A stretch of 64,000 bases of DNA. Origin: Winogradskyella helgolandensis (GTDB taxonomy: Bacteria; Bacteroidota; Bacteroidia; Flavobacteriales; Flavobacteriaceae). The notes beneath the pieces were generated by a model that saw only the letters and a program-made list of their open reading frames with translations, searched no databases and was not told the DNA's origin. A program made the position numbers and the translations under genes. Positions 1 to 64,000 of the stretch are shown one piece after another. The DNA lies in the NCBI RefSeq assembly GCF_013404085.1, contig NZ_JABFHO010000001.1, forward strand, positions 2,491,001-2,555,000, written 5' to 3'. Within the stretch, counting starts at the first letter, position 1. Each line of letters opens with the position of its first letter.

Positions 1-2
1 AT

Positions 3-3000
3 TTCTTAAGAAAACCTACGGATCAGGATAAAATATTGAAAGTGATTGAAGAAGCCTTTCATGAAATTAAACCAAAATCAGAAATCTTAAAAAAAGTTCA
101 ATATACAGAACAAGAAGTTTTGAAACTTTATAGCGAGCGACTCATTAGTAAGCTAGAACAAAAAAAAATAGACCTCGAAAAAGAGGTGTTAGATCGAAAA
201 AAAGCAGAGCAATTATTAATCCATGAAAATGAAATACTTGATTTAATTGCTTTAAATACTCCAATTGATGGGATATTTAATCAGTTGCTATTAAATTATG
301 AAACTTTCCACCCTAATTGTTTTGGGTCGTTAAGTTTACTAAATGATGATGGTTTACACCTTAGTCTAGTGTCTGCACCTTCAATACCAAAACCATACAA
401 CGAAGCGATGAAAAGTTTTGAAATTGGTGCATCCGCAGGGTCTTGTGGTACAGCTGCATTTACCAAAAAGCCGGTAATTGTTTCGGATATTAGTACTGAT
501 AAGTTATGGTCAAATTATAAAGATATAGCCTTAGAGCACAATTTAAAGTCATGTTGGTCATTACCTATACTATCTAAAAAAAATGAGGTTCTAGGTACTT
601 TTGCCGTTTATAGTAAGTCTATCAATACTCCATCATTAGAAGATATTCGCGAATTAAAACTAACGCTTAGTTTAATTAGTATAGCCATTGAGAAGTCTAA
701 CATTGTAGCAGAAATTAAAAAGAAAGATGAATCTTATAAAGCGTTAGTAAATCAGGCTAGTGATGTTATACTCAATTACTCAATGGATGGCACTATTCAT
801 TCCTTTAATAAGGCAACTTATCAACTATTAGGTTATACATTAAGTGAGTTTTCGAAATTAAACTTAAATGATTTCCTTGTTGGCGATTTTGTTACAAATC
901 CAGAGATACATAATAAGATACTGAACGGGGAATCTGTGCTTTTTGAAAGGCAGATAATATGTAAAGATAAAACCATATTAGATATAGAGGTCTCTGCAAA
1001 AAAGCAAGTAGATGGTAAGATATTGTCTATTGGGCGAAATATAACAGATCGTAAAATTGTAGAAACGAAACTCCAAGAAAGCGAATATAATTTAAGACAA
1101 TCTCAAGTAACTGCTAATATAGGGTCTTATGTTTTAGATTTAAATACAAGGACTTGGGAATCTACAGAAGTGGCCAATAGTGTTTTTGGTATACCAGAGT
1201 CATATGTAAAAACAATTGAAAGCTGGGTGCTTATTATTCATCCAGATGAAAGAGAGATGATGTATAATTATTTAGAAAATGGCATCCGAAATAATAGAAA
1301 ATTTGACAAAGAATATAGAGTTGTTAAGATAGATTCTAAAGAAGAGGTTTGGGTACATGGGACTGGGGAATTTATATATGACAATCATGGAAAGGCTGTA
1401 AAGATGATTGGAACGATGCAAGATATAACCCATCGTAAACAAGCGGAACTAAGACTTAGAGAAAGCGAACATAACTTAAGGCAATCTCAAATAGTTGCTA
1501 ATATTGGGTCTTATACAGTAGATTTAAAATCTGGTACTTGGGAAAGTTCAAGAGTGTTAGATAAAATTTTTGGAATTAATGAATCCTACGTAAAATCTAA
1601 GGAGGGTTGGCTTAATCTTATTCATCCAGAATACGTAGAAAAAACAGTAAAACATTTTGAATATGCTGTTAAAAACAGAAAAAAAATTGATATAGAATAT
1701 AAGGTTGTAAAAGTAGGTTCTAAGAAAGAAATTTGGGTTCATGCCCTTGGTGAATTAATTTTTGATAATGATACCAATCCTATTAGAATAATTGGAACCA
1801 CACAAGATATTACTGAACGAAAAAATAATGAATTAGAATTAAAAGTTGCCAATGAGTTTTCGTCTAGTCTTCTAAAATCTATGAATGAAGGCTTGTATGC
1901 TATAAATTTAGATTCAGAAATAATTAGTGTAAATCCTTCATTTTGTGAAATGACAGGGTTTACAGAAAAAGAATTATTAGGGCATAAGCGTCCATATCCT
2001 TTTTCTCCGCCTGAATTAAAAGAAGAAAATCAAGAGCGTTACAACTTACTAATTCAAGATAAAAATAAAACGGATTATGAAAACACATATGTCCGTAAAA
2101 ATGGGGATCGGTTCCCAGTTCATGTTTTAGTCTCTAGTATCCATGATGAGAATGGTATTAAAACGGCAAATTTTGCAACTATAGAAGATATTACAGAGCG
2201 TCGTAAAGCAGAAAAACGGTTACAATTAGCCAAAGAATTTAATGACAATCTTGTAATGTCCATGCAAGAAGGATTAATTATAGTGGGTCTTAAAGGCGAA
2301 ATAATGATGGTTAATAATTCTACTTGCGCTATTCTTGGCTATTCTAAAGAAGAGTTAATAGGCCTTACTTTGCCGTATCCATTTACTAGGAAAGAAGATA
2401 TTGAAAAGATAGAAAGTATTAATGAAAGAATAGCAAAAGGCGAAGCTCCAAAGTTTCAATTTGAATTTATTAGAAAGAATGGTGAAATATTTTTAGCGTC
2501 TTTTTTATCTGGGAATATAAAAAATGACAAAGGAGAAGTTATAGCTTTATTTGGTACCATAAAAGATGTTTCCGAAGAAGAAAGAGCTAAAAAGGTTTTA
2601 GAACAGAATGCTAAAAAATCTATAGAGCGAAAGAATGTTATATTGGAATTGGCCAGTCTTGTAGGTACTGAATATAAAGAAGTATTAAATAAAATTACCG
2701 CATTATCAGCAAAAACGTTAAATGTTGATAGAGGAAGTATTTTAAAATTCAACAATGATAGAACAGAAATGCTTTGCGAAAAGTTATATAATCTAAAAAA
2801 TGACGCATATGAAAATGGCCAAGTCTTCTATAAACAAGGAAGTGAAGGTTTTTTTGCAGCTATAAGTAAAAACAAAATAGTTAATGCTTCAGATGTTCTA
2901 TCTCACAAGTTATTTAAAGGGTCTTTAAATACTTATTTTATACCTTTAAATATAAAGTCAAAATTAAGTATTCCTATTCAAGGGATAAATGAAGTTTATG

Positions 3001-4181
3001 GTATTTTATGTTTTGAGCAAATAGATGTAATGCGTGAGTGGACTACAGATGAAGAAGAGTTTGCGACTTCTATTGCTAATTTAGTTTCATTAATGATTCA
3101 GAGTGCTGAGCGGAAATTGGCAGAAAAAGCATCGGCTATAGCAAACCATCAACTTACGTTAGCAAATGAAGAGCTAAATAAACTTAGAGATCAATTAGAG
3201 CAAGAAAATGTATACCTAAGAAACGAGTTAGATCTAGTATTTAACTACGAAGAAATGGTTTACGGAAGTGAAGAGTTTAGCAATGTATTAACTGAAATAG
3301 AAAAAGTAGCGCCTACAAATGCAACAGTATTGCTGCTTGGCGAATCAGGGACAGGTAAGGAGTTATTAGCAAGGGCGATCCATAATATAAGTGCGAGAAA
3401 TAAAAAGCCTTTAATTAAAGTGAATTGTGCCGCTATACCAAGAGAGCTTTTGGAGAGTGAATTATTTGGACATAAAAAAGGGTCATTCACAGGAGCGTTT
3501 AGTGATAAAATAGGAAAGTTTGAATTAGCAGATAAAGGCACTTTATTTTTAGATGAAATAGGGGAGTTGCCTTTAGACATGCAACCAAAAATTTTAAGGT
3601 TTCTACAAGAAGGAGAAATTGAAGTTGTTGGAGGTGTTGGGACAAAAAAGTTAGACGTTAGAGTTATTGCAGCAACGAATCGAAATTTAAAAGAAGAAAT
3701 TAAACATAAACGTTTTAGAGAAGATTTATATTTTAGACTTCATGTGTTTCCTGTTAATGTACCTTCACTTCGGGAACGAAAAGATGATATTCCATTGTTG
3801 GTGGAGCATTTTGTAGATAAATTTAATAAAGAATACGGAAAAAATATTAAATATATAGCAGATGAGGCTATGCGGAAGCTCAAAAATTATAATTGGCCTG
3901 GTAATATAAGAGAGTTGGAGAATTTAATTGAACGCGCCTCTATTTTGTCTTCAGAAGAAACGTTGTCTATTCCAGGGTTTGAATCAAGCGGTCAAATGAC
4001 AAATCCAATACATAATAAAGATTTATCTTTAGATGAGGCGCAACGCAACCATATTTTGTTGGTGCTAGAACGATGCGACTGGAAAATAAGTGGGCCAAAT
4101 GGTGCTTCTAAATTATTAAACATAAAGCCAAGTACTCTTCGTGATAGAATGAAAAAACTCGATTTAAAAAAGTCTCTTTAA
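3..4181 (+). CDS. Multi-sensor response regulator / sigma-54-dependent activator, 5' end outside window
   Basis: This protein is likely a signal-responsive transcription activator for sigma-54 promoters. The reading frame is open to the left edge, and its first codons read [12 protein letters not shown]. That resembles the end of a response-regulator receiver domain (the conserved Lys-Pro), so the TTG at 36 is probably not the start. Counting from base 36, I see GAF (about 62-218), PAS1 (231-341), PAS2 (348-467), PAS3 (475-595), PAS4 (604-723), PAS5 (732-847), a second GAF (866-1023), a short coiled coil (1027-1065) and an AAA+ domain (1074-1310). The AAA+ domain has Walker A GESGTGKE, Walker [10 protein letters not shown] and sigma-54 contact loop GSFTGA (usual form GAFTGA). 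A Fis-type helix-turn-helix ends the protein (1332-1379). PAS2 and PAS3 are close copies of each other. The architecture resembles FhlA/NtrC-type regulators, but the signal sensed and the target genes are unknown. Confidence 0.88.
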
Positions 4182-4216
4182 ATTGACGGTATTCCGTTAG
4201 TTTATAAAAAACAAAA

Positions 4217-4247
4217 AATAAGTCACGGTATATCGTGACTTTTTTAA
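4217..4247 (+). terminator. Rho-independent terminator after the sigma-54 activator
   Basis: A 7-bp perfect stem AGTCACG/CGTGACT (4221-4227 and 4234-4240) with a 6-base loop is followed by a T run. An A-rich stretch on the left side could pair with the T run, so it may work in both directions. It lies 40 bases after the stop codon. Confidence 0.8.
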
Positions 4248-4315
4248 TGTCTTGGTTTTTAGGTGTTTGTGTTTAGTTTGTTGGTAATCAGTGTTTTAGT
4301 TTTGTTTTAGTAAAA

Positions 4316-4323
4316 TATTTTTG
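4316..4323 (+). promoter_or_regulatory. Candidate -7 box TATTTTTG
   Basis: The sequence matches the Bacteroidota -7 consensus TAnnTTTG and lies 41 bases before the ATG at 4365. A transcript starting a few bases downstream would begin at or after the alternative TTG at 4326, which favours the ATG as start. No clear -33 TTTG is seen. Confidence 0.4.
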
Positions 4324-4364
4324 TTTTGGCATATCAATTGGTTAAAGTATTCAAAACAAATATT

Positions 4365-4778
4365 ATGAACGAAGTAATTCAGAATGACGGTATTAAGCTT
4401 TGGGAAGACCAAAATATAATTCGCTGTAAGTTAAGTCCAGTTTTTTTTAAAACTTATGATAAGACAAATAGGGAGGAAGCGTTGTATAATGCTATTTCTG
4501 CTTTGTACGACAGACAATATAAACCGCTTCTTTTAGATTTAAAACAACTAAATAGTACTGATTCTATAGAGGTGTTTATACTTATCTCTAATAGTATTTC
4601 AATAAATACGTTAGTGCTTTCTAGAGTGTTTTTGGTGCGTTCTACGAGTTTAAGAATTTTATTGGCAATTAATAATATTACGGGTAATAAGGTTGTTCCT
4701 AATAAAATACACACAGATTTTAACGTTGCATTAGCGTACTGCCAAAATAATTATCAGATTTTTAATAACGCAAGCTAA
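4365..4778 (+). CDS. Small STAS/SpoIIAA-like protein (DUF7793-like), copy 1
   Basis: This 137-residue soluble protein has no signal peptide or membrane segment. I chose the ATG at 4365 over the upstream TTG at 4326 because a -7 box sits just before that TTG. The middle of the protein (EALYNAI...LYD...PLLLDLK) and its end (VALAYCQNNY) line up with the next gene. The two are therefore tandem paralogues, although overall identity looks low. The pattern resembles small flavobacterial proteins with a STAS/SpoIIAA-like fold (DUF7793 from memory). Their role is not established. A part in signalling with the upstream sensor is only a guess from position. Confidence 0.55.
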   Translation: MNEVIQNDGIKLWEDQNIIRCKLSPVFFKTYDKTNREEALYNAISALYDRQYKPLLLDLKQLNSTDSIEVFILISNSISINTLVLSRVFLVRSTSLRILLAINNITGNKVVPNKIHTDFNVALAYCQNNYQIFNNAS

Positions 4779-4788
4779 TAGAATTACT

Positions 4789-5223
4789 ATGAGTAAAATT
4801 ATTGGATTTAATAATGCCATATTTTGGACAGATGACACAGGTATTCTTTATTGCGAATTTAATAATGATGACCCAAATTTTAAATTAGAATTAAATAATG
4901 TTGAGCTATATATTAAAGCTATAACAACACTATGCGATGGTAATGCTATGCCCTTTCTCATAGATTTAAAAGGTACTCGTGGGACTTTTTCTGTTTCTGC
5001 AGCTAAAATGTTGGCTCAAAACCCTGAAATAATTAAGTTAAGAATTTCAGAGTCTTACGTTGTTAATAACTTAGGAATGAAATTATTACTATCTTTTTAT
5101 AAACGTTTATATGATCATGTTACACCATTTGCTATTTTTAATGATGTAGCATTGGCAAAGAAATATGCTTTAGAAACTAAAAATAACGTTCATAAAACTA
5201 GTGAATTACAGTATCAATATTAA
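4789..5223 (+). CDS. Small STAS/SpoIIAA-like protein (DUF7793-like), copy 2
   Basis: This 144-residue soluble protein starts 10 bases after copy 1, so the two are probably co-transcribed. It shares the pattern of an early acidic strand, then AITTL...PFLIDLKG, a helical middle (AAKMLAQNPEIIKL) and a C-terminal FNDVALAKKYAL. The last pattern corresponds to FNVALAYC in copy 1. No catalytic motif is visible. The STAS-like fold assignment rests on pattern memory, and no function can be given. It could equally be an uncharacterised domain with a similar alternation of strands and helices. Confidence 0.55.
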   Translation: MSKIIGFNNAIFWTDDTGILYCEFNNDDPNFKLELNNVELYIKAITTLCDGNAMPFLIDLKGTRGTFSVSAAKMLAQNPEIIKLRISESYVVNNLGMKLLLSFYKRLYDHVTPFAIFNDVALAKKYALETKNNVHKTSELQYQY

Positions 5224-5541
5224 ATCACATACTAGTAGATTAACGTATACGGTATAGAATATATTTGCAGTTGTGAATATGAATTATGAACTATTCTGTA
5301 TTACATTTTCTTCATATAACTTCATTGGATTAACTTAAATCGAATTTTAAAATTAAAAAACCAAGATTGAAAAATTGTGGTTTTTAGTGATGTTAATGTA
5401 TATTTACCAATTAAATTTGGTATCAATAATTTGAAATTTTTTATAAAACATTTTTTTTAATATTTATGAAAGATGTATCAAATTGTTGTCTTCAGAAATT
5501 AGTAGTATATAAACAACGCATATTTTAAAAATTAGTAATAA
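5224..5541. other. 318-bp AT-rich intergenic region
   Basis: I see no ORF or RNA here. Two matches to the -7 consensus TAnnTTTG are present, TATATTTG at 5260-5267 and TAAATTTG at 5412-5419. The second is the more plausible promoter for the sterol-desaturase gene, with a leader of about 115 bases. Neither has a convincing -33 element, so both calls are weak. Confidence 0.35.
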
Positions 5542-6480
5542 ATGGATTTCACTAACCCCTTAGTTTACGGTGTTCCGGTTTTTCTAGCTCTTATTGCCTT
5601 AGAGCTGACTTACAGTAAAATTTTAGATGATAAGCAACTCTATAATTGGAAGGATTTATTATCTAGTGTCTCACTTGGTATAGGGTCGGCTGTAATTGCC
5701 GCATTAATAAAAACGATTTCAATGATCGTTATTTTTGATTTTGTATATAATATTTTCAATCCACTAGTTGATGGTGTTCGTACAAATATTATGGGATACG
5801 AGTCTTTTGGATACGTTTGGTACATTTGGGTAATTTGTATGCTTTTAGATGACTTTACCTATTACTGGTTTCACAGACAAAATCATATGGTTCGGTTTTT
5901 CTGGGCAGCACATATAGTGCATCATTCCTCAGATAATTTCAATTTAGGAACTGCCGTTAGAAACGGTTGGTTTACGATCTTTTACAAGCCTTTTTTCTAT
6001 GTATGGATAGTAATTATTGGTTTTCCACCAGAAATGCTTGTCGTTTGCTTAGGTATTGAAGCGTTGTGGCAATTTCAACTGCATACACAGTATATTAAGA
6101 AAATGGGATTTATTGAGAAATTCGTTAATACGCATACCATGCACCAAGTTCACCACGCAAGGAATATTGAGTATATGGACAAAAATCATGGTGGTTTCTT
6201 AAATATATTTGATAGAATCTTTGGAACGTGGAAAGAACTTGACGAGACAATTCCAATCGAATATGGAGTTTCAACTCCACCAAATTCTTATAATTTAATT
6301 GTTATTCTTACGCACGAATACAAAAATATTTGGGAGGATATGAAAAAATCTAAGAACTGGTATCACAAGTTTATGTATGTTTTTGCACCTCCTGGATGGA
6401 GTCACGATGGGAGTACACTAACCATAAAGCAAATGCGAGAGGAAATGGCAAAAGGAAAGAAGTATGAGGACTTTAAATAA
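5542..6480 (+). CDS. Sterol desaturase / fatty acid hydroxylase family membrane protein
   Basis: This 312-residue integral membrane protein belongs to the superfamily of di-iron membrane oxygenases that hydroxylate or desaturate lipids. It carries the histidine boxes expected to bind two irons: HRQNH (111-115), HIVHH (124-128) and HQVHH (201-205), with a further His at 181. Hydrophobic segments lie near residues 8-22, 42-72, 91-110 and 142-172. The C-terminal 60 residues are charged and cytoplasmic-looking. The substrate cannot be read from sequence; in bacteria these enzymes act on sterol-like, carotenoid or fatty-acyl lipids. It is a single gene, convergent with the transporter that follows. 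Confidence 0.85.
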   Translation: MDFTNPLVYGVPVFLALIALELTYSKILDDKQLYNWKDLLSSVSLGIGSAVIAALIKTISMIVIFDFVYNIFNPLVDGVRTNIMGYESFGYVWYIWVICMLLDDFTYYWFHRQNHMVRFFWAAHIVHHSSDNFNLGTAVRNGWFTIFYKPFFYVWIVIIGFPPEMLVVCLGIEALWQFQLHTQYIKKMGFIEKFVNTHTMHQVHHARNIEYMDKNHGGFLNIFDRIFGTWKELDETIPIEYGVSTPPNSYNLIVILTHEYKNIWEDMKKSKNWYHKFMYVFAPPGWSHDGSTLTIKQMREEMAKGKKYEDFK

Positions 6481-6550
6481 TAGGTCAGAATTAGTTATAC
6501 TCAAATAGCAACGACCTTAAACTTTAATCATTTAGGTGTCTTTTTCAATA

Positions 6551-8353
6551 TCATAAACTACTTGATAATAAAAGCGTGCCTACAATCCATAGCGTTAAAG
6601 ACAGTACGCCTCCAATGATTAAAAAGTGTTTAAATTTATAAACTCCCGTTCCATAAATAAGGGTGTTAGTTTGGTAGCCAACAGGTGTAAAGAAGCTAAA
6701 ATTTGAACCAAACATAACGGCTAGTAAAAATGGTTTTATATCTAAATTTAAGCCACTAGCCACGGCAATAGCAATTGGTGCCATAATAATAGCGGTAGCG
6801 TTATTCGATATGACACCAGACAGAATTATAGTGATCCCAAATAATAACCCTAAAACAATAGTTGGATCTTGGTTACGCATTATACTCAGTAAATGTGTTG
6901 AAATCCAAAGATCTGCTCCGCTATTAGTCATAGCAATTCCCAACGGAATCATACCCGCTAATAAAAAAATAATTTGCCAATTTACCTTTTGATAAACGCT
7001 TTCAAGCTGAATAATATTGGTGAGTAGCATAGCAGAAACACCAACGAGTGAAGCTGTTAAAATGCTAATTACACTAGTAGCTGCGAGTGAAATGACACCT
7101 AACAAAATAAAAAGCGCCATCATCCGTTTCGATTTTGACACATTGGGTTTAAACTCGTGTTCATTTAAAATAGCAATGTTTTCAATATTATATAAATCTG
7201 AAATTTTGTGCTCTTGCATTTCAAGTAGAACGCGGTCACCAGGTTTAAGATTAATATCGTCTATATTTTTTCGTAATAAACGCTCTTGAGTATTTCTTAA
7301 GTTTCTTCGTTTTTTTATAGCAATTGGAAATGCACCTTCAAAAGACATTCGACGCAAGCCTTTTAGTGTTTTTCCAATAAGATTGGAGCCTGGTAATATT
7401 AGAGTTTCAATATAAGTGAGGTCATTTTCCTCATCTTTATTATAATTTTCAAGTTGTTGTTTTTGACGTTTTTCGTTTAAAACAAAACCATTTTCCTTCA
7501 TAAAAGCTTGGAAATTATCTAAATCACTCATCAATACTAAATTATCATTAGCCATGAGTTTAATATATTTTCCTGGATCATTAATAACTTGATTATTTCG
7601 AATTAATTTAAGTAACCTAGAATCTTCTTGATTCATAAATTCAATGTCTCCAAATCTTTTACCAATTAAGGGAGAGTCTTCCGTGACTTTTACCGTGAAA
7701 ACATAAGATTCAATATCATAATCACTAGATAGACTTCTTTGTTTTTTCTTCGGTAAAAAACGGGAAGCAAACGTCATAATTACCAATCCTATTAGAAAAA
7801 AAATGATGCCATACCATGTAAATTCAAAAAAGCTAAACGCTTCAACCCCTTGTTTTTTTGCAATGGCATTCACAATTAAATTTGTAGAAGTACCCATTAA
7901 TGTACAACTACCACCCAATATGCCAGCAAATGAAATGGGCATTAATAAACGAGACGAAGAGAAACCATATTTTTCTGATAATCTTGTTATTATTTTTATA
8001 AATATAATGACGACTGCAGTAGTGCTTATAAATGCAGATATACTTGCGGATATAAACATAAAAGCAGGAGTTAATAAGATAAGTGGTAATATTTTTAGTT
8101 TTTTAATACCATCTGAAAGCAATTGTATGACACCATTTTCTTCAAGCCCAACGGCTAAAATCATTAAAGCTAAAACTGTTATTGTTGCCGGATTGGCAAA
8201 ACCACTAATAGCTTCTTCTGGAGTAGTGAGTTGCAGTAACACTAAGGCTACAATAATGAAAAAAGAAATTTTATCTACAGGAAAGAGCTCTGTTACAAAA
8301 AGAACAATGCTAATACCAATAATAATAAAAACCAATATGATAGGTAGCTCCAT
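6551..8353 (-). CDS. SLC13/DASS-type anion permease with two RCK_C (TrkA-C) domains
   Basis: This 600-residue inner-membrane transporter probably moves sulfate, a dicarboxylate or a similar anion with Na+. The N-terminal membrane half (1-200) contains SGFANPATITVLALM and a second signature GTSTNLIVNAIA. Two consecutive RCK_C/TrkA-C regulatory domains follow (about 206-290 and 308-395, each with an LIGK...L pattern). The C-terminal membrane half (about 410-600) contains SNNATAIIMAPIAIA. This membrane-RCK_C-membrane layout is known for bacterial SLC13-family permeases. It is divergent from the phospholipase gene with 225 bp between them. The substrate is not determined. Confidence 0.85.
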   Translation of the reverse strand: MELPIILVFIIIGISIVLFVTELFPVDKISFFIIVALVLLQLTTPEEAISGFANPATITVLALMILAVGLEENGVIQLLSDGIKKLKILPLILLTPAFMFISASISAFISTTAVVIIFIKIITRLSEKYGFSSSRLLMPISFAGILGGSCTLMGTSTNLIVNAIAKKQGVEAFSFFEFTWYGIIFFLIGLVIMTFASRFLPKKKQRSLSSDYDIESYVFTVKVTEDSPLIGKRFGDIEFMNQEDSRLLKLIRNNQVINDPGKYIKLMANDNLVLMSDLDNFQAFMKENGFVLNEKRQKQQLENYNKDEENDLTYIETLILPGSNLIGKTLKGLRRMSFEGAFPIAIKKRRNLRNTQERLLRKNIDDINLKPGDRVLLEMQEHKISDLYNIENIAILNEHEFKPNVSKSKRMMALFILLGVISLAATSVISILTASLVGVSAMLLTNIIQLESVYQKVNWQIIFLLAGMIPLGIAMTNSGADLWISTHLLSIMRNQDPTIVLGLLFGITIILSGVISNNATAIIMAPIAIAVASGLNLDIKPFLLAVMFGSNFSFFTPVGYQTNTLIYGTGVYKFKHFLIIGGVLSLTLWIVGTLLLSSSL

Positions 8354-8449
8354 TGTGTACAGATAAATAAGGTTTTAATAAGTCCTAAATGTAGTCTCTC
8401 GTTAAGTAGTTGAGGAGCTCTATTAGATATATAATTGCTTTATTTGATA

Positions 8450-8461
8450 AACGATATCGTT
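8450..8461. promoter_or_regulatory. Perfect 12-bp palindrome in the divergent promoter region
   Basis: AACGATATCGTT lies in the 225-bp gap between the divergent SLC13-type permease and phospholipase A genes. It is self-complementary and flanked by AT-rich DNA, so it could be an operator. No regulator gene adjoins it, and chance occurrence is not excluded. Confidence 0.25.
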
Positions 8462-8578
8462 ATTTATATTTAGGTTTTAGTTATAATCTTTGTTTATAGA
8501 TTAGTTTCATTAGTATATGAGTTAATTTTACGTTATTAAATTATGCAATTTTGTTTTTTTAAAATTTGATATGTTCTG

Positions 8579-9433
8579 ATGACTAAATTGTTAAATTTCA
8601 CGATTATAACTTTGATTATTTGTTTAATCAATGCCACTTCCTCTAAATTGAATGCGCAGTCCTATACTAAGGAGGAAATTGAAGATTCCTTAGCGCAAAG
8701 ACCCTATTTTTCTATTCACAAGGATAATTATTTTATTACTGGAGTTCCAACAAATAGAGCTATTGGTAGTACAACGGCAAATGCTAAATACCAAATAAGC
8801 TTTAAACAGGTTCTAACGCGAAGCAGATTACCGTTAGACGCATACTTATTTTTGACATATACACAGAAATCTTTTTGGAATATTTATGCAGAATCATCAC
8901 CCTTTAATGATGTAAATTTTAATCCGTCTGTTGCTATAGGTAAAGTTTTTTATGATAAAAAAAATCGTTTAAAAGGTCTGGGAACATTGTCATTTGAACA
9001 TGAATCTAATGGAAGAGATAGTATTGCTTCTAGAAGCTGGAATCGTTTGAGTTTAGAATACACGACTTCCATTAATAAAAATACCATTGCTAGTTTCGAG
9101 GTTTGGGCTCCGTTTTCATATAAGGAAGGTAATCCAGATCTCCTAGAGTATGTAGGTTTAGGGCAGATTAATTTGTCGCATACGTTTAAGCCAGATAAAT
9201 TAATTTTTGATTTAAGATTACGAAAAGGACTCAATTTGGACGCTAAAGGCGCAATCCGATCTCGTATATATTATAACCCATTTGGTAACAATATATCTAA
9301 TCAATATTTAATGCTAGAATGGTATGTTGGCCAAGGTGAAGGGCTGCTTAATTATCAACAATCGCAGAGCATGATTCGCTTAGGATATGTTATAAGGACC
9401 AATGAATTTAAATGGTTTAGTGGTAAGAAGTAG
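8579..9433 (+). CDS. pldA: Outer-membrane phospholipase A (OMPLA family)
   Basis: This 284-residue outer-membrane beta-barrel enzyme is expected to hydrolyse acyl chains of phospholipids that reach the outer leaflet. Residues 1-27 form a signal peptide ending NAQ. The catalytic block has HESNG (His141, Ser143) followed by SRSWNRL with Asn155. The spacing His+2 Ser, His+14 Asn equals that of E. coli OMPLA (His142, Ser144, Asn156). Alternating hydrophobic strands and large aromatic content fit a 12-stranded barrel. It is a single gene, ending 30 bases from a convergent gene. The family call is firm; the symbol follows the E. coli enzyme. Confidence 0.88.
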   Translation: MTKLLNFTIITLIICLINATSSKLNAQSYTKEEIEDSLAQRPYFSIHKDNYFITGVPTNRAIGSTTANAKYQISFKQVLTRSRLPLDAYLFLTYTQKSFWNIYAESSPFNDVNFNPSVAIGKVFYDKKNRLKGLGTLSFEHESNGRDSIASRSWNRLSLEYTTSINKNTIASFEVWAPFSYKEGNPDLLEYVGLGQINLSHTFKPDKLIFDLRLRKGLNLDAKGAIRSRIYYNPFGNNISNQYLMLEWYVGQGEGLLNYQQSQSMIRLGYVIRTNEFKWFSGKK

Positions 9434-9463
9434 TATTCTTTATTTTGAATGATTTTAGGGTGT

Positions 9464-10462
9464 TTAATTCCCTTTTAATCTTTCCCATAAATCAAGTATC
9501 AGTTTTTTGCCATCGCGTTGTGTTTTCTCTTGTTCTATGAAGTTAACATTTCCGGAAGCATCAACGTCAATTAAATACCTAAAAACGAAGTTTTGTGATT
9601 GTGGTTCCATACTTAATAACCCAAAACGCAAGTCATTATAGTATAATTTATCGTCTATTTTGTTAATGGTAAACCAACCTTCAGAAATAGTAATCATTTG
9701 TTTTACTTTTTCGTTTTGGATTAAATCACCCAGTAAGTGATGATTTTTTGGATAGGATTCAAATTGAATATCTTGAGTATCAAAAAAGGAATAATCACCT
9801 AATAAATACTCGTCTTGTGTTTCCACATTAGCATTCCATAAAATAGTATTTAGAGGAGATGGTCTTGTGTCTATTTGTTTGTAAGCTATATTTTGCGTTT
9901 CTAAAGCGTTTTCAAAATGGGTGAATGCTAAACTTTTAAGTACAAATGTTAACGCTAAATAGGTTGTGCTTACCGTAAGTCCAATACCGTTATACAGACG
10001 CCGTTTAGCTGAGGTTCGTTTTTGAAACATCGCTAAAATCAAAAACACTAAAAAAGGTATGGTATATAATGGATCAACAACAAAAATGGTTTTAAAAGCT
10101 AATCTTAAATCCAGCGGCCAGAATAATTGCGTTCCCCAAGTGGTATGCGCATCTAAAATGGGATGAGTTATTAAAGCCCAGAAAAACAGCCACGACCAAC
10201 CTTTGAAGTCTTTATATGTTTCATAACGAGACACCAGCCAACCAAAAACAGGAGCAAAGAGCACCGAAAATAGAATAGAATGCGTAAAGCCACGATGAAT
10301 CGCTAATGCAGATACCGTATCGGTGAAGTAAGATGCAAAGATGTCTAAATCTGGAATTGTACCAGCAATGGCACCATATAAAATAGCTTTATTGCCAACT
10401 TTTTTCCCTAAAACAGCTTCTCCTACGGCTGCGCCTAAAACAATTTGTGTAAGTGAGTCCAT
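9464..10462 (-). CDS. DUF457/YdjM-type membrane-bound metal-dependent hydrolase
   Basis: This 332-residue inner-membrane protein opens with MDSLTQIVLGAAVGEAVLG, typical of the LexA-regulated membrane hydrolase family (YdjM/YbcI, DUF457). Likely metal ligands are PDLD (37-40), HRGFTH (56-61) and HPILDAH (100-106). About four to five membrane segments occupy the first 180 residues. A C-terminal soluble domain of about 150 residues follows, rich in aromatic and charged residues. The true reaction of the family is poorly known. It is transcribed away from the universal stress protein gene and converges on pldA. Confidence 0.78.
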   Translation of the reverse strand: MDSLTQIVLGAAVGEAVLGKKVGNKAILYGAIAGTIPDLDIFASYFTDTVSALAIHRGFTHSILFSVLFAPVFGWLVSRYETYKDFKGWSWLFFWALITHPILDAHTTWGTQLFWPLDLRLAFKTIFVVDPLYTIPFLVFLILAMFQKRTSAKRRLYNGIGLTVSTTYLALTFVLKSLAFTHFENALETQNIAYKQIDTRPSPLNTILWNANVETQDEYLLGDYSFFDTQDIQFESYPKNHHLLGDLIQNEKVKQMITISEGWFTINKIDDKLYYNDLRFGLLSMEPQSQNFVFRYLIDVDASGNVNFIEQEKTQRDGKKLILDLWERLKGN

Positions 10463-10638
10463 ACGTGTTATTAAAAATAAATATTGTTTGTCATAAATCT
10501 TGAGAAATTACGCTCATTTTAATTAAAAATTTAGGCAAAATATTAAGCGAACTTTCTTACAAGAAATTTATCACAATTATAGATTTAAAATCGTCAATTA
10601 AAAATTAATTTTTTGTATCTTAGATGTAATAAATTTAA

Positions 10639-10675
10639 AGGGTTTTTAAAAGGCATTTTGAATTTTGAAAACCCT
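10639..10675 (+). promoter_or_regulatory. Hairpin in the leader region of the stress-protein/V-ATPase operon
   Basis: An 8-bp inverted repeat AGGGTTTT/AAAACCCT (10639-10646 and 10668-10675) with a 21-base loop lies about 83 bases before the ATG at 10758. No T run follows, so it is not a standard terminator. It may be a leader structure or an operator, or it may have no function. Confidence 0.25.
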
Positions 10676-10757
10676 AAAATTTAAACTGGAAAAGTAATAC
10701 TTTTTAGAATTATCTCCGATTTTATATGTCGATAATTCAAGGTTTAAATATAGGTGT

Positions 10758-11900
10758 ATGAAACTACTCGATCACATTTTGTTAGGTCAGGATTTCGGAA
10801 AATCCTCAACGAACACGTTAAATGCTGCAACTAAATTAGCTGAAGTTTTTAAATCAAAAATCACTTCAATTTACGTATTACCCGATGATATTGCTAGCGA
10901 AAAAGCCAAAGGACTACTTGAAGAAGCTGCAAAGTCTAAACTAAACGATACATTTAATACACTCAAGGAACATGGCGTCGATGTAAAAGAACCATTACTT
11001 AAATATGGTTCAACTTCAGATGTTATCACTAAAGCAGCTGTAGATATTCAAGCAAATATTATTGTTCTTGGTGCTGGCAACGCTACAGAAGATTCTAAAT
11101 TTAGATTAGGCACTACTACAGAGCGAATTATTCAAAAAAGTGATAAGCCTGTTTTTATAATCAAAGAAAACACACCATTAACTGTCACTCAAATTTTATG
11201 CCCTGTTGATTTTTCTTCAACATCAAAGCGCGCACTTACAAATGCGATTCTAATTTGTAAGAAATTTAAGGCAGAATTAACGATACTATCAGTTTGTGAT
11301 GTTGATACGACGTCTTGGTTAATGTCCAGAGAGGCTTTAGAGGATGAAAACGATAGTAGATGTCAAAAGCATAAAGAAAGGTTTGATCATTTTTTAAAAG
11401 AATTCAATTTAGCAGGTGTTAATTGGACTAAAGACATACGAAGAGGTAATCCTGCAGAGGAAATTTTAAGTGCTATTTGGCAAAAAAAATCGGATTTACT
11501 CGTTATGGGTACAACAGGTAAAACAGGTTTAAACCGTATACTTCTTGGTAGCGTTGCACAAAAAGTAATTCGTGAAGTGCCGTGTTCATTGTTGGCTTTA
11601 AAATCTGAGGATGCCTTTAAGTTAGAGTTAGATACTAATATTAAGGACTTGGAGCAAGCTTACCATATGGGAGTAAAGCTCATGGAAAATCATTTTTATG
11701 ATGAAGCGGTTGCGCAATTTAAAAGCTGTTTAAATATTAATAGTATGCATATACCAGCTTATTTTGAATTGGCCAAAGCGTATGATAAGCTAAACGAACC
11801 CAATTTATCTAAAGCGTATAGAGATAAAGGAAACGATATAAAAGAACAGCTTTGGCACACCAAAATAGAGGATGAAGTGCGTAAGTTAAGAGGTAGTTGA
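10758..11900 (+). CDS. Tandem universal stress protein with C-terminal TPR-like repeats
   Basis: This 380-residue cytoplasmic protein has two UspA domains, about 1-137 and 142-277. The second contains the ATP-binding pattern GTTGKTGLNRILLGSV (G-x2-G-x9-GS). The matching site of the first domain is degenerate (GAGNATEDSKFRLGTT). After residue 290, AYHMGVKLMENHFYDEAVAQ and the following helices look like one to two TPR repeats, so it may bind a partner protein. It starts 20 bases before the V-ATPase A gene and probably heads that operon. Physical coupling to the ATPase is suggested by position only. Usp-TPR fusions are uncommon but not unknown. Confidence 0.85.
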   Translation: MKLLDHILLGQDFGKSSTNTLNAATKLAEVFKSKITSIYVLPDDIASEKAKGLLEEAAKSKLNDTFNTLKEHGVDVKEPLLKYGSTSDVITKAAVDIQANIIVLGAGNATEDSKFRLGTTTERIIQKSDKPVFIIKENTPLTVTQILCPVDFSSTSKRALTNAILICKKFKAELTILSVCDVDTTSWLMSREALEDENDSRCQKHKERFDHFLKEFNLAGVNWTKDIRRGNPAEEILSAIWQKKSDLLVMGTTGKTGLNRILLGSVAQKVIREVPCSLLALKSEDAFKLELDTNIKDLEQAYHMGVKLMENHFYDEAVAQFKSCLNINSMHIPAYFELAKAYDKLNEPNLSKAYRDKGNDIKEQLWHTKIEDEVRKLRGS

Positions 11901-11920
11901 TTAATATCTAAATAGATAAT

Positions 11921-13666
11921 ATGCAAAAAGCAAAAGGAAAGGTACTTAGTGTTAATGAGTCCCTTGTTGGTGTAGAAACAACGCAAGGTGCTGTAATGAA
12001 TGGTGAAGTCGCCTATATCGTTTTAGAAGACGGTAAACGTTTAAAATCTGAGGTTATTGATGTGAAATCCGGACAGATGGTCTATCTGCAAGTTTTTGAA
12101 GATACCAGTTGGATGCGTGTCGGTGATTTGGTAGAATTTTCAGGCTTACCCTTAGCGGTAAAACTCGGGCCAGGTATTTTAGGATCTGTGACAGATGGAC
12201 TTCAAAATCCTTTATATGAACTCGCTAAAACCGAATGGTTTTTAGAACGCGGTATTGTGGTTGAGCCTTTAGATAATGTCACCACATGGGAATTCACTCC
12301 TAAAGTGAGTATCGGAGATACTGTAACAGGAGGTGACGTATTAGGGACCGTACCAGAAAAAATATTTGAACATAAGATTTTTGTACCGTTTTCTTTAAGT
12401 TCAAATTTTGAAATCATAGAGATTGCAGAAAAAGGAGCTTACACTATAGATGATCCTATAGCAAAAATTAAGGACGATTCTGGTACTATTAAGGAGCTCA
12501 CTATGGCTTTTGAATGGCCCGTAAAAGTAGCCATGCCATTTAACGAACGTTCTGTTCCTGAAAAACCGTTACCAACAGGTATCAGAATATTAGATTCCCT
12601 TTTTCCAATCGCTTATGGAGGTACAGCTTGTAATCCTGGACCTTTTGGCGCAGGTAAAACGGTACTGCAACATAGTTTAGCGCGACATTCGCAAGCAGAT
12701 ATTGTAATTATTGCAGCGTGTGGTGAACGTGCAGGAGAAGCTGTGGAAGTCTTTAAAGATTTCCCAGAGTTGATTGATCCACGTACAGGGAAATCGTTAA
12801 TGGACAGAACTTATATTGTTGGTAACACCTCTTCAATGCCTGTCGCAGCCAGAGAGGCATCTGTTTATTTGGCCACTACCGTTGGTGAATATTATAGAAA
12901 ACAAGGTCTTAATGTGCTTATTTTAGCCGATTCTACATCGCGTTGGGCACAAGCTTTACGAGAGACGTCAGGAAGAAAGGAGGAAATTCCAGGGCCAGAA
13001 GCCTTTCCAATGTATATTTCTACACTGATTTCAGCATTTTACGATAGAGCAGGAGTTGATATTTTAAAAGATGGTACTGTTGGGTCACTTAGTATTATAG
13101 GAACGGTGTCGCCTGCAGGTGGTAATTTTGATGAACCTGTAACCCAAGCCACATTATTAAGTACGGGCTCATTTTGGGGATTATCGAGAGCCTTATCCGA
13201 TGCAAGAAAATATCCAGCTATAGATCGTATTGATAGTAATTCTAAATATCCTTCTTTATTAAAAGAAGAAGAAGTGACTTATTTATTAGAATTGCTTCGT
13301 GATGGGAAATCAATCGCTTCAAACATTTTATTAATGGGAGAAAAAGGAATTACGGACGAGACATACATTCGCTATCAAAAATCCGAATTACTCGATGCTG
13401 TTTTCTTGCAACAAAATAGTTTTAATGACATTGATGGTGTGACCAATCCAGAGCGTTTACGACTCATGTTTGATATGGTATTTGCCATTATTGAGGCATC
13501 TATAGATCTAAAAGGAAAAGAAGAGATTCGTACACATTTCAACTTTTTAAGACAAGCCTTTTTAGACTGGAACTATATGTCCGTAAACGATGAGAATTTC
13601 GAAAAACAACACACAAAATTAATTAACCTAGTTAAACAAAGAACGTATGCTAAAGAAGACCTATGA
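11921..13666 (+). CDS. atpA: V-type ATP synthase/ATPase subunit A (catalytic)
   Basis: This 581-residue catalytic subunit of the soluble V1 headpiece hydrolyses or makes ATP. The P-loop is GPFGAGKT (239-247, Lys246), preceded by the V-type SLFPIAYGGTACNPG. The catalytic region GERAGEAVEVFKDFPEL and the ADSTSRWAQALRETS segment are intact. The non-homologous insert characteristic of A subunits lies between about residues 110 and 190. Its 3' end overlaps the B gene by 20 bases, consistent with coupled translation. Length is as expected for prokaryotic A subunits. Confidence 0.96.
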   Translation: MQKAKGKVLSVNESLVGVETTQGAVMNGEVAYIVLEDGKRLKSEVIDVKSGQMVYLQVFEDTSWMRVGDLVEFSGLPLAVKLGPGILGSVTDGLQNPLYELAKTEWFLERGIVVEPLDNVTTWEFTPKVSIGDTVTGGDVLGTVPEKIFEHKIFVPFSLSSNFEIIEIAEKGAYTIDDPIAKIKDDSGTIKELTMAFEWPVKVAMPFNERSVPEKPLPTGIRILDSLFPIAYGGTACNPGPFGAGKTVLQHSLARHSQADIVIIAACGERAGEAVEVFKDFPELIDPRTGKSLMDRTYIVGNTSSMPVAAREASVYLATTVGEYYRKQGLNVLILADSTSRWAQALRETSGRKEEIPGPEAFPMYISTLISAFYDRAGVDILKDGTVGSLSIIGTVSPAGGNFDEPVTQATLLSTGSFWGLSRALSDARKYPAIDRIDSNSKYPSLLKEEEVTYLLELLRDGKSIASNILLMGEKGITDETYIRYQKSELLDAVFLQQNSFNDIDGVTNPERLRLMFDMVFAIIEASIDLKGKEEIRTHFNFLRQAFLDWNYMSVNDENFEKQHTKLINLVKQRTYAKEDL

Positions 13667-14978
13667 GAATATAGATAGTATTGGACGTTCCATACTGAGT
13701 ATAAAAGCAGAAGGCGTTCATAATAAAGAATTGGCTGAGGTTATTTACCCTAATGGCGACAAAGCATTTGCACAGGTTATCGCATTGAATAATGATGAGG
13801 TGACTTTACAATTATTTGGAGGTGGATTTGGAGTATCAACCGATTGTAAAATCCGATTTTTAGGAAAGCCAATTCAAGTTGGATTTTCAGATGATATGTT
13901 GGGTCGTGTGTATTCTGGTAACGGAAAACCTATTGATGGTGGTCCAGAATTGGTAACCGATATGGTTCGTGTTGCAGGGCCATCTATTAATCCTGTGAAG
14001 CGACTCATTCCTAAACACATGATTAGAACAGGAGTGCCAATGATTGATGTGTTTAACACTTTGGTACGTTCTCAAAAAATTCCAATTTTCGCAAAAGCAG
14101 GTGAACCTTACAACCGTTTATTGGCGAATATTGCGACGCAAACCGATGCCGATATAATTATCATTGGTGGTGTAGGTTTAAAATACGATGAGTTTCATTA
14201 TTTCAGGCAACGTATTGAAGAGGCTGGTAGTAAAAGTAAAACCATAATGTTTGTGCATACGCATCGCGATTCTATTGTGGAAGGCTTAATGGTGCCCGAC
14301 TTAGCCTTGGCTGTTGGGGAAAAATTCGCACTTCAAGGTAAAAATGTATTTGTGCTATTATCAGATATGACGCAATGGTCCGATTATTTACGTCAGGTGG
14401 CTAATGCTCAAGATCAAATTCCTGCAAATCAAGGTTATCCTGGAGATTTATATTCGCAGCTGGCCAGTCGTTATGAAAAAGCGGCGGATATTGAAGGTGC
14501 TGGTAGTTTAACCATTCTTGGTGTAACGACTATGGACGATGTAACGCATCCAGTTCCTGATAATACAGGTTACATTACCGAAGGTCAGTTTTATATGAAA
14601 GATGGCTTCCTTGAACTTTTTGGATCGTTAAGTCGATTAAAACAACAGGTGAATGATAAAACGCGAGAAGATCATAGGAGTATTATGAATGTTATGGCAC
14701 GACTACTATCGGAAGCAGAAGAGCGTGTAAAAGCACAAAAATTTGGATCGGTAAAGGATGACTATTCGTTTCGGTTACTAGATTATCGTAAAGCATTTCA
14801 AAAAGAATTGATGGATCCTTTTAGATATTTAGAATTAGAAGATGCACTGGATTTGTGTTGGGATATTCTTGCTAAGTATTTCAAAAAAGAAGAAGTCGGC
14901 TTGTCATCAAAATTAATTGAAGCGTTTTGGCCAAAAGAAGGAGAATACAAAATTTTAAAATCGCAGGGTAATGAGTGA
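13647..14978 (+). CDS. atpB: V-type ATP synthase/ATPase subunit B (non-catalytic)
   Basis: This 443-residue V1 subunit alternates with A in the hexamer. There is no Walker A motif, as expected. Diagnostic segments are GKPIDGGPE, PKHMIRTGVPMIDVFNTLVR, the KIPIFAKAGEPYNRLLA replacement of the P-loop region, and SDMTQWSDYLRQVANAQDQ. The ATG at 13647 lies inside the end of the A gene and gives a natural N-terminus (MLKKTYENIDS). The gene overlaps the next one by 8 bases. Confidence 0.95.
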   Translation: MLKKTYENIDSIGRSILSIKAEGVHNKELAEVIYPNGDKAFAQVIALNNDEVTLQLFGGGFGVSTDCKIRFLGKPIQVGFSDDMLGRVYSGNGKPIDGGPELVTDMVRVAGPSINPVKRLIPKHMIRTGVPMIDVFNTLVRSQKIPIFAKAGEPYNRLLANIATQTDADIIIIGGVGLKYDEFHYFRQRIEEAGSKSKTIMFVHTHRDSIVEGLMVPDLALAVGEKFALQGKNVFVLLSDMTQWSDYLRQVANAQDQIPANQGYPGDLYSQLASRYEKAADIEGAGSLTILGVTTMDDVTHPVPDNTGYITEGQFYMKDGFLELFGSLSRLKQQVNDKTREDHRSIMNVMARLLSEAEERVKAQKFGSVKDDYSFRLLDYRKAFQKELMDPFRYLELEDALDLCWDILAKYFKKEEVGLSSKLIEAFWPKEGEYKILKSQGNE

Positions 14979-15564
14979 TAAAACATTAGATCAGTTAATA
15001 GAAACTATTAAATCTGAAGCTATTGAAGCTGCAGAAGTAAAGGCCAAAGCCATAATTGATAAAGCTCAAACAGAAGCCGAAGCTATTGTGCATAATGCTG
15101 AACAAAAAAGGGAAGAACTCATTAAAAGTGGAGAAGAAGAAGCTGACGGTACACTTGCTAAAGGTCAAAAGGCCTTACAGCAAGCCGCTCGCGATTTGTC
15201 AATTACGCTTCAGAATGATATTAAAAAGCTTCTCGATGCCGTATTGCAGAAAGAGGTAGATGATGCGTTTTCGCCAGAGTTAATGCAAACGGCAATCTTA
15301 AAAGTCGTGGACCAAATTGGTGGGAATAGCGAAGTGAAGTTACCAGAAGTTTTGCATAATGACATTGCGGCTTACATTCATAAACAGCTTAAGGATGCTA
15401 AGACTTTACCAAAACTAAGCATTGATACAGCTTTAGTAAAAGGATTTTCGATTACTAAAAAAGATGCAGGTTGGAGTTATGAAATAACGCCAAAAGAAAT
15501 TGCTGATTTATTGAATACGCATTTAAGTAGCAAATGGGTAGAATTATTAAAAAATAACGCTTAA
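14971..15564 (+). CDS. atpE: V-type ATPase subunit E (peripheral stalk)
   Basis: This 197-residue stalk subunit has an N-terminal helix rich in Ala, Glu and Lys (about 5-85, e.g. EAAEVKAKAIIDKAQTEAEA). It should form the coiled coil of the peripheral stator. The compact C-terminal domain (about 95-197) should bind the B subunit. No G/H partner gene is visible in the operon, as in Chlamydia and Bacteroides operons. The start overlaps the B gene stop by 8 bases. In most Bacteroidota operons I recall, E precedes A; here it follows B. Confidence 0.85.
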   Translation: MSDKTLDQLIETIKSEAIEAAEVKAKAIIDKAQTEAEAIVHNAEQKREELIKSGEEEADGTLAKGQKALQQAARDLSITLQNDIKKLLDAVLQKEVDDAFSPELMQTAILKVVDQIGGNSEVKLPEVLHNDIAAYIHKQLKDAKTLPKLSIDTALVKGFSITKKDAGWSYEITPKEIADLLNTHLSSKWVELLKNNA

Positions 15565-15566
15565 GT

Positions 15567-16145
15567 ATGCTTAGTGGAAATCTAGAATATTTAATAAGTA
15601 GTTTGCCGCAATTGCAGTTTAGTACGTCAGTTGAGGACAAGCAGCGTGTACATTCTGTTTTTCAAACCTATAGCATGAATGATGGTGATATCAATTTAAT
15701 TACTGTTTTAGATGACGAAGCTTCAAAATATTTATCGGCAAAAAAGGCAGAAATATTTAAACAGATTAGTTTAAATACAGCAAATCATCAGCGATTTCAA
15801 GAACATGGAGATGCCGTTTTATCCGGTTTTTCAAGTTTTCTTTCCAATTTAAAGGAAAAAATAAAGCTATTGCGATTATCGCGAAATCAAGATACAACAT
15901 ATGTTTCAAGTCCTTTGGAAGCACTTCAACTAAAACCAGGTAATCCTTTAGAGGAAGAACTGCAGTTGTTAGAATTACAATGGCATGAGTTGGAGGAATT
16001 GTCAATTGGTCATTTTTCAGATTTCAGCGCCTTAATAGCTTATAAAATCAAACTTCTTTTACTACAACGTTTATGGAGTTTTGATGAAACGGAAGGCTTT
16101 ATACAGTATTCAAAATTTATAAAAATCACAGAGGATAATGGCTGA
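15567..16145 (+). CDS. DUF2764-like V-ATPase accessory subunit
   Basis: This 192-residue protein starts MLSGNLEYLISSLPQLQF, matching the start pattern of DUF2764 proteins encoded in Bacteroidota and Chlamydia V-ATPase operons. It is rich in Leu-rich helices. The end (AYKIKLLLLQRLWSFDETEG) resembles helical bundles of C/d subunits, which link V1 to Vo. It lies 2 bases after E and overlaps D by 8 bases, so it belongs to the complex. The operon has no separate C or F gene, so I infer it supplies the socket (C/d-like) function. That role is unproven, and this copy seems shorter than usual for the family. Confidence 0.7.
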   Translation: MLSGNLEYLISSLPQLQFSTSVEDKQRVHSVFQTYSMNDGDINLITVLDDEASKYLSAKKAEIFKQISLNTANHQRFQEHGDAVLSGFSSFLSNLKEKIKLLRLSRNQDTTYVSSPLEALQLKPGNPLEEELQLLELQWHELEELSIGHFSDFSALIAYKIKLLLLQRLWSFDETEGFIQYSKFIKITEDNG

Positions 16146-16749
16146 TAAGATTTTAATGAATAAAAACACGCTTGCAGCTTTAAAATTAGAGCTTCAAGAA
16201 TACAAGACCGCCTTGCCTGTTTTTGAAATGAAAGAACAGCAATTAAAGGAAGTAGTGCAGACCATCTATGATAATGTGCAACGTCTAGAAAAGGCTATTG
16301 AAACTATAAATGAAGAGACCAAACCTTGGGTTGCTGTGTTTGCAGAAGCCAATGAGGACTTAAATTCTATTGTGAAAATTAAATTTATTAAAACCTCAAA
16401 GAAAGAAATAGCTGGTGTGAGTATTGAGTTGTTTGAAGATATTAGTTTTGAAGCTTACGAAATGGATTTCTACAATACACCACTTTGGGTAGATGCTGCC
16501 ATTAGTGTTATTAAAGATCAGAAGACTAATTACAGAATAATTGAATTAGAAAAGAAAAATTTAGAAGTACTTCAGGAAGAGCTTGCAGAAGCACGTCGTA
16601 TGAAAAACGCACTTAAAGAGGTGTTTATTCCTGATGCACAGCATAATATTAGGAAAATTGAAATTTATCTTGGGGATGTGGAGCGTTTGGCAATTGGTTG
16701 TGCCAAATTAGTTAAGAAGAAAAAACTAACTAAAACAGCGGCAGTATGA
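16138..16749 (+). CDS. atpD: V-type ATPase subunit D (central shaft)
   Basis: This 203-residue rotor shaft subunit starts DKILMNKNTLAALKLELQEY, the family pattern in which a long N-terminal helix pairs with a long C-terminal helix. The C-terminal stretch RRMKNALKEVFIPDAQHNIRKI is the conserved D signature (usually RRVNALE..IP). Two helical arms (about 5-65 and 135-203) form the antiparallel coiled coil that transmits rotation. It overlaps its neighbours by 8 and 4 bases, supporting translational coupling in this dense operon. Confidence 0.92.
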   Translation: MADKILMNKNTLAALKLELQEYKTALPVFEMKEQQLKEVVQTIYDNVQRLEKAIETINEETKPWVAVFAEANEDLNSIVKIKFIKTSKKEIAGVSIELFEDISFEAYEMDFYNTPLWVDAAISVIKDQKTNYRIIELEKKNLEVLQEELAEARRMKNALKEVFIPDAQHNIRKIEIYLGDVERLAIGCAKLVKKKKLTKTAAV

Positions 16750-18593
16750 TTGTTAGAATGAAGGAAATATTGCTTTTTACATCGGCGAAGTCAGTAGATG
16801 ATACTGTGCAAAGTCTTGGTGAACTCGGAGTTCTAGATGTTAAGGAAATTAATAAACCGAATAGTTATAATATAAATCGTATTAAAACAGAAATAGAAGA
16901 TACTGAAACTGCTATTTTAAAATTAGAACCGTTTATTTCAAAACGTTCTAAAGCTTCAAAAGAGGTGACTTACAATGTTCGTGACCCCAAACAAATGGTG
17001 GAGCGTTTTCTTAAAACTAAAACTATTGAGAATGAGTGTTACAGACGCTTAGAGGTGCTTAATCAACAGTTAGATTGGTATCACACTTGGGGAGAGAAAA
17101 CAGTAATTCAAGATTTTAAAAAGCTTGCGGAGAAATCTATTTATCTGCGTTTATATGTGGTTGATAAAAAAATAGTACCACAATTACAAAAAGAACATTA
17201 TATAAGCACTTTTGCAGAAAAAGACGGAAAAGTACCTATAGCTTTTTTTACAAGAGACGAATCAGTAACGCTTCAATTTAAAGAGGTGTTATTACCTAAT
17301 GCGAGTTTTGAATCTGTTACCGAACAAATCTCACGAAAAGAACGTCAATTAGAATCGATTGCTGTATTCTTAGAAGATCAGGCACAAAACATAGCTGTTC
17401 TAGAAGATTACAAAGCTGTGCTAATGGATCGTTTAGCTGTTGAAGAGACGACTTTGGGGATGGGGGATATTGAAGGGAAATGTAATTATCTTAAAGGGTA
17501 TATTCCAAAAACAGAAGTCGCTTCATTTAAAGAAGCTGCTAAAGCTTATAATTGGGGTTATAGTATTTCGGATCCAGAAAAACCTGAAGATGTTCCGGTT
17601 TATATTAAAAACCCAAAGTGGATTAGTATCATTAATCCGGTGATGAAGTTTATAGATATTGTTCCAGGATACAAAGAAGTGGATGTATCTATTTACTTTT
17701 TAATCGCTTTTGCTTTATTCTTTGCGATGTTAGTTGGTGATGCTGGTTATGGATTGATATTTTTACTACTAGTTTTAATTTTTCGTAAAAAACTACCAAC
17801 ACAAGCGCGTGTTTTAGTTATGGTTTTGAGTATATCAACCATTATTTGGGGAGTTTTAAGTGGGACGTATTTTGGATCTTCAGAAATTGCCGAATTACCT
17901 TTTTTAAAGATGTTAATCGTAGATAATATTGCGAGTTTTGGAGTTGATAATGTATCCTTTATGATGCACTTGTCGTTCTTAATTGGTGCGATTCATTTAA
18001 CAATTGCACATAGTGTACGAGCAGTACAGTTTATAAATTCTATTAGAGCACTCAGTCAATTAGGTTGGATTGCATTAGTATGGGGTTTATTTTTTGTCAC
18101 CGAACAATTAGTTTTAGGTATAGATATGCCTGAATGGGGACTTTGGCTTTTTGTAGCAGGTGGACTCTTAGTCGCTTTGTTTTCTGTAGAGAGCAAAAAC
18201 TTTTTTAAAAGTATCCTTATTTCTATTGCCAATCTGCCTTTAAGTCTTATTAGTGGTTTTTCGGATATTGTATCGTATGTACGGCTTTTTGCGGTGGGAA
18301 TGGCAACAGCGGCCGTAGCTGCAAGTTTTAACAATATGATTTTGTCTTCAGGAATTGAAAATATGGGAATGCTCGAAATTTTATTTGCTGCTATAGCCTT
18401 ACTTCTTGGCCATGGATTAAATATCGCTTTAGCACTTATGGCAGTAATGGTCCATGGTATTCGTTTAAATATGCTTGAATTTGCAAGTCATTTAGGAGTT
18501 GATTTTTCAGGTGAAGCTTACAAACCTTTTAAATTAATAACATCAGACAATAATTATAATACGAAAAACACAGAAATTTTAAAAACAATATAA
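16746..18593 (+). CDS. atpI: V-type ATPase subunit I (membrane stator)
   Basis: This 615-residue Vo stator subunit carries the ion half-channels. The N-terminal cytoplasmic half (about 1-310) is helical and charged. Six to eight membrane helices begin near residue 315 (VDVSIYFLIAFALFFAMLVGDAGYGLIF, shown here only as its landmark GDAGYG). The essential Arg is probably Arg513 in SYVRLFAVGMA, corresponding to SYxRLxALGLA of the family. The gene overlaps D by 4 bases (ATGA) and ends 32 bases before K. Length is within the usual 600-660 range. Confidence 0.93.
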   Translation: MIVRMKEILLFTSAKSVDDTVQSLGELGVLDVKEINKPNSYNINRIKTEIEDTETAILKLEPFISKRSKASKEVTYNVRDPKQMVERFLKTKTIENECYRRLEVLNQQLDWYHTWGEKTVIQDFKKLAEKSIYLRLYVVDKKIVPQLQKEHYISTFAEKDGKVPIAFFTRDESVTLQFKEVLLPNASFESVTEQISRKERQLESIAVFLEDQAQNIAVLEDYKAVLMDRLAVEETTLGMGDIEGKCNYLKGYIPKTEVASFKEAAKAYNWGYSISDPEKPEDVPVYIKNPKWISIINPVMKFIDIVPGYKEVDVSIYFLIAFALFFAMLVGDAGYGLIFLLLVLIFRKKLPTQARVLVMVLSISTIIWGVLSGTYFGSSEIAELPFLKMLIVDNIASFGVDNVSFMMHLSFLIGAIHLTIAHSVRAVQFINSIRALSQLGWIALVWGLFFVTEQLVLGIDMPEWGLWLFVAGGLLVALFSVESKNFFKSILISIANLPLSLISGFSDIVSYVRLFAVGMATAAVAASFNNMILSSGIENMGMLEILFAAIALLLGHGLNIALALMAVMVHGIRLNMLEFASHLGVDFSGEAYKPFKLITSDNNYNTKNTEILKTI

Positions 18594-18625
18594 CTGAGTA
18601 ACAAACACTTTTAAATATAATAATT

Positions 18626-19093
18626 ATGACAGAAATAGCAATGATTCAGACCGTTGTTAATGGTTTAGGCGATATGGGAATGTCCCTAAGTATTGCAGCA
18701 ATTGGCTCGGCAATAGGAACAGGAATCGCTGGTATGGCAGCAATTGGTGCCTGGAAAAAGATGATTACTAGCGGACAAAAAGCAGCCACATCAATGCTTA
18801 TTTTTGTCGGTGCGCCATTATCTCAGGTTATTTATGGTATGATTTTAAAAAATGCGATTGCTGATGCCGATTTACCACCAGAATCCTATGGTTGGCAAAT
18901 TCTTATCGGTTTAATTGCCGGTGCAGCTATGGCTGGTTCGGCCATTTTCCAAGGGAAAACAGGCGCACGTGCTTGTGATGCAATTGCATCTGGAGCAAGC
19001 GATACCGCAAAATATATTATGGTTATAGGTATTGTAGAAACAGTAGCTTTATTCGTTATGATATTTACGATGACTGGTTTGCCAGGAAACTAA
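18626..19093 (+). CDS. atpK: V-type ATPase proteolipid subunit K, probably Na+-binding
   Basis: This 155-residue rotor-ring subunit has four membrane helices (two fused hairpins). Against Enterococcus hirae NtpK (from memory), the Na+ ligands line up. Helix 2 APLSQVIYG gives Ser66, Gln67 and Tyr70 (T64, Q65, Y68 in NtpK). Helix 3 FQGK gives Gln109 (Q110). Helix 4 IVET gives Glu138 (E139). Only the first hairpin lacks a carboxylate, as in other V-type K subunits. The ligand set favours Na+ over H+ transport. It is the last gene of the operon, followed by a strong terminator. Confidence 0.92.
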   Translation: MTEIAMIQTVVNGLGDMGMSLSIAAIGSAIGTGIAGMAAIGAWKKMITSGQKAATSMLIFVGAPLSQVIYGMILKNAIADADLPPESYGWQILIGLIAGAAMAGSAIFQGKTGARACDAIASGASDTAKYIMVIGIVETVALFVMIFTMTGLPGN

Positions 19094-19116
19094 ATATAAG
19101 TTGATTTTTATTAATT

Positions 19117-19163
19117 GCACCAAAAACTCTACAAATTGTAGTATTGTTTTTGGTGCTTTTTTA
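19117..19163 (+). terminator. Terminator of the V-ATPase operon
   Basis: An 11-bp perfect stem GCACCAAAAAC/GTTTTTGGTGC (19117-19127 and 19146-19156) encloses a smaller inner stem CTAC/GTAG and is followed by a T run. It lies 24 bases after the stop of subunit K. Confidence 0.9.
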
Positions 19164-19242
19164 TTGAAACTTTCAATTTTATCCAACATTGAGGTATGGA
19201 GATAAAAATTGATAATTTTAGGATAGATTTTGGTACAATAAA

Positions 19243-20034
19243 TTAGGCTTCTTCAGGAGTCGTAAAAGCTTTTGCTGGATTCATAAAATACATAAAGATT
19301 AACATTATAACAAAATACAGTACTGAAAATCCTATATATGTAGGTATCCCTCCTAATTTAGGGGAGACAGGTATTGTTAATAAACTCATGTTTAACATAT
19401 ATTGCAGTATCCATACACAGATGCCACTTTTCGTTTTTCCATAAACAACGGCACACATACCAGCAGCTCCGAGCATATTTATTAATAAAGCCCATATAGG
19501 AAGATCATTAATAACACTTACGTTTAGAATCACTAACGGTGCCCACCATAAAGTCCAGAAAAGACCAACGACTTGACTAGCAAAAAAAGGAGTCATTTTT
19601 TTTGATAATTCTCGAACAGAATAACTGACCCATACTACTTCACCTACAAAAGCCCACATTAATATTACGATACTAACTCTAAGCGATTGGAAATGAAAAT
19701 CTATATCAAAAAGCGAAAATTCAGTACTATTATATATCGATTTCAAGAATAATGTAAGTAGACCTACTAATACCGCAAATGATAAACTAAATAAATACCA
19801 TTTTGGATGAACCTTCCATTTTAGCATAGGTTTAAAAATGGTTTTTAATCCCGCATTACCTTTAGTGAATTTTACAATTAAAACTAACAATAATAATAAG
19901 GCGTAGAAACGACCATGAGTATATAAGGGGCCAGGAATTAAACCTTTGATACTTGCAAGAACTATAACAGCACTAGATATGGGAGCCAGAATTAGAAATA
20001 TCCAAATCTCATATTTTTTGATAAAATCTTTCAT
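19243..20034 (-). CDS. CPBP/Abi-family membrane protein lacking catalytic residues
   Basis: This 263-residue protein with about seven to eight membrane helices is laid out like the CPBP (CAAX protease and bacteriocin-processing) family. The family's three motifs are EExxxR, FxxxH and HxxxN. The corresponding places here read EVVWVS (Glu132, Val133, Ser137), WTLWW (Trp164 in place of His) and QYMLN (Gln211 in place of His, Asn215 kept). It is therefore unlikely to be a working protease. It may be a pseudoenzyme with a binding or immunity-like role. The family call rests on the surrounding pattern (WWAP like WHLP, a VYGKTKS segment) and is not certain. It is a single gene, opposite in direction to the V-ATPase operon. 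Confidence 0.6.
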   Translation of the reverse strand: MKDFIKKYEIWIFLILAPISSAVIVLASIKGLIPGPLYTHGRFYALLLLLVLIVKFTKGNAGLKTIFKPMLKWKVHPKWYLFSLSFAVLVGLLTLFLKSIYNSTEFSLFDIDFHFQSLRVSIVILMWAFVGEVVWVSYSVRELSKKMTPFFASQVVGLFWTLWWAPLVILNVSVINDLPIWALLINMLGAAGMCAVVYGKTKSGICVWILQYMLNMSLLTIPVSPKLGGIPTYIGFSVLYFVIMLIFMYFMNPAKAFTTPEEA

Positions 20035-20705
20035 GGGTTTTTTAGGATAAAATTAGACTTGTTTAGATTTTTAATTCGCTATTTATAGTTACGTAAAAAT
20101 CTATGCTGTAGTTTCTTAATTAAAATTCATGTTTAAATTTTAAAAGTGTAATTCTACGAATTTAAATGCGAATATAAAAAAAATGTTGGCTTTTGTTAGA
20201 AAGAGTTAAGGTCGTTATAGAAAATAACACTAATAATCCTTTGTTGGAGTTTAGTAAGTGAAATAAAATTGTAATTAGCTTATTTGCAAAACGTTATTCG
20301 TGTTTTCTTTAGTTGTATAGAACTCGTGTTTTCATTTTGAATGGCATGTATTTACATTTTAATCCTAAGCTCTAACTGAAAAAAATGGTCTATTTATATA
20401 AATAATTAGGGTTGAAAATAATTCGGAATAATTATTTAGAGTTAATCAAAAAAAACTAATTAAAGCTTAAAAATGGTATTTAAACGAAATTAATAATGAA
20501 AATAACGAGAAGTTATAATCATTTATAGTTTTCTGTAGTAGGTTTAAGGAAAATATAAAGTTCCCTCACTTTTAAACCTTATCTGGATAATTAGATATTA
20601 CTAGCTTTTGTAAAATGAAAAGAAGAATGAAAATAAATGGTTATTAAATAATTACGATTAATTTCACGTTCTCAAAATTTACAATAAGTCTTATATAAAA
20701 ATATT
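20035..20705. other. 671-bp gene-free AT-rich region before the biosynthetic cluster
   Basis: I see no credible ORF or RNA gene. A 10-bp direct repeat TCGTGTTTTC occurs at 20298-20307 and 20324-20333 (26-bp period). An 8-bp palindrome TTACGTAA lies near the CPBP gene. The region holds the divergent promoters for the CPBP-like gene and the methyltransferase, but no unambiguous -33/-7 pair was found. Such a long gap is unusual against the compact operons to the left. Confidence 0.4.
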
Positions 20706-21581
20706 ATGAAGAATAATTTTAAAAAAAGGATTTATCAATATTTAGTATTGCGAGGTGCTCCGTTTCTAACAGCAACAGTTGGTAATTTATTAGTCTATTT
20801 AAGGCCCGAAAAAGCTCAGCAATTAAGAGAGAATGGATTAACGTTAGTTCTTAATAACAACTTAACTCATGTAGAGCGCTTAATGCGAAACGCTATCTTA
20901 AACAAGATTGAGAAAAAATCTGATTATAACACCTTAGAATCACTTCATAAAAGTTATTGGGTAAATCAAGGAGATGATTTTTGTTCCGATACTGAGGCTC
21001 GATTTGAATCTGAATTTCTACCTAATTGGGCATTTGTATTTGATATTCTTAAAGAAGAGTTGAAAAATGAAACCAATATATTTAAATCATTAGTGGAAAT
21101 AGGTACAGGCAATGGGAGTGTATTAAATTATCTCAGTACAGAATTTCCTAAAATTGAAAAGTTTGTCGGAATAGATTTAAGCCCAGATCAAACTAAAATA
21201 AATAACGAGAAGTACAACGGTAATTCAAGGTTAGAGTTTGTAGCTGCTGATGGTTTAGATTGGATTAGGGAAAATGGCTCTAGTCATACTATATTCGTCA
21301 CTTCAGGTGGGGTTCTGGAATATTTTACTCAGCCTCGTTTACAAGAGTTTTTCAAAGAAGTTAATAGCTTAGGTAAAATAATTTTTATTGCTATCGAGCC
21401 TAAGGGAGTAACTCATAATTTTGAAAAAAATCCTAATTCTGAGCTTTATGGACATGAGCGTTCTTTTTCACATAATTACCCTAAATTATTTAAAGAAGCA
21501 GGTTTTAATGTATGGCATAATTCTCAAAAACCTTGGCCAGAAATTTCTCAGAATATAACATTTATTGGAGCCACTAATTAA
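20706..21581 (+). CDS. Class I SAM-dependent methyltransferase beside the NRPS cluster
   Basis: This 291-residue cytoplasmic enzyme has the Rossmann-type SAM-binding core. Motif I is LVEIGTGNGSVLNYL (about 130-144), the acidic residue after strand 2 is VGIDLSPDQ, and the motif around strand 3 is FVAADGLDW. Strand 4 is TIFVTSGGVLEYF and ends in the family pattern of the acceptor loop. The first 100 residues form a helical extension (YLVLRGAPFLTATVGNLLVY) that may contact membrane or substrate. It is the first gene of the + strand cluster, 490 bp before the NRPS/PKS start, so it may modify the product. The substrate is unknown. Confidence 0.75.
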   Translation: MKNNFKKRIYQYLVLRGAPFLTATVGNLLVYLRPEKAQQLRENGLTLVLNNNLTHVERLMRNAILNKIEKKSDYNTLESLHKSYWVNQGDDFCSDTEARFESEFLPNWAFVFDILKEELKNETNIFKSLVEIGTGNGSVLNYLSTEFPKIEKFVGIDLSPDQTKINNEKYNGNSRLEFVAADGLDWIRENGSSHTIFVTSGGVLEYFTQPRLQEFFKEVNSLGKIIFIAIEPKGVTHNFEKNPNSELYGHERSFSHNYPKLFKEAGFNVWHNSQKPWPEISQNITFIGATN

Positions 21582-22070
21582 TACATAATTAAAAATTAAA
21601 TAATTCGAATTAGTTAGTTTAAGATATATAATTTTATCTTATGTTTAAACTTTAGTTAAACAATAGAATTCAATAATATTTTTTTGTGTTAATTATATGA
21701 TAATCAAAGTAAAAAGGTTTAGAACGGTTAAAAAAACAATTTATCCCTATTTTTTAATCAAAATTTAAATTTTTTTCTAAATTGCATTAAATTTTTCCCT
21801 CGAAATTTAATATAACTATCTATAACTTAGAACTTATTAAGGTTTTAAGTTTGTGATATTGATTTTAATTTTAAAAAGTTAATAAGAATTGCTCAAGGGG
21901 TAATAATTTAATAAAGTGAAGTGAATTTCCTAAAAGATTAAAGGTTGTTCTAATTTATTATAAAATTTATAAAGTCTACCCCAAAGCATAAGATTTAAAC
22001 CTTCTCTAAATTGAAATTGACCTTAGTCGATTTAATATCAAGATGGTTTAATAAAGTAAAAGTTTATGTT
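21582..22070. other. Long AT-rich leader before the NRPS/PKS gene
   Basis: About 490 bp (430 bp if the TTG at 22011 is the true start) with no ORF I would call. It is strongly A/T biased with runs of A and T. No convincing -33/-7 pair or terminator hairpin was found. It probably carries the promoter of the large synthetase gene. Confidence 0.35.
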
Positions 22071-25000
22071 ATGACTAATAAATCTTTTTATAATAAATTA
22101 AATGAGACTAACTCGGAATATCCGCAGTTACCGTTGCATCAGATTATAGCCAGACAAGCAAAAGTTACTCCAGATAATATAGCTTTAAAGTTCGAAAATT
22201 CAGAAATCACCTATAAAGATCTAGAACAAAAAGCTAATAGTTTAGCACATTGTTTAATAGAACAAGGAGTAAAACCAAATACTTTTGTCGGTTTAGCACT
22301 ACCACGCTCAATAGAATTAGTTGTTAGTTTATTGGCAATCATGAAAAGTGGAGCTGCTTATTTGCCTTTAGATCCTGGTTTTCCTCGTCAACGAATAGAT
22401 GTTATGTTAGAGGATTCTGAAGCAGAGATCTTAATTTCTTCCAAAGCATTTTCAATAGCATCTGAATCAGTATCAAAGGAAATCTTTATTGAAGATTTGT
22501 TTTCCAATATTTCAAAACACGATTCAAATCCACCAACAATTAATGTAAATATAGAAGATAGAGCATATTTGCTTTATACGTCAGGCTCTACAGGAAAGCC
22601 TAAAGGTGTTCAAGTAACTCATAAGAATCTTGTGAACTTCCTGTTTAGTATGCTGCTAAAACCAGGTATAAATGAAACGGATAAGCTATTAACAATAACC
22701 ACTATTTCATTTGATATTGTAGGGTTAGAATTGTATTTGCCATTAATAAAAGGGGCTACTTTAGTTATTGCAACCGAGGAAATTGCGAAAGATAGTAGGT
22801 TATTGTTAAAGGTGTTAAAAGAAGAAAATATTACAATCTTACAAGCAACACCTACATCTTGGCAGCTATTATTAGATGCCAATTGGGAGGAAGCATTACC
22901 TATTAAAGGGCTTTGTGGAGGTGAACCTATAACGCTTTCTTTAGCACATAAAGTATTAGATAAAGTTAATGAGCTTTGGAACATGTATGGTCCTACAGAA
23001 ACCACAATATGGTCTACTATAAAAGAGATTAAAAAATCCGACACGCATATCACTATTGGTTATCCTATAGCAAATACGCAAGTATATATTCTTAATGAAA
23101 ACAAGGAATTAGTTCCTCCTGGAGACATTGGGGAAATTTGCATTGCTGGTGATGGCGTATCAAAAGGCTATTGGAAACGTTTAGATCTAACATCTGAAAA
23201 CTTCATAACCAATCCATTTGATGAAAATAACAGTTCAAAATTATATAAAACAGGAGATTTAGGAAGGCTTTTGGAAACTGGTGATATCGAATGTTTAGGT
23301 CGTAGTGATCATCAAGTGAAGATTAGGGGACACCGAATAGAATTGGGTGATATTGAAACAGCACTTAGTAATTTACCATTTATAAAACGTGCAATTGTTA
23401 TCGCCAGTGATGCCTTAAGCAATGAATTACGATTGATAGCCTATCTTCAAGTTATAGATGCTAACGTTGATGTTAATAGTTGTCGTGAGTACCTTAAAGA
23501 TGTGCTGCCCGAATATATGATACCATCAATTTTTATGCAGGTTGAGAATTTTCCAATGACGCCGAATGGTAAAGTTGATAAAAAAAATCTTCCGCTCCCA
23601 GAGTATCAAAGACCACACAATGCACCTCCTTTAAAGAAACCGCGTACCAAGATAGAAAGTGATATTGCAAAAATTTGGAGCGCTGAGTTAAAAATTCCTG
23701 TAGTAGGAATTGATGATAATTTCTTTGAAATGGGAGGCACCTCTATTTTATCTCAGAAAGTAGCTTCATTACTGACAACACTATTAAAAATAGAGATTCC
23801 AGTTATAAAAATTTATCAATTTCCAACGATTTCAGGGTTATCGGATTATTTAAATATTGATAAAAATAAATTAGCTAAAACGGCTAAAAAGCATAAAGTA
23901 AAAAAATCTACAGGTGGAGATATTGCCGTAATTGGCATGGCAGGTCGATTTCCTGGAGCATCATCAATTAAAGAATTATGGGATGTTCTAAAAAATGGAA
24001 AGGAAACAATTTCATTTTTTACACCAGAAGAATTAGATAAATCAATCCCAGAAAAATTACGTAAAGATCCATTATATGTTGGTGCTAGAGGTGTTGTACC
24101 TTCAGCTAAAGAATTTGATTCACGTTTCTTCGGTATCAATCCAAAACTAGCGGAGGCGATGGATCCTCAACAACGTCTGTTTTTAGAAATTGCTTGGGAA
24201 GTGCTAGAACAATCTGGTCACCTTCCTAAACATTATGACGGAAACGTTGGTGTTTATGCAGGTACAGGTACTAATACGTATTATGTAAATAATGTACTAC
24301 CAAATACAGATTTAGTCAACGCTATAGGTGCTTTTCAAGCGACTACCGTAAATGATAAAGATTACATTGCAACTCGTACTGCATATCACTTAAATCTAAA
24401 AGGTCCAGCAGTTAGTGTACATTCAGCATGTTCAACGTCATTATTAGCAATAGCAGAAGCGGTAGAAGCCATACGCTCAGGACAATGTGATGTTGCATTA
24501 GCAGGAGCTTCTAGTGTCACGTCTCCTATAAATAGTGGGCATTTGTATCAAGAAGGTTCTATGTTAAGTTCTAATGGTCACTGTCGCTCTTTTGATGCAG
24601 AAGGAAAAGGTACTGTGTTTAGTGATGGAGCCGCAGTAGTTTTATTGAAAGGGTTAGAAGATGCTATTAACGATGGTGATATTATACACGGTGTCATTAA
24701 AGGTATTGGAATTAATAATGACGGTGGAAACAAAGGCAGTTTTACAGCACCTAGTATAGAAGGTGAATCAGGAGCAATTATGAGTGCTATGCATGACGCT
24801 AAAATTTCTCCATCCGATATCAGTTATATTGAAGCCCATGGAACAGCAACTCCGTTAGGTGACCCAATAGAATTTGAAGGCTTACGTTTAGCTTTTGGTC
24901 CACAAGAAAAGAACAGTTATTGTGCCGTTGGTTCAATTAAAAGCAACATGGGACATTTGACCTCAGCTGCAGGTGTTGCCGGAGTTATTAAAACCATTCT

Positions 25001-28000
25001 AGCATTAAAACATAAGCAAATCCCACCTTCTTTAGGGTATAAAAATGCAAATCCCGCCATTGATTTTGAAAACAGTCCCTTCTTTGTAAATAACGAATTA
25101 CGTGATTGGAATTCTGAAGGAAAGAGAGTTGCTGGTATTAGCTCTTTTGGCGTAGGTGGTACAAATGTGCATGTCGTAGTTGAAGAGTATATCAAAAAGG
25201 AACCTGTTTCAGATATAAGTAAACCATTACAACTTTTAACATGGTCAGCTAAAACGGAGACCAGTCTTAATGGCTATAAAACAGCATTAGGTAATTTCAT
25301 AAAATCTAAACCAGAAATAAATATAGCTGATATTGCAGCTTCTCTTAGCGGAACAAGAGATACGTTTAATAAACGAAGTTTTGCTTTAGTATCTAGTTCA
25401 GAGCATGCATATACAGAATTATTATCAGAAGATGCTGTATCAATTAAGTCGGCTGACTTAAGGTCAGTGCCAAGTCATTTGGCATTTCTATTTCCAGGAC
25501 AAGGGGCTCAATATTTACAGATGGGAAAAGCACTATATGAGCATGAAATGGTGTTTAAAGAAGCTGTAGATAAGTGTTCTGAAATAGTATCGGAAGCCTT
25601 AAATTTTGATATAAGACAAATTATTTATCCTGAAAGTAATTCACCTGAAGCAGAAGTTACTATTAAGGATACTCAATATACCCAACCAGCATTATTTGTT
25701 GTGGAATATGCGTTGTCTCAATTGTGGATGAGTTGGGGAATTCAGCCAACACTTCTTTGTGGTCACAGTATAGGTGAATTTGTTGCAGCTCATTTAGCGG
25801 GAATATTCAGTTTAAAAGATGCATTATTATTGGTTGCCAAACGTGGTAAGTTGGTTAGTAATCTTCCAGCAGGAAGTATGCTATCAGTGAGAACGACGTA
25901 TGAAAGTCTTTCTGAAATATTACCTAAAGATCTGTGTGTTGCAGCCGTAAACTCAGATCAATTATGTGTTGTATCTGGTGAAGATAAACCTATTGAAGCA
26001 TTTGCTAAATTATTAGAAGAAAAGAAAATTCCAAACAGATTACTTTTAACAAGTCATGCTTTTCATTCTACAATGATGGATCCTGTATTGGAAGAATTTA
26101 AATCAGAAGTAGAAAAAGTAACAATAAACATTCCTCGTCTTCCAATAGTCTCTACAGTAACAGGGACTTGGCTAAGCGATTCAGAAGCTACAGATCCTAA
26201 TTATTGGACAGATCATTTAAGAGCAACTGTTCGTTTTTCAGAGGCCATGGAAACAGCGCTAGAATTAGAAGATATAATCTTATTAGAAGTTGGTCCTGGT
26301 CGTGCATTAACCACGTTATCACAGCAAAAAAAGAGACCTAAATCGGCAAGCTCTATAGCTACTTTAGTAATGCCTAAGGAAAATGAAAACTCCTATCATA
26401 CTGTATTATCTGCTTTAGGGCAGCTTTGGTTAAAAGGTATAGAACCTAATTGGCCAGCTTATTATGAAGGGCAATCAAGACAGAAAGTTTGGTTGCCAGC
26501 TTATGTTTTTGATAGAAAGCTGTGTTGGGTAGATCCACCTATTATCGATAATAAAACCAATAATTATAACCAATCAATCGAATCAAATATTAATCAACCT
26601 AAAAGTACTCAAATGGACACTGTTTTAGAACCTCAACGAAAAAATACGATTCTAGAAAAAATTTCAGAAATTATAATTAATACTTCAGGAATGGAGTTAG
26701 AGCCTTCTGAGTATAATTCTAGCTTTCTTGAGCTTGGTCTTGATTCTCTTATATTAACACAAATGGCTATCACATGTAAAAATGAGTTTAATACAGCTAT
26801 TACGTTTCGCCAATTAAATGATGAGTTAGGAACACCTAATCTTTTAGCAAATTTTTTAGATAACAATTTACCTCCAGAGCGTTTTGCAGCGGCTATAAGT
26901 ACTACTGTTGTTTCTGCACCAATCCAAAATACTATGGCTACAGCACCTTCAGCTCCAGTACCAGTATCAACGCCAGTGCAACAATCCAATCAAGTTAATT
27001 ATCCTATCAATAGTTCTGCAGTAGATCTTATCGCACAGCAGTTGCAATTATTAGGGAAACAGCTAGCATTGTTACAAGGTAATAACACAGCTCCAGCGGC
27101 TGCTTCAGAGGCAATTCCAGCTCCTGTGCAAGTACCTGTACAAAAGGAAGCAAAACCAATTATGAGTACGGCTCCAACAACCCTTTCTGAAGATGAGATT
27201 AAAGAACATAAAAAACCATTTGGTGCCTCACCAAAAATTGATAAGCAAAAGATTGAGATTAATACAAAGCAACAGCAATTCTTAGACGATTTAACGGTTG
27301 CTTATAACAAAAAAACAGAAGCTAGTAAATTTTACAGCGAGAAACATCGTCCGCATATGTCAGATCCTAGAGTCGTATCTGGCTTTAAACCTTTAACCAA
27401 AGAATTGGTATACCCAATAGTTATAGAAAAATCTTCAGGAAACAAGCTTTGGGATATTGATGGTAACCAATACATAGATGCGTTAAGTGGATTTGGATCT
27501 TGTTTATTAGGATATCAACCAGAATTTATAAAAGAAGCATTACATGATCAAATTGAATTAGGTTTTGAAGTTGGTCCACAGCATCCATTAGCAGGTGAGG
27601 TATGTGAAATGCTTTGCGAAATGACAGGTCATGATCGTGCAGCACTTTGCAATACAGGTTCAGAAGCGGTATTAGGAGCGATGCGAATTGCAAGAACCGT
27701 AACAGGTAAATCTTTGATTGTGGCATTCTCACGATCATATCATGGTATTACGGACGAGGTACTTGTAAGAGGTTCACGCATGAAAAAGACCTTTCCTGCA
27801 GCACCTGGTATTATGCCAGAAGCGGTTCAAAACATGCTAATTTTAGATTACGGAACAGAAGAGAGTTTACAAATAATTAGAGATAGAATAGATGAATTAG
27901 CTGCAGTACTTGTTGAACCAATACAAAGTAGAAGACCAGAATTTCAACCTGTAGAGTTCTTAAAAGAGGTCAGTAACATTACTAAAACATCAAATGCAGC

Positions 28001-28760
28001 ACTTATTTTTGATGAGATTATTACCGGATTCCGTATGCACCCTCAGGGTATTCAAGGGTTGTTTGGAATTAAGGCGGATCTTGCTACGTATGGAAAAGTG
28101 ATAGGTGGAGGTGTTTCAATTGGAGCTATTTTGGGTAGTGATAAATACATGGATGCGCTAGATGGTGGTGCTTGGCAATTTGGAGATGATTCATTTCCAG
28201 AAGTTGGTGTTACTTATTTTGCCGGAACATTTGTACGTCATCCTTTAGCTTTGGCGTCTACAAAAGCCTCTTTAATACACTTAAAGGAAAATGGACCAGA
28301 ACTTCAGGACGACTTGGCAGATAAGGCAGAGCGTTTAGCTACTGAATTAAATACGTATTTCAAAAATCATAATTTACCTATCGTCATAAATTATTTCAGA
28401 TCCTTATGGAGGATTGCATTTTTAGAAGAAATTCCATATGCTGAACTTGTTTTTGTGATTTTAAGATCTAAAGGGATTCATATCATGGAAGGTTTCCCTT
28501 GCTATATGACTACAGCTTATACTGAAGGTGATGTAGATCAAATTATAAATAGTATAAAAGAAAGTATCGAAGAACTGATTAAAGTTGGAATTTTGGTAAG
28601 TGATATTAATACCAATGTTAATAGAAGTCAAACCAAATCATCCGCATTAAATCAACCTCCAGTACCAGGTGCAAAATTAGGCATGGATGAATCAGGAAAC
28701 CCAGCTTGGTTTATTGTAGATGAAAAGAATGGAAATGCTTATAAAAAGATTGAGATTTAG
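22071..28760 (+). CDS. Hybrid NRPS/PKS: A-PCP-KS-AT-ACP-aminotransferase
   Basis: This 2229-residue loading and first-extension protein has, in order: adenylation (about 15-520; LLYTSGSTGKPKG, NMYGPTETTIWST, GHRIELGDIE), PCP (Ser558 in GGTS), ketosynthase (about 616-1040; Cys787 in HSACSTS, EAHGTATPLGDP), acyltransferase (about 1137-1435; Ser1233 in GHSIGE, malonyl-type HAFH 1329-1332), ACP (Ser1559 in GLDSL), a Pro/Ala linker, and a PLP class-III aminotransferase (about 1770-2175; Lys2009 in YGKVIGGG). The A-domain pocket reads D-I-L-Q-C-G-M-I-W-K, close to the glycine code DILQLGLIWK. There is no KR, so the beta-keto group should be aminated, as by mycosubtilin or McyE-type modules. The tail (PPVPGAKLGMDESGNPAW) is typical of a link to a following C domain. 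I chose the ATG at 22071; an in-frame TTG at 22011 would add 20 residues. Confidence 0.92.
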   Translation: MTNKSFYNKLNETNSEYPQLPLHQIIARQAKVTPDNIALKFENSEITYKDLEQKANSLAHCLIEQGVKPNTFVGLALPRSIELVVSLLAIMKSGAAYLPLDPGFPRQRIDVMLEDSEAEILISSKAFSIASESVSKEIFIEDLFSNISKHDSNPPTINVNIEDRAYLLYTSGSTGKPKGVQVTHKNLVNFLFSMLLKPGINETDKLLTITTISFDIVGLELYLPLIKGATLVIATEEIAKDSRLLLKVLKEENITILQATPTSWQLLLDANWEEALPIKGLCGGEPITLSLAHKVLDKVNELWNMYGPTETTIWSTIKEIKKSDTHITIGYPIANTQVYILNENKELVPPGDIGEICIAGDGVSKGYWKRLDLTSENFITNPFDENNSSKLYKTGDLGRLLETGDIECLGRSDHQVKIRGHRIELGDIETALSNLPFIKRAIVIASDALSNELRLIAYLQVIDANVDVNSCREYLKDVLPEYMIPSIFMQVENFPMTPNGKVDKKNLPLPEYQRPHNAPPLKKPRTKIESDIAKIWSAELKIPVVGIDDNFFEMGGTSILSQKVASLLTTLLKIEIPVIKIYQFPTISGLSDYLNIDKNKLAKTAKKHKVKKSTGGDIAVIGMAGRFPGASSIKELWDVLKNGKETISFFTPEELDKSIPEKLRKDPLYVGARGVVPSAKEFDSRFFGINPKLAEAMDPQQRLFLEIAWEVLEQSGHLPKHYDGNVGVYAGTGTNTYYVNNVLPNTDLVNAIGAFQATTVNDKDYIATRTAYHLNLKGPAVSVHSACSTSLLAIAEAVEAIRSGQCDVALAGASSVTSPINSGHLYQEGSMLSSNGHCRSFDAEGKGTVFSDGAAVVLLKGLEDAINDGDIIHGVIKGIGINNDGGNKGSFTAPSIEGESGAIMSAMHDAKISPSDISYIEAHGTATPLGDPIEFEGLRLAFGPQEKNSYCAVGSIKSNMGHLTSAAGVAGVIKTILALKHKQIPPSLGYKNANPAIDFENSPFFVNNELRDWNSEGKRVAGISSFGVGGTNVHVVVEEYIKKEPVSDISKPLQLLTWSAKTETSLNGYKTALGNFIKSKPEINIADIAASLSGTRDTFNKRSFALVSSSEHAYTELLSEDAVSIKSADLRSVPSHLAFLFPGQGAQYLQMGKALYEHEMVFKEAVDKCSEIVSEALNFDIRQIIYPESNSPEAEVTIKDTQYTQPALFVVEYALSQLWMSWGIQPTLLCGHSIGEFVAAHLAGIFSLKDALLLVAKRGKLVSNLPAGSMLSVRTTYESLSEILPKDLCVAAVNSDQLCVVSGEDKPIEAFAKLLEEKKIPNRLLLTSHAFHSTMMDPVLEEFKSEVEKVTINIPRLPIVSTVTGTWLSDSEATDPNYWTDHLRATVRFSEAMETALELEDIILLEVGPGRALTTLSQQKKRPKSASSIATLVMPKENENSYHTVLSALGQLWLKGIEPNWPAYYEGQSRQKVWLPAYVFDRKLCWVDPPIIDNKTNNYNQSIESNINQPKSTQMDTVLEPQRKNTILEKISEIIINTSGMELEPSEYNSSFLELGLDSLILTQMAITCKNEFNTAITFRQLNDELGTPNLLANFLDNNLPPERFAAAISTTVVSAPIQNTMATAPSAPVPVSTPVQQSNQVNYPINSSAVDLIAQQLQLLGKQLALLQGNNTAPAAASEAIPAPVQVPVQKEAKPIMSTAPTTLSEDEIKEHKKPFGASPKIDKQKIEINTKQQQFLDDLTVAYNKKTEASKFYSEKHRPHMSDPRVVSGFKPLTKELVYPIVIEKSSGNKLWDIDGNQYIDALSGFGSCLLGYQPEFIKEALHDQIELGFEVGPQHPLAGEVCEMLCEMTGHDRAALCNTGSEAVLGAMRIARTVTGKSLIVAFSRSYHGITDEVLVRGSRMKKTFPAAPGIMPEAVQNMLILDYGTEESLQIIRDRIDELAAVLVEPIQSRRPEFQPVEFLKEVSNITKTSNAALIFDEIITGFRMHPQGIQGLFGIKADLATYGKVIGGGVSIGAILGSDKYMDALDGGAWQFGDDSFPEVGVTYFAGTFVRHPLALASTKASLIHLKENGPELQDDLADKAERLATELNTYFKNHNLPIVINYFRSLWRIAFLEEIPYAELVFVILRSKGIHIMEGFPCYMTTAYTEGDVDQIINSIKESIEELIKVGILVSDINTNVNRSQTKSSALNQPPVPGAKLGMDESGNPAWFIVDEKNGNAYKKIEI

Positions 28761-28815
28761 AAGCTGTTTTTTTAATTAATATATGATTTAAATTATCCTA
28801 AATAGTTTAAAACCA

Positions 28816-31800
28816 ATGATAGAATCAACCGTAGAACCTGAAAGTAAATCTATTTTCAACCCTTTTGCAGGACCTGAGATTGAACGTATAATGCATACTA
28901 CCCAATCACAAACAGAGATTTGGCTGGCGTGCAAATTGGGTGATATAGATGCTAGTAGAGCATATAATGAATCCATTTCGCTTATACTTAAAGGGCAATT
29001 AAATAAAAGTGCGATTCTAAAAGCTATTCAAAGTATCGTAAATCGTCATGAATGTTTACGTTCAGTGTTTAGTTCTGACGGTCGTTATATGACAGTGTTT
29101 AAACATGTTGCTGTTTTGCTAGATATTCAGGATGCTTCAGCTAGTAGCAAAATAGAGAAAGATGAAATTTTAAAAAATTGCTTGTCTACAGATGCTAATT
29201 ATGTATTTGATTTATTAAGAGGCCCACTTTTTAAAGTGGGACTAATTAAGGTTTCAGAAGAAGAACATCATTTAATTATTACTGCACACCATATTGTATT
29301 TGATGGTTGGTCTGCAGGTATTTTATTAGAAGAACTAGGAAGCTTGTATTCGGCTAACGTTAATAATACACATCACAATTTACCACAAGCAGAAAGTTTT
29401 TGCGCTTATGCAGAGGAGCAGCATGCGTTTATGGCGAGTGAAGCCTACGATATTACCGAAAACTATTGGCTTAATGAATTTAAGGATAATGTACCTCAAT
29501 TAACGTTGCCAACAGATTTTCCAAGACCAGAGGTTAGAACATTTAAGAGTGAACGTCTCGATGTTTCTATGGGAACAGAATTGGTGAGTGCTTTAAAAAA
29601 AACAGGTATAAAAGCAGGTTGTAGTTTGGTAACCACACTTTTATCAGCATTCGAAATATTTATTTACACCCAAACAGGACAAGATGATATTGTCTTGGGA
29701 CTACCTTCAGCCGATCAAGCAGCAAGTGGTAAATTACAAATGATTGGTCATTGTGTAAACTTGTTACCACTACGAAGCAAAATTGATGTAAATATTAGTT
29801 TTGATGATTATTTAAAACAACGCAAACCTCAACTATTTGATGCTTATGATCAGCAGCAAATTAGTTTTGGACAATTGCTTCAAAAGCTTTCAATCGCTAG
29901 AGATCCTTCTAGAGTACCATTAGTTCCTGTGGTTTTTAATATTGATATGGGAATGACTAATGCAGTCTCATTTACGGATTTAGCATACGAGTTAAAAAGT
30001 AATCCACGCGCTTATGATGCTTTTGAGATTTTTCTAAACGCATCAGGATCAGAGGAAAATTTAATTTTAGAATGGGCTTATAATACGGCATTGTTTAAAC
30101 CAGAAACCATAAAACAAATGATGGTTTCGTTTCAAAGTTTGGTTCATAAATTAATAGAATCGCATGATTTCAAACTAAAGGAAATTCTTAAAGTTGATGA
30201 CACTGCATATATAAATATTAACAAAACAGATGCTACTTATCCGAAATTACCGTTACATCAGCTTATTGCGAAACAAGCAAGACAATCACCAGATACAAAA
30301 GCATTAAAATTCGAACAGTCTGAAATCACTTATAAAGATTTAGAATTACAAATAAATCGTTTAGCACATTCTTTAGCAGAAAAAGGTGTTAAACCAAATA
30401 CTATAGTTGCTGTTGCTGCACCACGTTCAATTGAATTAGTAGTAAGTTTACTTGCTATAATGCAATGTGGAGCTGCTTATTTGCCATTAGATCCAAGTTA
30501 TCCGCAACACCGCTTAGACTTTATGCTAAGTGACTCTGATGCTGAAGTCGTTATAGCATCCAATACAACATCTATTAAATCTGAAGCTAGTAAAAAACAA
30601 CTTGTATTAGAAGATTTGTTTTTAAACTTAACAGAATATTCATCTGATCCTCTATCACTAAGTGTAGATATAGAAGAAAAAGCCTATTTACTATATACTT
30701 CAGGATCAACAGGAAATCCTAAAGGCGTTGAGGTTACGCACAAAAACTTAGTCAACTTCTTATTTAGCATGTTAGTTGAACCAGGTATTAAGGAAACGGA
30801 TAAGCTATTATCGATCACAACAATTTCCTTTGATATTGCAGGTTTAGAGTTGTTTTTACCATTATTGAAAGGTGCCACTTTGGTAATTGCTAATGATGAC
30901 GTGGCTAAAGATGGACGTTTATTATTAGAACATATAGTAGATGAGTCTATAACCATGTTACAAGCGACTCCTACAACATGGCAAATGTTATTAGATTCTG
31001 GTTGGGTAGATAAATTGCCTATTAAAGCGCTATGTGGTGGTGAAAAACTACCAATGCCTTTAGCAAAAAAAATAATACCAAAGGTTAATGAGTTATGGAA
31101 TATGTACGGTCCTACTGAAACAACCATTTGGTCTACTACCAAACAAATTTTAATTGATGATGAGGTGCTTACAATTGGTAAGCCCATAGCTAATACGCAA
31201 GTTTACATTTTAAATGATCAAGGTCTTTTAATGAAACCAGGCGCTATTGGTGAAATTGTAATTGGAGGTGATGGTGTTGCAAACGGGTATTGGAAGCGTG
31301 AGGATTTAACTGCTGAGAAGTTTATTTCTAGTCCATTTGATTCGGAGCCAAATGTTAAATTGTATAGAACAGGTGATCTTGGGAGGTTGCTTAGTAATGA
31401 TGAATTTGAATGCTTAGGTCGTATGGATGACCAAGTTAAAATTAGAGGGCATCGTATAGAACTTGGTGAAATTGAAGAGGTCATGATTACAATAGAGGAT
31501 ATTGAATCTTGTGTTGTGATGATAGACGAAGACCGGTTAAAAGCATTTGTTAAAGGGAAGGAATCTTTTTCTCTTTCTCAAGATATTCTTCATAAATGGA
31601 GAACCCATTTAAAAGAGCTTTTACCGCTTTATATGGTTCCTCATGATATTAATCGTGTTAATGAGTTTCCAACAACCTTAAATGGAAAAATTGATAGAAA
31701 GACATTACTTAATAATTCTAAGTTGACTTCTCAGCGTATAACTGGTAAAACGGCTCCAAGATCAGCAATGGAAAAGTTGGTGGCGAGCGTTTGGGAATCG

Positions 31801-32838
31801 TCTTTGAAAATTAAGGATATTGATGTTTTTAGTAATTTCTTTGAGATTGGTGGACATTCTTTAATTGCGGTTCGGGTAATGGCAAGTTTAGAGAAGGAGA
31901 CCGGAACTAGATTACCTCTCTCGGCATTAATGACGCATTCAACTATAGAAAAACTAGCACAATTAATGGAGGTGGATGACGAGGAAAACTCATGGAGTTC
32001 ATTAGTGCCAATTAAACCAGATGGAAATAAAACACCACTTTATGTTGTACATGGAGAGTTTTATAATGTGTTGTTTTTGAATTCATTAGTTAAAAATGTA
32101 GATAGCGAACAGCCTTTATATGGTTTGCAAGCCAAAGGACTTAACGAAGAGGATACTCCACATGATAAGATTGAGGATATGGCTGCTCATTATATTTCGG
32201 AAATTCTTGAATCCAATCCAGAAGGACCATATGCAATAGCTGGGTATTCATTTGGCGGAATTATAGCATTTGAAATGGCTAGACAATTAAAAGCTCAAGG
32301 CAAAACGGTAGAGAAATTTATATCTTTTGATAGCTATGTCTTCCCAGACTATTATTATCCAGATGCGTTTAGAAAGCAATTTATGACGGGATTTTATACT
32401 TCAGGTAAAGTTGTTTTTGCATTATCTAAAATGTTTAGTAGTGCTGATAAATTTAAAGAAAGAATACGCATTTTTAGAAATATGCTGAATCAAATATTTT
32501 CTAGGGTTAAACATAATAATAAAGAGCATAAATTAGAGCGTAAAGAATTACAAGATTTATTAGAGCTTAACGTAGGTAAGGAAACATTAAAAAACTTGAG
32601 TAGTCATCACAGTTTGGCAGTTGATAGCTATCATATAGTTCCAGAGGATTTAAAAGTAGACTTAATGGTTGCAGATGATGATGTCTTTTTTAAACATGAT
32701 AAAAAGTATTACGGATGGAAATCTTTAGCGAAGCAAGGAGTGCAAAGGCATAGTGTTTCGGGTAACCATGCCAATATGTTTGTAGCTCCTAATGATAAAC
32801 AATTTGGTCTTGTTCTACAAAAAATATTAGACAGTTAA
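28816..32838 (+). CDS. Single-module NRPS: C-A-PCP-TE, copy 1
   Basis: This 1340-residue synthetase has a condensation domain (about 25-450; HHIVFDG at 158-164), an adenylation domain (about 470-965; LLYTSGSTGNPKG, NMYGPTETTIWST, GHRIELGEIE), a PCP (Ser1015 in GGHSL) and a type I thioesterase (about 1060-1340). The thioesterase triad is Ser1145 in GYSFGG, Asp1172 in SFDSY and His1318 in SGNHANM. The pocket code reads D-I-L-Q-C-G-M-I-W-K, again glycine-like. It begins 55 bases after the NRPS/PKS and should accept its chain. A thioesterase at this point is unexpected because another complete C-A-PCP-TE module follows. The residues that matter for catalysis all look intact. Confidence 0.93.
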   Translation: MIESTVEPESKSIFNPFAGPEIERIMHTTQSQTEIWLACKLGDIDASRAYNESISLILKGQLNKSAILKAIQSIVNRHECLRSVFSSDGRYMTVFKHVAVLLDIQDASASSKIEKDEILKNCLSTDANYVFDLLRGPLFKVGLIKVSEEEHHLIITAHHIVFDGWSAGILLEELGSLYSANVNNTHHNLPQAESFCAYAEEQHAFMASEAYDITENYWLNEFKDNVPQLTLPTDFPRPEVRTFKSERLDVSMGTELVSALKKTGIKAGCSLVTTLLSAFEIFIYTQTGQDDIVLGLPSADQAASGKLQMIGHCVNLLPLRSKIDVNISFDDYLKQRKPQLFDAYDQQQISFGQLLQKLSIARDPSRVPLVPVVFNIDMGMTNAVSFTDLAYELKSNPRAYDAFEIFLNASGSEENLILEWAYNTALFKPETIKQMMVSFQSLVHKLIESHDFKLKEILKVDDTAYININKTDATYPKLPLHQLIAKQARQSPDTKALKFEQSEITYKDLELQINRLAHSLAEKGVKPNTIVAVAAPRSIELVVSLLAIMQCGAAYLPLDPSYPQHRLDFMLSDSDAEVVIASNTTSIKSEASKKQLVLEDLFLNLTEYSSDPLSLSVDIEEKAYLLYTSGSTGNPKGVEVTHKNLVNFLFSMLVEPGIKETDKLLSITTISFDIAGLELFLPLLKGATLVIANDDVAKDGRLLLEHIVDESITMLQATPTTWQMLLDSGWVDKLPIKALCGGEKLPMPLAKKIIPKVNELWNMYGPTETTIWSTTKQILIDDEVLTIGKPIANTQVYILNDQGLLMKPGAIGEIVIGGDGVANGYWKREDLTAEKFISSPFDSEPNVKLYRTGDLGRLLSNDEFECLGRMDDQVKIRGHRIELGEIEEVMITIEDIESCVVMIDEDRLKAFVKGKESFSLSQDILHKWRTHLKELLPLYMVPHDINRVNEFPTTLNGKIDRKTLLNNSKLTSQRITGKTAPRSAMEKLVASVWESSLKIKDIDVFSNFFEIGGHSLIAVRVMASLEKETGTRLPLSALMTHSTIEKLAQLMEVDDEENSWSSLVPIKPDGNKTPLYVVHGEFYNVLFLNSLVKNVDSEQPLYGLQAKGLNEEDTPHDKIEDMAAHYISEILESNPEGPYAIAGYSFGGIIAFEMARQLKAQGKTVEKFISFDSYVFPDYYYPDAFRKQFMTGFYTSGKVVFALSKMFSSADKFKERIRIFRNMLNQIFSRVKHNNKEHKLERKELQDLLELNVGKETLKNLSSHHSLAVDSYHIVPEDLKVDLMVADDDVFFKHDKKYYGWKSLAKQGVQRHSVSGNHANMFVAPNDKQFGLVLQKILDS

Positions 32839-33415
32839 ACAGACAGAAGAATCAATGCTATTTTATTTGTTCCTTTAAAAACATGAATAGTCTTTATTGC
32901 CAAATAGGCTCAATATTTACATTAATTTTATTAATTTTTTTTGTTTTAAAAAAAATAATTATGGTGAAAACTTATCAAATGAAAAGTGAATATATCTGAC
33001 TTATTTTTAGATAAATAGGTATTTTTAACTTATGTTTGGTCTATAGTATTAGACGGAAAATTCAGTTGTTTTTTTTGATTATTCTGCAAGAATTATTTTA
33101 TAACGATAATTAAAAACATCTTGTCTGATTTTTTATTTTTAATACTTTTTTTTATATATTTTTTCCGTTCAAATTCCCCTTCAGAATTGAATGTAATTAT
33201 TTTAAAATAAAAGCTTTCACCACTTATAGCGTTGGTGAATAACTAATTGTTTAGAAATGTATTTGAAATTTAGTAAGTTTTACAGAAAAGGCAGAAAATT
33301 AAATATTACATCTTTAATTTTTACTTAAAAAATCTTGTTATTATAATTTTCTAAGTAAGTAGACTTTATAGCTTCACCAATATTTTAATTAATTACTTCT
33401 TTTAGCCTAAACCTG
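32839..33415. other. 577-bp gene-free region between the two NRPS genes
   Basis: No ORF is supportable. A -7-like TATGTTTG lies at 33031-33038. A 7-bp inverted repeat TTCACCA/TGGTGAA (33216-33222 and 33233-33239, 10-base loop, no T run) lies in the middle. Another TTCACCA occurs near 33374. The second NRPS gene may therefore have its own promoter instead of simply being read through. Confidence 0.35.
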
Positions 33416-36400
33416 ATGAAGAAACCAATAATCTATACCACTCAATCACAGACAGAAATTTGGACTGCTTGTAAACTTGGTGGTGAAGATGCGAATAGAG
33501 GATATAATGAGTCTTTCTCTATAATATTTACTGGCCATTTAAATAAAGATGCATTACGAAACGCTATTCAAACTTTAATAGATCGTCATGAGTCATTACG
33601 ATCTAATTTTAGCGATGATGGTCGATTTATTACTGTCCATAGAGATATTTCCATTGTTCTAGATGATCATGATATTTCTGGATTTACTGCAACTGAAAAA
33701 GATAGAATTATTGAGGACTATTTATCTTCTCATTCTAATTTTGTTTTTGATTTAAAGAATGGTCCACTTTTTAAAATTGAACTCATTAAATTATCAGAAA
33801 CTGAGCATCATTTCTTATTCACAGCTCATCATATTATTTGTGATGGTTGGTCAATTAGAATTCTTTTAAAAGAATTGAGTACTTTATATTCAAATTCAGT
33901 TTCAAATACTAATCATGATTTACCTAAGCCAGATTGTTATCGTACTTATGCAAAAGAACGACAACTATTTTTGGGGAGTGAAGCACATAAAGCTAGTGAG
34001 AGTTATTGGCTTAACCAATATGCCAATGAGGTGCCTCATGTTACCCTAACAACGGATTTTCCTAGGCCAGAACTTAGAACTTACAAAAGTGAGAGATTAG
34101 ATATAGTGATTGATAATTCTTTGGTTAATGGACTGAAAAAAATAGGGGATGAAGTAGATTGTAGTTTTGAAAATACATTGTTATCTGCATTTGAAATTTT
34201 TATCAATTCACAAACAAGTCAAGATGAAATTGTCTTAGGTTTACTTTTACCTGGACAAGCAGTTAATAATAAACCTCAATTAATTGGCCATTGTGTTAAT
34301 TTGTTGCCTTTAAGGAGTAAAATTGATTTGCAAATTAGTTTTGTTGACTATGTGAACCAACGTAAACCTCAGCTTGCTGAAGCTTATGAACATCAGTTGT
34401 TTAGTTATGGCGAACTGCTTCAGAAATTATCAATAACGAGAGATCCTTCGTTAGTACCTTTAGCACCAATAGTCTTTAATGTTGATTTGAATTTATCAGA
34501 TTCCATTTCATTTTCAAACCTAGATTACAAATTAAAAAGTAACCCTAGAGCTTATGAAACTTTTGAGCTTTTTGTAAATGTTACAGGGTCAGAAGAAGAT
34601 TTAGTCATAGAACTGTCTTACAATACTGCTTTGTTTAAAACAGCAACGATTGAAAAATTAATGATATCATTTCGGAAGTTGTTAAAGCAAATAGTAGAAA
34701 CACCGAAAATTAAATTAGAAACAATTTTAAAGGTTGATGAATCTCGTTATCAAATTCTAAATGCTACTTATAACGAGTATCCTAAGTTACCATTACATCA
34801 GCTTCTTGCAGAACAAGCGCAAGTCAGTCCAGATAAGATAGCCTTAATATATGGAGCCTCTAAAATTACTTATCAAGAATTTGAAGAGCAAGTTAATCAA
34901 TTAGCACATCGTTTAACAGCACAAGGTGTAAAACCAGGAACGATTACTGCTGTGGCTTTACCAAGATCAATTGAACTTGTTATTAGTTTAGTTGCAATTA
35001 TGCAATGTGGCTCAGCGTATTTACCGTTAGATCCAAGTTATCCTCAACAACGGTTAGATTTTATGATGGATGATTCAAAAGCTGAAGTCTTAATTTCATC
35101 TAATGAATTGGATCTTTCTTTAAAATCCATTCCAAAATTATTAATGATTGAGGATTTGTTTACGGATTTATCACAATTTCCGTTAACACCTCAAACGCTC
35201 TCTGTAGATATTGAGGAGATGGTCTATTTGCTTTATACCTCTGGTTCAACTGGTAATCCTAAAGGAGTTCAAGTAACACACAAAAACCTTGTTAATTTTC
35301 TGTATGGTATGGTTGAAAAACCAGGTATAGAGGAAACTGACAAACTACTATCTATTACCACAATTTCTTTTGATATTGCAGGTCTCGAGTTGTACTTGCC
35401 ATTATTAAGAGGTGCTACGTTGGTCATTGCTAATGATGAAATAGCAAAAGACACGCGCTTAATGCTAGAGGTGCTTGAAGAAGAAAATATAAGCATTTTA
35501 CAAGCCACACCTACAACATGGCAAATGCTTTTAGATGCAGGTTGGGAAAATCATTTACCGATTAAAGCTTTAAGTGGTGGAGAAGCAATTCCTATGAGTT
35601 TAGCTACTAAATTATTAAATAGAGTTGATGAACTTTGGAATATGTATGGCCCTACGGAGACCACGATTTGGTCTACTGTGAAGCAAATTAAATCTGAAGA
35701 TAGCATAATTACAATTGGTGAGCCTATTGCAAATACTCAGTTGTATATTGTTAATGACAATGGACAATTGATGGAGCCAGGGCAAATTGGAGAATTGTGT
35801 ATTGCCGGTGATGGAGTAGCAAAAGGATATTGGAGACGACCAGATTTAACTTCTGAGAAATTTATTAATAATATCTTTAATAAAGGGGAGGATTTCTTGC
35901 TATATAAAACAGGTGATTTAGCTAAAATTCTACCTTCTGGAGAAGTTCAATGTTTAGGTAGAATTGACCAGCAAGTTAAAATAAGAGGACATCGCATAGA
36001 GCTTGGAGAAATAGAAGAAGCTATTAATAAACTGGAGAAAGTTGAAACTTCAGTTGTATTGGTAAGAGAAGATAGACTAGAAGCATATGTTATATCTCAT
36101 AAACAAAAAGAGATTTTAATTGAAACGATAAAAGATTGGAAAACTCAGCTTTCAGAAGAATTACCATCTTATATGGTTCCTGTAGAATTTCATTTTATCA
36201 ATGAATTCCCAACAACATTAAACGGAAAAATAGATCGTAAAGCATTAAACAGTCCTTTCTATAATTCTAAAGGTTCAAAAGAATATACAGCACCTAGAAC
36301 TGAAACAGAAAAAATAATAGCATCAATTTGGAAAGATTGTTTAAAGCGAGATAAAATAGATGTCTATAGCGATTTTTTTGATTTGGGTGGTCATTCATTA

Positions 36401-37342
36401 ATCGCGGTTAAAGTGATGTCACTTATAGAAAAGAAAACAGGAAAGCGATTACCGTTATCTGCTTTAATGTTGCACTCTACTGTAAAAAAATTGGCAGAAT
36501 CTATGGATGTGGAGGTGAATGAAACGTCGTGGAATTCATTAGTGCCAGTAAAATCTGAGGGAACAAAAAATCCAGTTTATGTCGTACATGGTGCAGAGCA
36601 CAATGTTATGTTTTTAAATGCTTTAGCTAAAAATGTAGATGGTAGTCAGCCTGTGTATGGATTGCAATCTAAAGGACTCAATGGTATAGATAAACCACAT
36701 AATAAGATTGAGGATATGGCTAGTAATTACATTTCTGAAATTATTAATGCAAATCCAACAGGACCATACGTTCTAGCAGGATATTCATTTGGGGGTGTTA
36801 TAGCATTTGAAATGGCGAGACAAATGATAGCACAGGATAAAAAAGTAGATAAAGTAATTTTATTAGATAGTTATGTTTATCCATCTTATTACCATGCAAA
36901 CGCTTTAAAAAAGAGAATTACCCATTATAAATATACGATTAGCAAGGTACTTTTCATGACTCAGAAAATGTTCAGTAATAAATCGAGTTTTAATCGTAGA
37001 ATTCAATTATTTAAAGAAGGCTTGGTACAGAGTTATTCTAAGCTGAAACATGGAAAAGAAAAACACCATGAAATGCGATATAGTTGGCCTTATGAATTGG
37101 ACAAAATGCACAAAGTAGCCATTTGTAATTATCAAATTTCACCATTAGATATTACGGTAGATTTATTAAGAGTCGCTGAAGATGATATTTTTTATGCACA
37201 CGATGCTGATACCTTGGGCTGGAAAAATATAGCCACTAAAGGAGTTCGGAGACATTTAATACCAGGAAATCATAGAAATATGATTTCACATCCTCATGAT
37301 AAGGAATTAGCTAGAATACTACAAAATGTACTAGATAATTAA
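33416..37342 (+). CDS. Single-module NRPS: C-A-PCP-TE, copy 2
   Basis: This 1308-residue synthetase is a clear paralogue of the preceding gene along its whole length. It has a condensation domain (HHIICDG at 138-144), adenylation (LLYTSGSTGNPKG; NMYGPTETTIWST), PCP (Ser994 in GGHSL) and thioesterase (Ser1124 in GYSFGG, Asp1151, His1286 in GNHRNM). The pocket code reads D-I-L-Q-S-G-M-I-W-K, one residue different from copy 1. That change (Cys to Ser at position 299) is conservative, so glycine or a similarly small residue is again the best guess. It begins MKKPIIYTTQSQTEIWTACKLG, like copy 1 after that copy's 30-residue leader. It ends one base before the thioesterase gene. Confidence 0.93.
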   Translation: MKKPIIYTTQSQTEIWTACKLGGEDANRGYNESFSIIFTGHLNKDALRNAIQTLIDRHESLRSNFSDDGRFITVHRDISIVLDDHDISGFTATEKDRIIEDYLSSHSNFVFDLKNGPLFKIELIKLSETEHHFLFTAHHIICDGWSIRILLKELSTLYSNSVSNTNHDLPKPDCYRTYAKERQLFLGSEAHKASESYWLNQYANEVPHVTLTTDFPRPELRTYKSERLDIVIDNSLVNGLKKIGDEVDCSFENTLLSAFEIFINSQTSQDEIVLGLLLPGQAVNNKPQLIGHCVNLLPLRSKIDLQISFVDYVNQRKPQLAEAYEHQLFSYGELLQKLSITRDPSLVPLAPIVFNVDLNLSDSISFSNLDYKLKSNPRAYETFELFVNVTGSEEDLVIELSYNTALFKTATIEKLMISFRKLLKQIVETPKIKLETILKVDESRYQILNATYNEYPKLPLHQLLAEQAQVSPDKIALIYGASKITYQEFEEQVNQLAHRLTAQGVKPGTITAVALPRSIELVISLVAIMQCGSAYLPLDPSYPQQRLDFMMDDSKAEVLISSNELDLSLKSIPKLLMIEDLFTDLSQFPLTPQTLSVDIEEMVYLLYTSGSTGNPKGVQVTHKNLVNFLYGMVEKPGIEETDKLLSITTISFDIAGLELYLPLLRGATLVIANDEIAKDTRLMLEVLEEENISILQATPTTWQMLLDAGWENHLPIKALSGGEAIPMSLATKLLNRVDELWNMYGPTETTIWSTVKQIKSEDSIITIGEPIANTQLYIVNDNGQLMEPGQIGELCIAGDGVAKGYWRRPDLTSEKFINNIFNKGEDFLLYKTGDLAKILPSGEVQCLGRIDQQVKIRGHRIELGEIEEAINKLEKVETSVVLVREDRLEAYVISHKQKEILIETIKDWKTQLSEELPSYMVPVEFHFINEFPTTLNGKIDRKALNSPFYNSKGSKEYTAPRTETEKIIASIWKDCLKRDKIDVYSDFFDLGGHSLIAVKVMSLIEKKTGKRLPLSALMLHSTVKKLAESMDVEVNETSWNSLVPVKSEGTKNPVYVVHGAEHNVMFLNALAKNVDGSQPVYGLQSKGLNGIDKPHNKIEDMASNYISEIINANPTGPYVLAGYSFGGVIAFEMARQMIAQDKKVDKVILLDSYVYPSYYHANALKKRITHYKYTISKVLFMTQKMFSNKSSFNRRIQLFKEGLVQSYSKLKHGKEKHHEMRYSWPYELDKMHKVAICNYQISPLDITVDLLRVAEDDIFYAHDADTLGWKNIATKGVRRHLIPGNHRNMISHPHDKELARILQNVLDN

Positions 37343-37343
37343 G

Positions 37344-38201
37344 ATGGAAAGTTCTAAGGTTACATACACTAATCACGAAGTTGATTTTAGTTCGTTAGTA
37401 CCTTTAAAACCGTGTGGAAATAGAAATCCCTTATTTATATTACATGGTGCTAACCATGATGTTTTAAGTTTTAAAAATTTGGCTGATGAGCTACATAGTG
37501 AACAACCAGTTTATGCTTTACAAGCTAAAGGACTTAAAGGAGATTCAAAACCTCACGATACTGTTGAAGACATGGCTGCATATTTTATTACTATTATAAA
37601 AACTATAAATAAGGAAGGACCTTATATTTTGTCAGGGTTTTCATTTGGTGGTATCATTGCTTTTGAAATGGCTAAACAATTAAAAGCTCAAGGAGAAAGA
37701 GTAAAAATGCTGTTACTTTTTGATAGCTATGTTTATCCTTCATATTATTATTCAGATCCATTAAAGAAGAAGGTTACCTCTAAGTTATATACAGTAGGGC
37801 AATTAGGTTTTATGGGTTTAAATATGTTTAGTAGTGTGTCTAATTTTAAACGTAGGGTTAAATTATTGAAAATAAAGTTTTCTGGATTATTTTTAAAATT
37901 AAAACATGGAAGTGAACAACAGTATCAATTGCAGTTTAATCGATCCTCAAAAATAGATAAGATGCATGGTTTAGCTTACGCTAGATATCATATAATTCCG
38001 CAGGATATAGAAGTAGATTTATTTAGGTCTACTAAAAAGCTATATTTTGCTCATGATTATAACTATTTAGGTTGGAAAAGAATAGCATTGGATGGAGTTC
38101 ATAAGCATATCTTACCAGGAAATCACTCCGAAATGTTTTTTTCTCCTGTTGTTGAAAAATTTGGTGAGAAGCTTCAAAATTTACTAGATGATGGAGTATA
38201 A
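37344..38201 (+). CDS. Stand-alone thioesterase, paralogue of the NRPS TE domains
   Basis: This 285-residue alpha/beta hydrolase has Ser100 in GFSFGG, Asp127 in LFDSY and His261 in GNHSEM. The Ser-Asp interval (27) equals that in the two NRPS TE domains and in SrfA-C TE. Its N-terminus, DFSSLVPLKPCGNRNPLFIL, matches the exact PCP-TE junction of the two NRPSs (SSLVPIKPDGNKTPLYVV and NSLVPVKSEGTKNPVYVV). It therefore looks like a third module copy that kept only the TE. It could be an editing type II thioesterase or release the final product. It overlaps the PPTase gene by 14 bases. Confidence 0.88.
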   Translation: MESSKVTYTNHEVDFSSLVPLKPCGNRNPLFILHGANHDVLSFKNLADELHSEQPVYALQAKGLKGDSKPHDTVEDMAAYFITIIKTINKEGPYILSGFSFGGIIAFEMAKQLKAQGERVKMLLLFDSYVYPSYYYSDPLKKKVTSKLYTVGQLGFMGLNMFSSVSNFKRRVKLLKIKFSGLFLKLKHGSEQQYQLQFNRSSKIDKMHGLAYARYHIIPQDIEVDLFRSTKKLYFAHDYNYLGWKRIALDGVHKHILPGNHSEMFFSPVVEKFGEKLQNLLDDGV

Positions 38202-38976
38202 TAATTCTGAAAGCAACTTGTTTTGTGGATCCTCTATAATTATAGATAGAAAGGGAGAAGATTCAGATCAAATTCATTCTGGCATTAAATTATATAAAAT
38301 TGAATTATCTCAATATTATAACATTACAGATGTATTATTAAAAACATTAACGCCACACGAAGTACAAAGAGCTCACAGGTACCATCATATAAAGGATTCA
38401 AAACGGTTTATAATTTGTAGAAGTTTTCTTAAGCTTTTAATAGCCCAACGAAATGATATCGAAATTTCTCAAGTATATTTTGAGAAAACTGAAAATCACA
38501 AACCGTATTTCCCCTTAGATAAAACGTTGTTTTTTAACGTGTCGCATGCTGGTGATTATGCAATCATTGCAATTGGAAATTGCGAATTAGGTGTCGATAT
38601 AGAATACATTGATAAGCATTTTAATTATGCTGATATTCTTCCTACTGTTTTTAGCTCTGAAGAACTAAGTTTTGTAGAAATGTCTAATTTTAAAAGACAA
38701 ACCTTTTATAAATTATGGACAAGAAAAGAGGCTATTGTAAAAGCGACAGGAAAAGGTATTGATGACGATTTTTCAAAAATACCTGTGCTAGATGGAGCTC
38801 ATACAGTACCATCATCATTAATAAACGACTTCAAAAAAATAAATGTATTTAGCTTCAATTTAAATGCTTATTACGTTGGTGCCTTTGCTTTTAAAGGTGA
38901 TGATATTGATTTTAAGCATATAAGTTTTCAACCTTTACCCAATATAGTAGAGTTAGAGTCTTTGTTTAAATTATAA
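38188..38976 (+). CDS. 4'-phosphopantetheinyl transferase, Sfp/Gsp type
   Basis: This 262-residue cytoplasmic enzyme should transfer the phosphopantetheine arm from CoA to the PCP and ACP serines of the synthetases. The diagnostic motifs are FNVSHAGDYAIIAI, LGVDIEYI (Mg2+-binding Asp and Glu) and FYKLWTRKEAIVKATGKG. Upstream, RRYHH-like RAHRYHHIKDSKRFIICR corresponds to the family's N-terminal basic motif. It overlaps the thioesterase gene by 14 bases, so it is translated with the cluster and is probably dedicated to it. A start a few codons later (MEYNNSES) is possible. Confidence 0.92.
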   Translation: MMEYNNSESNLFCGSSIIIDRKGEDSDQIHSGIKLYKIELSQYYNITDVLLKTLTPHEVQRAHRYHHIKDSKRFIICRSFLKLLIAQRNDIEISQVYFEKTENHKPYFPLDKTLFFNVSHAGDYAIIAIGNCELGVDIEYIDKHFNYADILPTVFSSEELSFVEMSNFKRQTFYKLWTRKEAIVKATGKGIDDDFSKIPVLDGAHTVPSSLINDFKKINVFSFNLNAYYVGAFAFKGDDIDFKHISFQPLPNIVELESLFKL

Positions 38977-38993
38977 TTTCAAATTAGTGCATT

Positions 38994-39007
38994 GTAACAT
39001 TAGTTAC
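38994..39007. promoter_or_regulatory. GTAAC-ATTA-GTTAC operator (site A), with -7 box at 39030-39037
   Basis: The palindrome's centre lies 36.5 bp before the end of a -7-like TATTTTTA, 17 bases upstream of the ATG at 39054. The same arrangement recurs at sites B, C and D. The spacing fits an activator of the CRP/FNR family bound at about -41. Confidence 0.7.
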
Positions 39008-39053
39008 GCTATCTTATATTAATCCTTTGTATTTTTATTTAAATTTTATTGAA

Positions 39054-40079
39054 ATGAAAAATATCATAGGATTACTCGTTTTGGCTACGTTTTTTGTGAG
39101 TTGCAATTCCTCTAATAAGAAAGAAAAAAATTCTTACAGTAAGGTTGAGCATACTTCAGATAAAAGCGATCATCCTGGTAAAAAATTAATGGAAACTAAT
39201 TGTTATATCTGTCATAGTGCTACTGCTGGTCATGATGATAGAATTGGTCCACCGATGATTGCCATTAAAAGGCATTATATCAATAGTAAAACGACTAAAA
39301 AAGAATTTACTGATGCTATGCAAGCTTGGATTAAAAACCCGAATGAAGCTGATGCTAAAATGCCAGGTGCTGTAAAGCAATTTGGTGTGATGCCCATACA
39401 GCATTTCCCAGAAGAGACTATTGCGCAAATTTCGGAATATATGTTTGATTTTGAAATTGAACAGCCAGAGTGGTTTGAAAACCATTTTAATGAAGAAAGA
39501 GGGAAAGGTAAAGGAATGGGTAACGGACGAGGAATGGGAAATGGGAAAGATAAAAAACTTGGCATGAAGCAAACCCAAACTAATTTTGAAGATTTACCTT
39601 ATGGAGAGCGAGGTTTAAAATATGCCTTAACTACAAAAGCTGTTTTGGGTAAAAATTTAATGGGAACTATTCAGAAAAAAGGGGTTTTGGAAGCTTTAAA
39701 TTTTTGTAATCTACAAGCTTATCCTTTAACCGATAGTATGTCTGTTGTACACAACGCCACCATTAAACGTGTAACAGATAAACCAAGAAATCCAAATAAT
39801 AAAGCTAATACAGAAGAATTAGGATACATAAGAGACTTTAAGGAAGTTATTGCAAATAATGAAGAACCAAAACCACTAGTAAAAAAAATGGATGATAAAG
39901 TGAAAGTATATTATCCAATTACGACTAATAATATGTGTCTGCAATGTCACGGAAAACCTAATGAAACGGTAGAAGCTTCAACGCTAACAAGAATTAAGAG
40001 TTTATATCCAATGGATAAAGCTCTTGGTTACGATATTAATGAAGTTAGAGGTATTTGGAGTATTACTTTTGATAAATAA
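39054..40079 (+). CDS. Di-heme c-type cytochrome lipoprotein with DUF3365 (Tll0287-like) domain
   Basis: This 341-residue protein is exported to the cell envelope. The ATG at 39054 is chosen because it begins a lipoprotein signal (MKNIIGLLVLATFFVSC), with the lipid-bearing Cys at 17; the TTG at 39027 precedes the predicted transcription start. The first domain (about 40-135) is a small class I cytochrome c with CYICH and a later Met in KQFGVMPIQHF. A Gly/Met/Lys-rich linker follows (about 150-180, repeats of GMGNG). The C-terminal domain (about 185-341) is DUF3365-like with CLQCH. Such proteins act as electron carriers or redox/haem sensors. The gene is 14 bases upstream of thioredoxin. Confidence 0.85.
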   Translation: MKNIIGLLVLATFFVSCNSSNKKEKNSYSKVEHTSDKSDHPGKKLMETNCYICHSATAGHDDRIGPPMIAIKRHYINSKTTKKEFTDAMQAWIKNPNEADAKMPGAVKQFGVMPIQHFPEETIAQISEYMFDFEIEQPEWFENHFNEERGKGKGMGNGRGMGNGKDKKLGMKQTQTNFEDLPYGERGLKYALTTKAVLGKNLMGTIQKKGVLEALNFCNLQAYPLTDSMSVVHNATIKRVTDKPRNPNNKANTEELGYIRDFKEVIANNEEPKPLVKKMDDKVKVYYPITTNNMCLQCHGKPNETVEASTLTRIKSLYPMDKALGYDINEVRGIWSITFDK

Positions 40080-40093
40080 AATTCAAGTCAGGT

Positions 40094-40387
40094 ATGAGTA
40101 AATTTTCAGAAATAATAAATCAAGATCAACCTGTTTTGGTTGATTTTTTCGCAGATTGGTGTGGACCATGTAAAATGTTGAGTCCAATTTTAAAACAAGT
40201 GAAAGACCAATTGGGTGATGGTATTACGATTATAAAGATAGATGTTGATAAGAATCAAGCCTTAGCCTCAAAATATCAAGTGAGAGGAGTACCAACAATG
40301 CTATTGTTTAAAAAAGGAAAGCAGGTTTGGAGACAATCAGGCGTGCTTCAGGTAAATGATATTGTCAACGTGATTAACACCCACTAA
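40094..40387 (+). CDS. Thioredoxin
   Basis: This 97-residue cytoplasmic dithiol-disulfide oxidoreductase has the active site DWCGPCKML (Cys at about 24 and 27) and the conserved cis-Pro in RGVPTMLLF. There is no signal peptide. It follows the cytochrome gene by 14 bases and so shares its promoter with operator site A. It is short but complete for the family (about 100-108 residues). Pairing with a redox cytochrome suggests it is induced under a specific redox condition and is not the main housekeeping thioredoxin. Confidence 0.93.
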   Translation: MSKFSEIINQDQPVLVDFFADWCGPCKMLSPILKQVKDQLGDGITIIKIDVDKNQALASKYQVRGVPTMLLFKKGKQVWRQSGVLQVNDIVNVINTH

Positions 40388-40395
40388 TCTTATTC

Positions 40396-40445
40396 ATAAT
40401 CTCAAATAAAAATATGGACTTAATTCTATTTGAGATTATTTTTTA
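40396..40445 (+). terminator. Terminator after thioredoxin
   Basis: A 13-bp perfect stem ATAATCTCAAATA/TATTTGAGATTAT (40396-40408 and 40427-40439) is followed by a T run, starting 9 bases after the thioredoxin stop. Confidence 0.9.
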
Positions 40446-40462
40446 TACTGATAAATGTCATA

Positions 40463-40491
40463 TTTGTTTGTGAAAGCATATAGTATATTTA
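40463..40491 (+). promoter_or_regulatory. Promoter of the small membrane protein
   Basis: A -33 TTTG (40463-40466) and a -7 TATATTTA (40484-40491) are separated by 17 bases, matching the Bacteroidota sigma factor consensus. They lie 29 bases before the ATG at 40520. Confidence 0.55.
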
Positions 40492-40519
40492 CATTTTAAA
40501 AAACACTAATATTTTAAAT

Positions 40520-40708
40520 ATGATATCACAAAACATTGCATTATACAGTTGGAGTAACGGAGTAGTAATGATAGCTATTTTTGCCGTTGTATGTATTACA
40601 TTAGTAGGTATATTAATTAACTTTATGATGAGTGGTAAACCTGAAGAAGGGGCCGATACGCTTGATGCATCAAATGATATCATTAAAAATGATAGTAATG
40701 AGAATTAA
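40520..40708 (+). CDS. Small single-pass membrane protein, function unknown
   Basis: This 62-residue protein has one hydrophobic segment (about 14-37, VVMIAIFAVVCITLVGILIN) and an acidic, Asn-rich tail (about 41-62). It is flanked by its own promoter and terminator, which supports it as a real monocistronic gene. I do not recognise a family. The sequence context (cytochrome, thioredoxin, copper receptor) suggests a membrane-associated respiratory or stress role, but this is a guess. Confidence 0.65.
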   Translation: MISQNIALYSWSNGVVMIAIFAVVCITLVGILINFMMSGKPEEGADTLDASNDIIKNDSNEN

Positions 40709-40740
40709 GAAATAGTAATTAAAAACTGATAATAAATTTA

Positions 40741-40777
40741 AAAGAGGGTAGCGTATAATAAGTTACCCTCTTTTTTG
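40741..40777 (+). terminator. Terminator between small protein and TonB receptor
   Basis: A 10-bp stem AAAGAGGGTA/TACCCTCTTT (40741-40750 and 40764-40773) is followed by Ts. Its A-rich left side means it can also work for the convergent TonB-receptor gene. Confidence 0.85.
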
Positions 40778-40801
40778 TGCTCAATTTTATCTGAAGTTCA
40801 A

Positions 40802-42904
40802 TTAAAATGAATACTGTAAAAAAGCCGAAAAATTTCTACCTGGCTCTGTAATTGGTGTACTTCCAAAATCTTCTTGATTTGTAAATGAAAAATTTAAATG
40901 ATTATTATAAGCTTCATCTAAAGCATTAATAACAGCAAAACCTAAGGTGATATTTTTTATTGGTTTTAAACCTAATCTAATATCTAAAGTTTGATAGCCA
41001 TCCGTTTCTGTTTCTCCAAAACTTTCAGATATGTGGTCTTGTTTTGATGTTAAATTATACTGAATATTAGCCCAAAATTTAACTTTTTCAAAGCCAACCA
41101 CAAATCGTGTAGTAAAAGGAGGTGTCAAAGGAAGCGACTCTGCTAAATCTTTATTTTTAGCATAAACATAAGAGAACTCTGTTTTTAGAAAATAATGATC
41201 TAAAAAATCCACTTGAGCCATAGCTTCAAAACCTGTTTTATAAGCTTCATCAAGGTTTCTGAATACTTTTGGATTACTAGGTTCTGATGTTGGGTTAAAC
41301 TTTCGTGTTAAGGATTCATCTACAATACCAACAATATAATTCTCAAAGAATGAATAATAAAAAGAGGTTTCGTATTTAAAACTATTAAAGCTATTTTTTA
41401 AGGGCTCGTAACCTTTAAATCCTATTTCAAACTGATTATTAACTTCAGCTTTCAAATCTGGATTCCCAATGTACTCATAAGGATCTTGACCAACTGAGAA
41501 GTGATTAATAAAGCGTTCTATCATATTTGCAGAACGCACTCCGCGACCATATGCAGCTTCTAAAGTAAATTTATCCGAGACTCTATTTTTGATTGAAACT
41601 GTTCCGCTTACATTGTGTTCCGTGCGTTTTTCTAAGTCATACATGGCAGCAAAGTCATCTTCAGGATCTTGTATGTCAGACGTTACATTGTCGTATCTAA
41701 TTCCAGCTGTAAAAATTGTTTTAGAACTAATGCTATATTTAGCCTCTGTGTAAACACCCAAATCGGTAATATAAGAATCTTGCCAAACCTTATCATTAAA
41801 CTCCATTGGAGATGGTAAAGCGTTGCCGTTCATTATTTTTACCAAACGCGTTCTGTTACCATCTCTAGCAATATGCAGAGCATCTAAACCAGAAAAAACG
41901 TTTATTTTTTCTGAAGGTTTCCAGTTGATTTCAATTTTCCCACCCGCTGTAATCGCATCTACACCAGATGCTGCTTCCATCATCATAAAAGAAGGTCTAT
42001 TATAATTGGTCATTAAATGATCAACATAACTATAATAGGCTTTTGCGGTTAATGATTTTACGGTTTTACCAATAGCATCTAATGAATAATCTAAAGAAAT
42101 AATACTACTATCATCATATTCCGTATCCATTGGTAAAGCAGCATGTAACACATCGCGACCAAAAGATTGTCTCCAATGCGCTTGTAATCGTTGGTCGTCA
42201 GAGAAATTATAGCCTATTTTTAGACCATAATCTGTACTTCTAAAAGAGGATGGAATTTCTTTGCCATCTCCGTCTTCGTAATTTCCAAAATCTCGATAAC
42301 CAGCATTAGCAACAATATCATACTTGTCTTTAATATATTGAAGTTGTACTAAGTTAACTAACGAGTTTCCATTGCTTTCGTAGCCACCTGAAACTTTGCC
42401 GTGTAAACCATGATCTTCGTAATCTGGTTTTTGAGTCACTAAGTTTATAATACCTCCAAAAGTGGCTCCATATCTTACGGTGTATGGTCCTTTTATAATT
42501 TCTATTTTCGAAATTTCTTCAGGAATAATATGTGTTGTTATAGGATCCATGCGGTTAGGACAAGCATGCATGGCTTTTGTGCCACCATCATATTGAATAT
42601 TCAACTGTTCATATTGAGCACCTCTAAACGAAGGGTCAATTGCATAGTTTCCTCTTTTTATAACCGAAAAACCAATAATGTTATTGAATAAATCGGCAAC
42701 GTTCTTAGGTTGCACAATTTTTTCGTCATATTTATTGGAAACAACAGTTAAGACTGGGTCGGTTTTTAGATTTCCGGTAACAATAACTTCGTTCAGTTTT
42801 GTGGTTGTTTGTGTTGTAGTATCTTTTATGGTTTTTTTTTGTTCTTGACCATAAGTTATAGCTGTAATTAGAGTGCATAAAAGCACACTATAGAATGTTT
42901 TCAT
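40802..42904 (-). CDS. TonB-dependent outer-membrane receptor, OprC/NosA-like, probably for copper
   Basis: This 700-residue outer-membrane transporter has a signal peptide (1-19, ending TYGQ), a plug domain (about 35-155, with IEIIKGPYTVRYGATFGGIINL) and a 22-strand-type barrel to the terminal Phe. Two motifs are the strongest clue. CPNRM (Cys115, Met119) lies in the plug and HLM (His296, Met298) in the barrel. Pseudomonas OprC binds copper with CxxxM (143, 147) and HxM (323, 325). The separations are 177 residues here and 176 in OprC. Copper import is therefore a good inference. The gene lies behind a small Cys-rich protein on the same strand. Confidence 0.87.
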   Translation of the reverse strand: MKTFYSVLLCTLITAITYGQEQKKTIKDTTTQTTTKLNEVIVTGNLKTDPVLTVVSNKYDEKIVQPKNVADLFNNIIGFSVIKRGNYAIDPSFRGAQYEQLNIQYDGGTKAMHACPNRMDPITTHIIPEEISKIEIIKGPYTVRYGATFGGIINLVTQKPDYEDHGLHGKVSGGYESNGNSLVNLVQLQYIKDKYDIVANAGYRDFGNYEDGDGKEIPSSFRSTDYGLKIGYNFSDDQRLQAHWRQSFGRDVLHAALPMDTEYDDSSIISLDYSLDAIGKTVKSLTAKAYYSYVDHLMTNYNRPSFMMMEAASGVDAITAGGKIEINWKPSEKINVFSGLDALHIARDGNRTRLVKIMNGNALPSPMEFNDKVWQDSYITDLGVYTEAKYSISSKTIFTAGIRYDNVTSDIQDPEDDFAAMYDLEKRTEHNVSGTVSIKNRVSDKFTLEAAYGRGVRSANMIERFINHFSVGQDPYEYIGNPDLKAEVNNQFEIGFKGYEPLKNSFNSFKYETSFYYSFFENYIVGIVDESLTRKFNPTSEPSNPKVFRNLDEAYKTGFEAMAQVDFLDHYFLKTEFSYVYAKNKDLAESLPLTPPFTTRFVVGFEKVKFWANIQYNLTSKQDHISESFGETETDGYQTLDIRLGLKPIKNITLGFAVINALDEAYNNHLNFSFTNQEDFGSTPITEPGRNFSAFLQYSF

Positions 42905-42937
42905 AGTAGAGTTATATTTATTTAATTCAAATAATTG

Positions 42938-42955
42938 TGATAGTAATTGCTATCA
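42938..42955. promoter_or_regulatory. 18-bp near-perfect palindrome before the TonB receptor
   Basis: TGATAGTAATTGCTATCA has 6-bp arms TGATAG/CTATCA and an internal AATT. It lies 34 bases upstream of the TonB-receptor start and after the stop of the small Cys-containing gene. It could be an operator for metal-dependent control. No regulator is encoded beside it. Confidence 0.4.
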
Positions 42956-42968
42956 AATAAGTAAAGGA

Positions 42969-43349
42969 TTATACTTTAGGAGGATGAAAACAGTAGTTCG
43001 AATTATTAAAACTATATAAATTAAGGTAATAGGATGTAGTGAGAGAGTTTCTAGCTAAAGTGCCTTGAGTTAATTGAAATGAAGTATTAGGACATGGGTA
43101 CAAAATAAGGTCTTTAAAATCAATTATGCTTGTTGGTATATTTTGATTACTGCTTTGGGATTCTGCAACCTTCATTAATTGGCATTTCCCATTACACTCC
43201 AATTCGGGTTTGTCTTTGTTCTCACATAGATTTTCTACAAATCCTATGGGATCTAAGATGTAATATGCATAAGTCAACGAAGTTTTGGTACTATTGAAAA
43301 TAATCAATAATAACAAGAGTAGTACAAAAACGGGTTGGCGTATCTTCAT
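42969..43349 (-). CDS. Small exported Cys-containing protein paired with the copper-type receptor
   Basis: This 126-residue protein has an N-terminal signal or membrane anchor (8-28, very Leu-rich). It is followed by ENLCENKDKPELECNGKCQL, containing three Cys, and another Cys at about 90. The end carries CFHPPKV. The pattern NKDKPxLxCNGKCxLxK is one I recall from short Bacteroidota proteins encoded next to TonB receptors, without assigned function. The position immediately upstream of the OprC-like receptor suggests metal (copper) binding in the periplasm. This is an inference from Cys content and context. Confidence 0.65.
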   Translation of the reverse strand: MKIRQPVFVLLLLLLIIFNSTKTSLTYAYYILDPIGFVENLCENKDKPELECNGKCQLMKVAESQSSNQNIPTSIIDFKDLILYPCPNTSFQLTQGTLARNSLTTSYYLNLYSFNNSNYCFHPPKV

Positions 43350-43468
43350 TTAGAAATTATGGAATAGCTTCTTAATTATTGAACTGATCTGAATCATTGC
43401 CTACAATTATTATAGAAACTAATTTTAGTGTCTAATATCAAAGTTCACAATAAAAAATTCTTGATTGG

Positions 43469-43482
43469 GTAACTTTAGTTAC
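43469..43482. promoter_or_regulatory. GTAAC-TTTA-GTTAC operator (site B), with -7 box at 43505-43512
   Basis: A perfect 5+5 palindrome has its centre 36.5 bp before the end of TATATTTG, a perfect -7 match. The peroxiredoxin ATG is at 43542. The divergent Cys-rich gene starts 120 bases to the left and could also be affected. Confidence 0.75.
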
Positions 43483-43541
43483 ATAGCTAAAAACTATTAC
43501 AAACTATATTTGTCATAAATTAATTAAATACTTAAAAAATC

Positions 43542-44264
43542 ATGAATACATTAGAAACAACACCACAAGAAACATTTGCAATGCCAAGAATTGGAGATAA
43601 AGCACCAGAATTTAAAGCCGTAACTACGCAAGGAGATATTAATTATCCTTCAGATTATAAGGGAAAATGGTCAATACTATTTAGTCATCCAGCAGATTTT
43701 ACACCAGTTTGTACTTCTGAATTTATGACATTTGCGCATTTAGAAGAAAAATTTGAAAAAGCAAATTGTAGTCTTATTGGTTTATCTATTGATGGTCTTT
43801 ATAGCCATATCGCATGGTTAAGAACTATTAAAGATAAGATTGAGTTTAACGGTATGAAAAACATAGAAGTTAAGTTTCCTTTAATTGAGGATATTTCTAT
43901 GGAAGTGGCTAAGAAATATGGAATGATTCAACCCGGAGAAAGCAAAACACAAGCGGTTAGAGCGGTCTTTTTTGTTGATCCTAATGAAACAGTAAGAGCA
44001 ATTATTTATTACCCATTAAGCTTAGGACGTAATTTTGATGAGTTATACAGAGCTTTAATTGCTATGCAAACTTCAGATAAATTTAACGTAGCCACTCCAG
44101 CAGATTGGAATCCTGGTGATGATGTTATTGTGTCTCCAGCAGGATCATGTGGTGTAGCCGAAGAACGCATGACTTCTACTGAAGATTTAGATTGTAAAGA
44201 CTGGTTCTTCTGTACTAAGAAGCTTGATAAAGATTTAGTGTTGAACGAAATCCTAAAGAAGTAA
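43542..44264 (+). CDS. Peroxiredoxin, Prx6/archaeal thioredoxin-peroxidase type
   Basis: This 240-residue cytoplasmic peroxidase reduces H2O2 and organic peroxides. The peroxidatic Cys57 is in FTPVCTSEF. The C-terminal extension has Cys203 and DCKDWFFC (Cys218, Cys224). The pair spaced by six residues resembles that of Aeropyrum thioredoxin peroxidase (207 and 213), so it may use a resolving Cys and thioredoxin despite its 1-Cys-like core. It is monocistronic with its own terminator, and its promoter carries operator site B. Confidence 0.92.
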   Translation: MNTLETTPQETFAMPRIGDKAPEFKAVTTQGDINYPSDYKGKWSILFSHPADFTPVCTSEFMTFAHLEEKFEKANCSLIGLSIDGLYSHIAWLRTIKDKIEFNGMKNIEVKFPLIEDISMEVAKKYGMIQPGESKTQAVRAVFFVDPNETVRAIIYYPLSLGRNFDELYRALIAMQTSDKFNVATPADWNPGDDVIVSPAGSCGVAEERMTSTEDLDCKDWFFCTKKLDKDLVLNEILKK

Positions 44265-44333
44265 ATACGTCTTTACGTGAAGATAATTTCCTTGTTTAAG
44301 TAAATTAATAAGTAAAATAATCTAATCTAAATT

Positions 44334-44368
44334 TCGGTCTTAATTTTTAGTTGAGACCGATTTTTTTT
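44334..44368 (+). terminator. Terminator after peroxiredoxin
   Basis: A 7-bp stem TCGGTCT/AGACCGA (44334-44340 and 44354-44360), extended by three further pairs, is followed by eight Ts. Confidence 0.88.
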
Positions 44369-44401
44369 ATCTTTTAAGAGGAATTAAAACGCATTAAAAT
44401 C

Positions 44402-45745
44402 ATGAACATTATACAATTTGAAGATAAGCCATTGGCACATTATTCTTATGCAATTATAAGTAATGATGAAATGGCTATTGTCGATCCTTCTCGAGATCCA
44501 AAGCCCTATTATCAGTTAGCCGAAAAACATAACGCAAAAATAATCGCCGTTTTTGAAACCCATCCTCATGCCGATTTTGTAAGTGGCCATTTGCAGATTC
44601 ATAATGAGACTGGAGCTAAAATTTATGTCAGTAAATTGGTTGGGGCAAACTATATGCATGAGACTTTTGATGATGGAGATACCGTTAAAATAGGAGAGGT
44701 TACTTGTTCTGCAATTAACTCGCCAGGTCACTCACCAGATAGTATTACTATTATTGCTGAAGATGCATATAAAAATTATGCGATGTTTTCGGGAGATACC
44801 CTATTTATTGGAGATGTCGGACGACCAGACTTAAGAGAGCAAGCTGGTAACATGAAAGCTAAACGCGAAGAATTAGCTAAAAGCATGTATCACACTATTA
44901 CGCATAAATTTAATCATTTGCCAGATGCTACACTAGTATATCCAGCGCATGGAGCAGGTTCTTTATGTGGCAAAAACATGAGTAAAGATGCTTCTAGTAC
45001 ATTAGGAAAAGAAAGAAATGAAAACTGGGCGTTTAAGGATTTATCTGAAGACCAATTTGTAGCTCATATTTTAAAAGATCAACCTTTTATTCCGTCTTAT
45101 TTTGGATTTAATGTGGATATTAATAAAGATGGATCAGAGAACTTTCAATTGTGTATTGCAATACCTACATTTCAATTTCAGATTGTTGATTTTTTTAATG
45201 ATGGTGCATTAATTGTGGATACGAGAAGTAAAGCGGATTTTGATACCAATCATATACCTAAGAGTATTAATATAATTGCAGAAACTGAGGATGATAAATT
45301 TGAAACATGGTTAGGCTCAATTGTAAAACCAAATGAAGCCTTTTATTTAGTGATAAAGTCCATTGAAGATAGAGATAAAATACTATATCGAATTGCTAAA
45401 ATAGGTTATGAAAAACAATTAATAGGATTAATGACTCTAGGTGAAACTAATTTTGAAGGCGTAGAAGTTCTTAATTTTAATGATTTTGAAAACCATCAAG
45501 ATAAGTACACCATTATTGATGTTAGAAATAAAAGTGAAGTTGAGGAAGGCAAAATATTTCAAAATGCAATAGCTATTCCACTTCATCAATTAAGAGATGC
45601 TGAAGATGAAATTCCTACGGACAAACCCATTGTAGTGCATTGCGCTGGTGGGTATAGAAGTGCAGCTGGTAGTAGTATTATTTCAAATATTACAAACAAG
45701 TTTACTGTGTTCGATTTAAGTGATGATGTAACTAAATTTCAATAA
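44402..45745 (+). CDS. Persulfide dioxygenase-like MBL-fold enzyme fused to two rhodanese domains
   Basis: This 447-residue cytoplasmic enzyme has an N-terminal metallo-beta-lactamase domain (1-about 250). Its motif is THPHADFVSGH (His54, His56, Asp58, His63), with SGDTLFIGDVGRPDL further on and a later His in YPAHGAGS, as in ETHE1/Blh-type persulfide dioxygenases. Two rhodanese domains follow. The first (about 260-355) lacks the active Cys. The second (about 360-447) has CAGGYRS (Cys414). Such fusions oxidise glutathione or protein persulfides and move sulfane sulfur. Together with the SQR at 57.4 kb it would complete sulfide oxidation. It heads a three-gene operon. Confidence 0.88.
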   Translation: MNIIQFEDKPLAHYSYAIISNDEMAIVDPSRDPKPYYQLAEKHNAKIIAVFETHPHADFVSGHLQIHNETGAKIYVSKLVGANYMHETFDDGDTVKIGEVTCSAINSPGHSPDSITIIAEDAYKNYAMFSGDTLFIGDVGRPDLREQAGNMKAKREELAKSMYHTITHKFNHLPDATLVYPAHGAGSLCGKNMSKDASSTLGKERNENWAFKDLSEDQFVAHILKDQPFIPSYFGFNVDINKDGSENFQLCIAIPTFQFQIVDFFNDGALIVDTRSKADFDTNHIPKSINIIAETEDDKFETWLGSIVKPNEAFYLVIKSIEDRDKILYRIAKIGYEKQLIGLMTLGETNFEGVEVLNFNDFENHQDKYTIIDVRNKSEVEEGKIFQNAIAIPLHQLRDAEDEIPTDKPIVVHCAGGYRSAAGSSIISNITNKFTVFDLSDDVTKFQ

Positions 45746-45765
45746 ATAAATAGGAGAGACGCGCA

Positions 45766-46218
45766 TTGAAAACAGGTCAACCATCAAAAAAGGATTATGT
45801 GTTTGTAGGCATTCAGCTATTGCTTTTTGTTGCTTATGTATTTCCACTTAAAATAATCGTTATAAACCTTTTAGAGTGGATTAGATATTCAGCTTTAATT
45901 TTAGCAGGTTTAGGACTGATTTTAGGTATTAGTGCTTTATTACAAATAAGCACTAAATTATCTCCCTTTCCAACACCTGTCGTAGATAGTAAATTACTCA
46001 CTCATGGTGCTTATGCAATAGCTAGACATCCTATTTACACCAGTATTTTAACTATAACTTTAGGCTATGCTCTATATGACGAATCCCTATTTAAATTTAT
46101 TGTTTTCATAGCATTATGGATATTGTTTTATTTTAAATCAAATTATGAAGAGAAATTATTATCTGAAAAATTCACGGAATATTCAGCTTACAAACTAAAT
46201 ACAAACCGATTTATTTAA
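45766..46218 (+). CDS. Isoprenylcysteine carboxyl methyltransferase (ICMT/PEMT)-family membrane protein
   Basis: This 150-residue protein has about four membrane segments. The C-terminal signature is HGAYAIARHPIYTSILTIT (about 83-101), then NYEEKLLSEKFTEY, which is the ICMT/PEMT SAM-binding end. The start must be the TTG at 45766. The protein contains no other Met, and TAGGAGA, an unusually good Shine-Dalgarno-like sequence for this phylum, precedes the TTG by about 9 bases. It begins 20 bases after the persulfide dioxygenase gene. The methyl acceptor is unknown; small thiols or lipids are possible. Confidence 0.75.
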   Translation: MKTGQPSKKDYVFVGIQLLLFVAYVFPLKIIVINLLEWIRYSALILAGLGLILGISALLQISTKLSPFPTPVVDSKLLTHGAYAIARHPIYTSILTITLGYALYDESLFKFIVFIALWILFYFKSNYEEKLLSEKFTEYSAYKLNTNRFI

Positions 46219-46224
46219 TCATTT

Positions 46225-46830
46225 ATGAAGAACAATCCAACAGATTTTTGGAATGACCGTTTTGGTCAAGAAGAATTTATCTATGGTACTGAGCCTAATC
46301 AATTTTTTAAAGAGCAATTACAAAAGTTGCAAAAAGGAACATTGCTTTTACCGGCCGAAGGAGAAGGTCGTAATGCTGTTTATGCAGCAAAACAAGGTTG
46401 GAAGGTTTCAGCTTTTGATATTAGTATAAAAGCTAAAGAAAAGGCCATGCTTTTGTCTAAGCAAAACCATGTTTCTATAGATTATAAAGTTGATAGAGTA
46501 CTAAATTTTACAAGTAACACACAATTTGATGTCATAGGACTTTGTTACACACATTTTCCTTTGGACATTCGTAAAAAGGCAAGTCAATATTTACTGCAAT
46601 TTTTAAAAAAAGGAGGTGTGATTATTTTTGAAGCTTTTGCAAAAGCTCAAATAAATAATAATTCCGGAGGCCCTAAAAATGAAGCTATGTTGTTTTCTAT
46701 AGAAGAGGTGAAACAAGAGTTTACAAATCTCGAATTTAACATATTAGAAGAAAAAACAATCGAACTTTCAGAAGGTGAATTTCATAAAGGAAAGGCAGAA
46801 GTTATTCGTTTTGTTGGTGTGAAAATGTAA
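46225..46830 (+). CDS. SAM-dependent methyltransferase, TehB-like
   Basis: This 201-residue soluble enzyme begins with NDRFGQEEFIYGTEPNQFF. It has motif I LLLPAEGEGRNAVYAAKQGW and FDIS after strand 2, matching small bacterial methyltransferases related to TehB and thiopurine methyltransferases. The Cys/His-containing GLCYTHFP segment is strand 4. It is 6 bases from the ICMT-like gene and in an operon with persulfide dioxygenase. Methylation of a sulfur or chalcogen compound is plausible, but the substrate is not established. Confidence 0.82.
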   Translation: MKNNPTDFWNDRFGQEEFIYGTEPNQFFKEQLQKLQKGTLLLPAEGEGRNAVYAAKQGWKVSAFDISIKAKEKAMLLSKQNHVSIDYKVDRVLNFTSNTQFDVIGLCYTHFPLDIRKKASQYLLQFLKKGGVIIFEAFAKAQINNNSGGPKNEAMLFSIEEVKQEFTNLEFNILEEKTIELSEGEFHKGKAEVIRFVGVKM

Positions 46831-46887
46831 AAGTAGTTCTAATAACGAACTTATATAGCTCACGTTTTTTATTAAAAATAGGATATT

Positions 46888-46901
46888 GTAACTAATGTAA
46901 C
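46888..46901. promoter_or_regulatory. GTAAC-TAAT-GTAAC operator (site C), with -7 box at 46923-46930
   Basis: This site has one mismatch from the palindrome (right arm GTAAC). Its centre lies 35.5 bp before the end of TAAATTTG, a perfect -7 match. The cydA ATG is 20 bases further on. The arrangement equals sites A, B and D to within one base. Confidence 0.68.
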
Positions 46902-46950
46902 ATAGCAACCATGTAAAAAAGCTAAATTTGTAATATCCAAAATAACACCT

Positions 46951-48282
46951 ATGGAAGACATGATTTTTTATGATAGATTGCAATTTGCATTTACTATCAC
47001 ATTTCACTACATATTTCCACAATTAACCATGGGATTATCTTTAATGATAGTCTATTTTAAGTGGAAATTCCTCAGAACTCAAATTGAAAAGTATAATAAT
47101 GCCGCAAAGTTTTTTATGAAAATCTTTGCCATTAACTTTACCATGGGAGTGGTAACAGGGATTCCAATGGAATTTCAATTTGGTACTAATTGGGCAAAGT
47201 TTTCTGAACTCACCGGCGGAATTATTGGTCAGACCTTAGCCATGGAAGGCATGTTCTCATTCTTTTTAGAATCTTCATTTTTAGCCTTATTTATATTTGG
47301 TGAAAAATTAATGGGGCAAAAGCTTCATTTTTTAACTGGTTTTCTGGTGTTTTTGGGGTCTTGGGCAAGTGGTTGGTTTATTTTAGCTACCAATGCATGG
47401 ATGCAAAATCCTGTAGGTCATGAAATTTTAGAGAACGGAAAATTTGTATTAGAAAACTTCTCGGAACTTTTCACAAATCCATGGCTATTGCCAGCCTTTT
47501 TACACAATCAAATGGCATCAGTGGTGACGTCTGCTTTTGTGGTGGCAAGTATAGGTGCGTTTTATATTTTAAGAGATAAGCATTCAGAATACGGAAGACT
47601 GTTTCTAAAAACAGGTGTGATATTCGGATTAATATCTAGTGTATTAGTCGCGTTTCCAACAGGAGATTGGAATGCTAAAAATGTCGCAAAATACCAGCCA
47701 GGAACATTTGCTGCTATGGAAGGTATATTTGAAACCGAAGATGCTGGTGCCGAAATCGTACTTATTGGTCAACCTAATATGGTGGACAAAAAACTAGATA
47801 ACAAAATTGCCGTTCCTAATATATTAAGCTTTTTAACCTACCAAGAATGGGATAAACAAATCCCTGGAATGGATCAATTTGAAGAAGATGAATTGCCAGA
47901 TAATATTCCTGCGCTTTATTATTCCTATCATATTATGGTCGGTTTAGGAACTATATTTATTGGCGTTATGGCATTAGCACTGTTCTTTTTGTGGCGAAAA
48001 AAATTATACACTATAAAACCATTACTTTGGACGATTATGTTTCTGGTTCCATTTCCATATATCGCAAATATTACGGGTTGGTACACCGCAGAATTAGGAA
48101 GACAACCCTATTTAGTTTATGGTTTATTAAGAACAAGCGATGGTATTTCACCTACGGTTTCATCGGGTAATACTTTATTTACTTTACTTGGTTTTGTTGC
48201 TTTGTACATGCTTCTAGGCTTGTTGTTTTTAGTTCTAGTTGGTAAAACTATTAACCAAGGTCCAACGCCTCAAAAACATTAA
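46951..48282 (+). CDS. cydA: Cytochrome bd ubiquinol/menaquinol oxidase subunit I
   Basis: This 443-residue inner-membrane subunit holds haems b558, b595 and d. Family features are YDRLQFAFTITFHYIFPQ (His ligand), the segment FFLESSFLALFIFGE, and GWYTAELGRQPYLVYGLLRT. It is clearly shorter than the E. coli protein (522), with the loss mainly in the quinol loop (after about residue 240), so it belongs to the short-Q-loop type. The operon continues with cydB after 2 bases. Cytochrome bd resists sulfide and reduces O2 at low concentration, which fits the sulfide-oxidation genes nearby. Confidence 0.95.
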   Translation: MEDMIFYDRLQFAFTITFHYIFPQLTMGLSLMIVYFKWKFLRTQIEKYNNAAKFFMKIFAINFTMGVVTGIPMEFQFGTNWAKFSELTGGIIGQTLAMEGMFSFFLESSFLALFIFGEKLMGQKLHFLTGFLVFLGSWASGWFILATNAWMQNPVGHEILENGKFVLENFSELFTNPWLLPAFLHNQMASVVTSAFVVASIGAFYILRDKHSEYGRLFLKTGVIFGLISSVLVAFPTGDWNAKNVAKYQPGTFAAMEGIFETEDAGAEIVLIGQPNMVDKKLDNKIAVPNILSFLTYQEWDKQIPGMDQFEEDELPDNIPALYYSYHIMVGLGTIFIGVMALALFFLWRKKLYTIKPLLWTIMFLVPFPYIANITGWYTAELGRQPYLVYGLLRTSDGISPTVSSGNTLFTLLGFVALYMLLGLLFLVLVGKTINQGPTPQKH

Positions 48283-48284
48283 TT

Positions 48285-49358
48285 ATGGAAATATTTTGGT
48301 ACATAGCAATAGGAATTGTTCTAACAGTGTTTTTTATTTTAGACGGTTACGATTTTGGAGCAGGAATCATTCATTTGTTTTTTGCGAAGGAAGAAAAGGA
48401 CAAAGAAGTCATTACTAAATCGGCAGGCTTGTTTTGGGATTCAAATGAAGTTTGGTTAGTCGCAGCAGGAGGGATGCTCTTTATGGCGTTTCCAACATTT
48501 TATGCCTCAGTTTTTAGTGGATTTTATTTACCATTAATAATTGTGTTGTGGTTAATTATTTTTAGAGCCATCGGATTAGAATTTAGAGGGCAATTCAAAT
48601 ATCAAATGTGGAAAGATATTTGGGATAAATCTTTTGGTGTTTCTAGTTTGTTGTTAGCGTTATTTTTTGGAATAGCTTTAGGTAATATTGTTAGAGGTGT
48701 AAATTTAGGAAGTGTTGAAAACGGAGTTTCTGCTCATGAAGGTCATTATTTTTTCTTACCGTTATGGGATAGTAGCTTTAGTCCATTAACAGATCATCCT
48801 GGAGTTATTGATTGGTTTACTATAATAATAGGCTTAATAGCAGTGGTTACTTTAGCAATTCATGGTGCCAATTGGATTATTTTAAAAACCAATTCAACAA
48901 TAAATAACAAGCTAAAGGGCGTTATTTTTAAATTAAATATTGCTTTGGCAATCCTTACAATTTTCTCTTTAATTGTATGGCAATACGTCAATCCAAATTC
49001 ATTAGATAATTTTATTCATAAGCCTTATTTATTGATCTTTCCTATTATTTATTTAACAGGATTAATTGGGTTGTTTTTTATTAAGAAAATCAAAAAAGAT
49101 AGTCATGCTTTTGTGTTGTCAAGCTTGCTTATTTTAGGTGGAATTACATCCTCACTAGCATCTTTATTTCCAGTAATATTACCTTCAATAAATGATAAGC
49201 ATGAGCATTTAACTATTTATAATACGTCTGCAGCAGAATATGGTTTATCTGTTGCGTTAACATGGGGAATTATTGGGTTTGCCTTAATTGTTGTTTATTT
49301 CATTATTCAAAAAAGATTGTTGAGCGGGAAAATTGATAACATGGATTATGGCCATTAG
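48285..49358 (+). CDS. cydB: Cytochrome bd oxidase subunit II
   Basis: This 357-residue protein has about eight to nine membrane helices. Characteristic stretches are FFILDGYDFGAGI at the N-terminus, FWDSNEVWLVAAGGMLFMAF and LIIFRAIGLEFRGQ. A central segment (HEGHYFFLPLWDSSFSP, at about 148) is charged and lies between helices. It starts 2 bases after cydA and is followed 15 bases later by a small membrane gene. Length and motifs are typical of the family, and I see nothing missing. Confidence 0.95.
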   Translation: MEIFWYIAIGIVLTVFFILDGYDFGAGIIHLFFAKEEKDKEVITKSAGLFWDSNEVWLVAAGGMLFMAFPTFYASVFSGFYLPLIIVLWLIIFRAIGLEFRGQFKYQMWKDIWDKSFGVSSLLLALFFGIALGNIVRGVNLGSVENGVSAHEGHYFFLPLWDSSFSPLTDHPGVIDWFTIIIGLIAVVTLAIHGANWIILKTNSTINNKLKGVIFKLNIALAILTIFSLIVWQYVNPNSLDNFIHKPYLLIFPIIYLTGLIGLFFIKKIKKDSHAFVLSSLLILGGITSSLASLFPVILPSINDKHEHLTIYNTSAAEYGLSVALTWGIIGFALIVVYFIIQKRLLSGKIDNMDYGH

Positions 49359-49373
49359 AATGTTTATACAATC

Positions 49374-49670
49374 ATGACAGGTACATTAATTTCATTAATT
49401 AGTATTGTAATTGGAATAATTTCTGCCAATCTATTTGGTAGGTTATATAAACAATACACTTTTGGTTTTAAAGGGAATACTTTGATTGGTGTTTTTGGAA
49501 GTATCTTATTAATTAAGACTTTTGGTCGACTAGGCTTTGACCCTTGGTCTATTATGAATGACGGTGATTTTTATGGATTTCGTTTAATAATTAATCTATT
49601 CGTGTCTGCTTTAGGTGGAGTTTTTGGACTCGTATTAGCTAAAATAATTCAAAAGAAACTAAACAGATAG
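49374..49670 (+). CDS. Small membrane protein at the end of the cyd operon
   Basis: This 98-residue protein has three hydrophobic segments (about 3-22, 34-52 and 68-92) and a short charged end. The glycine-rich first and last helices resemble the transglycosylase-associated (GlsB/YeaQ/YmgE) family, but the match is weak. Its position, 15 bases after cydB and before the terminator, suggests a role with the oxidase. It is longer than CydX (about 37 residues) and shows no CydX motif, so it is not that subunit. Function unknown. Confidence 0.6.
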   Translation: MTGTLISLISIVIGIISANLFGRLYKQYTFGFKGNTLIGVFGSILLIKTFGRLGFDPWSIMNDGDFYGFRLIINLFVSALGGVFGLVLAKIIQKKLNR

Positions 49671-49672
49671 TT

Positions 49673-49710
49673 AAAAAATAATCAAACAGTATTGTGTTTG
49701 ATTATTTTTT
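49673..49710 (+). terminator. Terminator of the cyd operon
   Basis: A perfect 16-bp stem (49673-49688 and 49695-49710, loop GTATTG) with AATCAAACA in its left arm ends in a T run. It lies 3 bases after the small membrane gene. Confidence 0.92.
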
Positions 49711-49711
49711 G

Positions 49712-49735
49712 TAAATTTGTTAACCAGTTGGTTAA
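49712..49735. promoter_or_regulatory. Promoter and TetR-type operator of the efflux operon
   Basis: A -7 box TAAATTTG (49712-49719), 17 bases after a TTG inside the preceding terminator, runs directly into a perfect inverted repeat TTAACC-AGTT-GGTTAA (49720-49735). The repeat covers the expected transcription start, so the TetR protein encoded 15 bases downstream probably represses its own operon here. Confidence 0.75.
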
Positions 49736-49750
49736 ACTATACGGTTAAAA

Positions 49751-50365
49751 ATGGTAAAAAAGAAAGACGAAAACACAGAAGAACAAATATTAGATGCAGC
49801 TAAAAATGTATTTCAATCTAAAGGGATGGATGGTGCAAGAATGCAAGAAATCGCAGATAAAGCAGGTATAAATAAAGCGATGCTTCATTATTACTACAGA
49901 AGCAAACAGCTATTGTTTGAAGCCGTTTTTAAAAACGCATTTTCATTATTAGCACCTCAGTTAAATGCGGTTTTAAATGATAATTCATCCATTGAAGAGA
50001 AAGTGAAAAATTTCACCTTCAACTATATCTCTTTCATTGTTAAGCATCCGTATTTACCAAATTTTATCATTCAAGAACTCAATAGAAATCCAGAGTTTAT
50101 TCTAAAAATGAAAAGTAATCCAGGTTTTCCTAATCTTGAAAAATTTAGTAAACAAGTAAACGATGAAGTTGAAAATGGAACAATAAAACCGATTAGTGCA
50201 GAGCAATTATTCATGAATATTATGGCTTTAAATATTTTTCCATTTGTAGCAAAACCATTAATCATGGCATTTACAAATACAGATGATAAAGCGTACAAAC
50301 AATTAATTGAAGACCGTAAAACTGAAGTTTCCGATTTTATAATTAATTCGATAAAAAACACATAA
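49751..50365 (+). CDS. TetR/AcrR-family repressor of the efflux operon
   Basis: This 204-residue regulator has its N-terminal helix-turn-helix at about 13-57 (ILDAAKNVFQSKGMDGARMQ and GINKAMLHYYYRSK). The C-terminal two-thirds is a helical ligand-binding domain with pattern NFIIQELNRNPEFILKM. It is the first gene of the operon it should control, and a perfect palindrome lies over its promoter. It ends 1 base before the TolC-family gene. The inducer is unknown, presumably a toxic compound exported by the pump. Confidence 0.93.
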   Translation: MVKKKDENTEEQILDAAKNVFQSKGMDGARMQEIADKAGINKAMLHYYYRSKQLLFEAVFKNAFSLLAPQLNAVLNDNSSIEEKVKNFTFNYISFIVKHPYLPNFIIQELNRNPEFILKMKSNPGFPNLEKFSKQVNDEVENGTIKPISAEQLFMNIMALNIFPFVAKPLIMAFTNTDDKAYKQLIEDRKTEVSDFIINSIKNT

Positions 50366-50366
50366 A

Positions 50367-51617
50367 ATGAAACAATTAATGCTCATTTTAATTTTTCTAA
50401 TAACATTACCAATTGTAGCGCAACAAAGTATCACTTTAGAAAAATGTTACCAGTTGGTAACAGAAAATTATCCTTTGGCAAAGCAGTCACAACTTTTTGA
50501 AGCACAGAATAAATTGGATGCAGAAGTGCTCTTAACTTCCAAATTGCCACAATTAAATTTTGATGCTCAAGCAACCTATCAATCCGATGTCATTGAATTT
50601 CCGCTTGCCCTGTCTGGTATTGAACCCTTAAACAAAGACCAATATCGTGCGATACTTTCAGTAAATCAACTAATTTATAATGGAGGGCTAACAGATGCTT
50701 CACTAAACTTGAAATCTGCACAGCTAAAAACAAAACAGAAACAAGTTGAAGTCAATTTATACCAATTAAAACAGCGTACTAATCAATTGTACTTTTCGGT
50801 TTTATTAGCTCAAGAATCTGAGTTGTTATTAACAGCAAAAAAAGAGCAGCTAGAAGCCAAGTTAAAGGAAGTGCAATCAGGAATTAAATATGGAGTCGTT
50901 TTACCGTCTTCAGATAAAGTCTTGGAAGCCGAATTATTGAAAATAAGTCAACAATCACAAGAATTAGAAAGCAATAAAATAGCTTTAATTGAAACGCTTT
51001 CAAGTCTAATTAGTCTACCCATAACTATTGAGACAAAATTTGAAAACCCACTTGTAGAAACACAATTAAAATCAGAATTAAAAAGACCAGAATTAGAGTT
51101 GTTCCAATTCAAAAAAGATGAAATAGAAAGTTCAGAGAGCTTAATAGCTAAACAAAATTCACCTAAACTACTTGGTTTTGCAACTGGTGGTTATGGAAAT
51201 CCTGGATTGAATATGTTAGACAATTCGTTTCAAACATTTTATACCGTTGGGATTAAATTGAATTGGAATGTATTCGACTGGAATTCTAACAAAAAGAAAC
51301 GACAATCATTAGCTATCAATAAAGATATTGTAGATAATGAAACCGAAATTTTTGAGCTAAATACTAATATTGAATTGAACCAACAACAAAAGGAAATCAG
51401 TAAAATTGAAAGTTATATTAATTCAGACTTAGAAATTATCAGCCTTAGAAAAGAGGTGCTTAAATCTGCAGATTCACAACTTAAAAATGGTGTAATAACA
51501 TCATCAGCATATATTACAGAACTCACTAATTTGTACGAAGACGAAAATACATTAGTAAAACATAAAATTCAGTTACAACTCGCAAAAGCGAATTACAACA
51601 TCATAAAAGGACAATAA
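50367..51617 (+). CDS. TolC-family outer-membrane efflux protein
   Basis: This 416-residue protein has a signal peptide (1-18, ending VAQQ). Two long heptad-rich helical repeats (about 60-210 and 245-410) are those that form the periplasmic tunnel, and the LEKCYQLVTENYPLAKQS start is typical of this family. The INWNVFDWNSNKKKR-like segment (KLNWNVFDWN) marks the second repeat. It follows TetR by one base and precedes the HlyD adaptor. It should give the ABC pump its outer-membrane exit. Confidence 0.92.
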   Translation: MKQLMLILIFLITLPIVAQQSITLEKCYQLVTENYPLAKQSQLFEAQNKLDAEVLLTSKLPQLNFDAQATYQSDVIEFPLALSGIEPLNKDQYRAILSVNQLIYNGGLTDASLNLKSAQLKTKQKQVEVNLYQLKQRTNQLYFSVLLAQESELLLTAKKEQLEAKLKEVQSGIKYGVVLPSSDKVLEAELLKISQQSQELESNKIALIETLSSLISLPITIETKFENPLVETQLKSELKRPELELFQFKKDEIESSESLIAKQNSPKLLGFATGGYGNPGLNMLDNSFQTFYTVGIKLNWNVFDWNSNKKKRQSLAINKDIVDNETEIFELNTNIELNQQQKEISKIESYINSDLEIISLRKEVLKSADSQLKNGVITSSAYITELTNLYEDENTLVKHKIQLQLAKANYNIIKGQ

Positions 51618-51618
51618 A

Positions 51619-51655
51619 ATCTGCGAACATTTGTGGAATTTGCGGGAGAAAATAA
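51619..51655. repeat. CTGCG-type intergenic repeat, copy 1
   Basis: The sequence between TolC and HlyD genes reads CTGCGAACATTTGTGGAAT then TTGCGGGAGAAAATAA. A similar stretch occurs at 54780-54817 in the same operon (CTGCGAGTATCTGCGTAAT then ATGCGGGAAACAAATAA). A GTG at 51633 inside it opens the ORF, but the adaptor's lipoprotein signal begins later, so the repeat is probably noncoding. Confidence 0.55.
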
Positions 51656-51662
51656 GAGAGAA

Positions 51663-52568
51663 ATGAAATACTTTAAACACATATTAGCAACAACAATTAT
51701 TGTAACAAGTCTATTTTCTTGTGGAAATGATAACGGAAAAGCAAATGGCTACGGAAACTTCGAAGCCACCGAAATTACCATTTCAGCAGAAAACAATGGA
51801 AAACTAATGCAGTTTAATCTTGAGGAAGGAGATGTGCTAAAGGAAAATCAATTTATTGGTTATATAGACACAATTCCTTTGTCATTAAAACGCGAACAAT
51901 TAGAAGTGACTAAAGCTGTAATTGGTTCAAAATCAAAAGGAGTTCTCTCTCAAATTAGTGTACTGAATTCCAGATTAAAAACAGCAAACACCAATAAATC
52001 TCGAGTTGAAAACCTGATAAAAGATAATGCAGGAACACAAAAACAGTTAGATGATGTTTCTGGCGAAATAGATGTGATTAGAAATCAAATTAGAAGTGTT
52101 GAAATTCAAAATGCACCAGTCGTAAATGAATTAAAATCAATAGATGTGCAGCTTAAACAAATTGATGATCAAATTGAAAAAAGTAAAATTATAAATCCAT
52201 CAAACGGAACCGTTTTAACCAAATACGCAGAACCTAACGAAATAACAGCTTTTGGAAAACCACTTTATAAAATTGCCGATTTACATACTATGCAATTGCG
52301 AGTATACATCAGCGAAACACAGTTAGCAACTATTAAAATTGGACAAGAAGTAACCGTTAAAATAGATAATGTAGACGCTATGAAATCTTATAAAGGTAAG
52401 GTCAGTTGGATTTCTTCTGAAGCAGAATTTACACCAAAAATAATTCAAACAAAAGATGAACGAGTAGCATTAGTTTATGCGGTAAAAATAAATGTTTCTA
52501 ATGATGGAAGTCTAAAAATAGGCATGCCAGCAGAACTCTGGTTAAATCATTCAGAAGTAAATAACTAA
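51663..52568 (+). CDS. HlyD/RND-type periplasmic adaptor lipoprotein
   Basis: This 301-residue membrane-fusion protein has its ATG at 51663, which starts a lipoprotein signal (MKYFKHILATTIIVTSLFSC, Cys20). A biotinyl-lipoyl half-motif (about 30-65), a long coiled coil (about 75-170, with QVSVLNSRLKTANTNKSRVE-like heptads) and a second lipoyl half with PSNGTVLTKYAEPNEI follow. A beta-barrel domain ends it. It joins the ABC-2 permeases to the TolC-family channel. Length is usual for adaptors of YbhGFSR-type pumps. Confidence 0.9.
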   Translation: MKYFKHILATTIIVTSLFSCGNDNGKANGYGNFEATEITISAENNGKLMQFNLEEGDVLKENQFIGYIDTIPLSLKREQLEVTKAVIGSKSKGVLSQISVLNSRLKTANTNKSRVENLIKDNAGTQKQLDDVSGEIDVIRNQIRSVEIQNAPVVNELKSIDVQLKQIDDQIEKSKIINPSNGTVLTKYAEPNEITAFGKPLYKIADLHTMQLRVYISETQLATIKIGQEVTVKIDNVDAMKSYKGKVSWISSEAEFTPKIIQTKDERVALVYAVKINVSNDGSLKIGMPAELWLNHSEVNN

Positions 52569-52580
52569 AAACAAAATATT

Positions 52581-53039
52581 ATGGATAAGCATAATTACAA
52601 CGTAGATATTAATTGGACACAAGATAGAAAAGGAACCATGTGTTCACCAGAATTGAAAAATAATGAAACGCAAGAATCAAATTGTGTAGAAGTGGCAACA
52701 CCACCAGAATTTCTAGGTGGAATGCCAAATATTTGGACACCAGAACATTTATTTACAGCAGCTGTAAGTAGTTGCTTAATGACAACATTTTTAGCGATTG
52801 CTGAATATTCAAAATTAGAATTCGTAAGTTTTAAATGTGGTTCTAAGGGCATACTAGAAAAAGTAGATGGGAAGTTCGTAATGAGTGAAGTGTTGTTGTT
52901 TCCTGAAGTTGTAATTACAGATGAATCCAAAAGAGAACGTACAGAACGGATTATTGAAAAGGCAGAAAAAGCCTGTTTAATTTCAAATTCCATTACGTCA
53001 AAAATAACAATGGAAACTAAAATCGTAGTTGAAAACTAA
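52581..53039 (+). CDS. OsmC/Ohr-family protein within the efflux operon
   Basis: This 152-residue cytoplasmic protein carries the OsmC-family peroxidatic pattern, with Cys in AVSSCLMTTFLAIAEYS (about 70) and a second Cys in KAEKACLISNSI (about 130). Such proteins reduce organic hydroperoxides by a thiol mechanism. It is 12 bases after the adaptor and 6 before the first ATPase. A detoxification enzyme inside a pump operon suggests the substrate is an electrophile or an oxidised compound. The enzymatic activity is inferred from the family. Confidence 0.87.
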   Translation: MDKHNYNVDINWTQDRKGTMCSPELKNNETQESNCVEVATPPEFLGGMPNIWTPEHLFTAAVSSCLMTTFLAIAEYSKLEFVSFKCGSKGILEKVDGKFVMSEVLLFPEVVITDESKRERTERIIEKAEKACLISNSITSKITMETKIVVEN

Positions 53040-53045
53040 AGTGTA

Positions 53046-53948
53046 ATGAGTATTTCCGTTAGCCACGTTAGTAAATCTTACAGAAAAGTAAAAGCCTTAC
53101 AAGACATTTCTTTTGACGTAAAATCGAATGAGCTTTTTGGACTTATTGGACCTGACGGTGCAGGTAAAACAACCTTGTTTCGAGTATTAACAACTTTATT
53201 GTTTCCAGATGAAGGAACTGCTACGGTTACTGGATTTGATGTCGTTAGTGATTATAAAAAGATTAGAGATAGTGTGGGTTATATGCCTGGGAAATTTTCA
53301 CTCTACCAAGATTTAACTGTTGAAGAAAATCTAGACTTTTTTGCCACCATATTCGGAACGACTATTGAAGAAAACTACGATTTAATAAAAGATATTTATG
53401 TTCAAATAGAACCTTTTAAAGATAGAAGAGCAGGAAAATTATCTGGTGGAATGAAGCAAAAACTCGCTTTGTGTTGCGCCTTAATCCACAAACCTAAAGT
53501 CTTGTTTTTAGATGAGCCAACTACAGGAGTTGACCCAGTATCACGAAAAGAATTCTGGGAAATGCTTAAACGCTTACAACAAAAAAACATTACTATTTTG
53601 GTGTCAACCCCTTATATGGACGAAGCTGCTTTGTGTGATAGAATTGCATTAATTCAAGATGGTAAAATCCTAGAAATTGATACACCAGAAGCGATTGTAA
53701 AACATTACCCAAAACAGATTTATAATGTCAGAGCGCATAATATGTATCAACTCATTAACGCTTTAAATGCCTATGAATATAACCATAGTGTTTATCCTTT
53801 TGGAGAGTCTGTACATTACACAGATAGTAGACCAGATTTTAATCCCGAAGATTTAAAAGTGTATTTAGAAGTTAAAAATTTATCAAACATTCATATTGAT
53901 AAAACAGTAGCAACCATTGAAGATACGTTTATGGAATTAGCGAAGTAA
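53046..53948 (+). CDS. ABC transporter ATPase (first nucleotide-binding domain, YbhF N-half type)
   Basis: This 300-residue cytoplasmic ATPase has Walker A GPDGAGKT (about 36-43), signature LSGGMKQKLAL (about 131) and Walker B VLFLDEPTTGVDP (about 155). The C-terminal 80 residues are an extra domain (YNVRAHNMYQLINALNAYEY), typical of ABC-2 export ATPases. In E. coli YbhF this domain and the next are one protein; here they are two genes. It starts 6 bases after OsmC. Confidence 0.92.
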   Translation: MSISVSHVSKSYRKVKALQDISFDVKSNELFGLIGPDGAGKTTLFRVLTTLLFPDEGTATVTGFDVVSDYKKIRDSVGYMPGKFSLYQDLTVEENLDFFATIFGTTIEENYDLIKDIYVQIEPFKDRRAGKLSGGMKQKLALCCALIHKPKVLFLDEPTTGVDPVSRKEFWEMLKRLQQKNITILVSTPYMDEAALCDRIALIQDGKILEIDTPEAIVKHYPKQIYNVRAHNMYQLINALNAYEYNHSVYPFGESVHYTDSRPDFNPEDLKVYLEVKNLSNIHIDKTVATIEDTFMELAK

Positions 53949-53982
53949 AAGTCAAAACCTTATAAGTATAAAAACAAAAAGA

Positions 53983-54000
53983 TTCCCACTTTTTTGGGAA
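53983..54000 (+). repeat. Small hairpin just before an ABC ATPase start
   Basis: The 6-bp stem TTCCCA/TGGGAA with a CTTTTT loop sits 6 bases before the ATG at 54007. It belongs with the similar hairpins at 54857 and 56075: a short stem with a small loop, placed immediately before a start codon. Confidence 0.5.
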
Positions 54001-54006
54001 CTAAAA

Positions 54007-54735
54007 ATGGAAAACAACAACGTCATACAAGTAGATCAATTAACCAAAATGTTCGGAGATTTTGCAGCTGTAAATGCGATTACATTTCACGTTGAAAAAG
54101 GCGAAATTTTTGGATTCTTAGGTGCTAATGGAGCAGGGAAAACCACAGCGATGAAGATGCTCATTGGTATTTCTAATCCAACTTCAGGAAAAGCAAATGT
54201 TGCCGGTTTTGATGTTTTTACTCATGCAGAAGACATTAAAAAAAACATTGGTTATATGAGTCAGAAATTTGCGCTGTATGACGATTTAACCGTTAAAGAA
54301 AATATTACATTTTTTGGTGGTATTTATGGGTTGTCTAGAATACGAATCAAAGAAAAATCTACAGTTTTAATAGAAGAATTAGGCTTAGAGGAAGTTGCAA
54401 ACAAGTTAGTGGGAGCATTGCCATTAGGTTGGAAACAAAAGTTATCCTTTTCAGTTGCTTTGCTTCACGACCCAAAAATTGTGTTTTTAGATGAGCCAAC
54501 AGGAGGCGTAGATCCCATAACCAGACGTCAGTTTTGGGAAATGATTTATAAAGCTTCACATAATGGAACAACGGTATTTGTAACTACACATTATATGGAT
54601 GAAGCCGAATATTGCGATAGGGTTTCCATCATGGTCAACGGAAAAATTGAAGCTTTAGACACACCAAAGAAACTGAAAGAACAGTTTAAAGTCGATAATA
54701 TGAATGATGTATTTTTAAAATTGGCTAGAGGATGA
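54007..54735 (+). CDS. ABC transporter ATPase (second nucleotide-binding domain, degenerate signature)
   Basis: This 242-residue ATPase has Walker A GANGAGKT (about 35-42) and Walker B IVFLDEPTGGVDP (about 158). The signature motif is changed from LSGGQ to LPLGWKQKLSF, as in the C-half of YbhF. This suggests one asymmetric pair of ATP sites with the preceding ATPase. A conserved His follows Walker B (FVTTHYMDEAEYCDR). It is 58 bases from the first ATPase gene, and 146 bases of repeats separate it from the permease. Confidence 0.92.
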   Translation: MENNNVIQVDQLTKMFGDFAAVNAITFHVEKGEIFGFLGANGAGKTTAMKMLIGISNPTSGKANVAGFDVFTHAEDIKKNIGYMSQKFALYDDLTVKENITFFGGIYGLSRIRIKEKSTVLIEELGLEEVANKLVGALPLGWKQKLSFSVALLHDPKIVFLDEPTGGVDPITRRQFWEMIYKASHNGTTVFVTTHYMDEAEYCDRVSIMVNGKIEALDTPKKLKEQFKVDNMNDVFLKLARG

Positions 54736-54779
54736 AAAAGAGTTTTCAGTCGCAGCCTCATTTTAAAGAATTTAAAGAA

Positions 54780-54817
54780 TCTGCGAGTATCTGCGTAATA
54801 TGCGGGAAACAAATAAC
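54780..54817. repeat. CTGCG-type intergenic repeat, copy 2
   Basis: CTGCGAGTATCTGCGTAAT followed by ATGCGGGAAACAAATAA resembles copy 1 at 51619-51655. It lies in the 146-bp gap between the second ATPase and the first permease. Confidence 0.55.
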
Positions 54818-54856
54818 GATAATCTACCAGAGATAACAAGTATTAACAATTAAAAG

Positions 54857-54876
54857 ATTCCTGCTTTCGCAGGAAT
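54857..54876 (+). repeat. ATTCCTGC/GCAGGAAT hairpin before the first permease
   Basis: A perfect 8-bp stem with a TTTC loop ends 5 bases before the ATG at 54882. The right arm contains AGGAA, a purine-rich sequence close to where a ribosome-binding site would be. It has the same core as the hairpin at 56075. Confidence 0.65.
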
Positions 54877-54881
54877 ATAGG

Positions 54882-55988
54882 ATGAAAAGATTCATAGGCT
54901 TTATAAAAAAAGAATTCTACCATATTTTCAGAGATAGACGCTCATTGTTTATCCTTTTCGGTATGCCTATTGCTCAAATAATGCTCTTCGGTTTCGCCAT
55001 TACCAACGAAATTAATAATGTCGATATTGCCATTTTAGACCATTCAAAAGATACTACAACCGAAGAAATTATTAATAAAATTTCAGCTTCTAAATATTTC
55101 AGCATAAAACAAATGATAACCCGTGAAGCAGATATTGCTGCGGTTTTTCAAAAAGGACATGTAAAAGCCGTTTTAAATTTCGAAAAAGATTTTAGTAAAA
55201 ACTTAATTAAGGACAATAAAGCAACGATTCAAATTATTACTGATGCTACAGACCCAAATACTGCAAATACTATAAGTAATTATGTGAATGCAATTCTTCA
55301 GCAATATCAAAAAGAATTGAATAAAGACATCACGATTGCTTATCAAATTATACCACAAACACGGATGGTTTACAATCCAGAATTAAAAAGCGTATACATG
55401 TTTGTTCCTGGAGTGATGACGATTATTTTAATGTTGGTTTCAGCAATGATGACCTCTATCTCTATAACTAGAGAAAAAGAATTGGGAACTATGGAAATCC
55501 TTTTGGTGTCGCCAATTAAACCAATTCAAGTTATAGTCGGTAAAGTGTTTCCGTATATTTTTCTGTCTATAATTAATGCTGTAGTTATTGTCTTGTTAAG
55601 CATTTTTATTTTTAAAATGCCCGTTCAAGGGAGTCTCTTTTTATTGGGATTTGAAAGTGTTTTATTCATAATTACATCCTTGGCTTTAGGTATTTTAATT
55701 TCAACGATTTCAGCAACGCAACAAACAGCGATGATGATTTCGTTAATGGGTTTAATGCTTCCTGTGATTTTACTATCAGGTTTTATTTTTCCAATTTCAA
55801 GTATGCCTTTACCATTGCAAATGATAAGTAATATCATTCCTGCCAAATGGTTTATTATTATCATTAAAGGTATTATGCTCAAAGGTGTAGGATTACAATA
55901 TCTATGGAAAGAGACCTTGATTTTAATAGGAATGACCATCTTCTTTATTGGTCTAAGTGTGAAGAAATATAAAATTAGATTGGAGTGA
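54882..55988 (+). CDS. ABC-2 type permease, first of pair
   Basis: This 368-residue inner-membrane permease has one N-terminal membrane helix (about 20-41, SLFILFGMPIAQIMLFGFAI), a large periplasmic domain (about 45-165) and five C-terminal helices (about 170-360). The C-terminal core has the ABC-2 pattern ITREKELGTMEILLVSPIKP and LSGFIFPISSMPLPLQ. This matches YbhS/YbhR-type permeases. The next permease is its paralogue, and the two form a heterodimer channel with the two ATPases. Confidence 0.92.
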   Translation: MKRFIGFIKKEFYHIFRDRRSLFILFGMPIAQIMLFGFAITNEINNVDIAILDHSKDTTTEEIINKISASKYFSIKQMITREADIAAVFQKGHVKAVLNFEKDFSKNLIKDNKATIQIITDATDPNTANTISNYVNAILQQYQKELNKDITIAYQIIPQTRMVYNPELKSVYMFVPGVMTIILMLVSAMMTSISITREKELGTMEILLVSPIKPIQVIVGKVFPYIFLSIINAVVIVLLSIFIFKMPVQGSLFLLGFESVLFIITSLALGILISTISATQQTAMMISLMGLMLPVILLSGFIFPISSMPLPLQMISNIIPAKWFIIIIKGIMLKGVGLQYLWKETLILIGMTIFFIGLSVKKYKIRLE

Positions 55989-56074
55989 GAAAGCATTTAA
56001 TCTTTCAATAAGTAATGGATAGACAAAGAATAAAATATTAAAAAAAATTGAGCTAAGCAATTTAATAAAACAGA

Positions 56075-56092
56075 TTCCTGCCTACGCAGGAA
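56075..56092 (+). repeat. TTCCTGC/GCAGGAA hairpin before the second permease
   Basis: A 7-bp perfect stem with a CTAC loop ends 5 bases before the ATG at 56098, again with AGGAAG just before the start. Core and position match the hairpin at 54857. Confidence 0.65.
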
Positions 56093-56097
56093 GTAAT

Positions 56098-57219
56098 ATG
56101 AAAACAATTCTATACATCATACAAAAAGAGTTTAAACAAATCTTTAGAAATAAAGGGATGCTTCCTATAATTTTTGTTTTACCAATATTGCAACTCGTTA
56201 TTTTATCTAATGCAGCCACTTTCGAAGTCAAGAACATTAAATTCGGTTATATTGATAATGATCATACGTCAACGTCACGAGCATTAGTTGAAAAATTTAA
56301 TGCTTCAACCTATTTTAATGTATTAACGGATTTCCCTTCGGAAGCATTAGCTAGTTCCGAAATGTTAAAAGGAAATATTGATGTCATATTAGAAATTCCT
56401 CACTATTTTGAACGCGATTTACAAAAGGAAAAATACAATAGTTTAGGAGTTACGATTAATGCTATTGATGGAGCAGCGGCAGGAGTTGAAAATGTATATG
56501 TAACTCAAATCATCCAACGTTTTAATCAAAATTTAAAAATCGATTTATTACAAGTTTCCGATAAACAAATTCAACCTATCACAATTGAAACAATTCCACT
56601 TTTCTGGTATAACGAAACCTTAAATTATAAAACCTTTATGGTTCCGGGAATATTGGTCTTATTAGTAACTATGATAACATTATTCCTGTCAGGAATGAAT
56701 ATCGTACGTGAAAAAGAAATAGGTACTTTAGAGCAAATCAACGTCACGCCAATTAAAAAAAGTCAATTTATTATTGGAAAACTTTTTCCATTTTGGGTTA
56801 TTGGAATGGGTTTATTAACCGTTGGTTTAATTTTAGCAAAAGTCATATTCAATGTGCCAATGGTTGGGAGTTTGGCGCTTATGTATTTTTATACATCTAT
56901 TTATATTTTGGTGGTTTTGGGTATTGGTTTATTCATATCCAACTTTACAGATACACAACAACAAGCTATGTTTATTTCATGGTTTTTTGTCGTTATTTTT
57001 ATTTTAATGAGTGGCTTATTCACACCAATAGAAAGCATGCCAAAATGGGCTCAAATTGTTACAGAATTCAATCCAGTAAAGTATTTTGTAGAAGTGATGC
57101 GGATGGTAATGCTAAAAGGTTCTGGTTTCAACGATATACTTCCTCAGCTTTTAAAAACGGCACTTTATGCTTTTGTTATGAATGGTTTAGCAGTGTGGAG
57201 TTATAAGAAAATCAATTAA
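56098..57219 (+). CDS. ABC-2 type permease, second of pair
   Basis: This 373-residue inner-membrane permease has the same layout as the first: an N-terminal helix (about 20-40), a periplasmic domain (about 45-170) and five C-terminal helices. It has VREKEIGTLEQINVTPIKKS and LMSGLFTPIESMPKWAQ. A long periplasmic domain is typical of pumps coupled to HlyD adaptors. It is the last gene of the efflux operon. A 154-bp gap holding operator site D precedes the SQR gene. Confidence 0.92.
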   Translation: MKTILYIIQKEFKQIFRNKGMLPIIFVLPILQLVILSNAATFEVKNIKFGYIDNDHTSTSRALVEKFNASTYFNVLTDFPSEALASSEMLKGNIDVILEIPHYFERDLQKEKYNSLGVTINAIDGAAAGVENVYVTQIIQRFNQNLKIDLLQVSDKQIQPITIETIPLFWYNETLNYKTFMVPGILVLLVTMITLFLSGMNIVREKEIGTLEQINVTPIKKSQFIIGKLFPFWVIGMGLLTVGLILAKVIFNVPMVGSLALMYFYTSIYILVVLGIGLFISNFTDTQQQAMFISWFFVVIFILMSGLFTPIESMPKWAQIVTEFNPVKYFVEVMRMVMLKGSGFNDILPQLLKTALYAFVMNGLAVWSYKKIN

Positions 57220-57228
57220 AAGGTTTGT

Positions 57229-57242
57229 GTAACAATAGTTAC
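57229..57242. promoter_or_regulatory. GTAAC-AATA-GTTAC operator (site D), with -7-like box at 57265-57272
   Basis: A perfect palindrome has its centre 36.5 bp before the end of AACCTTTG (one mismatch from TAnnTTTG). Leader length to the SQR ATG at 57374 is about 98 bases. Spacing matches sites A, B and C. Confidence 0.7.
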
Positions 57243-57373
57243 GGTTTAGTTTAATCTAAATGACAACCTTTGTTGTGTAATCTAGGCTTTATAGTACTTT
57301 TTTATTCGTACTGATGTACATCATTTTATAGCCTATTTTCTTAAACTAAATTTACTATAACAAAACATAAGTA

Positions 57374-58831
57374 ATGTCTAAAATTGTCATTTTAGGAGCA
57401 GGTATTTCTGGTCATGTTGCAGCAGCGCATTTACGAAGAAAATTGTCTAAAGAACACGATGTGGTTGTTGTGTCACCTAACAGTAATTACCAATGGATTC
57501 CATCAAATATTTGGGTCGGAATTGGTAGAATGAAATCAGAAAAAATCTTATTCCCATTAGCCCCTTTGTACAAAAAGAAAGGAATTGGTTTTAAGCAAGC
57601 CAAAGCTGTATCGTTTCACCCTGAAGGCGATAGTACTGTACAAAAACCTTATGTCTTATCAGAATATGTTGTAGGCGATAACAAAGGAAAGCAGGAAAAA
57701 GTCACTTACGATTACTTAATTAATGCCACAGGACCAAAATTGAATTTTGAAGCTACCGAAGGTTTAATTCCTGGCGAAAACAAAACCTATTCTGTTTGTA
57801 CGTATACACATGCAGATCATGCTTGGGAAGGATTGAGTGCTTTAATTGAGGACATGAAAAAAGGTAAAAAAGCGAAAATTTTAATTGGTACAGGTCATGC
57901 CAAATCAACTTGTCAAGGTGCAGCTTTTGAATATATTTTAAATGTTGAAGAAGAACTTCAAAAACATAAGGTCAGAGACATGGCCGAAATTACTTGGATT
58001 GCTAATGAAAATGAGTTAGGTGATTTTGGAATGGATGGTGTTTTGATGAGTTACAACGATATGATTATGAAATCTAGTGAATTGGTCGAAATGATTTTTG
58101 AAGACCGAGGCATTAAATGGATTATTGGAGCTGGCGTTAATAAAATTGAAGATGGCATAGCGCATTACGAAACTCTTGAAGGGGATTATAAAACTGAATC
58201 TTATGATTTTGCGATGTTAATTCCAGCGTTTTCAGGACATGGTTTTAAAGCTTATGACAAAAACGAAAATGATATTACTGAAAAACTATTTAAAGGTTTC
58301 ATGATTGTGGATGCTGATTATACATCAAAACCTTATGAAGAGTGGACAGTTCAAGACTGGCCAGAAACCTATCAGAATCCTAGTTATAAAAACATATTTG
58401 CACCAGGTATCGCATTTGCTCCGCCACACGCTATTTCTAAACCAAGAAAAAGTAAAAACGGAACAGATATTTCACCTGCGCCGCCAAGAACAGGAATGCC
58501 ATCTGGTATTACAGCAAAATTAGTGGCTGATAATATAATTGATACTATAAAAAATGGTAAAGAATCATCTTATCATAAAGGCTCTTTAGGAAACATGGGA
58601 GCTGCTTGTATTGCTTCAGCCGGATTTGGTTTTTGGAAAGGCAGTGGAGTCAGTATAACGACATATCCCATTGTACCAGATTTTAAGAAATATCCAGATT
58701 CCCATGGAAGACATTTAGGAAAAACATTTGGAGCTATTGGTTTGGCGGGTCATTGGCTTAAGTTAATGTTACACTACGCTTTTATTTATAAAGCTAAAAT
58801 GAGACCGTTTTGGTGGTTGATTCCAGAATAA
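57374..58831 (+). CDS. Sulfide:quinone oxidoreductase-like flavoprotein
   Basis: This 485-residue FAD enzyme oxidises sulfide and passes electrons to the quinone pool, on the cytoplasmic face of the membrane. It has the N-terminal dinucleotide fold MSKIVILGAGISGHVAAAHL. Of its only three Cys, Cys142 (YSVCTYTHADHAW) and Cys180 (KSTCQGAAFEY) are spaced like catalytic SQR cysteines; Cys412 (MGAACIASAGFGF) is the third. A hydrophobic, amphipathic C-terminus (about 450-480) could anchor it. It is about 60 residues longer than many SQRs, mainly through an insert near 290-345. Its promoter carries operator site D. The subtype of SQR is not settled. Confidence 0.83.
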   Translation: MSKIVILGAGISGHVAAAHLRRKLSKEHDVVVVSPNSNYQWIPSNIWVGIGRMKSEKILFPLAPLYKKKGIGFKQAKAVSFHPEGDSTVQKPYVLSEYVVGDNKGKQEKVTYDYLINATGPKLNFEATEGLIPGENKTYSVCTYTHADHAWEGLSALIEDMKKGKKAKILIGTGHAKSTCQGAAFEYILNVEEELQKHKVRDMAEITWIANENELGDFGMDGVLMSYNDMIMKSSELVEMIFEDRGIKWIIGAGVNKIEDGIAHYETLEGDYKTESYDFAMLIPAFSGHGFKAYDKNENDITEKLFKGFMIVDADYTSKPYEEWTVQDWPETYQNPSYKNIFAPGIAFAPPHAISKPRKSKNGTDISPAPPRTGMPSGITAKLVADNIIDTIKNGKESSYHKGSLGNMGAACIASAGFGFWKGSGVSITTYPIVPDFKKYPDSHGRHLGKTFGAIGLAGHWLKLMLHYAFIYKAKMRPFWWLIPE

Positions 58832-58888
58832 AGTAGTACAAAGCCCTCGTATTTAGTAATTAATAAATTAAGTGTTAAAACAAATATC

Positions 58889-59026
58889 ATGAAAAGAATA
58901 TCACCAAGAATGAGATTTAGAATGATGAATCCATTTTTACAATTTTTCAAGTTTATAATTTTAAGTGTGAAAATTATGTTCATTGTTGCAGGTGGACATG
59001 GAGGCACAAGAGAAAATGTCAAATAG
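58889..59026 (+). CDS. Small ORF of 45 codons, membrane-associated peptide
   Basis: An ATG at 58889 opens a 45-residue frame ending at 59026, in the 199-bp gap between SQR and the cytochrome-like gene. The protein is basic at the N-terminus (MKRISPRMRFRMM), has a hydrophobic middle (about 16-34, FLQFFKFIILSVKIMFIVA) and ends GGHGGTRENVK. I recall similar short peptides with a GGHGGTR-like end in related bacteria, but this is uncertain. It ends 4 bases before the next ATG, as operon genes do. It is too short for routine ORF detection. Confidence 0.5.
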   Translation: MKRISPRMRFRMMNPFLQFFKFIILSVKIMFIVAGGHGGTRENVK

Positions 59027-59030
59027 AAAT

Positions 59031-59501
59031 ATGAAAAAGATATTACTTTTTATCATCTGTTTGAGTTTCTTAGGTTTTAATTCATGTAGAGATCAAACTG
59101 AAAAGGAAGTGCTTAAAACGGTGGAAACTGTAGTTGTTGAACCCAATATGATGAATGATGGTCGGGTTTCGCTCAATTTAAATGCTATGCAGAAAAATCA
59201 CCAGCTTTCTAATATGAGAAGTCATTTGGAAGCTGTGCAAGAAATTACAATATTACTGTCTCAAGATAATTATGATAAAGCTTCGGAAGTAGCATACACA
59301 AAATTAGGATCTACAACAGAAATGAAATTAATGTGTGCCTCGTTTGGCGATAAAGGTTTCGAGCATTTGGGATTAGAATTTCATAAAAGTGCAGATGAAA
59401 TGAGTGAAGTATTCAAAAAAAGAAATAAAGATAATTCCCTTACTGCTTTATCAAATACATTAAATTATTGTGTGCAATGTCACGCAACTTATAAGCAGTA
59501 A
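59031..59501 (+). CDS. Cytochrome c'-like haem lipoprotein
   Basis: This 156-residue exported lipoprotein has a signal to Cys19 (IICLSFLGFNSC). It is helical and has a single haem site at the end, CVQCHATYKQ (CxxCH). A four-helix bundle with the haem motif at the last helix is typical of cytochrome c' and c556. The ATG at 59031 is chosen because it begins the signal; the TTG at 58983 is inside the small ORF. As part of the SQR operon it may accept or sense electrons, NO or sulfide. Confidence 0.8.
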   Translation: MKKILLFIICLSFLGFNSCRDQTEKEVLKTVETVVVEPNMMNDGRVSLNLNAMQKNHQLSNMRSHLEAVQEITILLSQDNYDKASEVAYTKLGSTTEMKLMCASFGDKGFEHLGLEFHKSADEMSEVFKKRNKDNSLTALSNTLNYCVQCHATYKQ

Positions 59502-59548
59502 TATATAAGTTAACTGATGTGGTTGTCAGTTTTTTTTGGTTGGTTAGT

Positions 59549-59582
59549 AAAAAGCATTCATTTTAAAGTGAATGCTTTTTTT
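59549..59582. terminator. Bidirectional terminator between cytochrome c' and nadB
   Basis: A 12-bp perfect stem AAAAAGCATTCA/TGAATGCTTTTT (59549-59560 and 59569-59580) has A and T runs on both sides. It serves the convergent genes at 59501 and 59593. Confidence 0.88.
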
Positions 59583-59592
59583 CCTAATAGTA

Positions 59593-61176
59593 TCAAACCA
59601 AATCCATATTATAAAAACCACCACAATTTTGCTTTCGTTTTTTAGAAAATTTGGTGATTAAATAAGCAGTGATGATCAAGTTTCGTAATTCACATAAATC
59701 AGATGATAATTCCGAATGGTCATAAAGACGTTTGTTATCTTTATGAAGGACACGTAAGCGTTTTTCGGCACGTAACAAACGCTCGTTAGACCTTACAATC
59801 CCTACATAATTACTCATTATAGTTTTAACCTCATTTTTATCATGTGTGATTAAAATATGTTCCATGTTTTTAATTACACCACTATCATTCCATTCTGGAA
59901 TCCCTTCAGGCATCAAAACCTTATCAAACTTTTTGTTAACATGTAAATAAGCCAAATGCGCATAGACTAAACCTTCTAGTAAAGAATTTGAAGCTAATCG
60001 GTTTCCACCGTGTAATCCTGTTCGGGTAACTTCACCACATGCGTATAAATTTTTGATTGATGTTCTGGCATTTTTACTCACAGTAACTCCACCACAGATA
60101 TAATGAGAAGCAGGTAAAACTGGAATAAAATCTGTTCTGATATCGATACCAAGCGAAGCGCATTTCTCTGTAATATTAGGGAAATGGATTTTGAATTTTT
60201 CAAAATCTAAATGGGTACAATCTAAGTAAACATGTGGCGAACCACTTTTCTTTAATTCATTGTCAATCGCTCTAGCAACAATATCTCGCGATGCTAATTC
60301 TTCGCGTTTATCATAGCGATGCATAAAAGCTTTGCCATCAATAGTTCTTAATTTTGCACCAAAACCTCTTACAGCTTCAGAAATTAAAAATGCAGGATAT
60401 TCTCCCGGATTATATAAAGCCGTCGGGTGAAATTGAATAAATTCTACATCTGCAATTTCAGCTTTGGCTCTATAGGCCATGGCTAAACCATCACCAGTTG
60501 CTACTTTTGGATTGGTTGTTGTTTCGTAAACTTGTCCGCTGCCACCAGAAGCCAGCATCGTAAATTTGCTTACAAAGGTTTTGACCACTGATTTTTTTTC
60601 ATCTAAAACATAAGCACCAAAACACGATATCTTAGAGTGCCGTTTGGTTTTTGTTTTTTTAGCTTGGTGTTCTGTAATAAAATCAATAGCATAATGATGC
60701 TCTAAAAATTCAATATTAGGTAGAGCATTAACTTGGGCAATTAAAGCCCGTTCAATTTCTGCTCCGGTAACATCGGTATGGTGTAAAATGCGGTTTTGGG
60801 AATGTCCACCTTCACGACCTAAATCGTAGTCTCCATCGTCATTTTTATCAAATTTTGTTCCCCAATCTATTAATTCTTGTAGTCGTTCTGGTGCATGTTT
60901 TACCACCATTCTCACGACTTTTTCATCACACAAGCCATCACCTGCAACTAAAGTATCTTGTATATGCTGTTCAAAACTATCCACTGTTTTATCATAAACG
61001 GTTGCAATGCCGCCTTGAGCGTACTTGGTATTCGATTCTGTTTTTTCGTCTTTGGTAACAATGATAACTTTCGATTCTTTATATTGAGTTGCGATTTTTA
61101 AAGCAAAAGTTAAGCCTGAAACCCCAGAGCCAATGATTAAAAAATCTGATTGTATTATTTTTTTTTCACTTACCAT
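59593..61176 (-). CDS. nadB: L-aspartate oxidase
   Basis: This 527-residue cytoplasmic FAD enzyme oxidises L-aspartate to iminoaspartate, the first step of NAD synthesis. It has the FAD-binding motif IIGSGVSGLTFALK near the N-terminus, TKYAQGGIATV, the HxxDG-type HQHIQDT region, and the substrate-binding GLHGGNRLASNSLLEGLVYA. The order nadB-nadA on the minus strand (10-base gap) is usual for partners that channel the unstable iminoaspartate. Length fits the family. Confidence 0.95.
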   Translation of the reverse strand: MVSEKKIIQSDFLIIGSGVSGLTFALKIATQYKESKVIIVTKDEKTESNTKYAQGGIATVYDKTVDSFEQHIQDTLVAGDGLCDEKVVRMVVKHAPERLQELIDWGTKFDKNDDGDYDLGREGGHSQNRILHHTDVTGAEIERALIAQVNALPNIEFLEHHYAIDFITEHQAKKTKTKRHSKISCFGAYVLDEKKSVVKTFVSKFTMLASGGSGQVYETTTNPKVATGDGLAMAYRAKAEIADVEFIQFHPTALYNPGEYPAFLISEAVRGFGAKLRTIDGKAFMHRYDKREELASRDIVARAIDNELKKSGSPHVYLDCTHLDFEKFKIHFPNITEKCASLGIDIRTDFIPVLPASHYICGGVTVSKNARTSIKNLYACGEVTRTGLHGGNRLASNSLLEGLVYAHLAYLHVNKKFDKVLMPEGIPEWNDSGVIKNMEHILITHDKNEVKTIMSNYVGIVRSNERLLRAEKRLRVLHKDNKRLYDHSELSSDLCELRNLIITAYLITKFSKKRKQNCGGFYNMDLV

Positions 61177-61186
61177 GTAAACATAT

Positions 61187-62182
61187 TTATTTTGAAAGTG
61201 CTAGCATTCTTTCTATAGGAACAATCGCTTTTTTTGCCAGTTCAGCATCAACTTCAATATTTGGTAATTCGTGTTTAATACACAAATAAAGCTTTTTTAA
61301 GGTATTCATTTTCATATAGGCACATTCGCTACAAGCACAAGTATTGTCTTCTTTTGCGGGAGCGGGAATAATGTGCTTGTCGGGATTCTCTTGCAGCATC
61401 TGAAATAGAATTCCAGCTTCAGTAGCAACAATAAATTTATTTTTAGAACTGTTTTTTACATGATTCAATAAGCCTGCAGTAGAACCAATATATTTAGCGA
61501 CTTTTAGTAAATGAGCTTCCGATTCTGGATGCGCAATTAACTCTGCATCTGGATGGGCTTTATGAAGATTAATTAATTTTTCCATCGAAAAGGCTTCATG
61601 AACAATACAAGCACCATCCCAAAGTAACATGTTTCTACCCGTTTCTTTGTTTAAGTAGGCTCCCAAATTTCTGTCTGGTGCAAAAATGATAGGTTGGTCT
61701 TTTGGAATGGAATCAATGATTTTCCTAGCGTTGGAAGAGGTGCAAACATAATCACTTAAGGCTTTTATTTCAGCCGAACAATTAATGTAAGTAACCACTA
61801 AATGGTCTGGATGTTGATGTTTAAATTCTGAAAACTTATCTGGCGGACAAGAATCAGCTAAGGAACAACCTGCTAATAAATCTGGTAAAATGACCTTCTT
61901 CGTTGGATTTAAAATTTTAGCCGTTTCTGCCATAAAATGCACACCTGCAAATATAATCATGTCGGCATTTGTTTTGGCAGCTTGTTGTGCTAAAGCTAAA
62001 CTATCTCCAACAAAATCTGCAATGTTTTGGATTTCATCTATTTGGTAATAATGCGCTAAAAGAATGGCATTTTTTTCTTTTTTTAATCGTTTTATTTCTT
62101 TGAGGTAATCAATATCTAGTGTTTTAATATCTAAATAACCTTTTTGTTTAAGGCTTAATTTAGCAGATTCTAATAGTTCCAT
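61187..62182 (-). CDS. nadA: Quinolinate synthase
   Basis: This 331-residue iron-sulfur enzyme condenses iminoaspartate with dihydroxyacetone phosphate to quinolinate. The three Cys ligands of the [4Fe-4S] cluster should be Cys106 (GCSLADSC), Cys192 (WDGACIVHE) and Cys287 ([10 protein letters not shown], usually ECPYM). [12 protein letters not shown] and VATEAGI are also conserved. The motif CPYM carries Ala instead of Pro, which is minor. It is transcribed before nadB. Confidence 0.95.
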
Positions 62183-62436
62183 TTCTAAGAAGTTTCAATA
62201 CGTATTTTGAAAATAGCGCATAAGTCTTTTGCAAAAATAGAGGCTTCATTTTTTTTAAAACATGATAAAAAACATAAAAATATTGTGAATTTATATGAGC
62301 AATAGTTTGAAGATATTGATAAAGTCTATTGTTTATAAGCGACGTTAGGCATAAGATGTATGTTGTAGACATCTATAAACCTAAAAGCCTATAATTAACT
62401 AATTTTATGTAATTGATATTGTAATTTTCGTTAAAC

Positions 62437-63039
62437 TTAAGATTCCGATGTTACAACCTTAATGCCCATAGCAATCATCTCAGTTTTAAGCTTCTTAAAT
62501 CCTTCGTTATCTAACGCTTGTGAGGCGTCTTCAATAAAAGTACAGTTAAAACCTTCTTTAAAAGCATCAATGACTGAGTAGTAAACACAAATATCTGAGG
62601 CTAAGCCACATAAAAATAATTCGGTTGTTCCTTTTTCTTTTAAATAACTCGCTAATCCGGTTGACTTTAAATGGCCGTTATCATAAAACGCGCTGTAGCT
62701 ATCAATAGTTTTATCTGTTCCTTTTCTAAAAATAGCTTCAAAATTTAAAGTATTTAAATCCGGGTGAAATTCAGCACCTTTTGTGCCTTGAACACAATGA
62801 TTTGGCCATAAGGTTTGTGGTTGACCATGAATTTCAATCGCATCAAAATTAGATTTCCCGTCATGATTACTAGCAAAACTTACATGGTCTTTAGGATGCC
62901 AATCTTGTGTTGCAATAATCAAATCAAATTTATGTTGCATGTTATTGATGATAGGCACAATTTTATCACCTTTAGGAACAGGAAGAGACCCGCTTGGCAT
63001 AAAATCATTCTGGACATCAATTATCAGTAGGGTTTTCAT
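62437..63039 (-). CDS. pncA: Nicotinamidase
   Basis: This 200-residue isochorismatase-fold enzyme hydrolyses nicotinamide to nicotinate. The catalytic triad is Asp8 (IIDVQNDF), Lys106 (FRKGTDK) and Cys151 (GLASDICVYY). Metal ligands should be Asp46 and His48 (TQDWHP) and His81 (WPNHCVQGT). It follows pncB on the minus strand after 43 bases and feeds it with nicotinate. Together with nadB/nadA the segment covers both the de novo and salvage routes to NAD. Confidence 0.94.
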   Translation of the reverse strand: MKTLLIIDVQNDFMPSGSLPVPKGDKIVPIINNMQHKFDLIIATQDWHPKDHVSFASNHDGKSNFDAIEIHGQPQTLWPNHCVQGTKGAEFHPDLNTLNFEAIFRKGTDKTIDSYSAFYDNGHLKSTGLASYLKEKGTTELFLCGLASDICVYYSVIDAFKEGFNCTFIEDASQALDNEGFKKLKTEMIAMGIKVVTSES

Positions 63040-63082
63040 ACTTAGAATTTTATTTTGAATGTATTTATTAATCGAGCTTAAT

Positions 63083-64000
63083 TTAGAATTTATGTTTTTT
63101 AATTAAAGTATCGCGTTCATTTTTAAGCTGAGAACTCAAACCAATTTTGTATATATGCGGATTTTGAAAACGTTTGTATTCATTAGGAAGTTGTTTTAAA
63201 CGCGCTTGCGAATATTCCGAAATTTCCGTCACAGTTCGAGATGGAACTATTTTTTTTCCATCTTTCATCACTTGTTCAAGCAGAGGTTCATGTTTAAAAG
63301 AACTTAGATCTAAACTTTTAGTTGAATCAAAAGGATGTTCCATAAGCGAAACATTACCTTCGGAAAAAAGCGCTATAGCATCAGCTCCGTAGAACATACC
63401 ATTGTCGTCTAGCATGCGGTACACTTGCTTTTTAAATGGTAAGGATGTTTTAATAATATTTTCAGAAAGTTTGATTCTCGGTGTGTCATTATATTCTGAT
63501 AATTTATAGACTCCATCTAATGCAGCATCTGGTTTTCCTGTGACCAAGTTGGTTCCAACTCCGAAAATATCAATAGGAGCTCCTTGTTCTTTTAAACTTT
63601 TTATAACATATTCATCCAATTGGTTGGAGGCCACAATGTTTACATAACCCAAATTAGCATCATCTAGTATAGCTCGTGTTTTTTTAGATAAATAGGCCAA
63701 ATCGCCACTGTCTAAACGCACTCCTAACAATTGCTCTCCTCGTTTCTCCATTTCTTTGGCTACCGTAATGGCATTTGGTAGTCCGCTTTTAAGCGTATTA
63801 TAAGTATCTATTAATAGGACACAATTGTTCGGTCGCATTTTAGCAAAATCTCGAAAAGCTTGCAATTCTTCATCATAACTTTGTATAAAAGAATGTGCCA
63901 TGGTGCCTGAAGAAGGAATATTATAATCTTCGGCAGCCTTCACATTACTGGTACTGTCAAAACCACCAATAGCAGCAGCTCTAGACGCGTAATAGCCACC
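63083..64000 (-). CDS. pncB: Nicotinate phosphoribosyltransferase, 5' end outside window
   Basis: This enzyme joins nicotinate to phosphoribosyl pyrophosphate. The frame is open to the right edge (upstream codons read GGYYASRAAAIGGFDSTSNV), so the GTG at 63943 is internal. Only the C-terminal two-thirds is in the window. Seen here: SGTMAHSFIQSY with the expected phosphate-binding Ser/His, LLIDTYNT, GVRLDSGDLAYLSKK (substrate-binding) and FGVGTNLVTG. The remaining part and start codon lie beyond 64000. It is upstream of pncA in the same operon. Confidence 0.93.
   Translation of the reverse strand, partial: GGYYASRAAAIGGFDSTSNVKAAEDYNIPSSGTMAHSFIQSYDEELQAFRDFAKMRPNNCVLLIDTYNTLKSGLPNAITVAKEMEKRGEQLLGVRLDSGDLAYLSKKTRAILDDANLGYVNIVASNQLDEYVIKSLKEQGAPIDIFGVGTNLVTGKPDAALDGVYKLSEYNDTPRIKLSENIIKTSLPFKKQVYRMLDDNGMFYGADAIALFSEGNVSLMEHPFDSTKSLDLSSFKHEPLLEQVMKDGKKIVPSRTVTEISEYSQARLKQLPNEYKRFQNPHIYKIGLSSQLKNERDTLIKKHKF

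Follow-up and report, generated by a model that had tools for sequence, protein, structure and literature searches.

The Question Raised by Four Promoters

Four promoters in a 64,000-nucleotide stretch of the Winogradskyella helgolandensis genome (the window) carry a palindrome at a near-constant distance from the −7 box, ahead of genes for cytochrome c and thioredoxin, peroxiredoxin, cytochrome bd, and a protein resembling sulfide:quinone oxidoreductase (SQR), which raises the question of which regulator acts there and in response to what signal. In marine and freshwater communities, flavobacteria make up a major part (accessible part of PMC9723704), and genes for handling sulfide and persulfide are present in those sampled here. 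Searches of the open-access literature found no described regulator of these genes. We proposed, with a probability of about 0.75, that the sites serve as the operator of a single activator of the CRP/FNR family that controls the response to sulfide and persulfide in Winogradskyella and other Bacteroidota.

Operators and Genes in the Window

The first-pass annotation had reported palindromes at 38994, 43469, 46888, and 57229, and all four were in place (table 1). Three match the claimed common sequence GTAAC-N4-GTTAC exactly, whereas the site at 46888 departs from it by one mismatch. The distances from palindrome centre to box end (36.5, 36.5, 35.5, and 36.5 bp) were reproduced and correspond to gaps of 22, 22, 21, and 22 bp to a TAnnTTTG-like box. 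Beyond that annotation, a second, putative divergent promoter was recognized at the 43469 site, the sequence immediately beyond the window contains two further exact palindromes with a perfect box at gap 22, and another site lies ahead of a rhodanese gene 0.93 Mb from operator 1.

The cytochrome c ORF as listed starts with TTG at 39027, within the promoter, and translation more likely begins with the ATG at 39054. Every NCBIfam match of the SQR-like protein was below the cut-off, and the 126-aa ORF had no match in Pfam or NCBIfam. The gene after the peroxiredoxin gene probably encodes a persulfide dioxygenase-like protein, as its pair of domains suggests.

Table 1. Operators, −7 boxes, and adjoining genes in the window
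Feature	Positions	Strand	Basis
Operator 1, exact GTAAC-N4-GTTAC, GTAACATTAGTTAC	38994..39007	+	Pattern scan of window
−7 box TATTTTTA, 1 mismatch, gap 22 to operator 1	39030..39037	+	Sequence
Cytochrome c / Tll0287-like protein	39054..40079	+	Pfam PF11845, PF00034; sequence
Thioredoxin, same unit as cytochrome c / Tll0287-like gene	40094..40387	+	Pfam PF00085
TonB-dependent receptor, divergent from operator 2	40802..42904	-	Pfam; NCBIfam
126-aa ORF, first gene of unit divergent from operator 2	42969..43349	-	Adjoins site in relatives
−7 box GAACTTTG, 1 mismatch, gap 22, minus strand of operator 2	43439..43446	-	Composite scan
Operator 2, exact, GTAACTTTAGTTAC; may serve both directions	43469..43482	.	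Pattern scan
−7 box TATATTTG, perfect, gap 22 to operator 2	43505..43512	+	Sequence
Peroxiredoxin	43542..44264	+	Pfam PF00578; NCBIfam NF009668 above cut-off
Metallo-beta-lactamase-fold and rhodanese protein, putatively persulfide-dioxygenase-like	44402..45745	+	Pfam PF00753, PF00581
Operator 3, one mismatch, GTAACTAATGTAAC	46888..46901	+	Pattern scan of window
−7 box TAAATTTG, perfect, gap 21 to operator 3	46923..46930	+	Sequence
Cytochrome bd oxidase subunit I	46951..48282	+	Pfam PF01654
Cytochrome bd oxidase subunit II	48285..49358	+	Pfam PF02322
Operator 4, exact, GTAACAATAGTTAC	57229..57242	+	Pattern scan of window
−7 box AACCTTTG, 1 mismatch, gap 22 to operator 4	57265..57272	+	Sequence
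Sulfide:quinone oxidoreductase-like flavoprotein	57374..58831	+	phmmer comparison with sulfide-quinone reductases of solved structure (best E 4.7e-33)

Spacing and Promoter Geometry

The four matching promoter sites are genuine, and marine flavobacteria contain a larger set of such switch sites, to which these four belong. The window showed no excess of palindromes with up to two mismatches (25 vs. 23.9 expected); thus, we used the exact sites and their spacing instead. The window holds 3 exact palindromes against an expected mean of 0.02, and none of 100 Markov sequences reached 3. A chance origin, or a generic promoter feature, would be in keeping with two genome-wide counts, because the bare exact palindrome showed no excess (9 vs. 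8 per strand for the reversed control) and the composite of palindrome and box with up to three mismatches remained at background (84 found vs. 116 in the control). This explanation is nevertheless contradicted by the spacing, since the gap was exactly 22 in 58 of the 78 listed matches from 60 genomes, with gaps of 8–38 allowed, and by the orthologous genes in relatives, which are also preceded by sites; in agreement with the earlier claim that coincidence was unlikely, we regard it as having practically no chance of being correct.

Only composite matches with zero or one mismatch were interpreted in the genome-wide scan, and seven of the eight matches with two mismatches fell within ORFs at least 80 aa long. 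Among the nine exact palindromes of the genome, six have a box at gap 22 with zero or one box mismatch; of the three without a box, two are inside large ORFs and one is downstream of an ORF judged by eye to encode a sigma factor. In a draw of 40 loci from across the phylum, scanned at gaps of 0–49, all 14 matches had gap 22. Apart from a weak A/T preference, the logo of 114 gap-22 sites exceeded 0.35 bit only at −48 to −35 and −12 to −5, where the signal of the box itself is partly due to selection because boxes were picked at zero or one mismatch. In another flavobacterium, the TAnnTTTG box spans −12 to −5 relative to the transcription start (accessible part of PMC9723704), and this offset, applied to the gap of 22, would center the palindrome at −41.5, a class II position consistent with its earlier placement near −41.

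A Candidate Regulator Outside the Window

A profile search confirmed that no CRP/FNR regulator is encoded in the window. The best candidate, a Crp/Fnr protein of 211 aa (C1:4299384-4300016), lies 1.74 Mb past it and was assigned to the CRP/FNR superfamily by PF13545 over the cut-off, a listed PF00027 match, and fold matches to CRP and NtcA. Its gene adjoins sulfur-transport, TauE, and persulfide-dioxygenase-like genes. Five Crp/Fnr proteins of the genome were over the cut-off, and in an alignment by eye, Arg at the place of CRP-180 was present only in the candidate and in L026.

Gap-22 sites were found in 26 of the 32 congeners with the candidate regulator but in none of the 5 without it (Fisher 0.001), 2 of these 5 being <90% complete; 6 of the 32 have no exact site with an exact box. 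Among 80 named loci, 54 had no site plus box, and 16 of the 42 sites lay within 500 bp of the regulator gene, a stretch amounting to 8.8% of the DNA. In 18 of 30 congener loci, a site with up to two mismatches is located at the regulator stop codon, ahead of a sulfur-transport operon, and in other genomes a site precedes the regulator gene itself. Sites adjoining this gene were also found in other genera. Autoregulation was rejected for the regulator of this genome, whose 7 kb locus contains no site with box and has a decayed remnant at the stop codon; owing to this decay of the adjoining operator, the regulator gene is unlinked here and shows no visible autoregulation.

The sharing of Arg by L026, which has an Arg-Pro pair, brings in NO-responsive regulation of the HcpR2 type by that protein. 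The operator is identical to the HcpR2 consensus, and L026 has the Pro181 that is a determinant of HcpR2 (accessible part of PMC1274295); in addition, bd oxidase can resist NO, according to the title of one reference. However, sites occurred in 18 of 27 genomes with an L026 ortholog and in 8 of 10 without, so that L026 did not track them, and hcp, for which the first-pass annotation had suggested a search, was absent from all 37 congeners. Moreover, L026 has Ile rather than Arg at position 185 (by eye), and the 7.5 kb around its gene holds no site at up to one mismatch. We thus rejected L026 as the regulator and consider this explanation very improbable, and the earlier likening of the motif to FNR/HcpR-type sites was not supported as a guide to the regulator. 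Outside the genus, hcp is present in two genomes, whose hcp loci contain no exact palindrome.

The other part of that likening, FNR-type oxygen control by L023 or by the response-regulator fusions L024 and L025, would suit the respiratory targets, and FNR usually acts from a class II position. By eye, the recognition helices of L023–L025 read Thr-Glu...Arg, as in FNR, for which a half-site other than the GTAAC found here would be expected by the rule in the accessible part of PMC1274295. By recognition helix only, L023–L025 were rejected, and we consider such control extremely improbable.

Covariation of Residue 184 and the Half-Site

The candidate with Val184, by comparison, belongs to a group in which this residue and the operator vary together. 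Val184 was present in 82 of 83 close relatives and Glu in 1. Across 60 loci, A-A sites at gap 22 were found in 19 of 30 Val loci vs. 0 of 28 Glu loci, and GTGAC-half sites in 1 of 30 vs. 10 of 28; 11 Val loci lacked an A-A site at this gap, and 18 Glu loci lacked a G-half site. The remaining two loci encode one Val and one Glu regulator and contain both site types, the GTGAC site following the Glu gene at a distance of 10 bp. As exceptions, L106 has a Glu regulator and one A-A site, and the Val regulators L179, L102, and L231 each have an additional GTGAC-half site. Independent switches were few: a single pair was supported, and it agreed with the predicted direction, whereas counting all branches gave two. 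The Val/Glu switch provides a natural set for testing the recognition code of CRP/FNR proteins.

Targets and the Probable Signal

Among the 80 named loci, persulfide dioxygenase-like genes (metallo-beta-lactamase plus rhodanese) were the top target (11 of 43 site-strands; 469–491 aa), as they were in the draw from the phylum (9 of 26), and an exporter was the most frequent target among the sampled congeners (18 of 63). Targets also included DUF4405, DUF2202, and TonB receptor genes, which by name are not sulfur genes. Sulfide and persulfide genes are thus present, alongside other target kinds, as targets and as neighbors of the candidate.

The candidate has cysteines only at positions 78, 84, and 85 and has no N-terminal Fe-S cysteines of the FNR type. 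Both Cys78 and Cys84 were found in 83 of 83 close relatives, and Cys84 in 49 of 62 regulators of the phylum draw. In L258 and L272, regulators without Cys84, an A-A site is still nearby, so the operator does not require the Cys pair. The AlphaFold model (single chain) was CRP-like (mean pLDDT 85.7, pTM 0.62), the stretch bearing the cysteines was weakly predicted (mean 56 for residues 81–90), and most Foldseek superpositions had an rmsd over 12.

It is possible, though unlikely, that the same regulator answers another signal (oxygen, thiol-oxidizing stress, sulfite or thiosulfate, copper, or a bound metal or heme) and that the sulfur genes are one consequence. The bd oxidase, peroxiredoxin, and thioredoxin equally suit redox stress, the divergent TonB-dependent receptor resembles copper receptors (the top NCBIfam match, below the cut-off), Cys78 and Cys84-85 are potential metal ligands, and Cys84 is missing in 13 of the 62 regulators of the phylum draw. 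Against this stand the neighbors of the regulator across genera, which include persulfide-dioxygenase-like, rhodanese, YeeE-type sulfur transport, TauE, SulP, and SQR genes. Of the signals suggested at first, sulfide and peroxide were supported, and low oxygen and NO were not supported as likely signals.

For the sulfide and persulfide response, we infer a dimer of the candidate that would bind GTAAC-N4-GTTAC at −48 to −35 (center −41.5) and activate rather than repress, recruiting RNA polymerase in class II fashion at promoters with a TAnnTTTG −7 box and no visible −33 element. Its target units in this genome would be cytochrome c with thioredoxin, peroxiredoxin with the downstream persulfide-dioxygenase-like gene, cytochrome bd, SQR, a TolC/HlyD/RND exporter, a stand-alone rhodanese, and a thioredoxin-like gene. 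The recognition helix would set the half-site, with Arg183-Val184...Arg188 directing GTAAC and Glu184 relatives directing at least one GTGAC half. The Cys78-x5-Cys84 pair, in the predicted effector pocket and in the segment that holds the phosphate-binding cassette in CRP, may take up sulfane sulfur and thereby switch the dimer on. Whether a cyclic-nucleotide pocket has in this way become a reactive-sulfur sensor of the CRP/FNR family, so that one activator with Val/Glu re-coding between GTAAC and GTGAC runs sulfide defence and oxidation across Bacteroidota, is in our judgment an even call. A candidate regulator, its operator, promoter geometry, and targets are now named, all of them testable.

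Comparison with Known Systems

The NtcA site, GTA-N8-TAC, is of the same palindrome type as the operator described here, and NtcA acts at the class II position in 2-oxoglutarate/nitrogen control. NtcA (PDB 2xgx, 3la2) is among the nearest solved structures and has an Arg-Val...Arg recognition helix that aligns with that of the candidate, but the candidate scored 50.3 bits in the NCBIfam NtcA equivalog, below the cut-off of 244.95. Its best sequence match among solved structures was the Crp/Fnr protein of Eubacterium rectale (PDB 3dv8, function not named), which shares the Cys-x5-Cys in the aligned position but differs in its Arg-Glu helix and in lacking Cys85.

The HcpR2 regulon (Rodionov et al. 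2005, accessible part of PMC1274295) has an operator consensus, GTAACnnnnGTTAC, identical to the sites here, and both regulators are of the CRP/FNR family. However, CRP position 181 is Pro in most HcpR2 members and the core target of HcpR2 is hcp, whereas the candidate has Val, no hcp, sulfur-handling targets, and a Cys pair. HcpR of P. gingivalis senses NO by heme, with Met68 (accessible part of PMC12750200). A GTAAC-N4-GTTAC site alone does not imply HcpR and NO.

The accessible part of a review of persulfide sensors (PMC9774590) describes no CRP/FNR member among them. CstR, SqrR/BigR, and FisR belong to the CsoR, ArsR, and Fis families, unlike the candidate, but they sense reactive sulfur through thiols and control sulfide-handling genes (PMC9774590, same part), as we proposed for the candidate.

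Operator Sites and Promoter Geometry

The four sites with GTAAC-N4-GTTAC palindromes that the first-pass annotation placed before the cytochrome c/thioredoxin, peroxiredoxin, cytochrome bd, and SQR (sulfide:quinone oxidoreductase) units were all found in the sequence as described. The window holds three exact palindromes compared with 0.02 expected under a Markov model of the window, and none of 100 simulations reached three. The two-mismatch pattern showed no enrichment in the window, and across the 4.6 Mb of the W. helgolandensis genome the bare exact palindrome was no commoner than its reversed control (9 vs. 8 per strand); thus, palindrome counts alone prove nothing. Six of the nine exact palindromes in this genome are followed, 22 bases downstream, by a TAnnTTTG box with 0–1 mismatch, and the other three lie within large ORFs (two) or downstream of an ORF judged by eye to encode a sigma factor (one).

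We addressed the spacing in 60 genomes, 37 of them from the same genus (W. helgolandensis included), by searching for the palindrome followed by TAnnTTTG at gaps of 8 to 38 bases. A gap of 22 accounted for 58 of the 78 matches, and the runner-up gap for 5; in a phylum-wide draw of 40 loci, scanned at gaps 0–49, all 14 exact combinations had a gap of 22. Because the sigma-A box TAnnTTTG of Flavobacterium psychrophilum occupies −12 to −5 (excerpt of PMC9723704), this gap places the palindrome at −48 to −35, centered on −41.5. No position from −34 to −13 exceeded 0.35 bit among 114 gap-22 sites, and thus no −33 element is visible, as expected for class II activator-dependent promoters. We concluded that the operator is real and has a fixed class II geometry.

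Operator sites and associated features
Feature	Coordinates	Site	Genes
Operator	38994 (window)	exact, with box	cytochrome c/Tll0287-like protein and thioredoxin
Operator	43469 (window)	exact, with box	peroxiredoxin, then metallo-beta-lactamase + rhodanese protein downstream
Same operator, other strand	43439-43482 (window)	one-mismatch box, gap 22	orf126 (126-aa ORF) and TonB receptor
Operator	46888 (window)	one mismatch, gap 21	cytochrome bd
Operator	57229 (window)	exact, with box	flavoprotein, match to solved sulfide-quinone reductases (E 4.7e-33)
Operator	L018:2606 (past window end)	exact, perfect box, gap 22	
Operator	L018:3417 (past window end)	exact, perfect box, gap 22	
Two-operator region	L018:2606-4784 (just past window end)	operator pair, spacing 0.8 kb	DUF4405 gene and TolC-HlyD-RND exporter set
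Operator	C1:1597187, minus strand	exact, with box	rhodanese gene
Operator	C1:511608	one mismatch, gap 22, perfect box	thioredoxin-family gene
Candidate regulator	C1:4299384-4300016		Crp/Fnr protein, 211 aa
Possible polyketide/fatty-acid-type cluster	22011-38976 (window)	ends at first operator	ORFs of 2249, 1340, and 1308 aa; thioesterase and phosphopantetheinyl transferase downstream
Congener gene set	L090:9745-12791	operator with perfect box before the set	552-aa protein, best match thiosulfohydrolase SoxB (258 bits; cut-off 550)

Target Genes in Relatives

The names of the best protein matches point to Winogradskyella or a very near relative, with a W. thalassocola entry at 96% identity. Congener targets were counted in W. 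helgolandensis and 19 congener stretches (22 sequences), the latter picked for holding or adjoining sites. These held 67 exact palindromes, and a box (0–1 mismatch) at gap 21–23 was present on 63 site-strands. The next genes encoded TolC, peroxiredoxin (10), SQR-like proteins (8), small rhodaneses (7; five of these, of 112–124 aa, match the large rhodanese protein best), cytochrome c (4), TauE (3), orf126 (3), DUF2202 (2), DUF4405, CydA, NAPRT, and the regulator (1 each), and three others; one site-strand had no ORF start in range. The TolC-HlyD-RND exporter was the commonest target among the congeners sampled (18 of the 63). The divergent layout of the 43469 operator was found again in relatives, with boxes both ways in two loci (L094 and L095), and this single operator may drive both the peroxiredoxin unit and the divergent unit of the 126-aa ORF and the copper-receptor-like TonB gene.

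Around close relatives of the candidate regulator, 80 named loci (1.47 Mb; the 80 best matches, not a random sample) held 49 exact palindromes versus 6 of the reversed control. The resulting 43 site-strands preceded full-length metallo-beta-lactamase + rhodanese genes (11, of 469–491 aa, plus 1 of a second kind), YeeE (5), the regulator (4), TauE (4), cytochrome c (3), SQR (3), TolC (3), and 9 others or no ORF start. In the 60-locus draw described below, 27 palindromes gave 26 site-strands, before large rhodanese-type genes (9; eight of at least 463 aa and one of 291), the regulator (3), YeeE (3), SQR (2), TolC (2), thioredoxin (2), and 5 others or no ORF start.

A Candidate Regulator

The first-pass annotation had stated that the window encodes no regulator for these sites, and a search for HTH_Crp_2 indeed returned zero matches in the window; five proteins exceeded the cut-off in the whole genome. 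With recognition positions set by CRP residues 180/181/185 (named in an excerpt of PMC1274295), the helices as read by eye were Thr-Glu...Arg (FNR-like) in three Crp/Fnr proteins, Arg-Pro...Ile in a fourth (L026), and Arg-Val...Arg in the candidate. Downstream of the candidate come two Sulf_transp/DUF6691 genes, a TauE gene, and one for a metallo-beta-lactamase + rhodanese protein. Among the 37 congeners, an exact gap-22 site was present in 26 of 32 genomes with the candidate's ortholog versus 0 of 5 without it (Fisher 0.001, a generous value given that the genomes are related and two of the five ortholog-less ones are less than 90% complete); for the L026 ortholog the figures were 18 of 27 with it and 8 of 10 without it. 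The proposed FNR/HcpR-type identity and the nitric oxide reading were not supported. The hcp gene was absent from all 37 congeners; of the 23 remaining genomes, 2 carry it.

The sites also lie close to the regulator gene. In the 80 named loci, exact boxes occurred 19 times at gap 22, 3 times at gap 21, and at most once at every other gap from 0 to 49, and 26 loci had a site with 0–1 box mismatch at gap 21–23. Sixteen of 42 sites were no more than 500 bp from the regulator gene, a zone that makes up 8.8% of that DNA, and 32 were within 2 kb. A common place was right after the regulator stop codon. There the next genes were YeeE or TauE in Seonamhaeicola, Galbibacter, Christiangramia, Robertkochia, Altibacter, and one Cyclobacteriaceae MAG, and cytochrome c and thioredoxin in Polaribacter; in Flavobacterium cauense and limnosediminis the site directly precedes the regulator. 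Nearly all Winogradskyella regulator loci of this set lacked an exact site (one exception, L153). Loci were retrieved for 30 of the 32 congener orthologs, and 18 of them had a one- or two-mismatch site with a box at gap 21–22 at the regulator stop codon; in W. helgolandensis this site is decayed, though its TATTTTTG box persists. In congener L102, a second regulator copy lies within the cluster, with one site before that copy and one before rhodanese-cytochrome c-thioredoxin.

Residue 184 of the recognition helix was compared with the operator in 60 loci, taken from the places that a search across the phylum had listed (101 of its 296 genomes matched); 30 had Val, 28 Glu, and 2 both kinds. Sites with a box (0–1 mismatch) at gap 22 were typed by the third base of each half, taken as GTxAC. 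The Val184 loci gave 21 A-A, 4 A-T, and 1 C-G sites, and the Glu184 loci 2 G-G, 7 A-G, 2 G-A, and no A-A sites; by locus, A-A sites occurred in 19 of 30 Val versus 0 of 28 Glu, and G halves in 1 of 30 versus 10 of 28. Both mixed loci (L220 and L238) have a GTGAC site 10 bp beyond the end of the Glu regulator and GTAAC sites 74–436 bp from the Val regulator; L220 has another before YeeE, 0.4 kb beyond the Glu gene. Exceptions were L106, a Glu locus with an A-A site and a G-A site, and three Val loci (L179, L102, and L231) that each have one G-half site besides their A-A sites. The covariation is limited by shared ancestry: the tree gave only a single independent pair with support, which ran in the predicted direction, or two when all branches were counted. 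The hybrid GTAAC-N4-GTCAC, with its GTGAC half on the promoter side, made up 7 of the 11 gap-22 sites at Glu184 regulators and lies near those of L250, L254, L255, L261, L265, L269, and L278. Taken together, co-occurrence, co-localization, and recognition-residue covariation point with good confidence to the candidate as the operator's regulator.

A Likely Sulfide/Persulfide Response

Cys78 and Cys84 were present in all 83 close relatives of the regulator and Cys85 in 80; in the wider draw, all 62 regulators had Cys78 and 49 had Cys84. Nine of the 13 regulators without Cys84 are Val-type, and two of those nine loci (L258 and L272) have an A-A site. None of the other four Crp/Fnr proteins of W. 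helgolandensis has Cys-x5-Cys in the corresponding segment; the Cys-x5-Cys of L023 lies in another part of the protein. The AlphaFold model places the cysteines in a loop and short helix between strands 66–72 and 94–97, at low confidence there. This segment presumably corresponds to the place of the phosphate-binding cassette in CRP.

In the excerpted text of a review (PMC9774590), thioredoxin and peroxiredoxin are named as able to reduce the persulfide modification, and bd oxidase papers with titles on sulfide-resistant respiration are cited; on this basis, thioredoxin, peroxiredoxin, SQR, persulfide dioxygenase, and bd oxidase are consistent with a reactive-sulfur set. The operator set likely serves a sulfide/persulfide response, and from the neighbors, targets, and cysteines we infer that persulfide is the signal. 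The best solved match to the candidate, a Crp/Fnr protein of Eubacterium rectale (PDB 3dv8), shares this Cys-x5-Cys at the aligned position, which hints that sensors of this kind extend beyond Bacteroidota. The excerpted review (PMC9774590) describes thiol-based sensing by CstR, SqrR/BigR, and FisR, none of which is a CRP/FNR protein.
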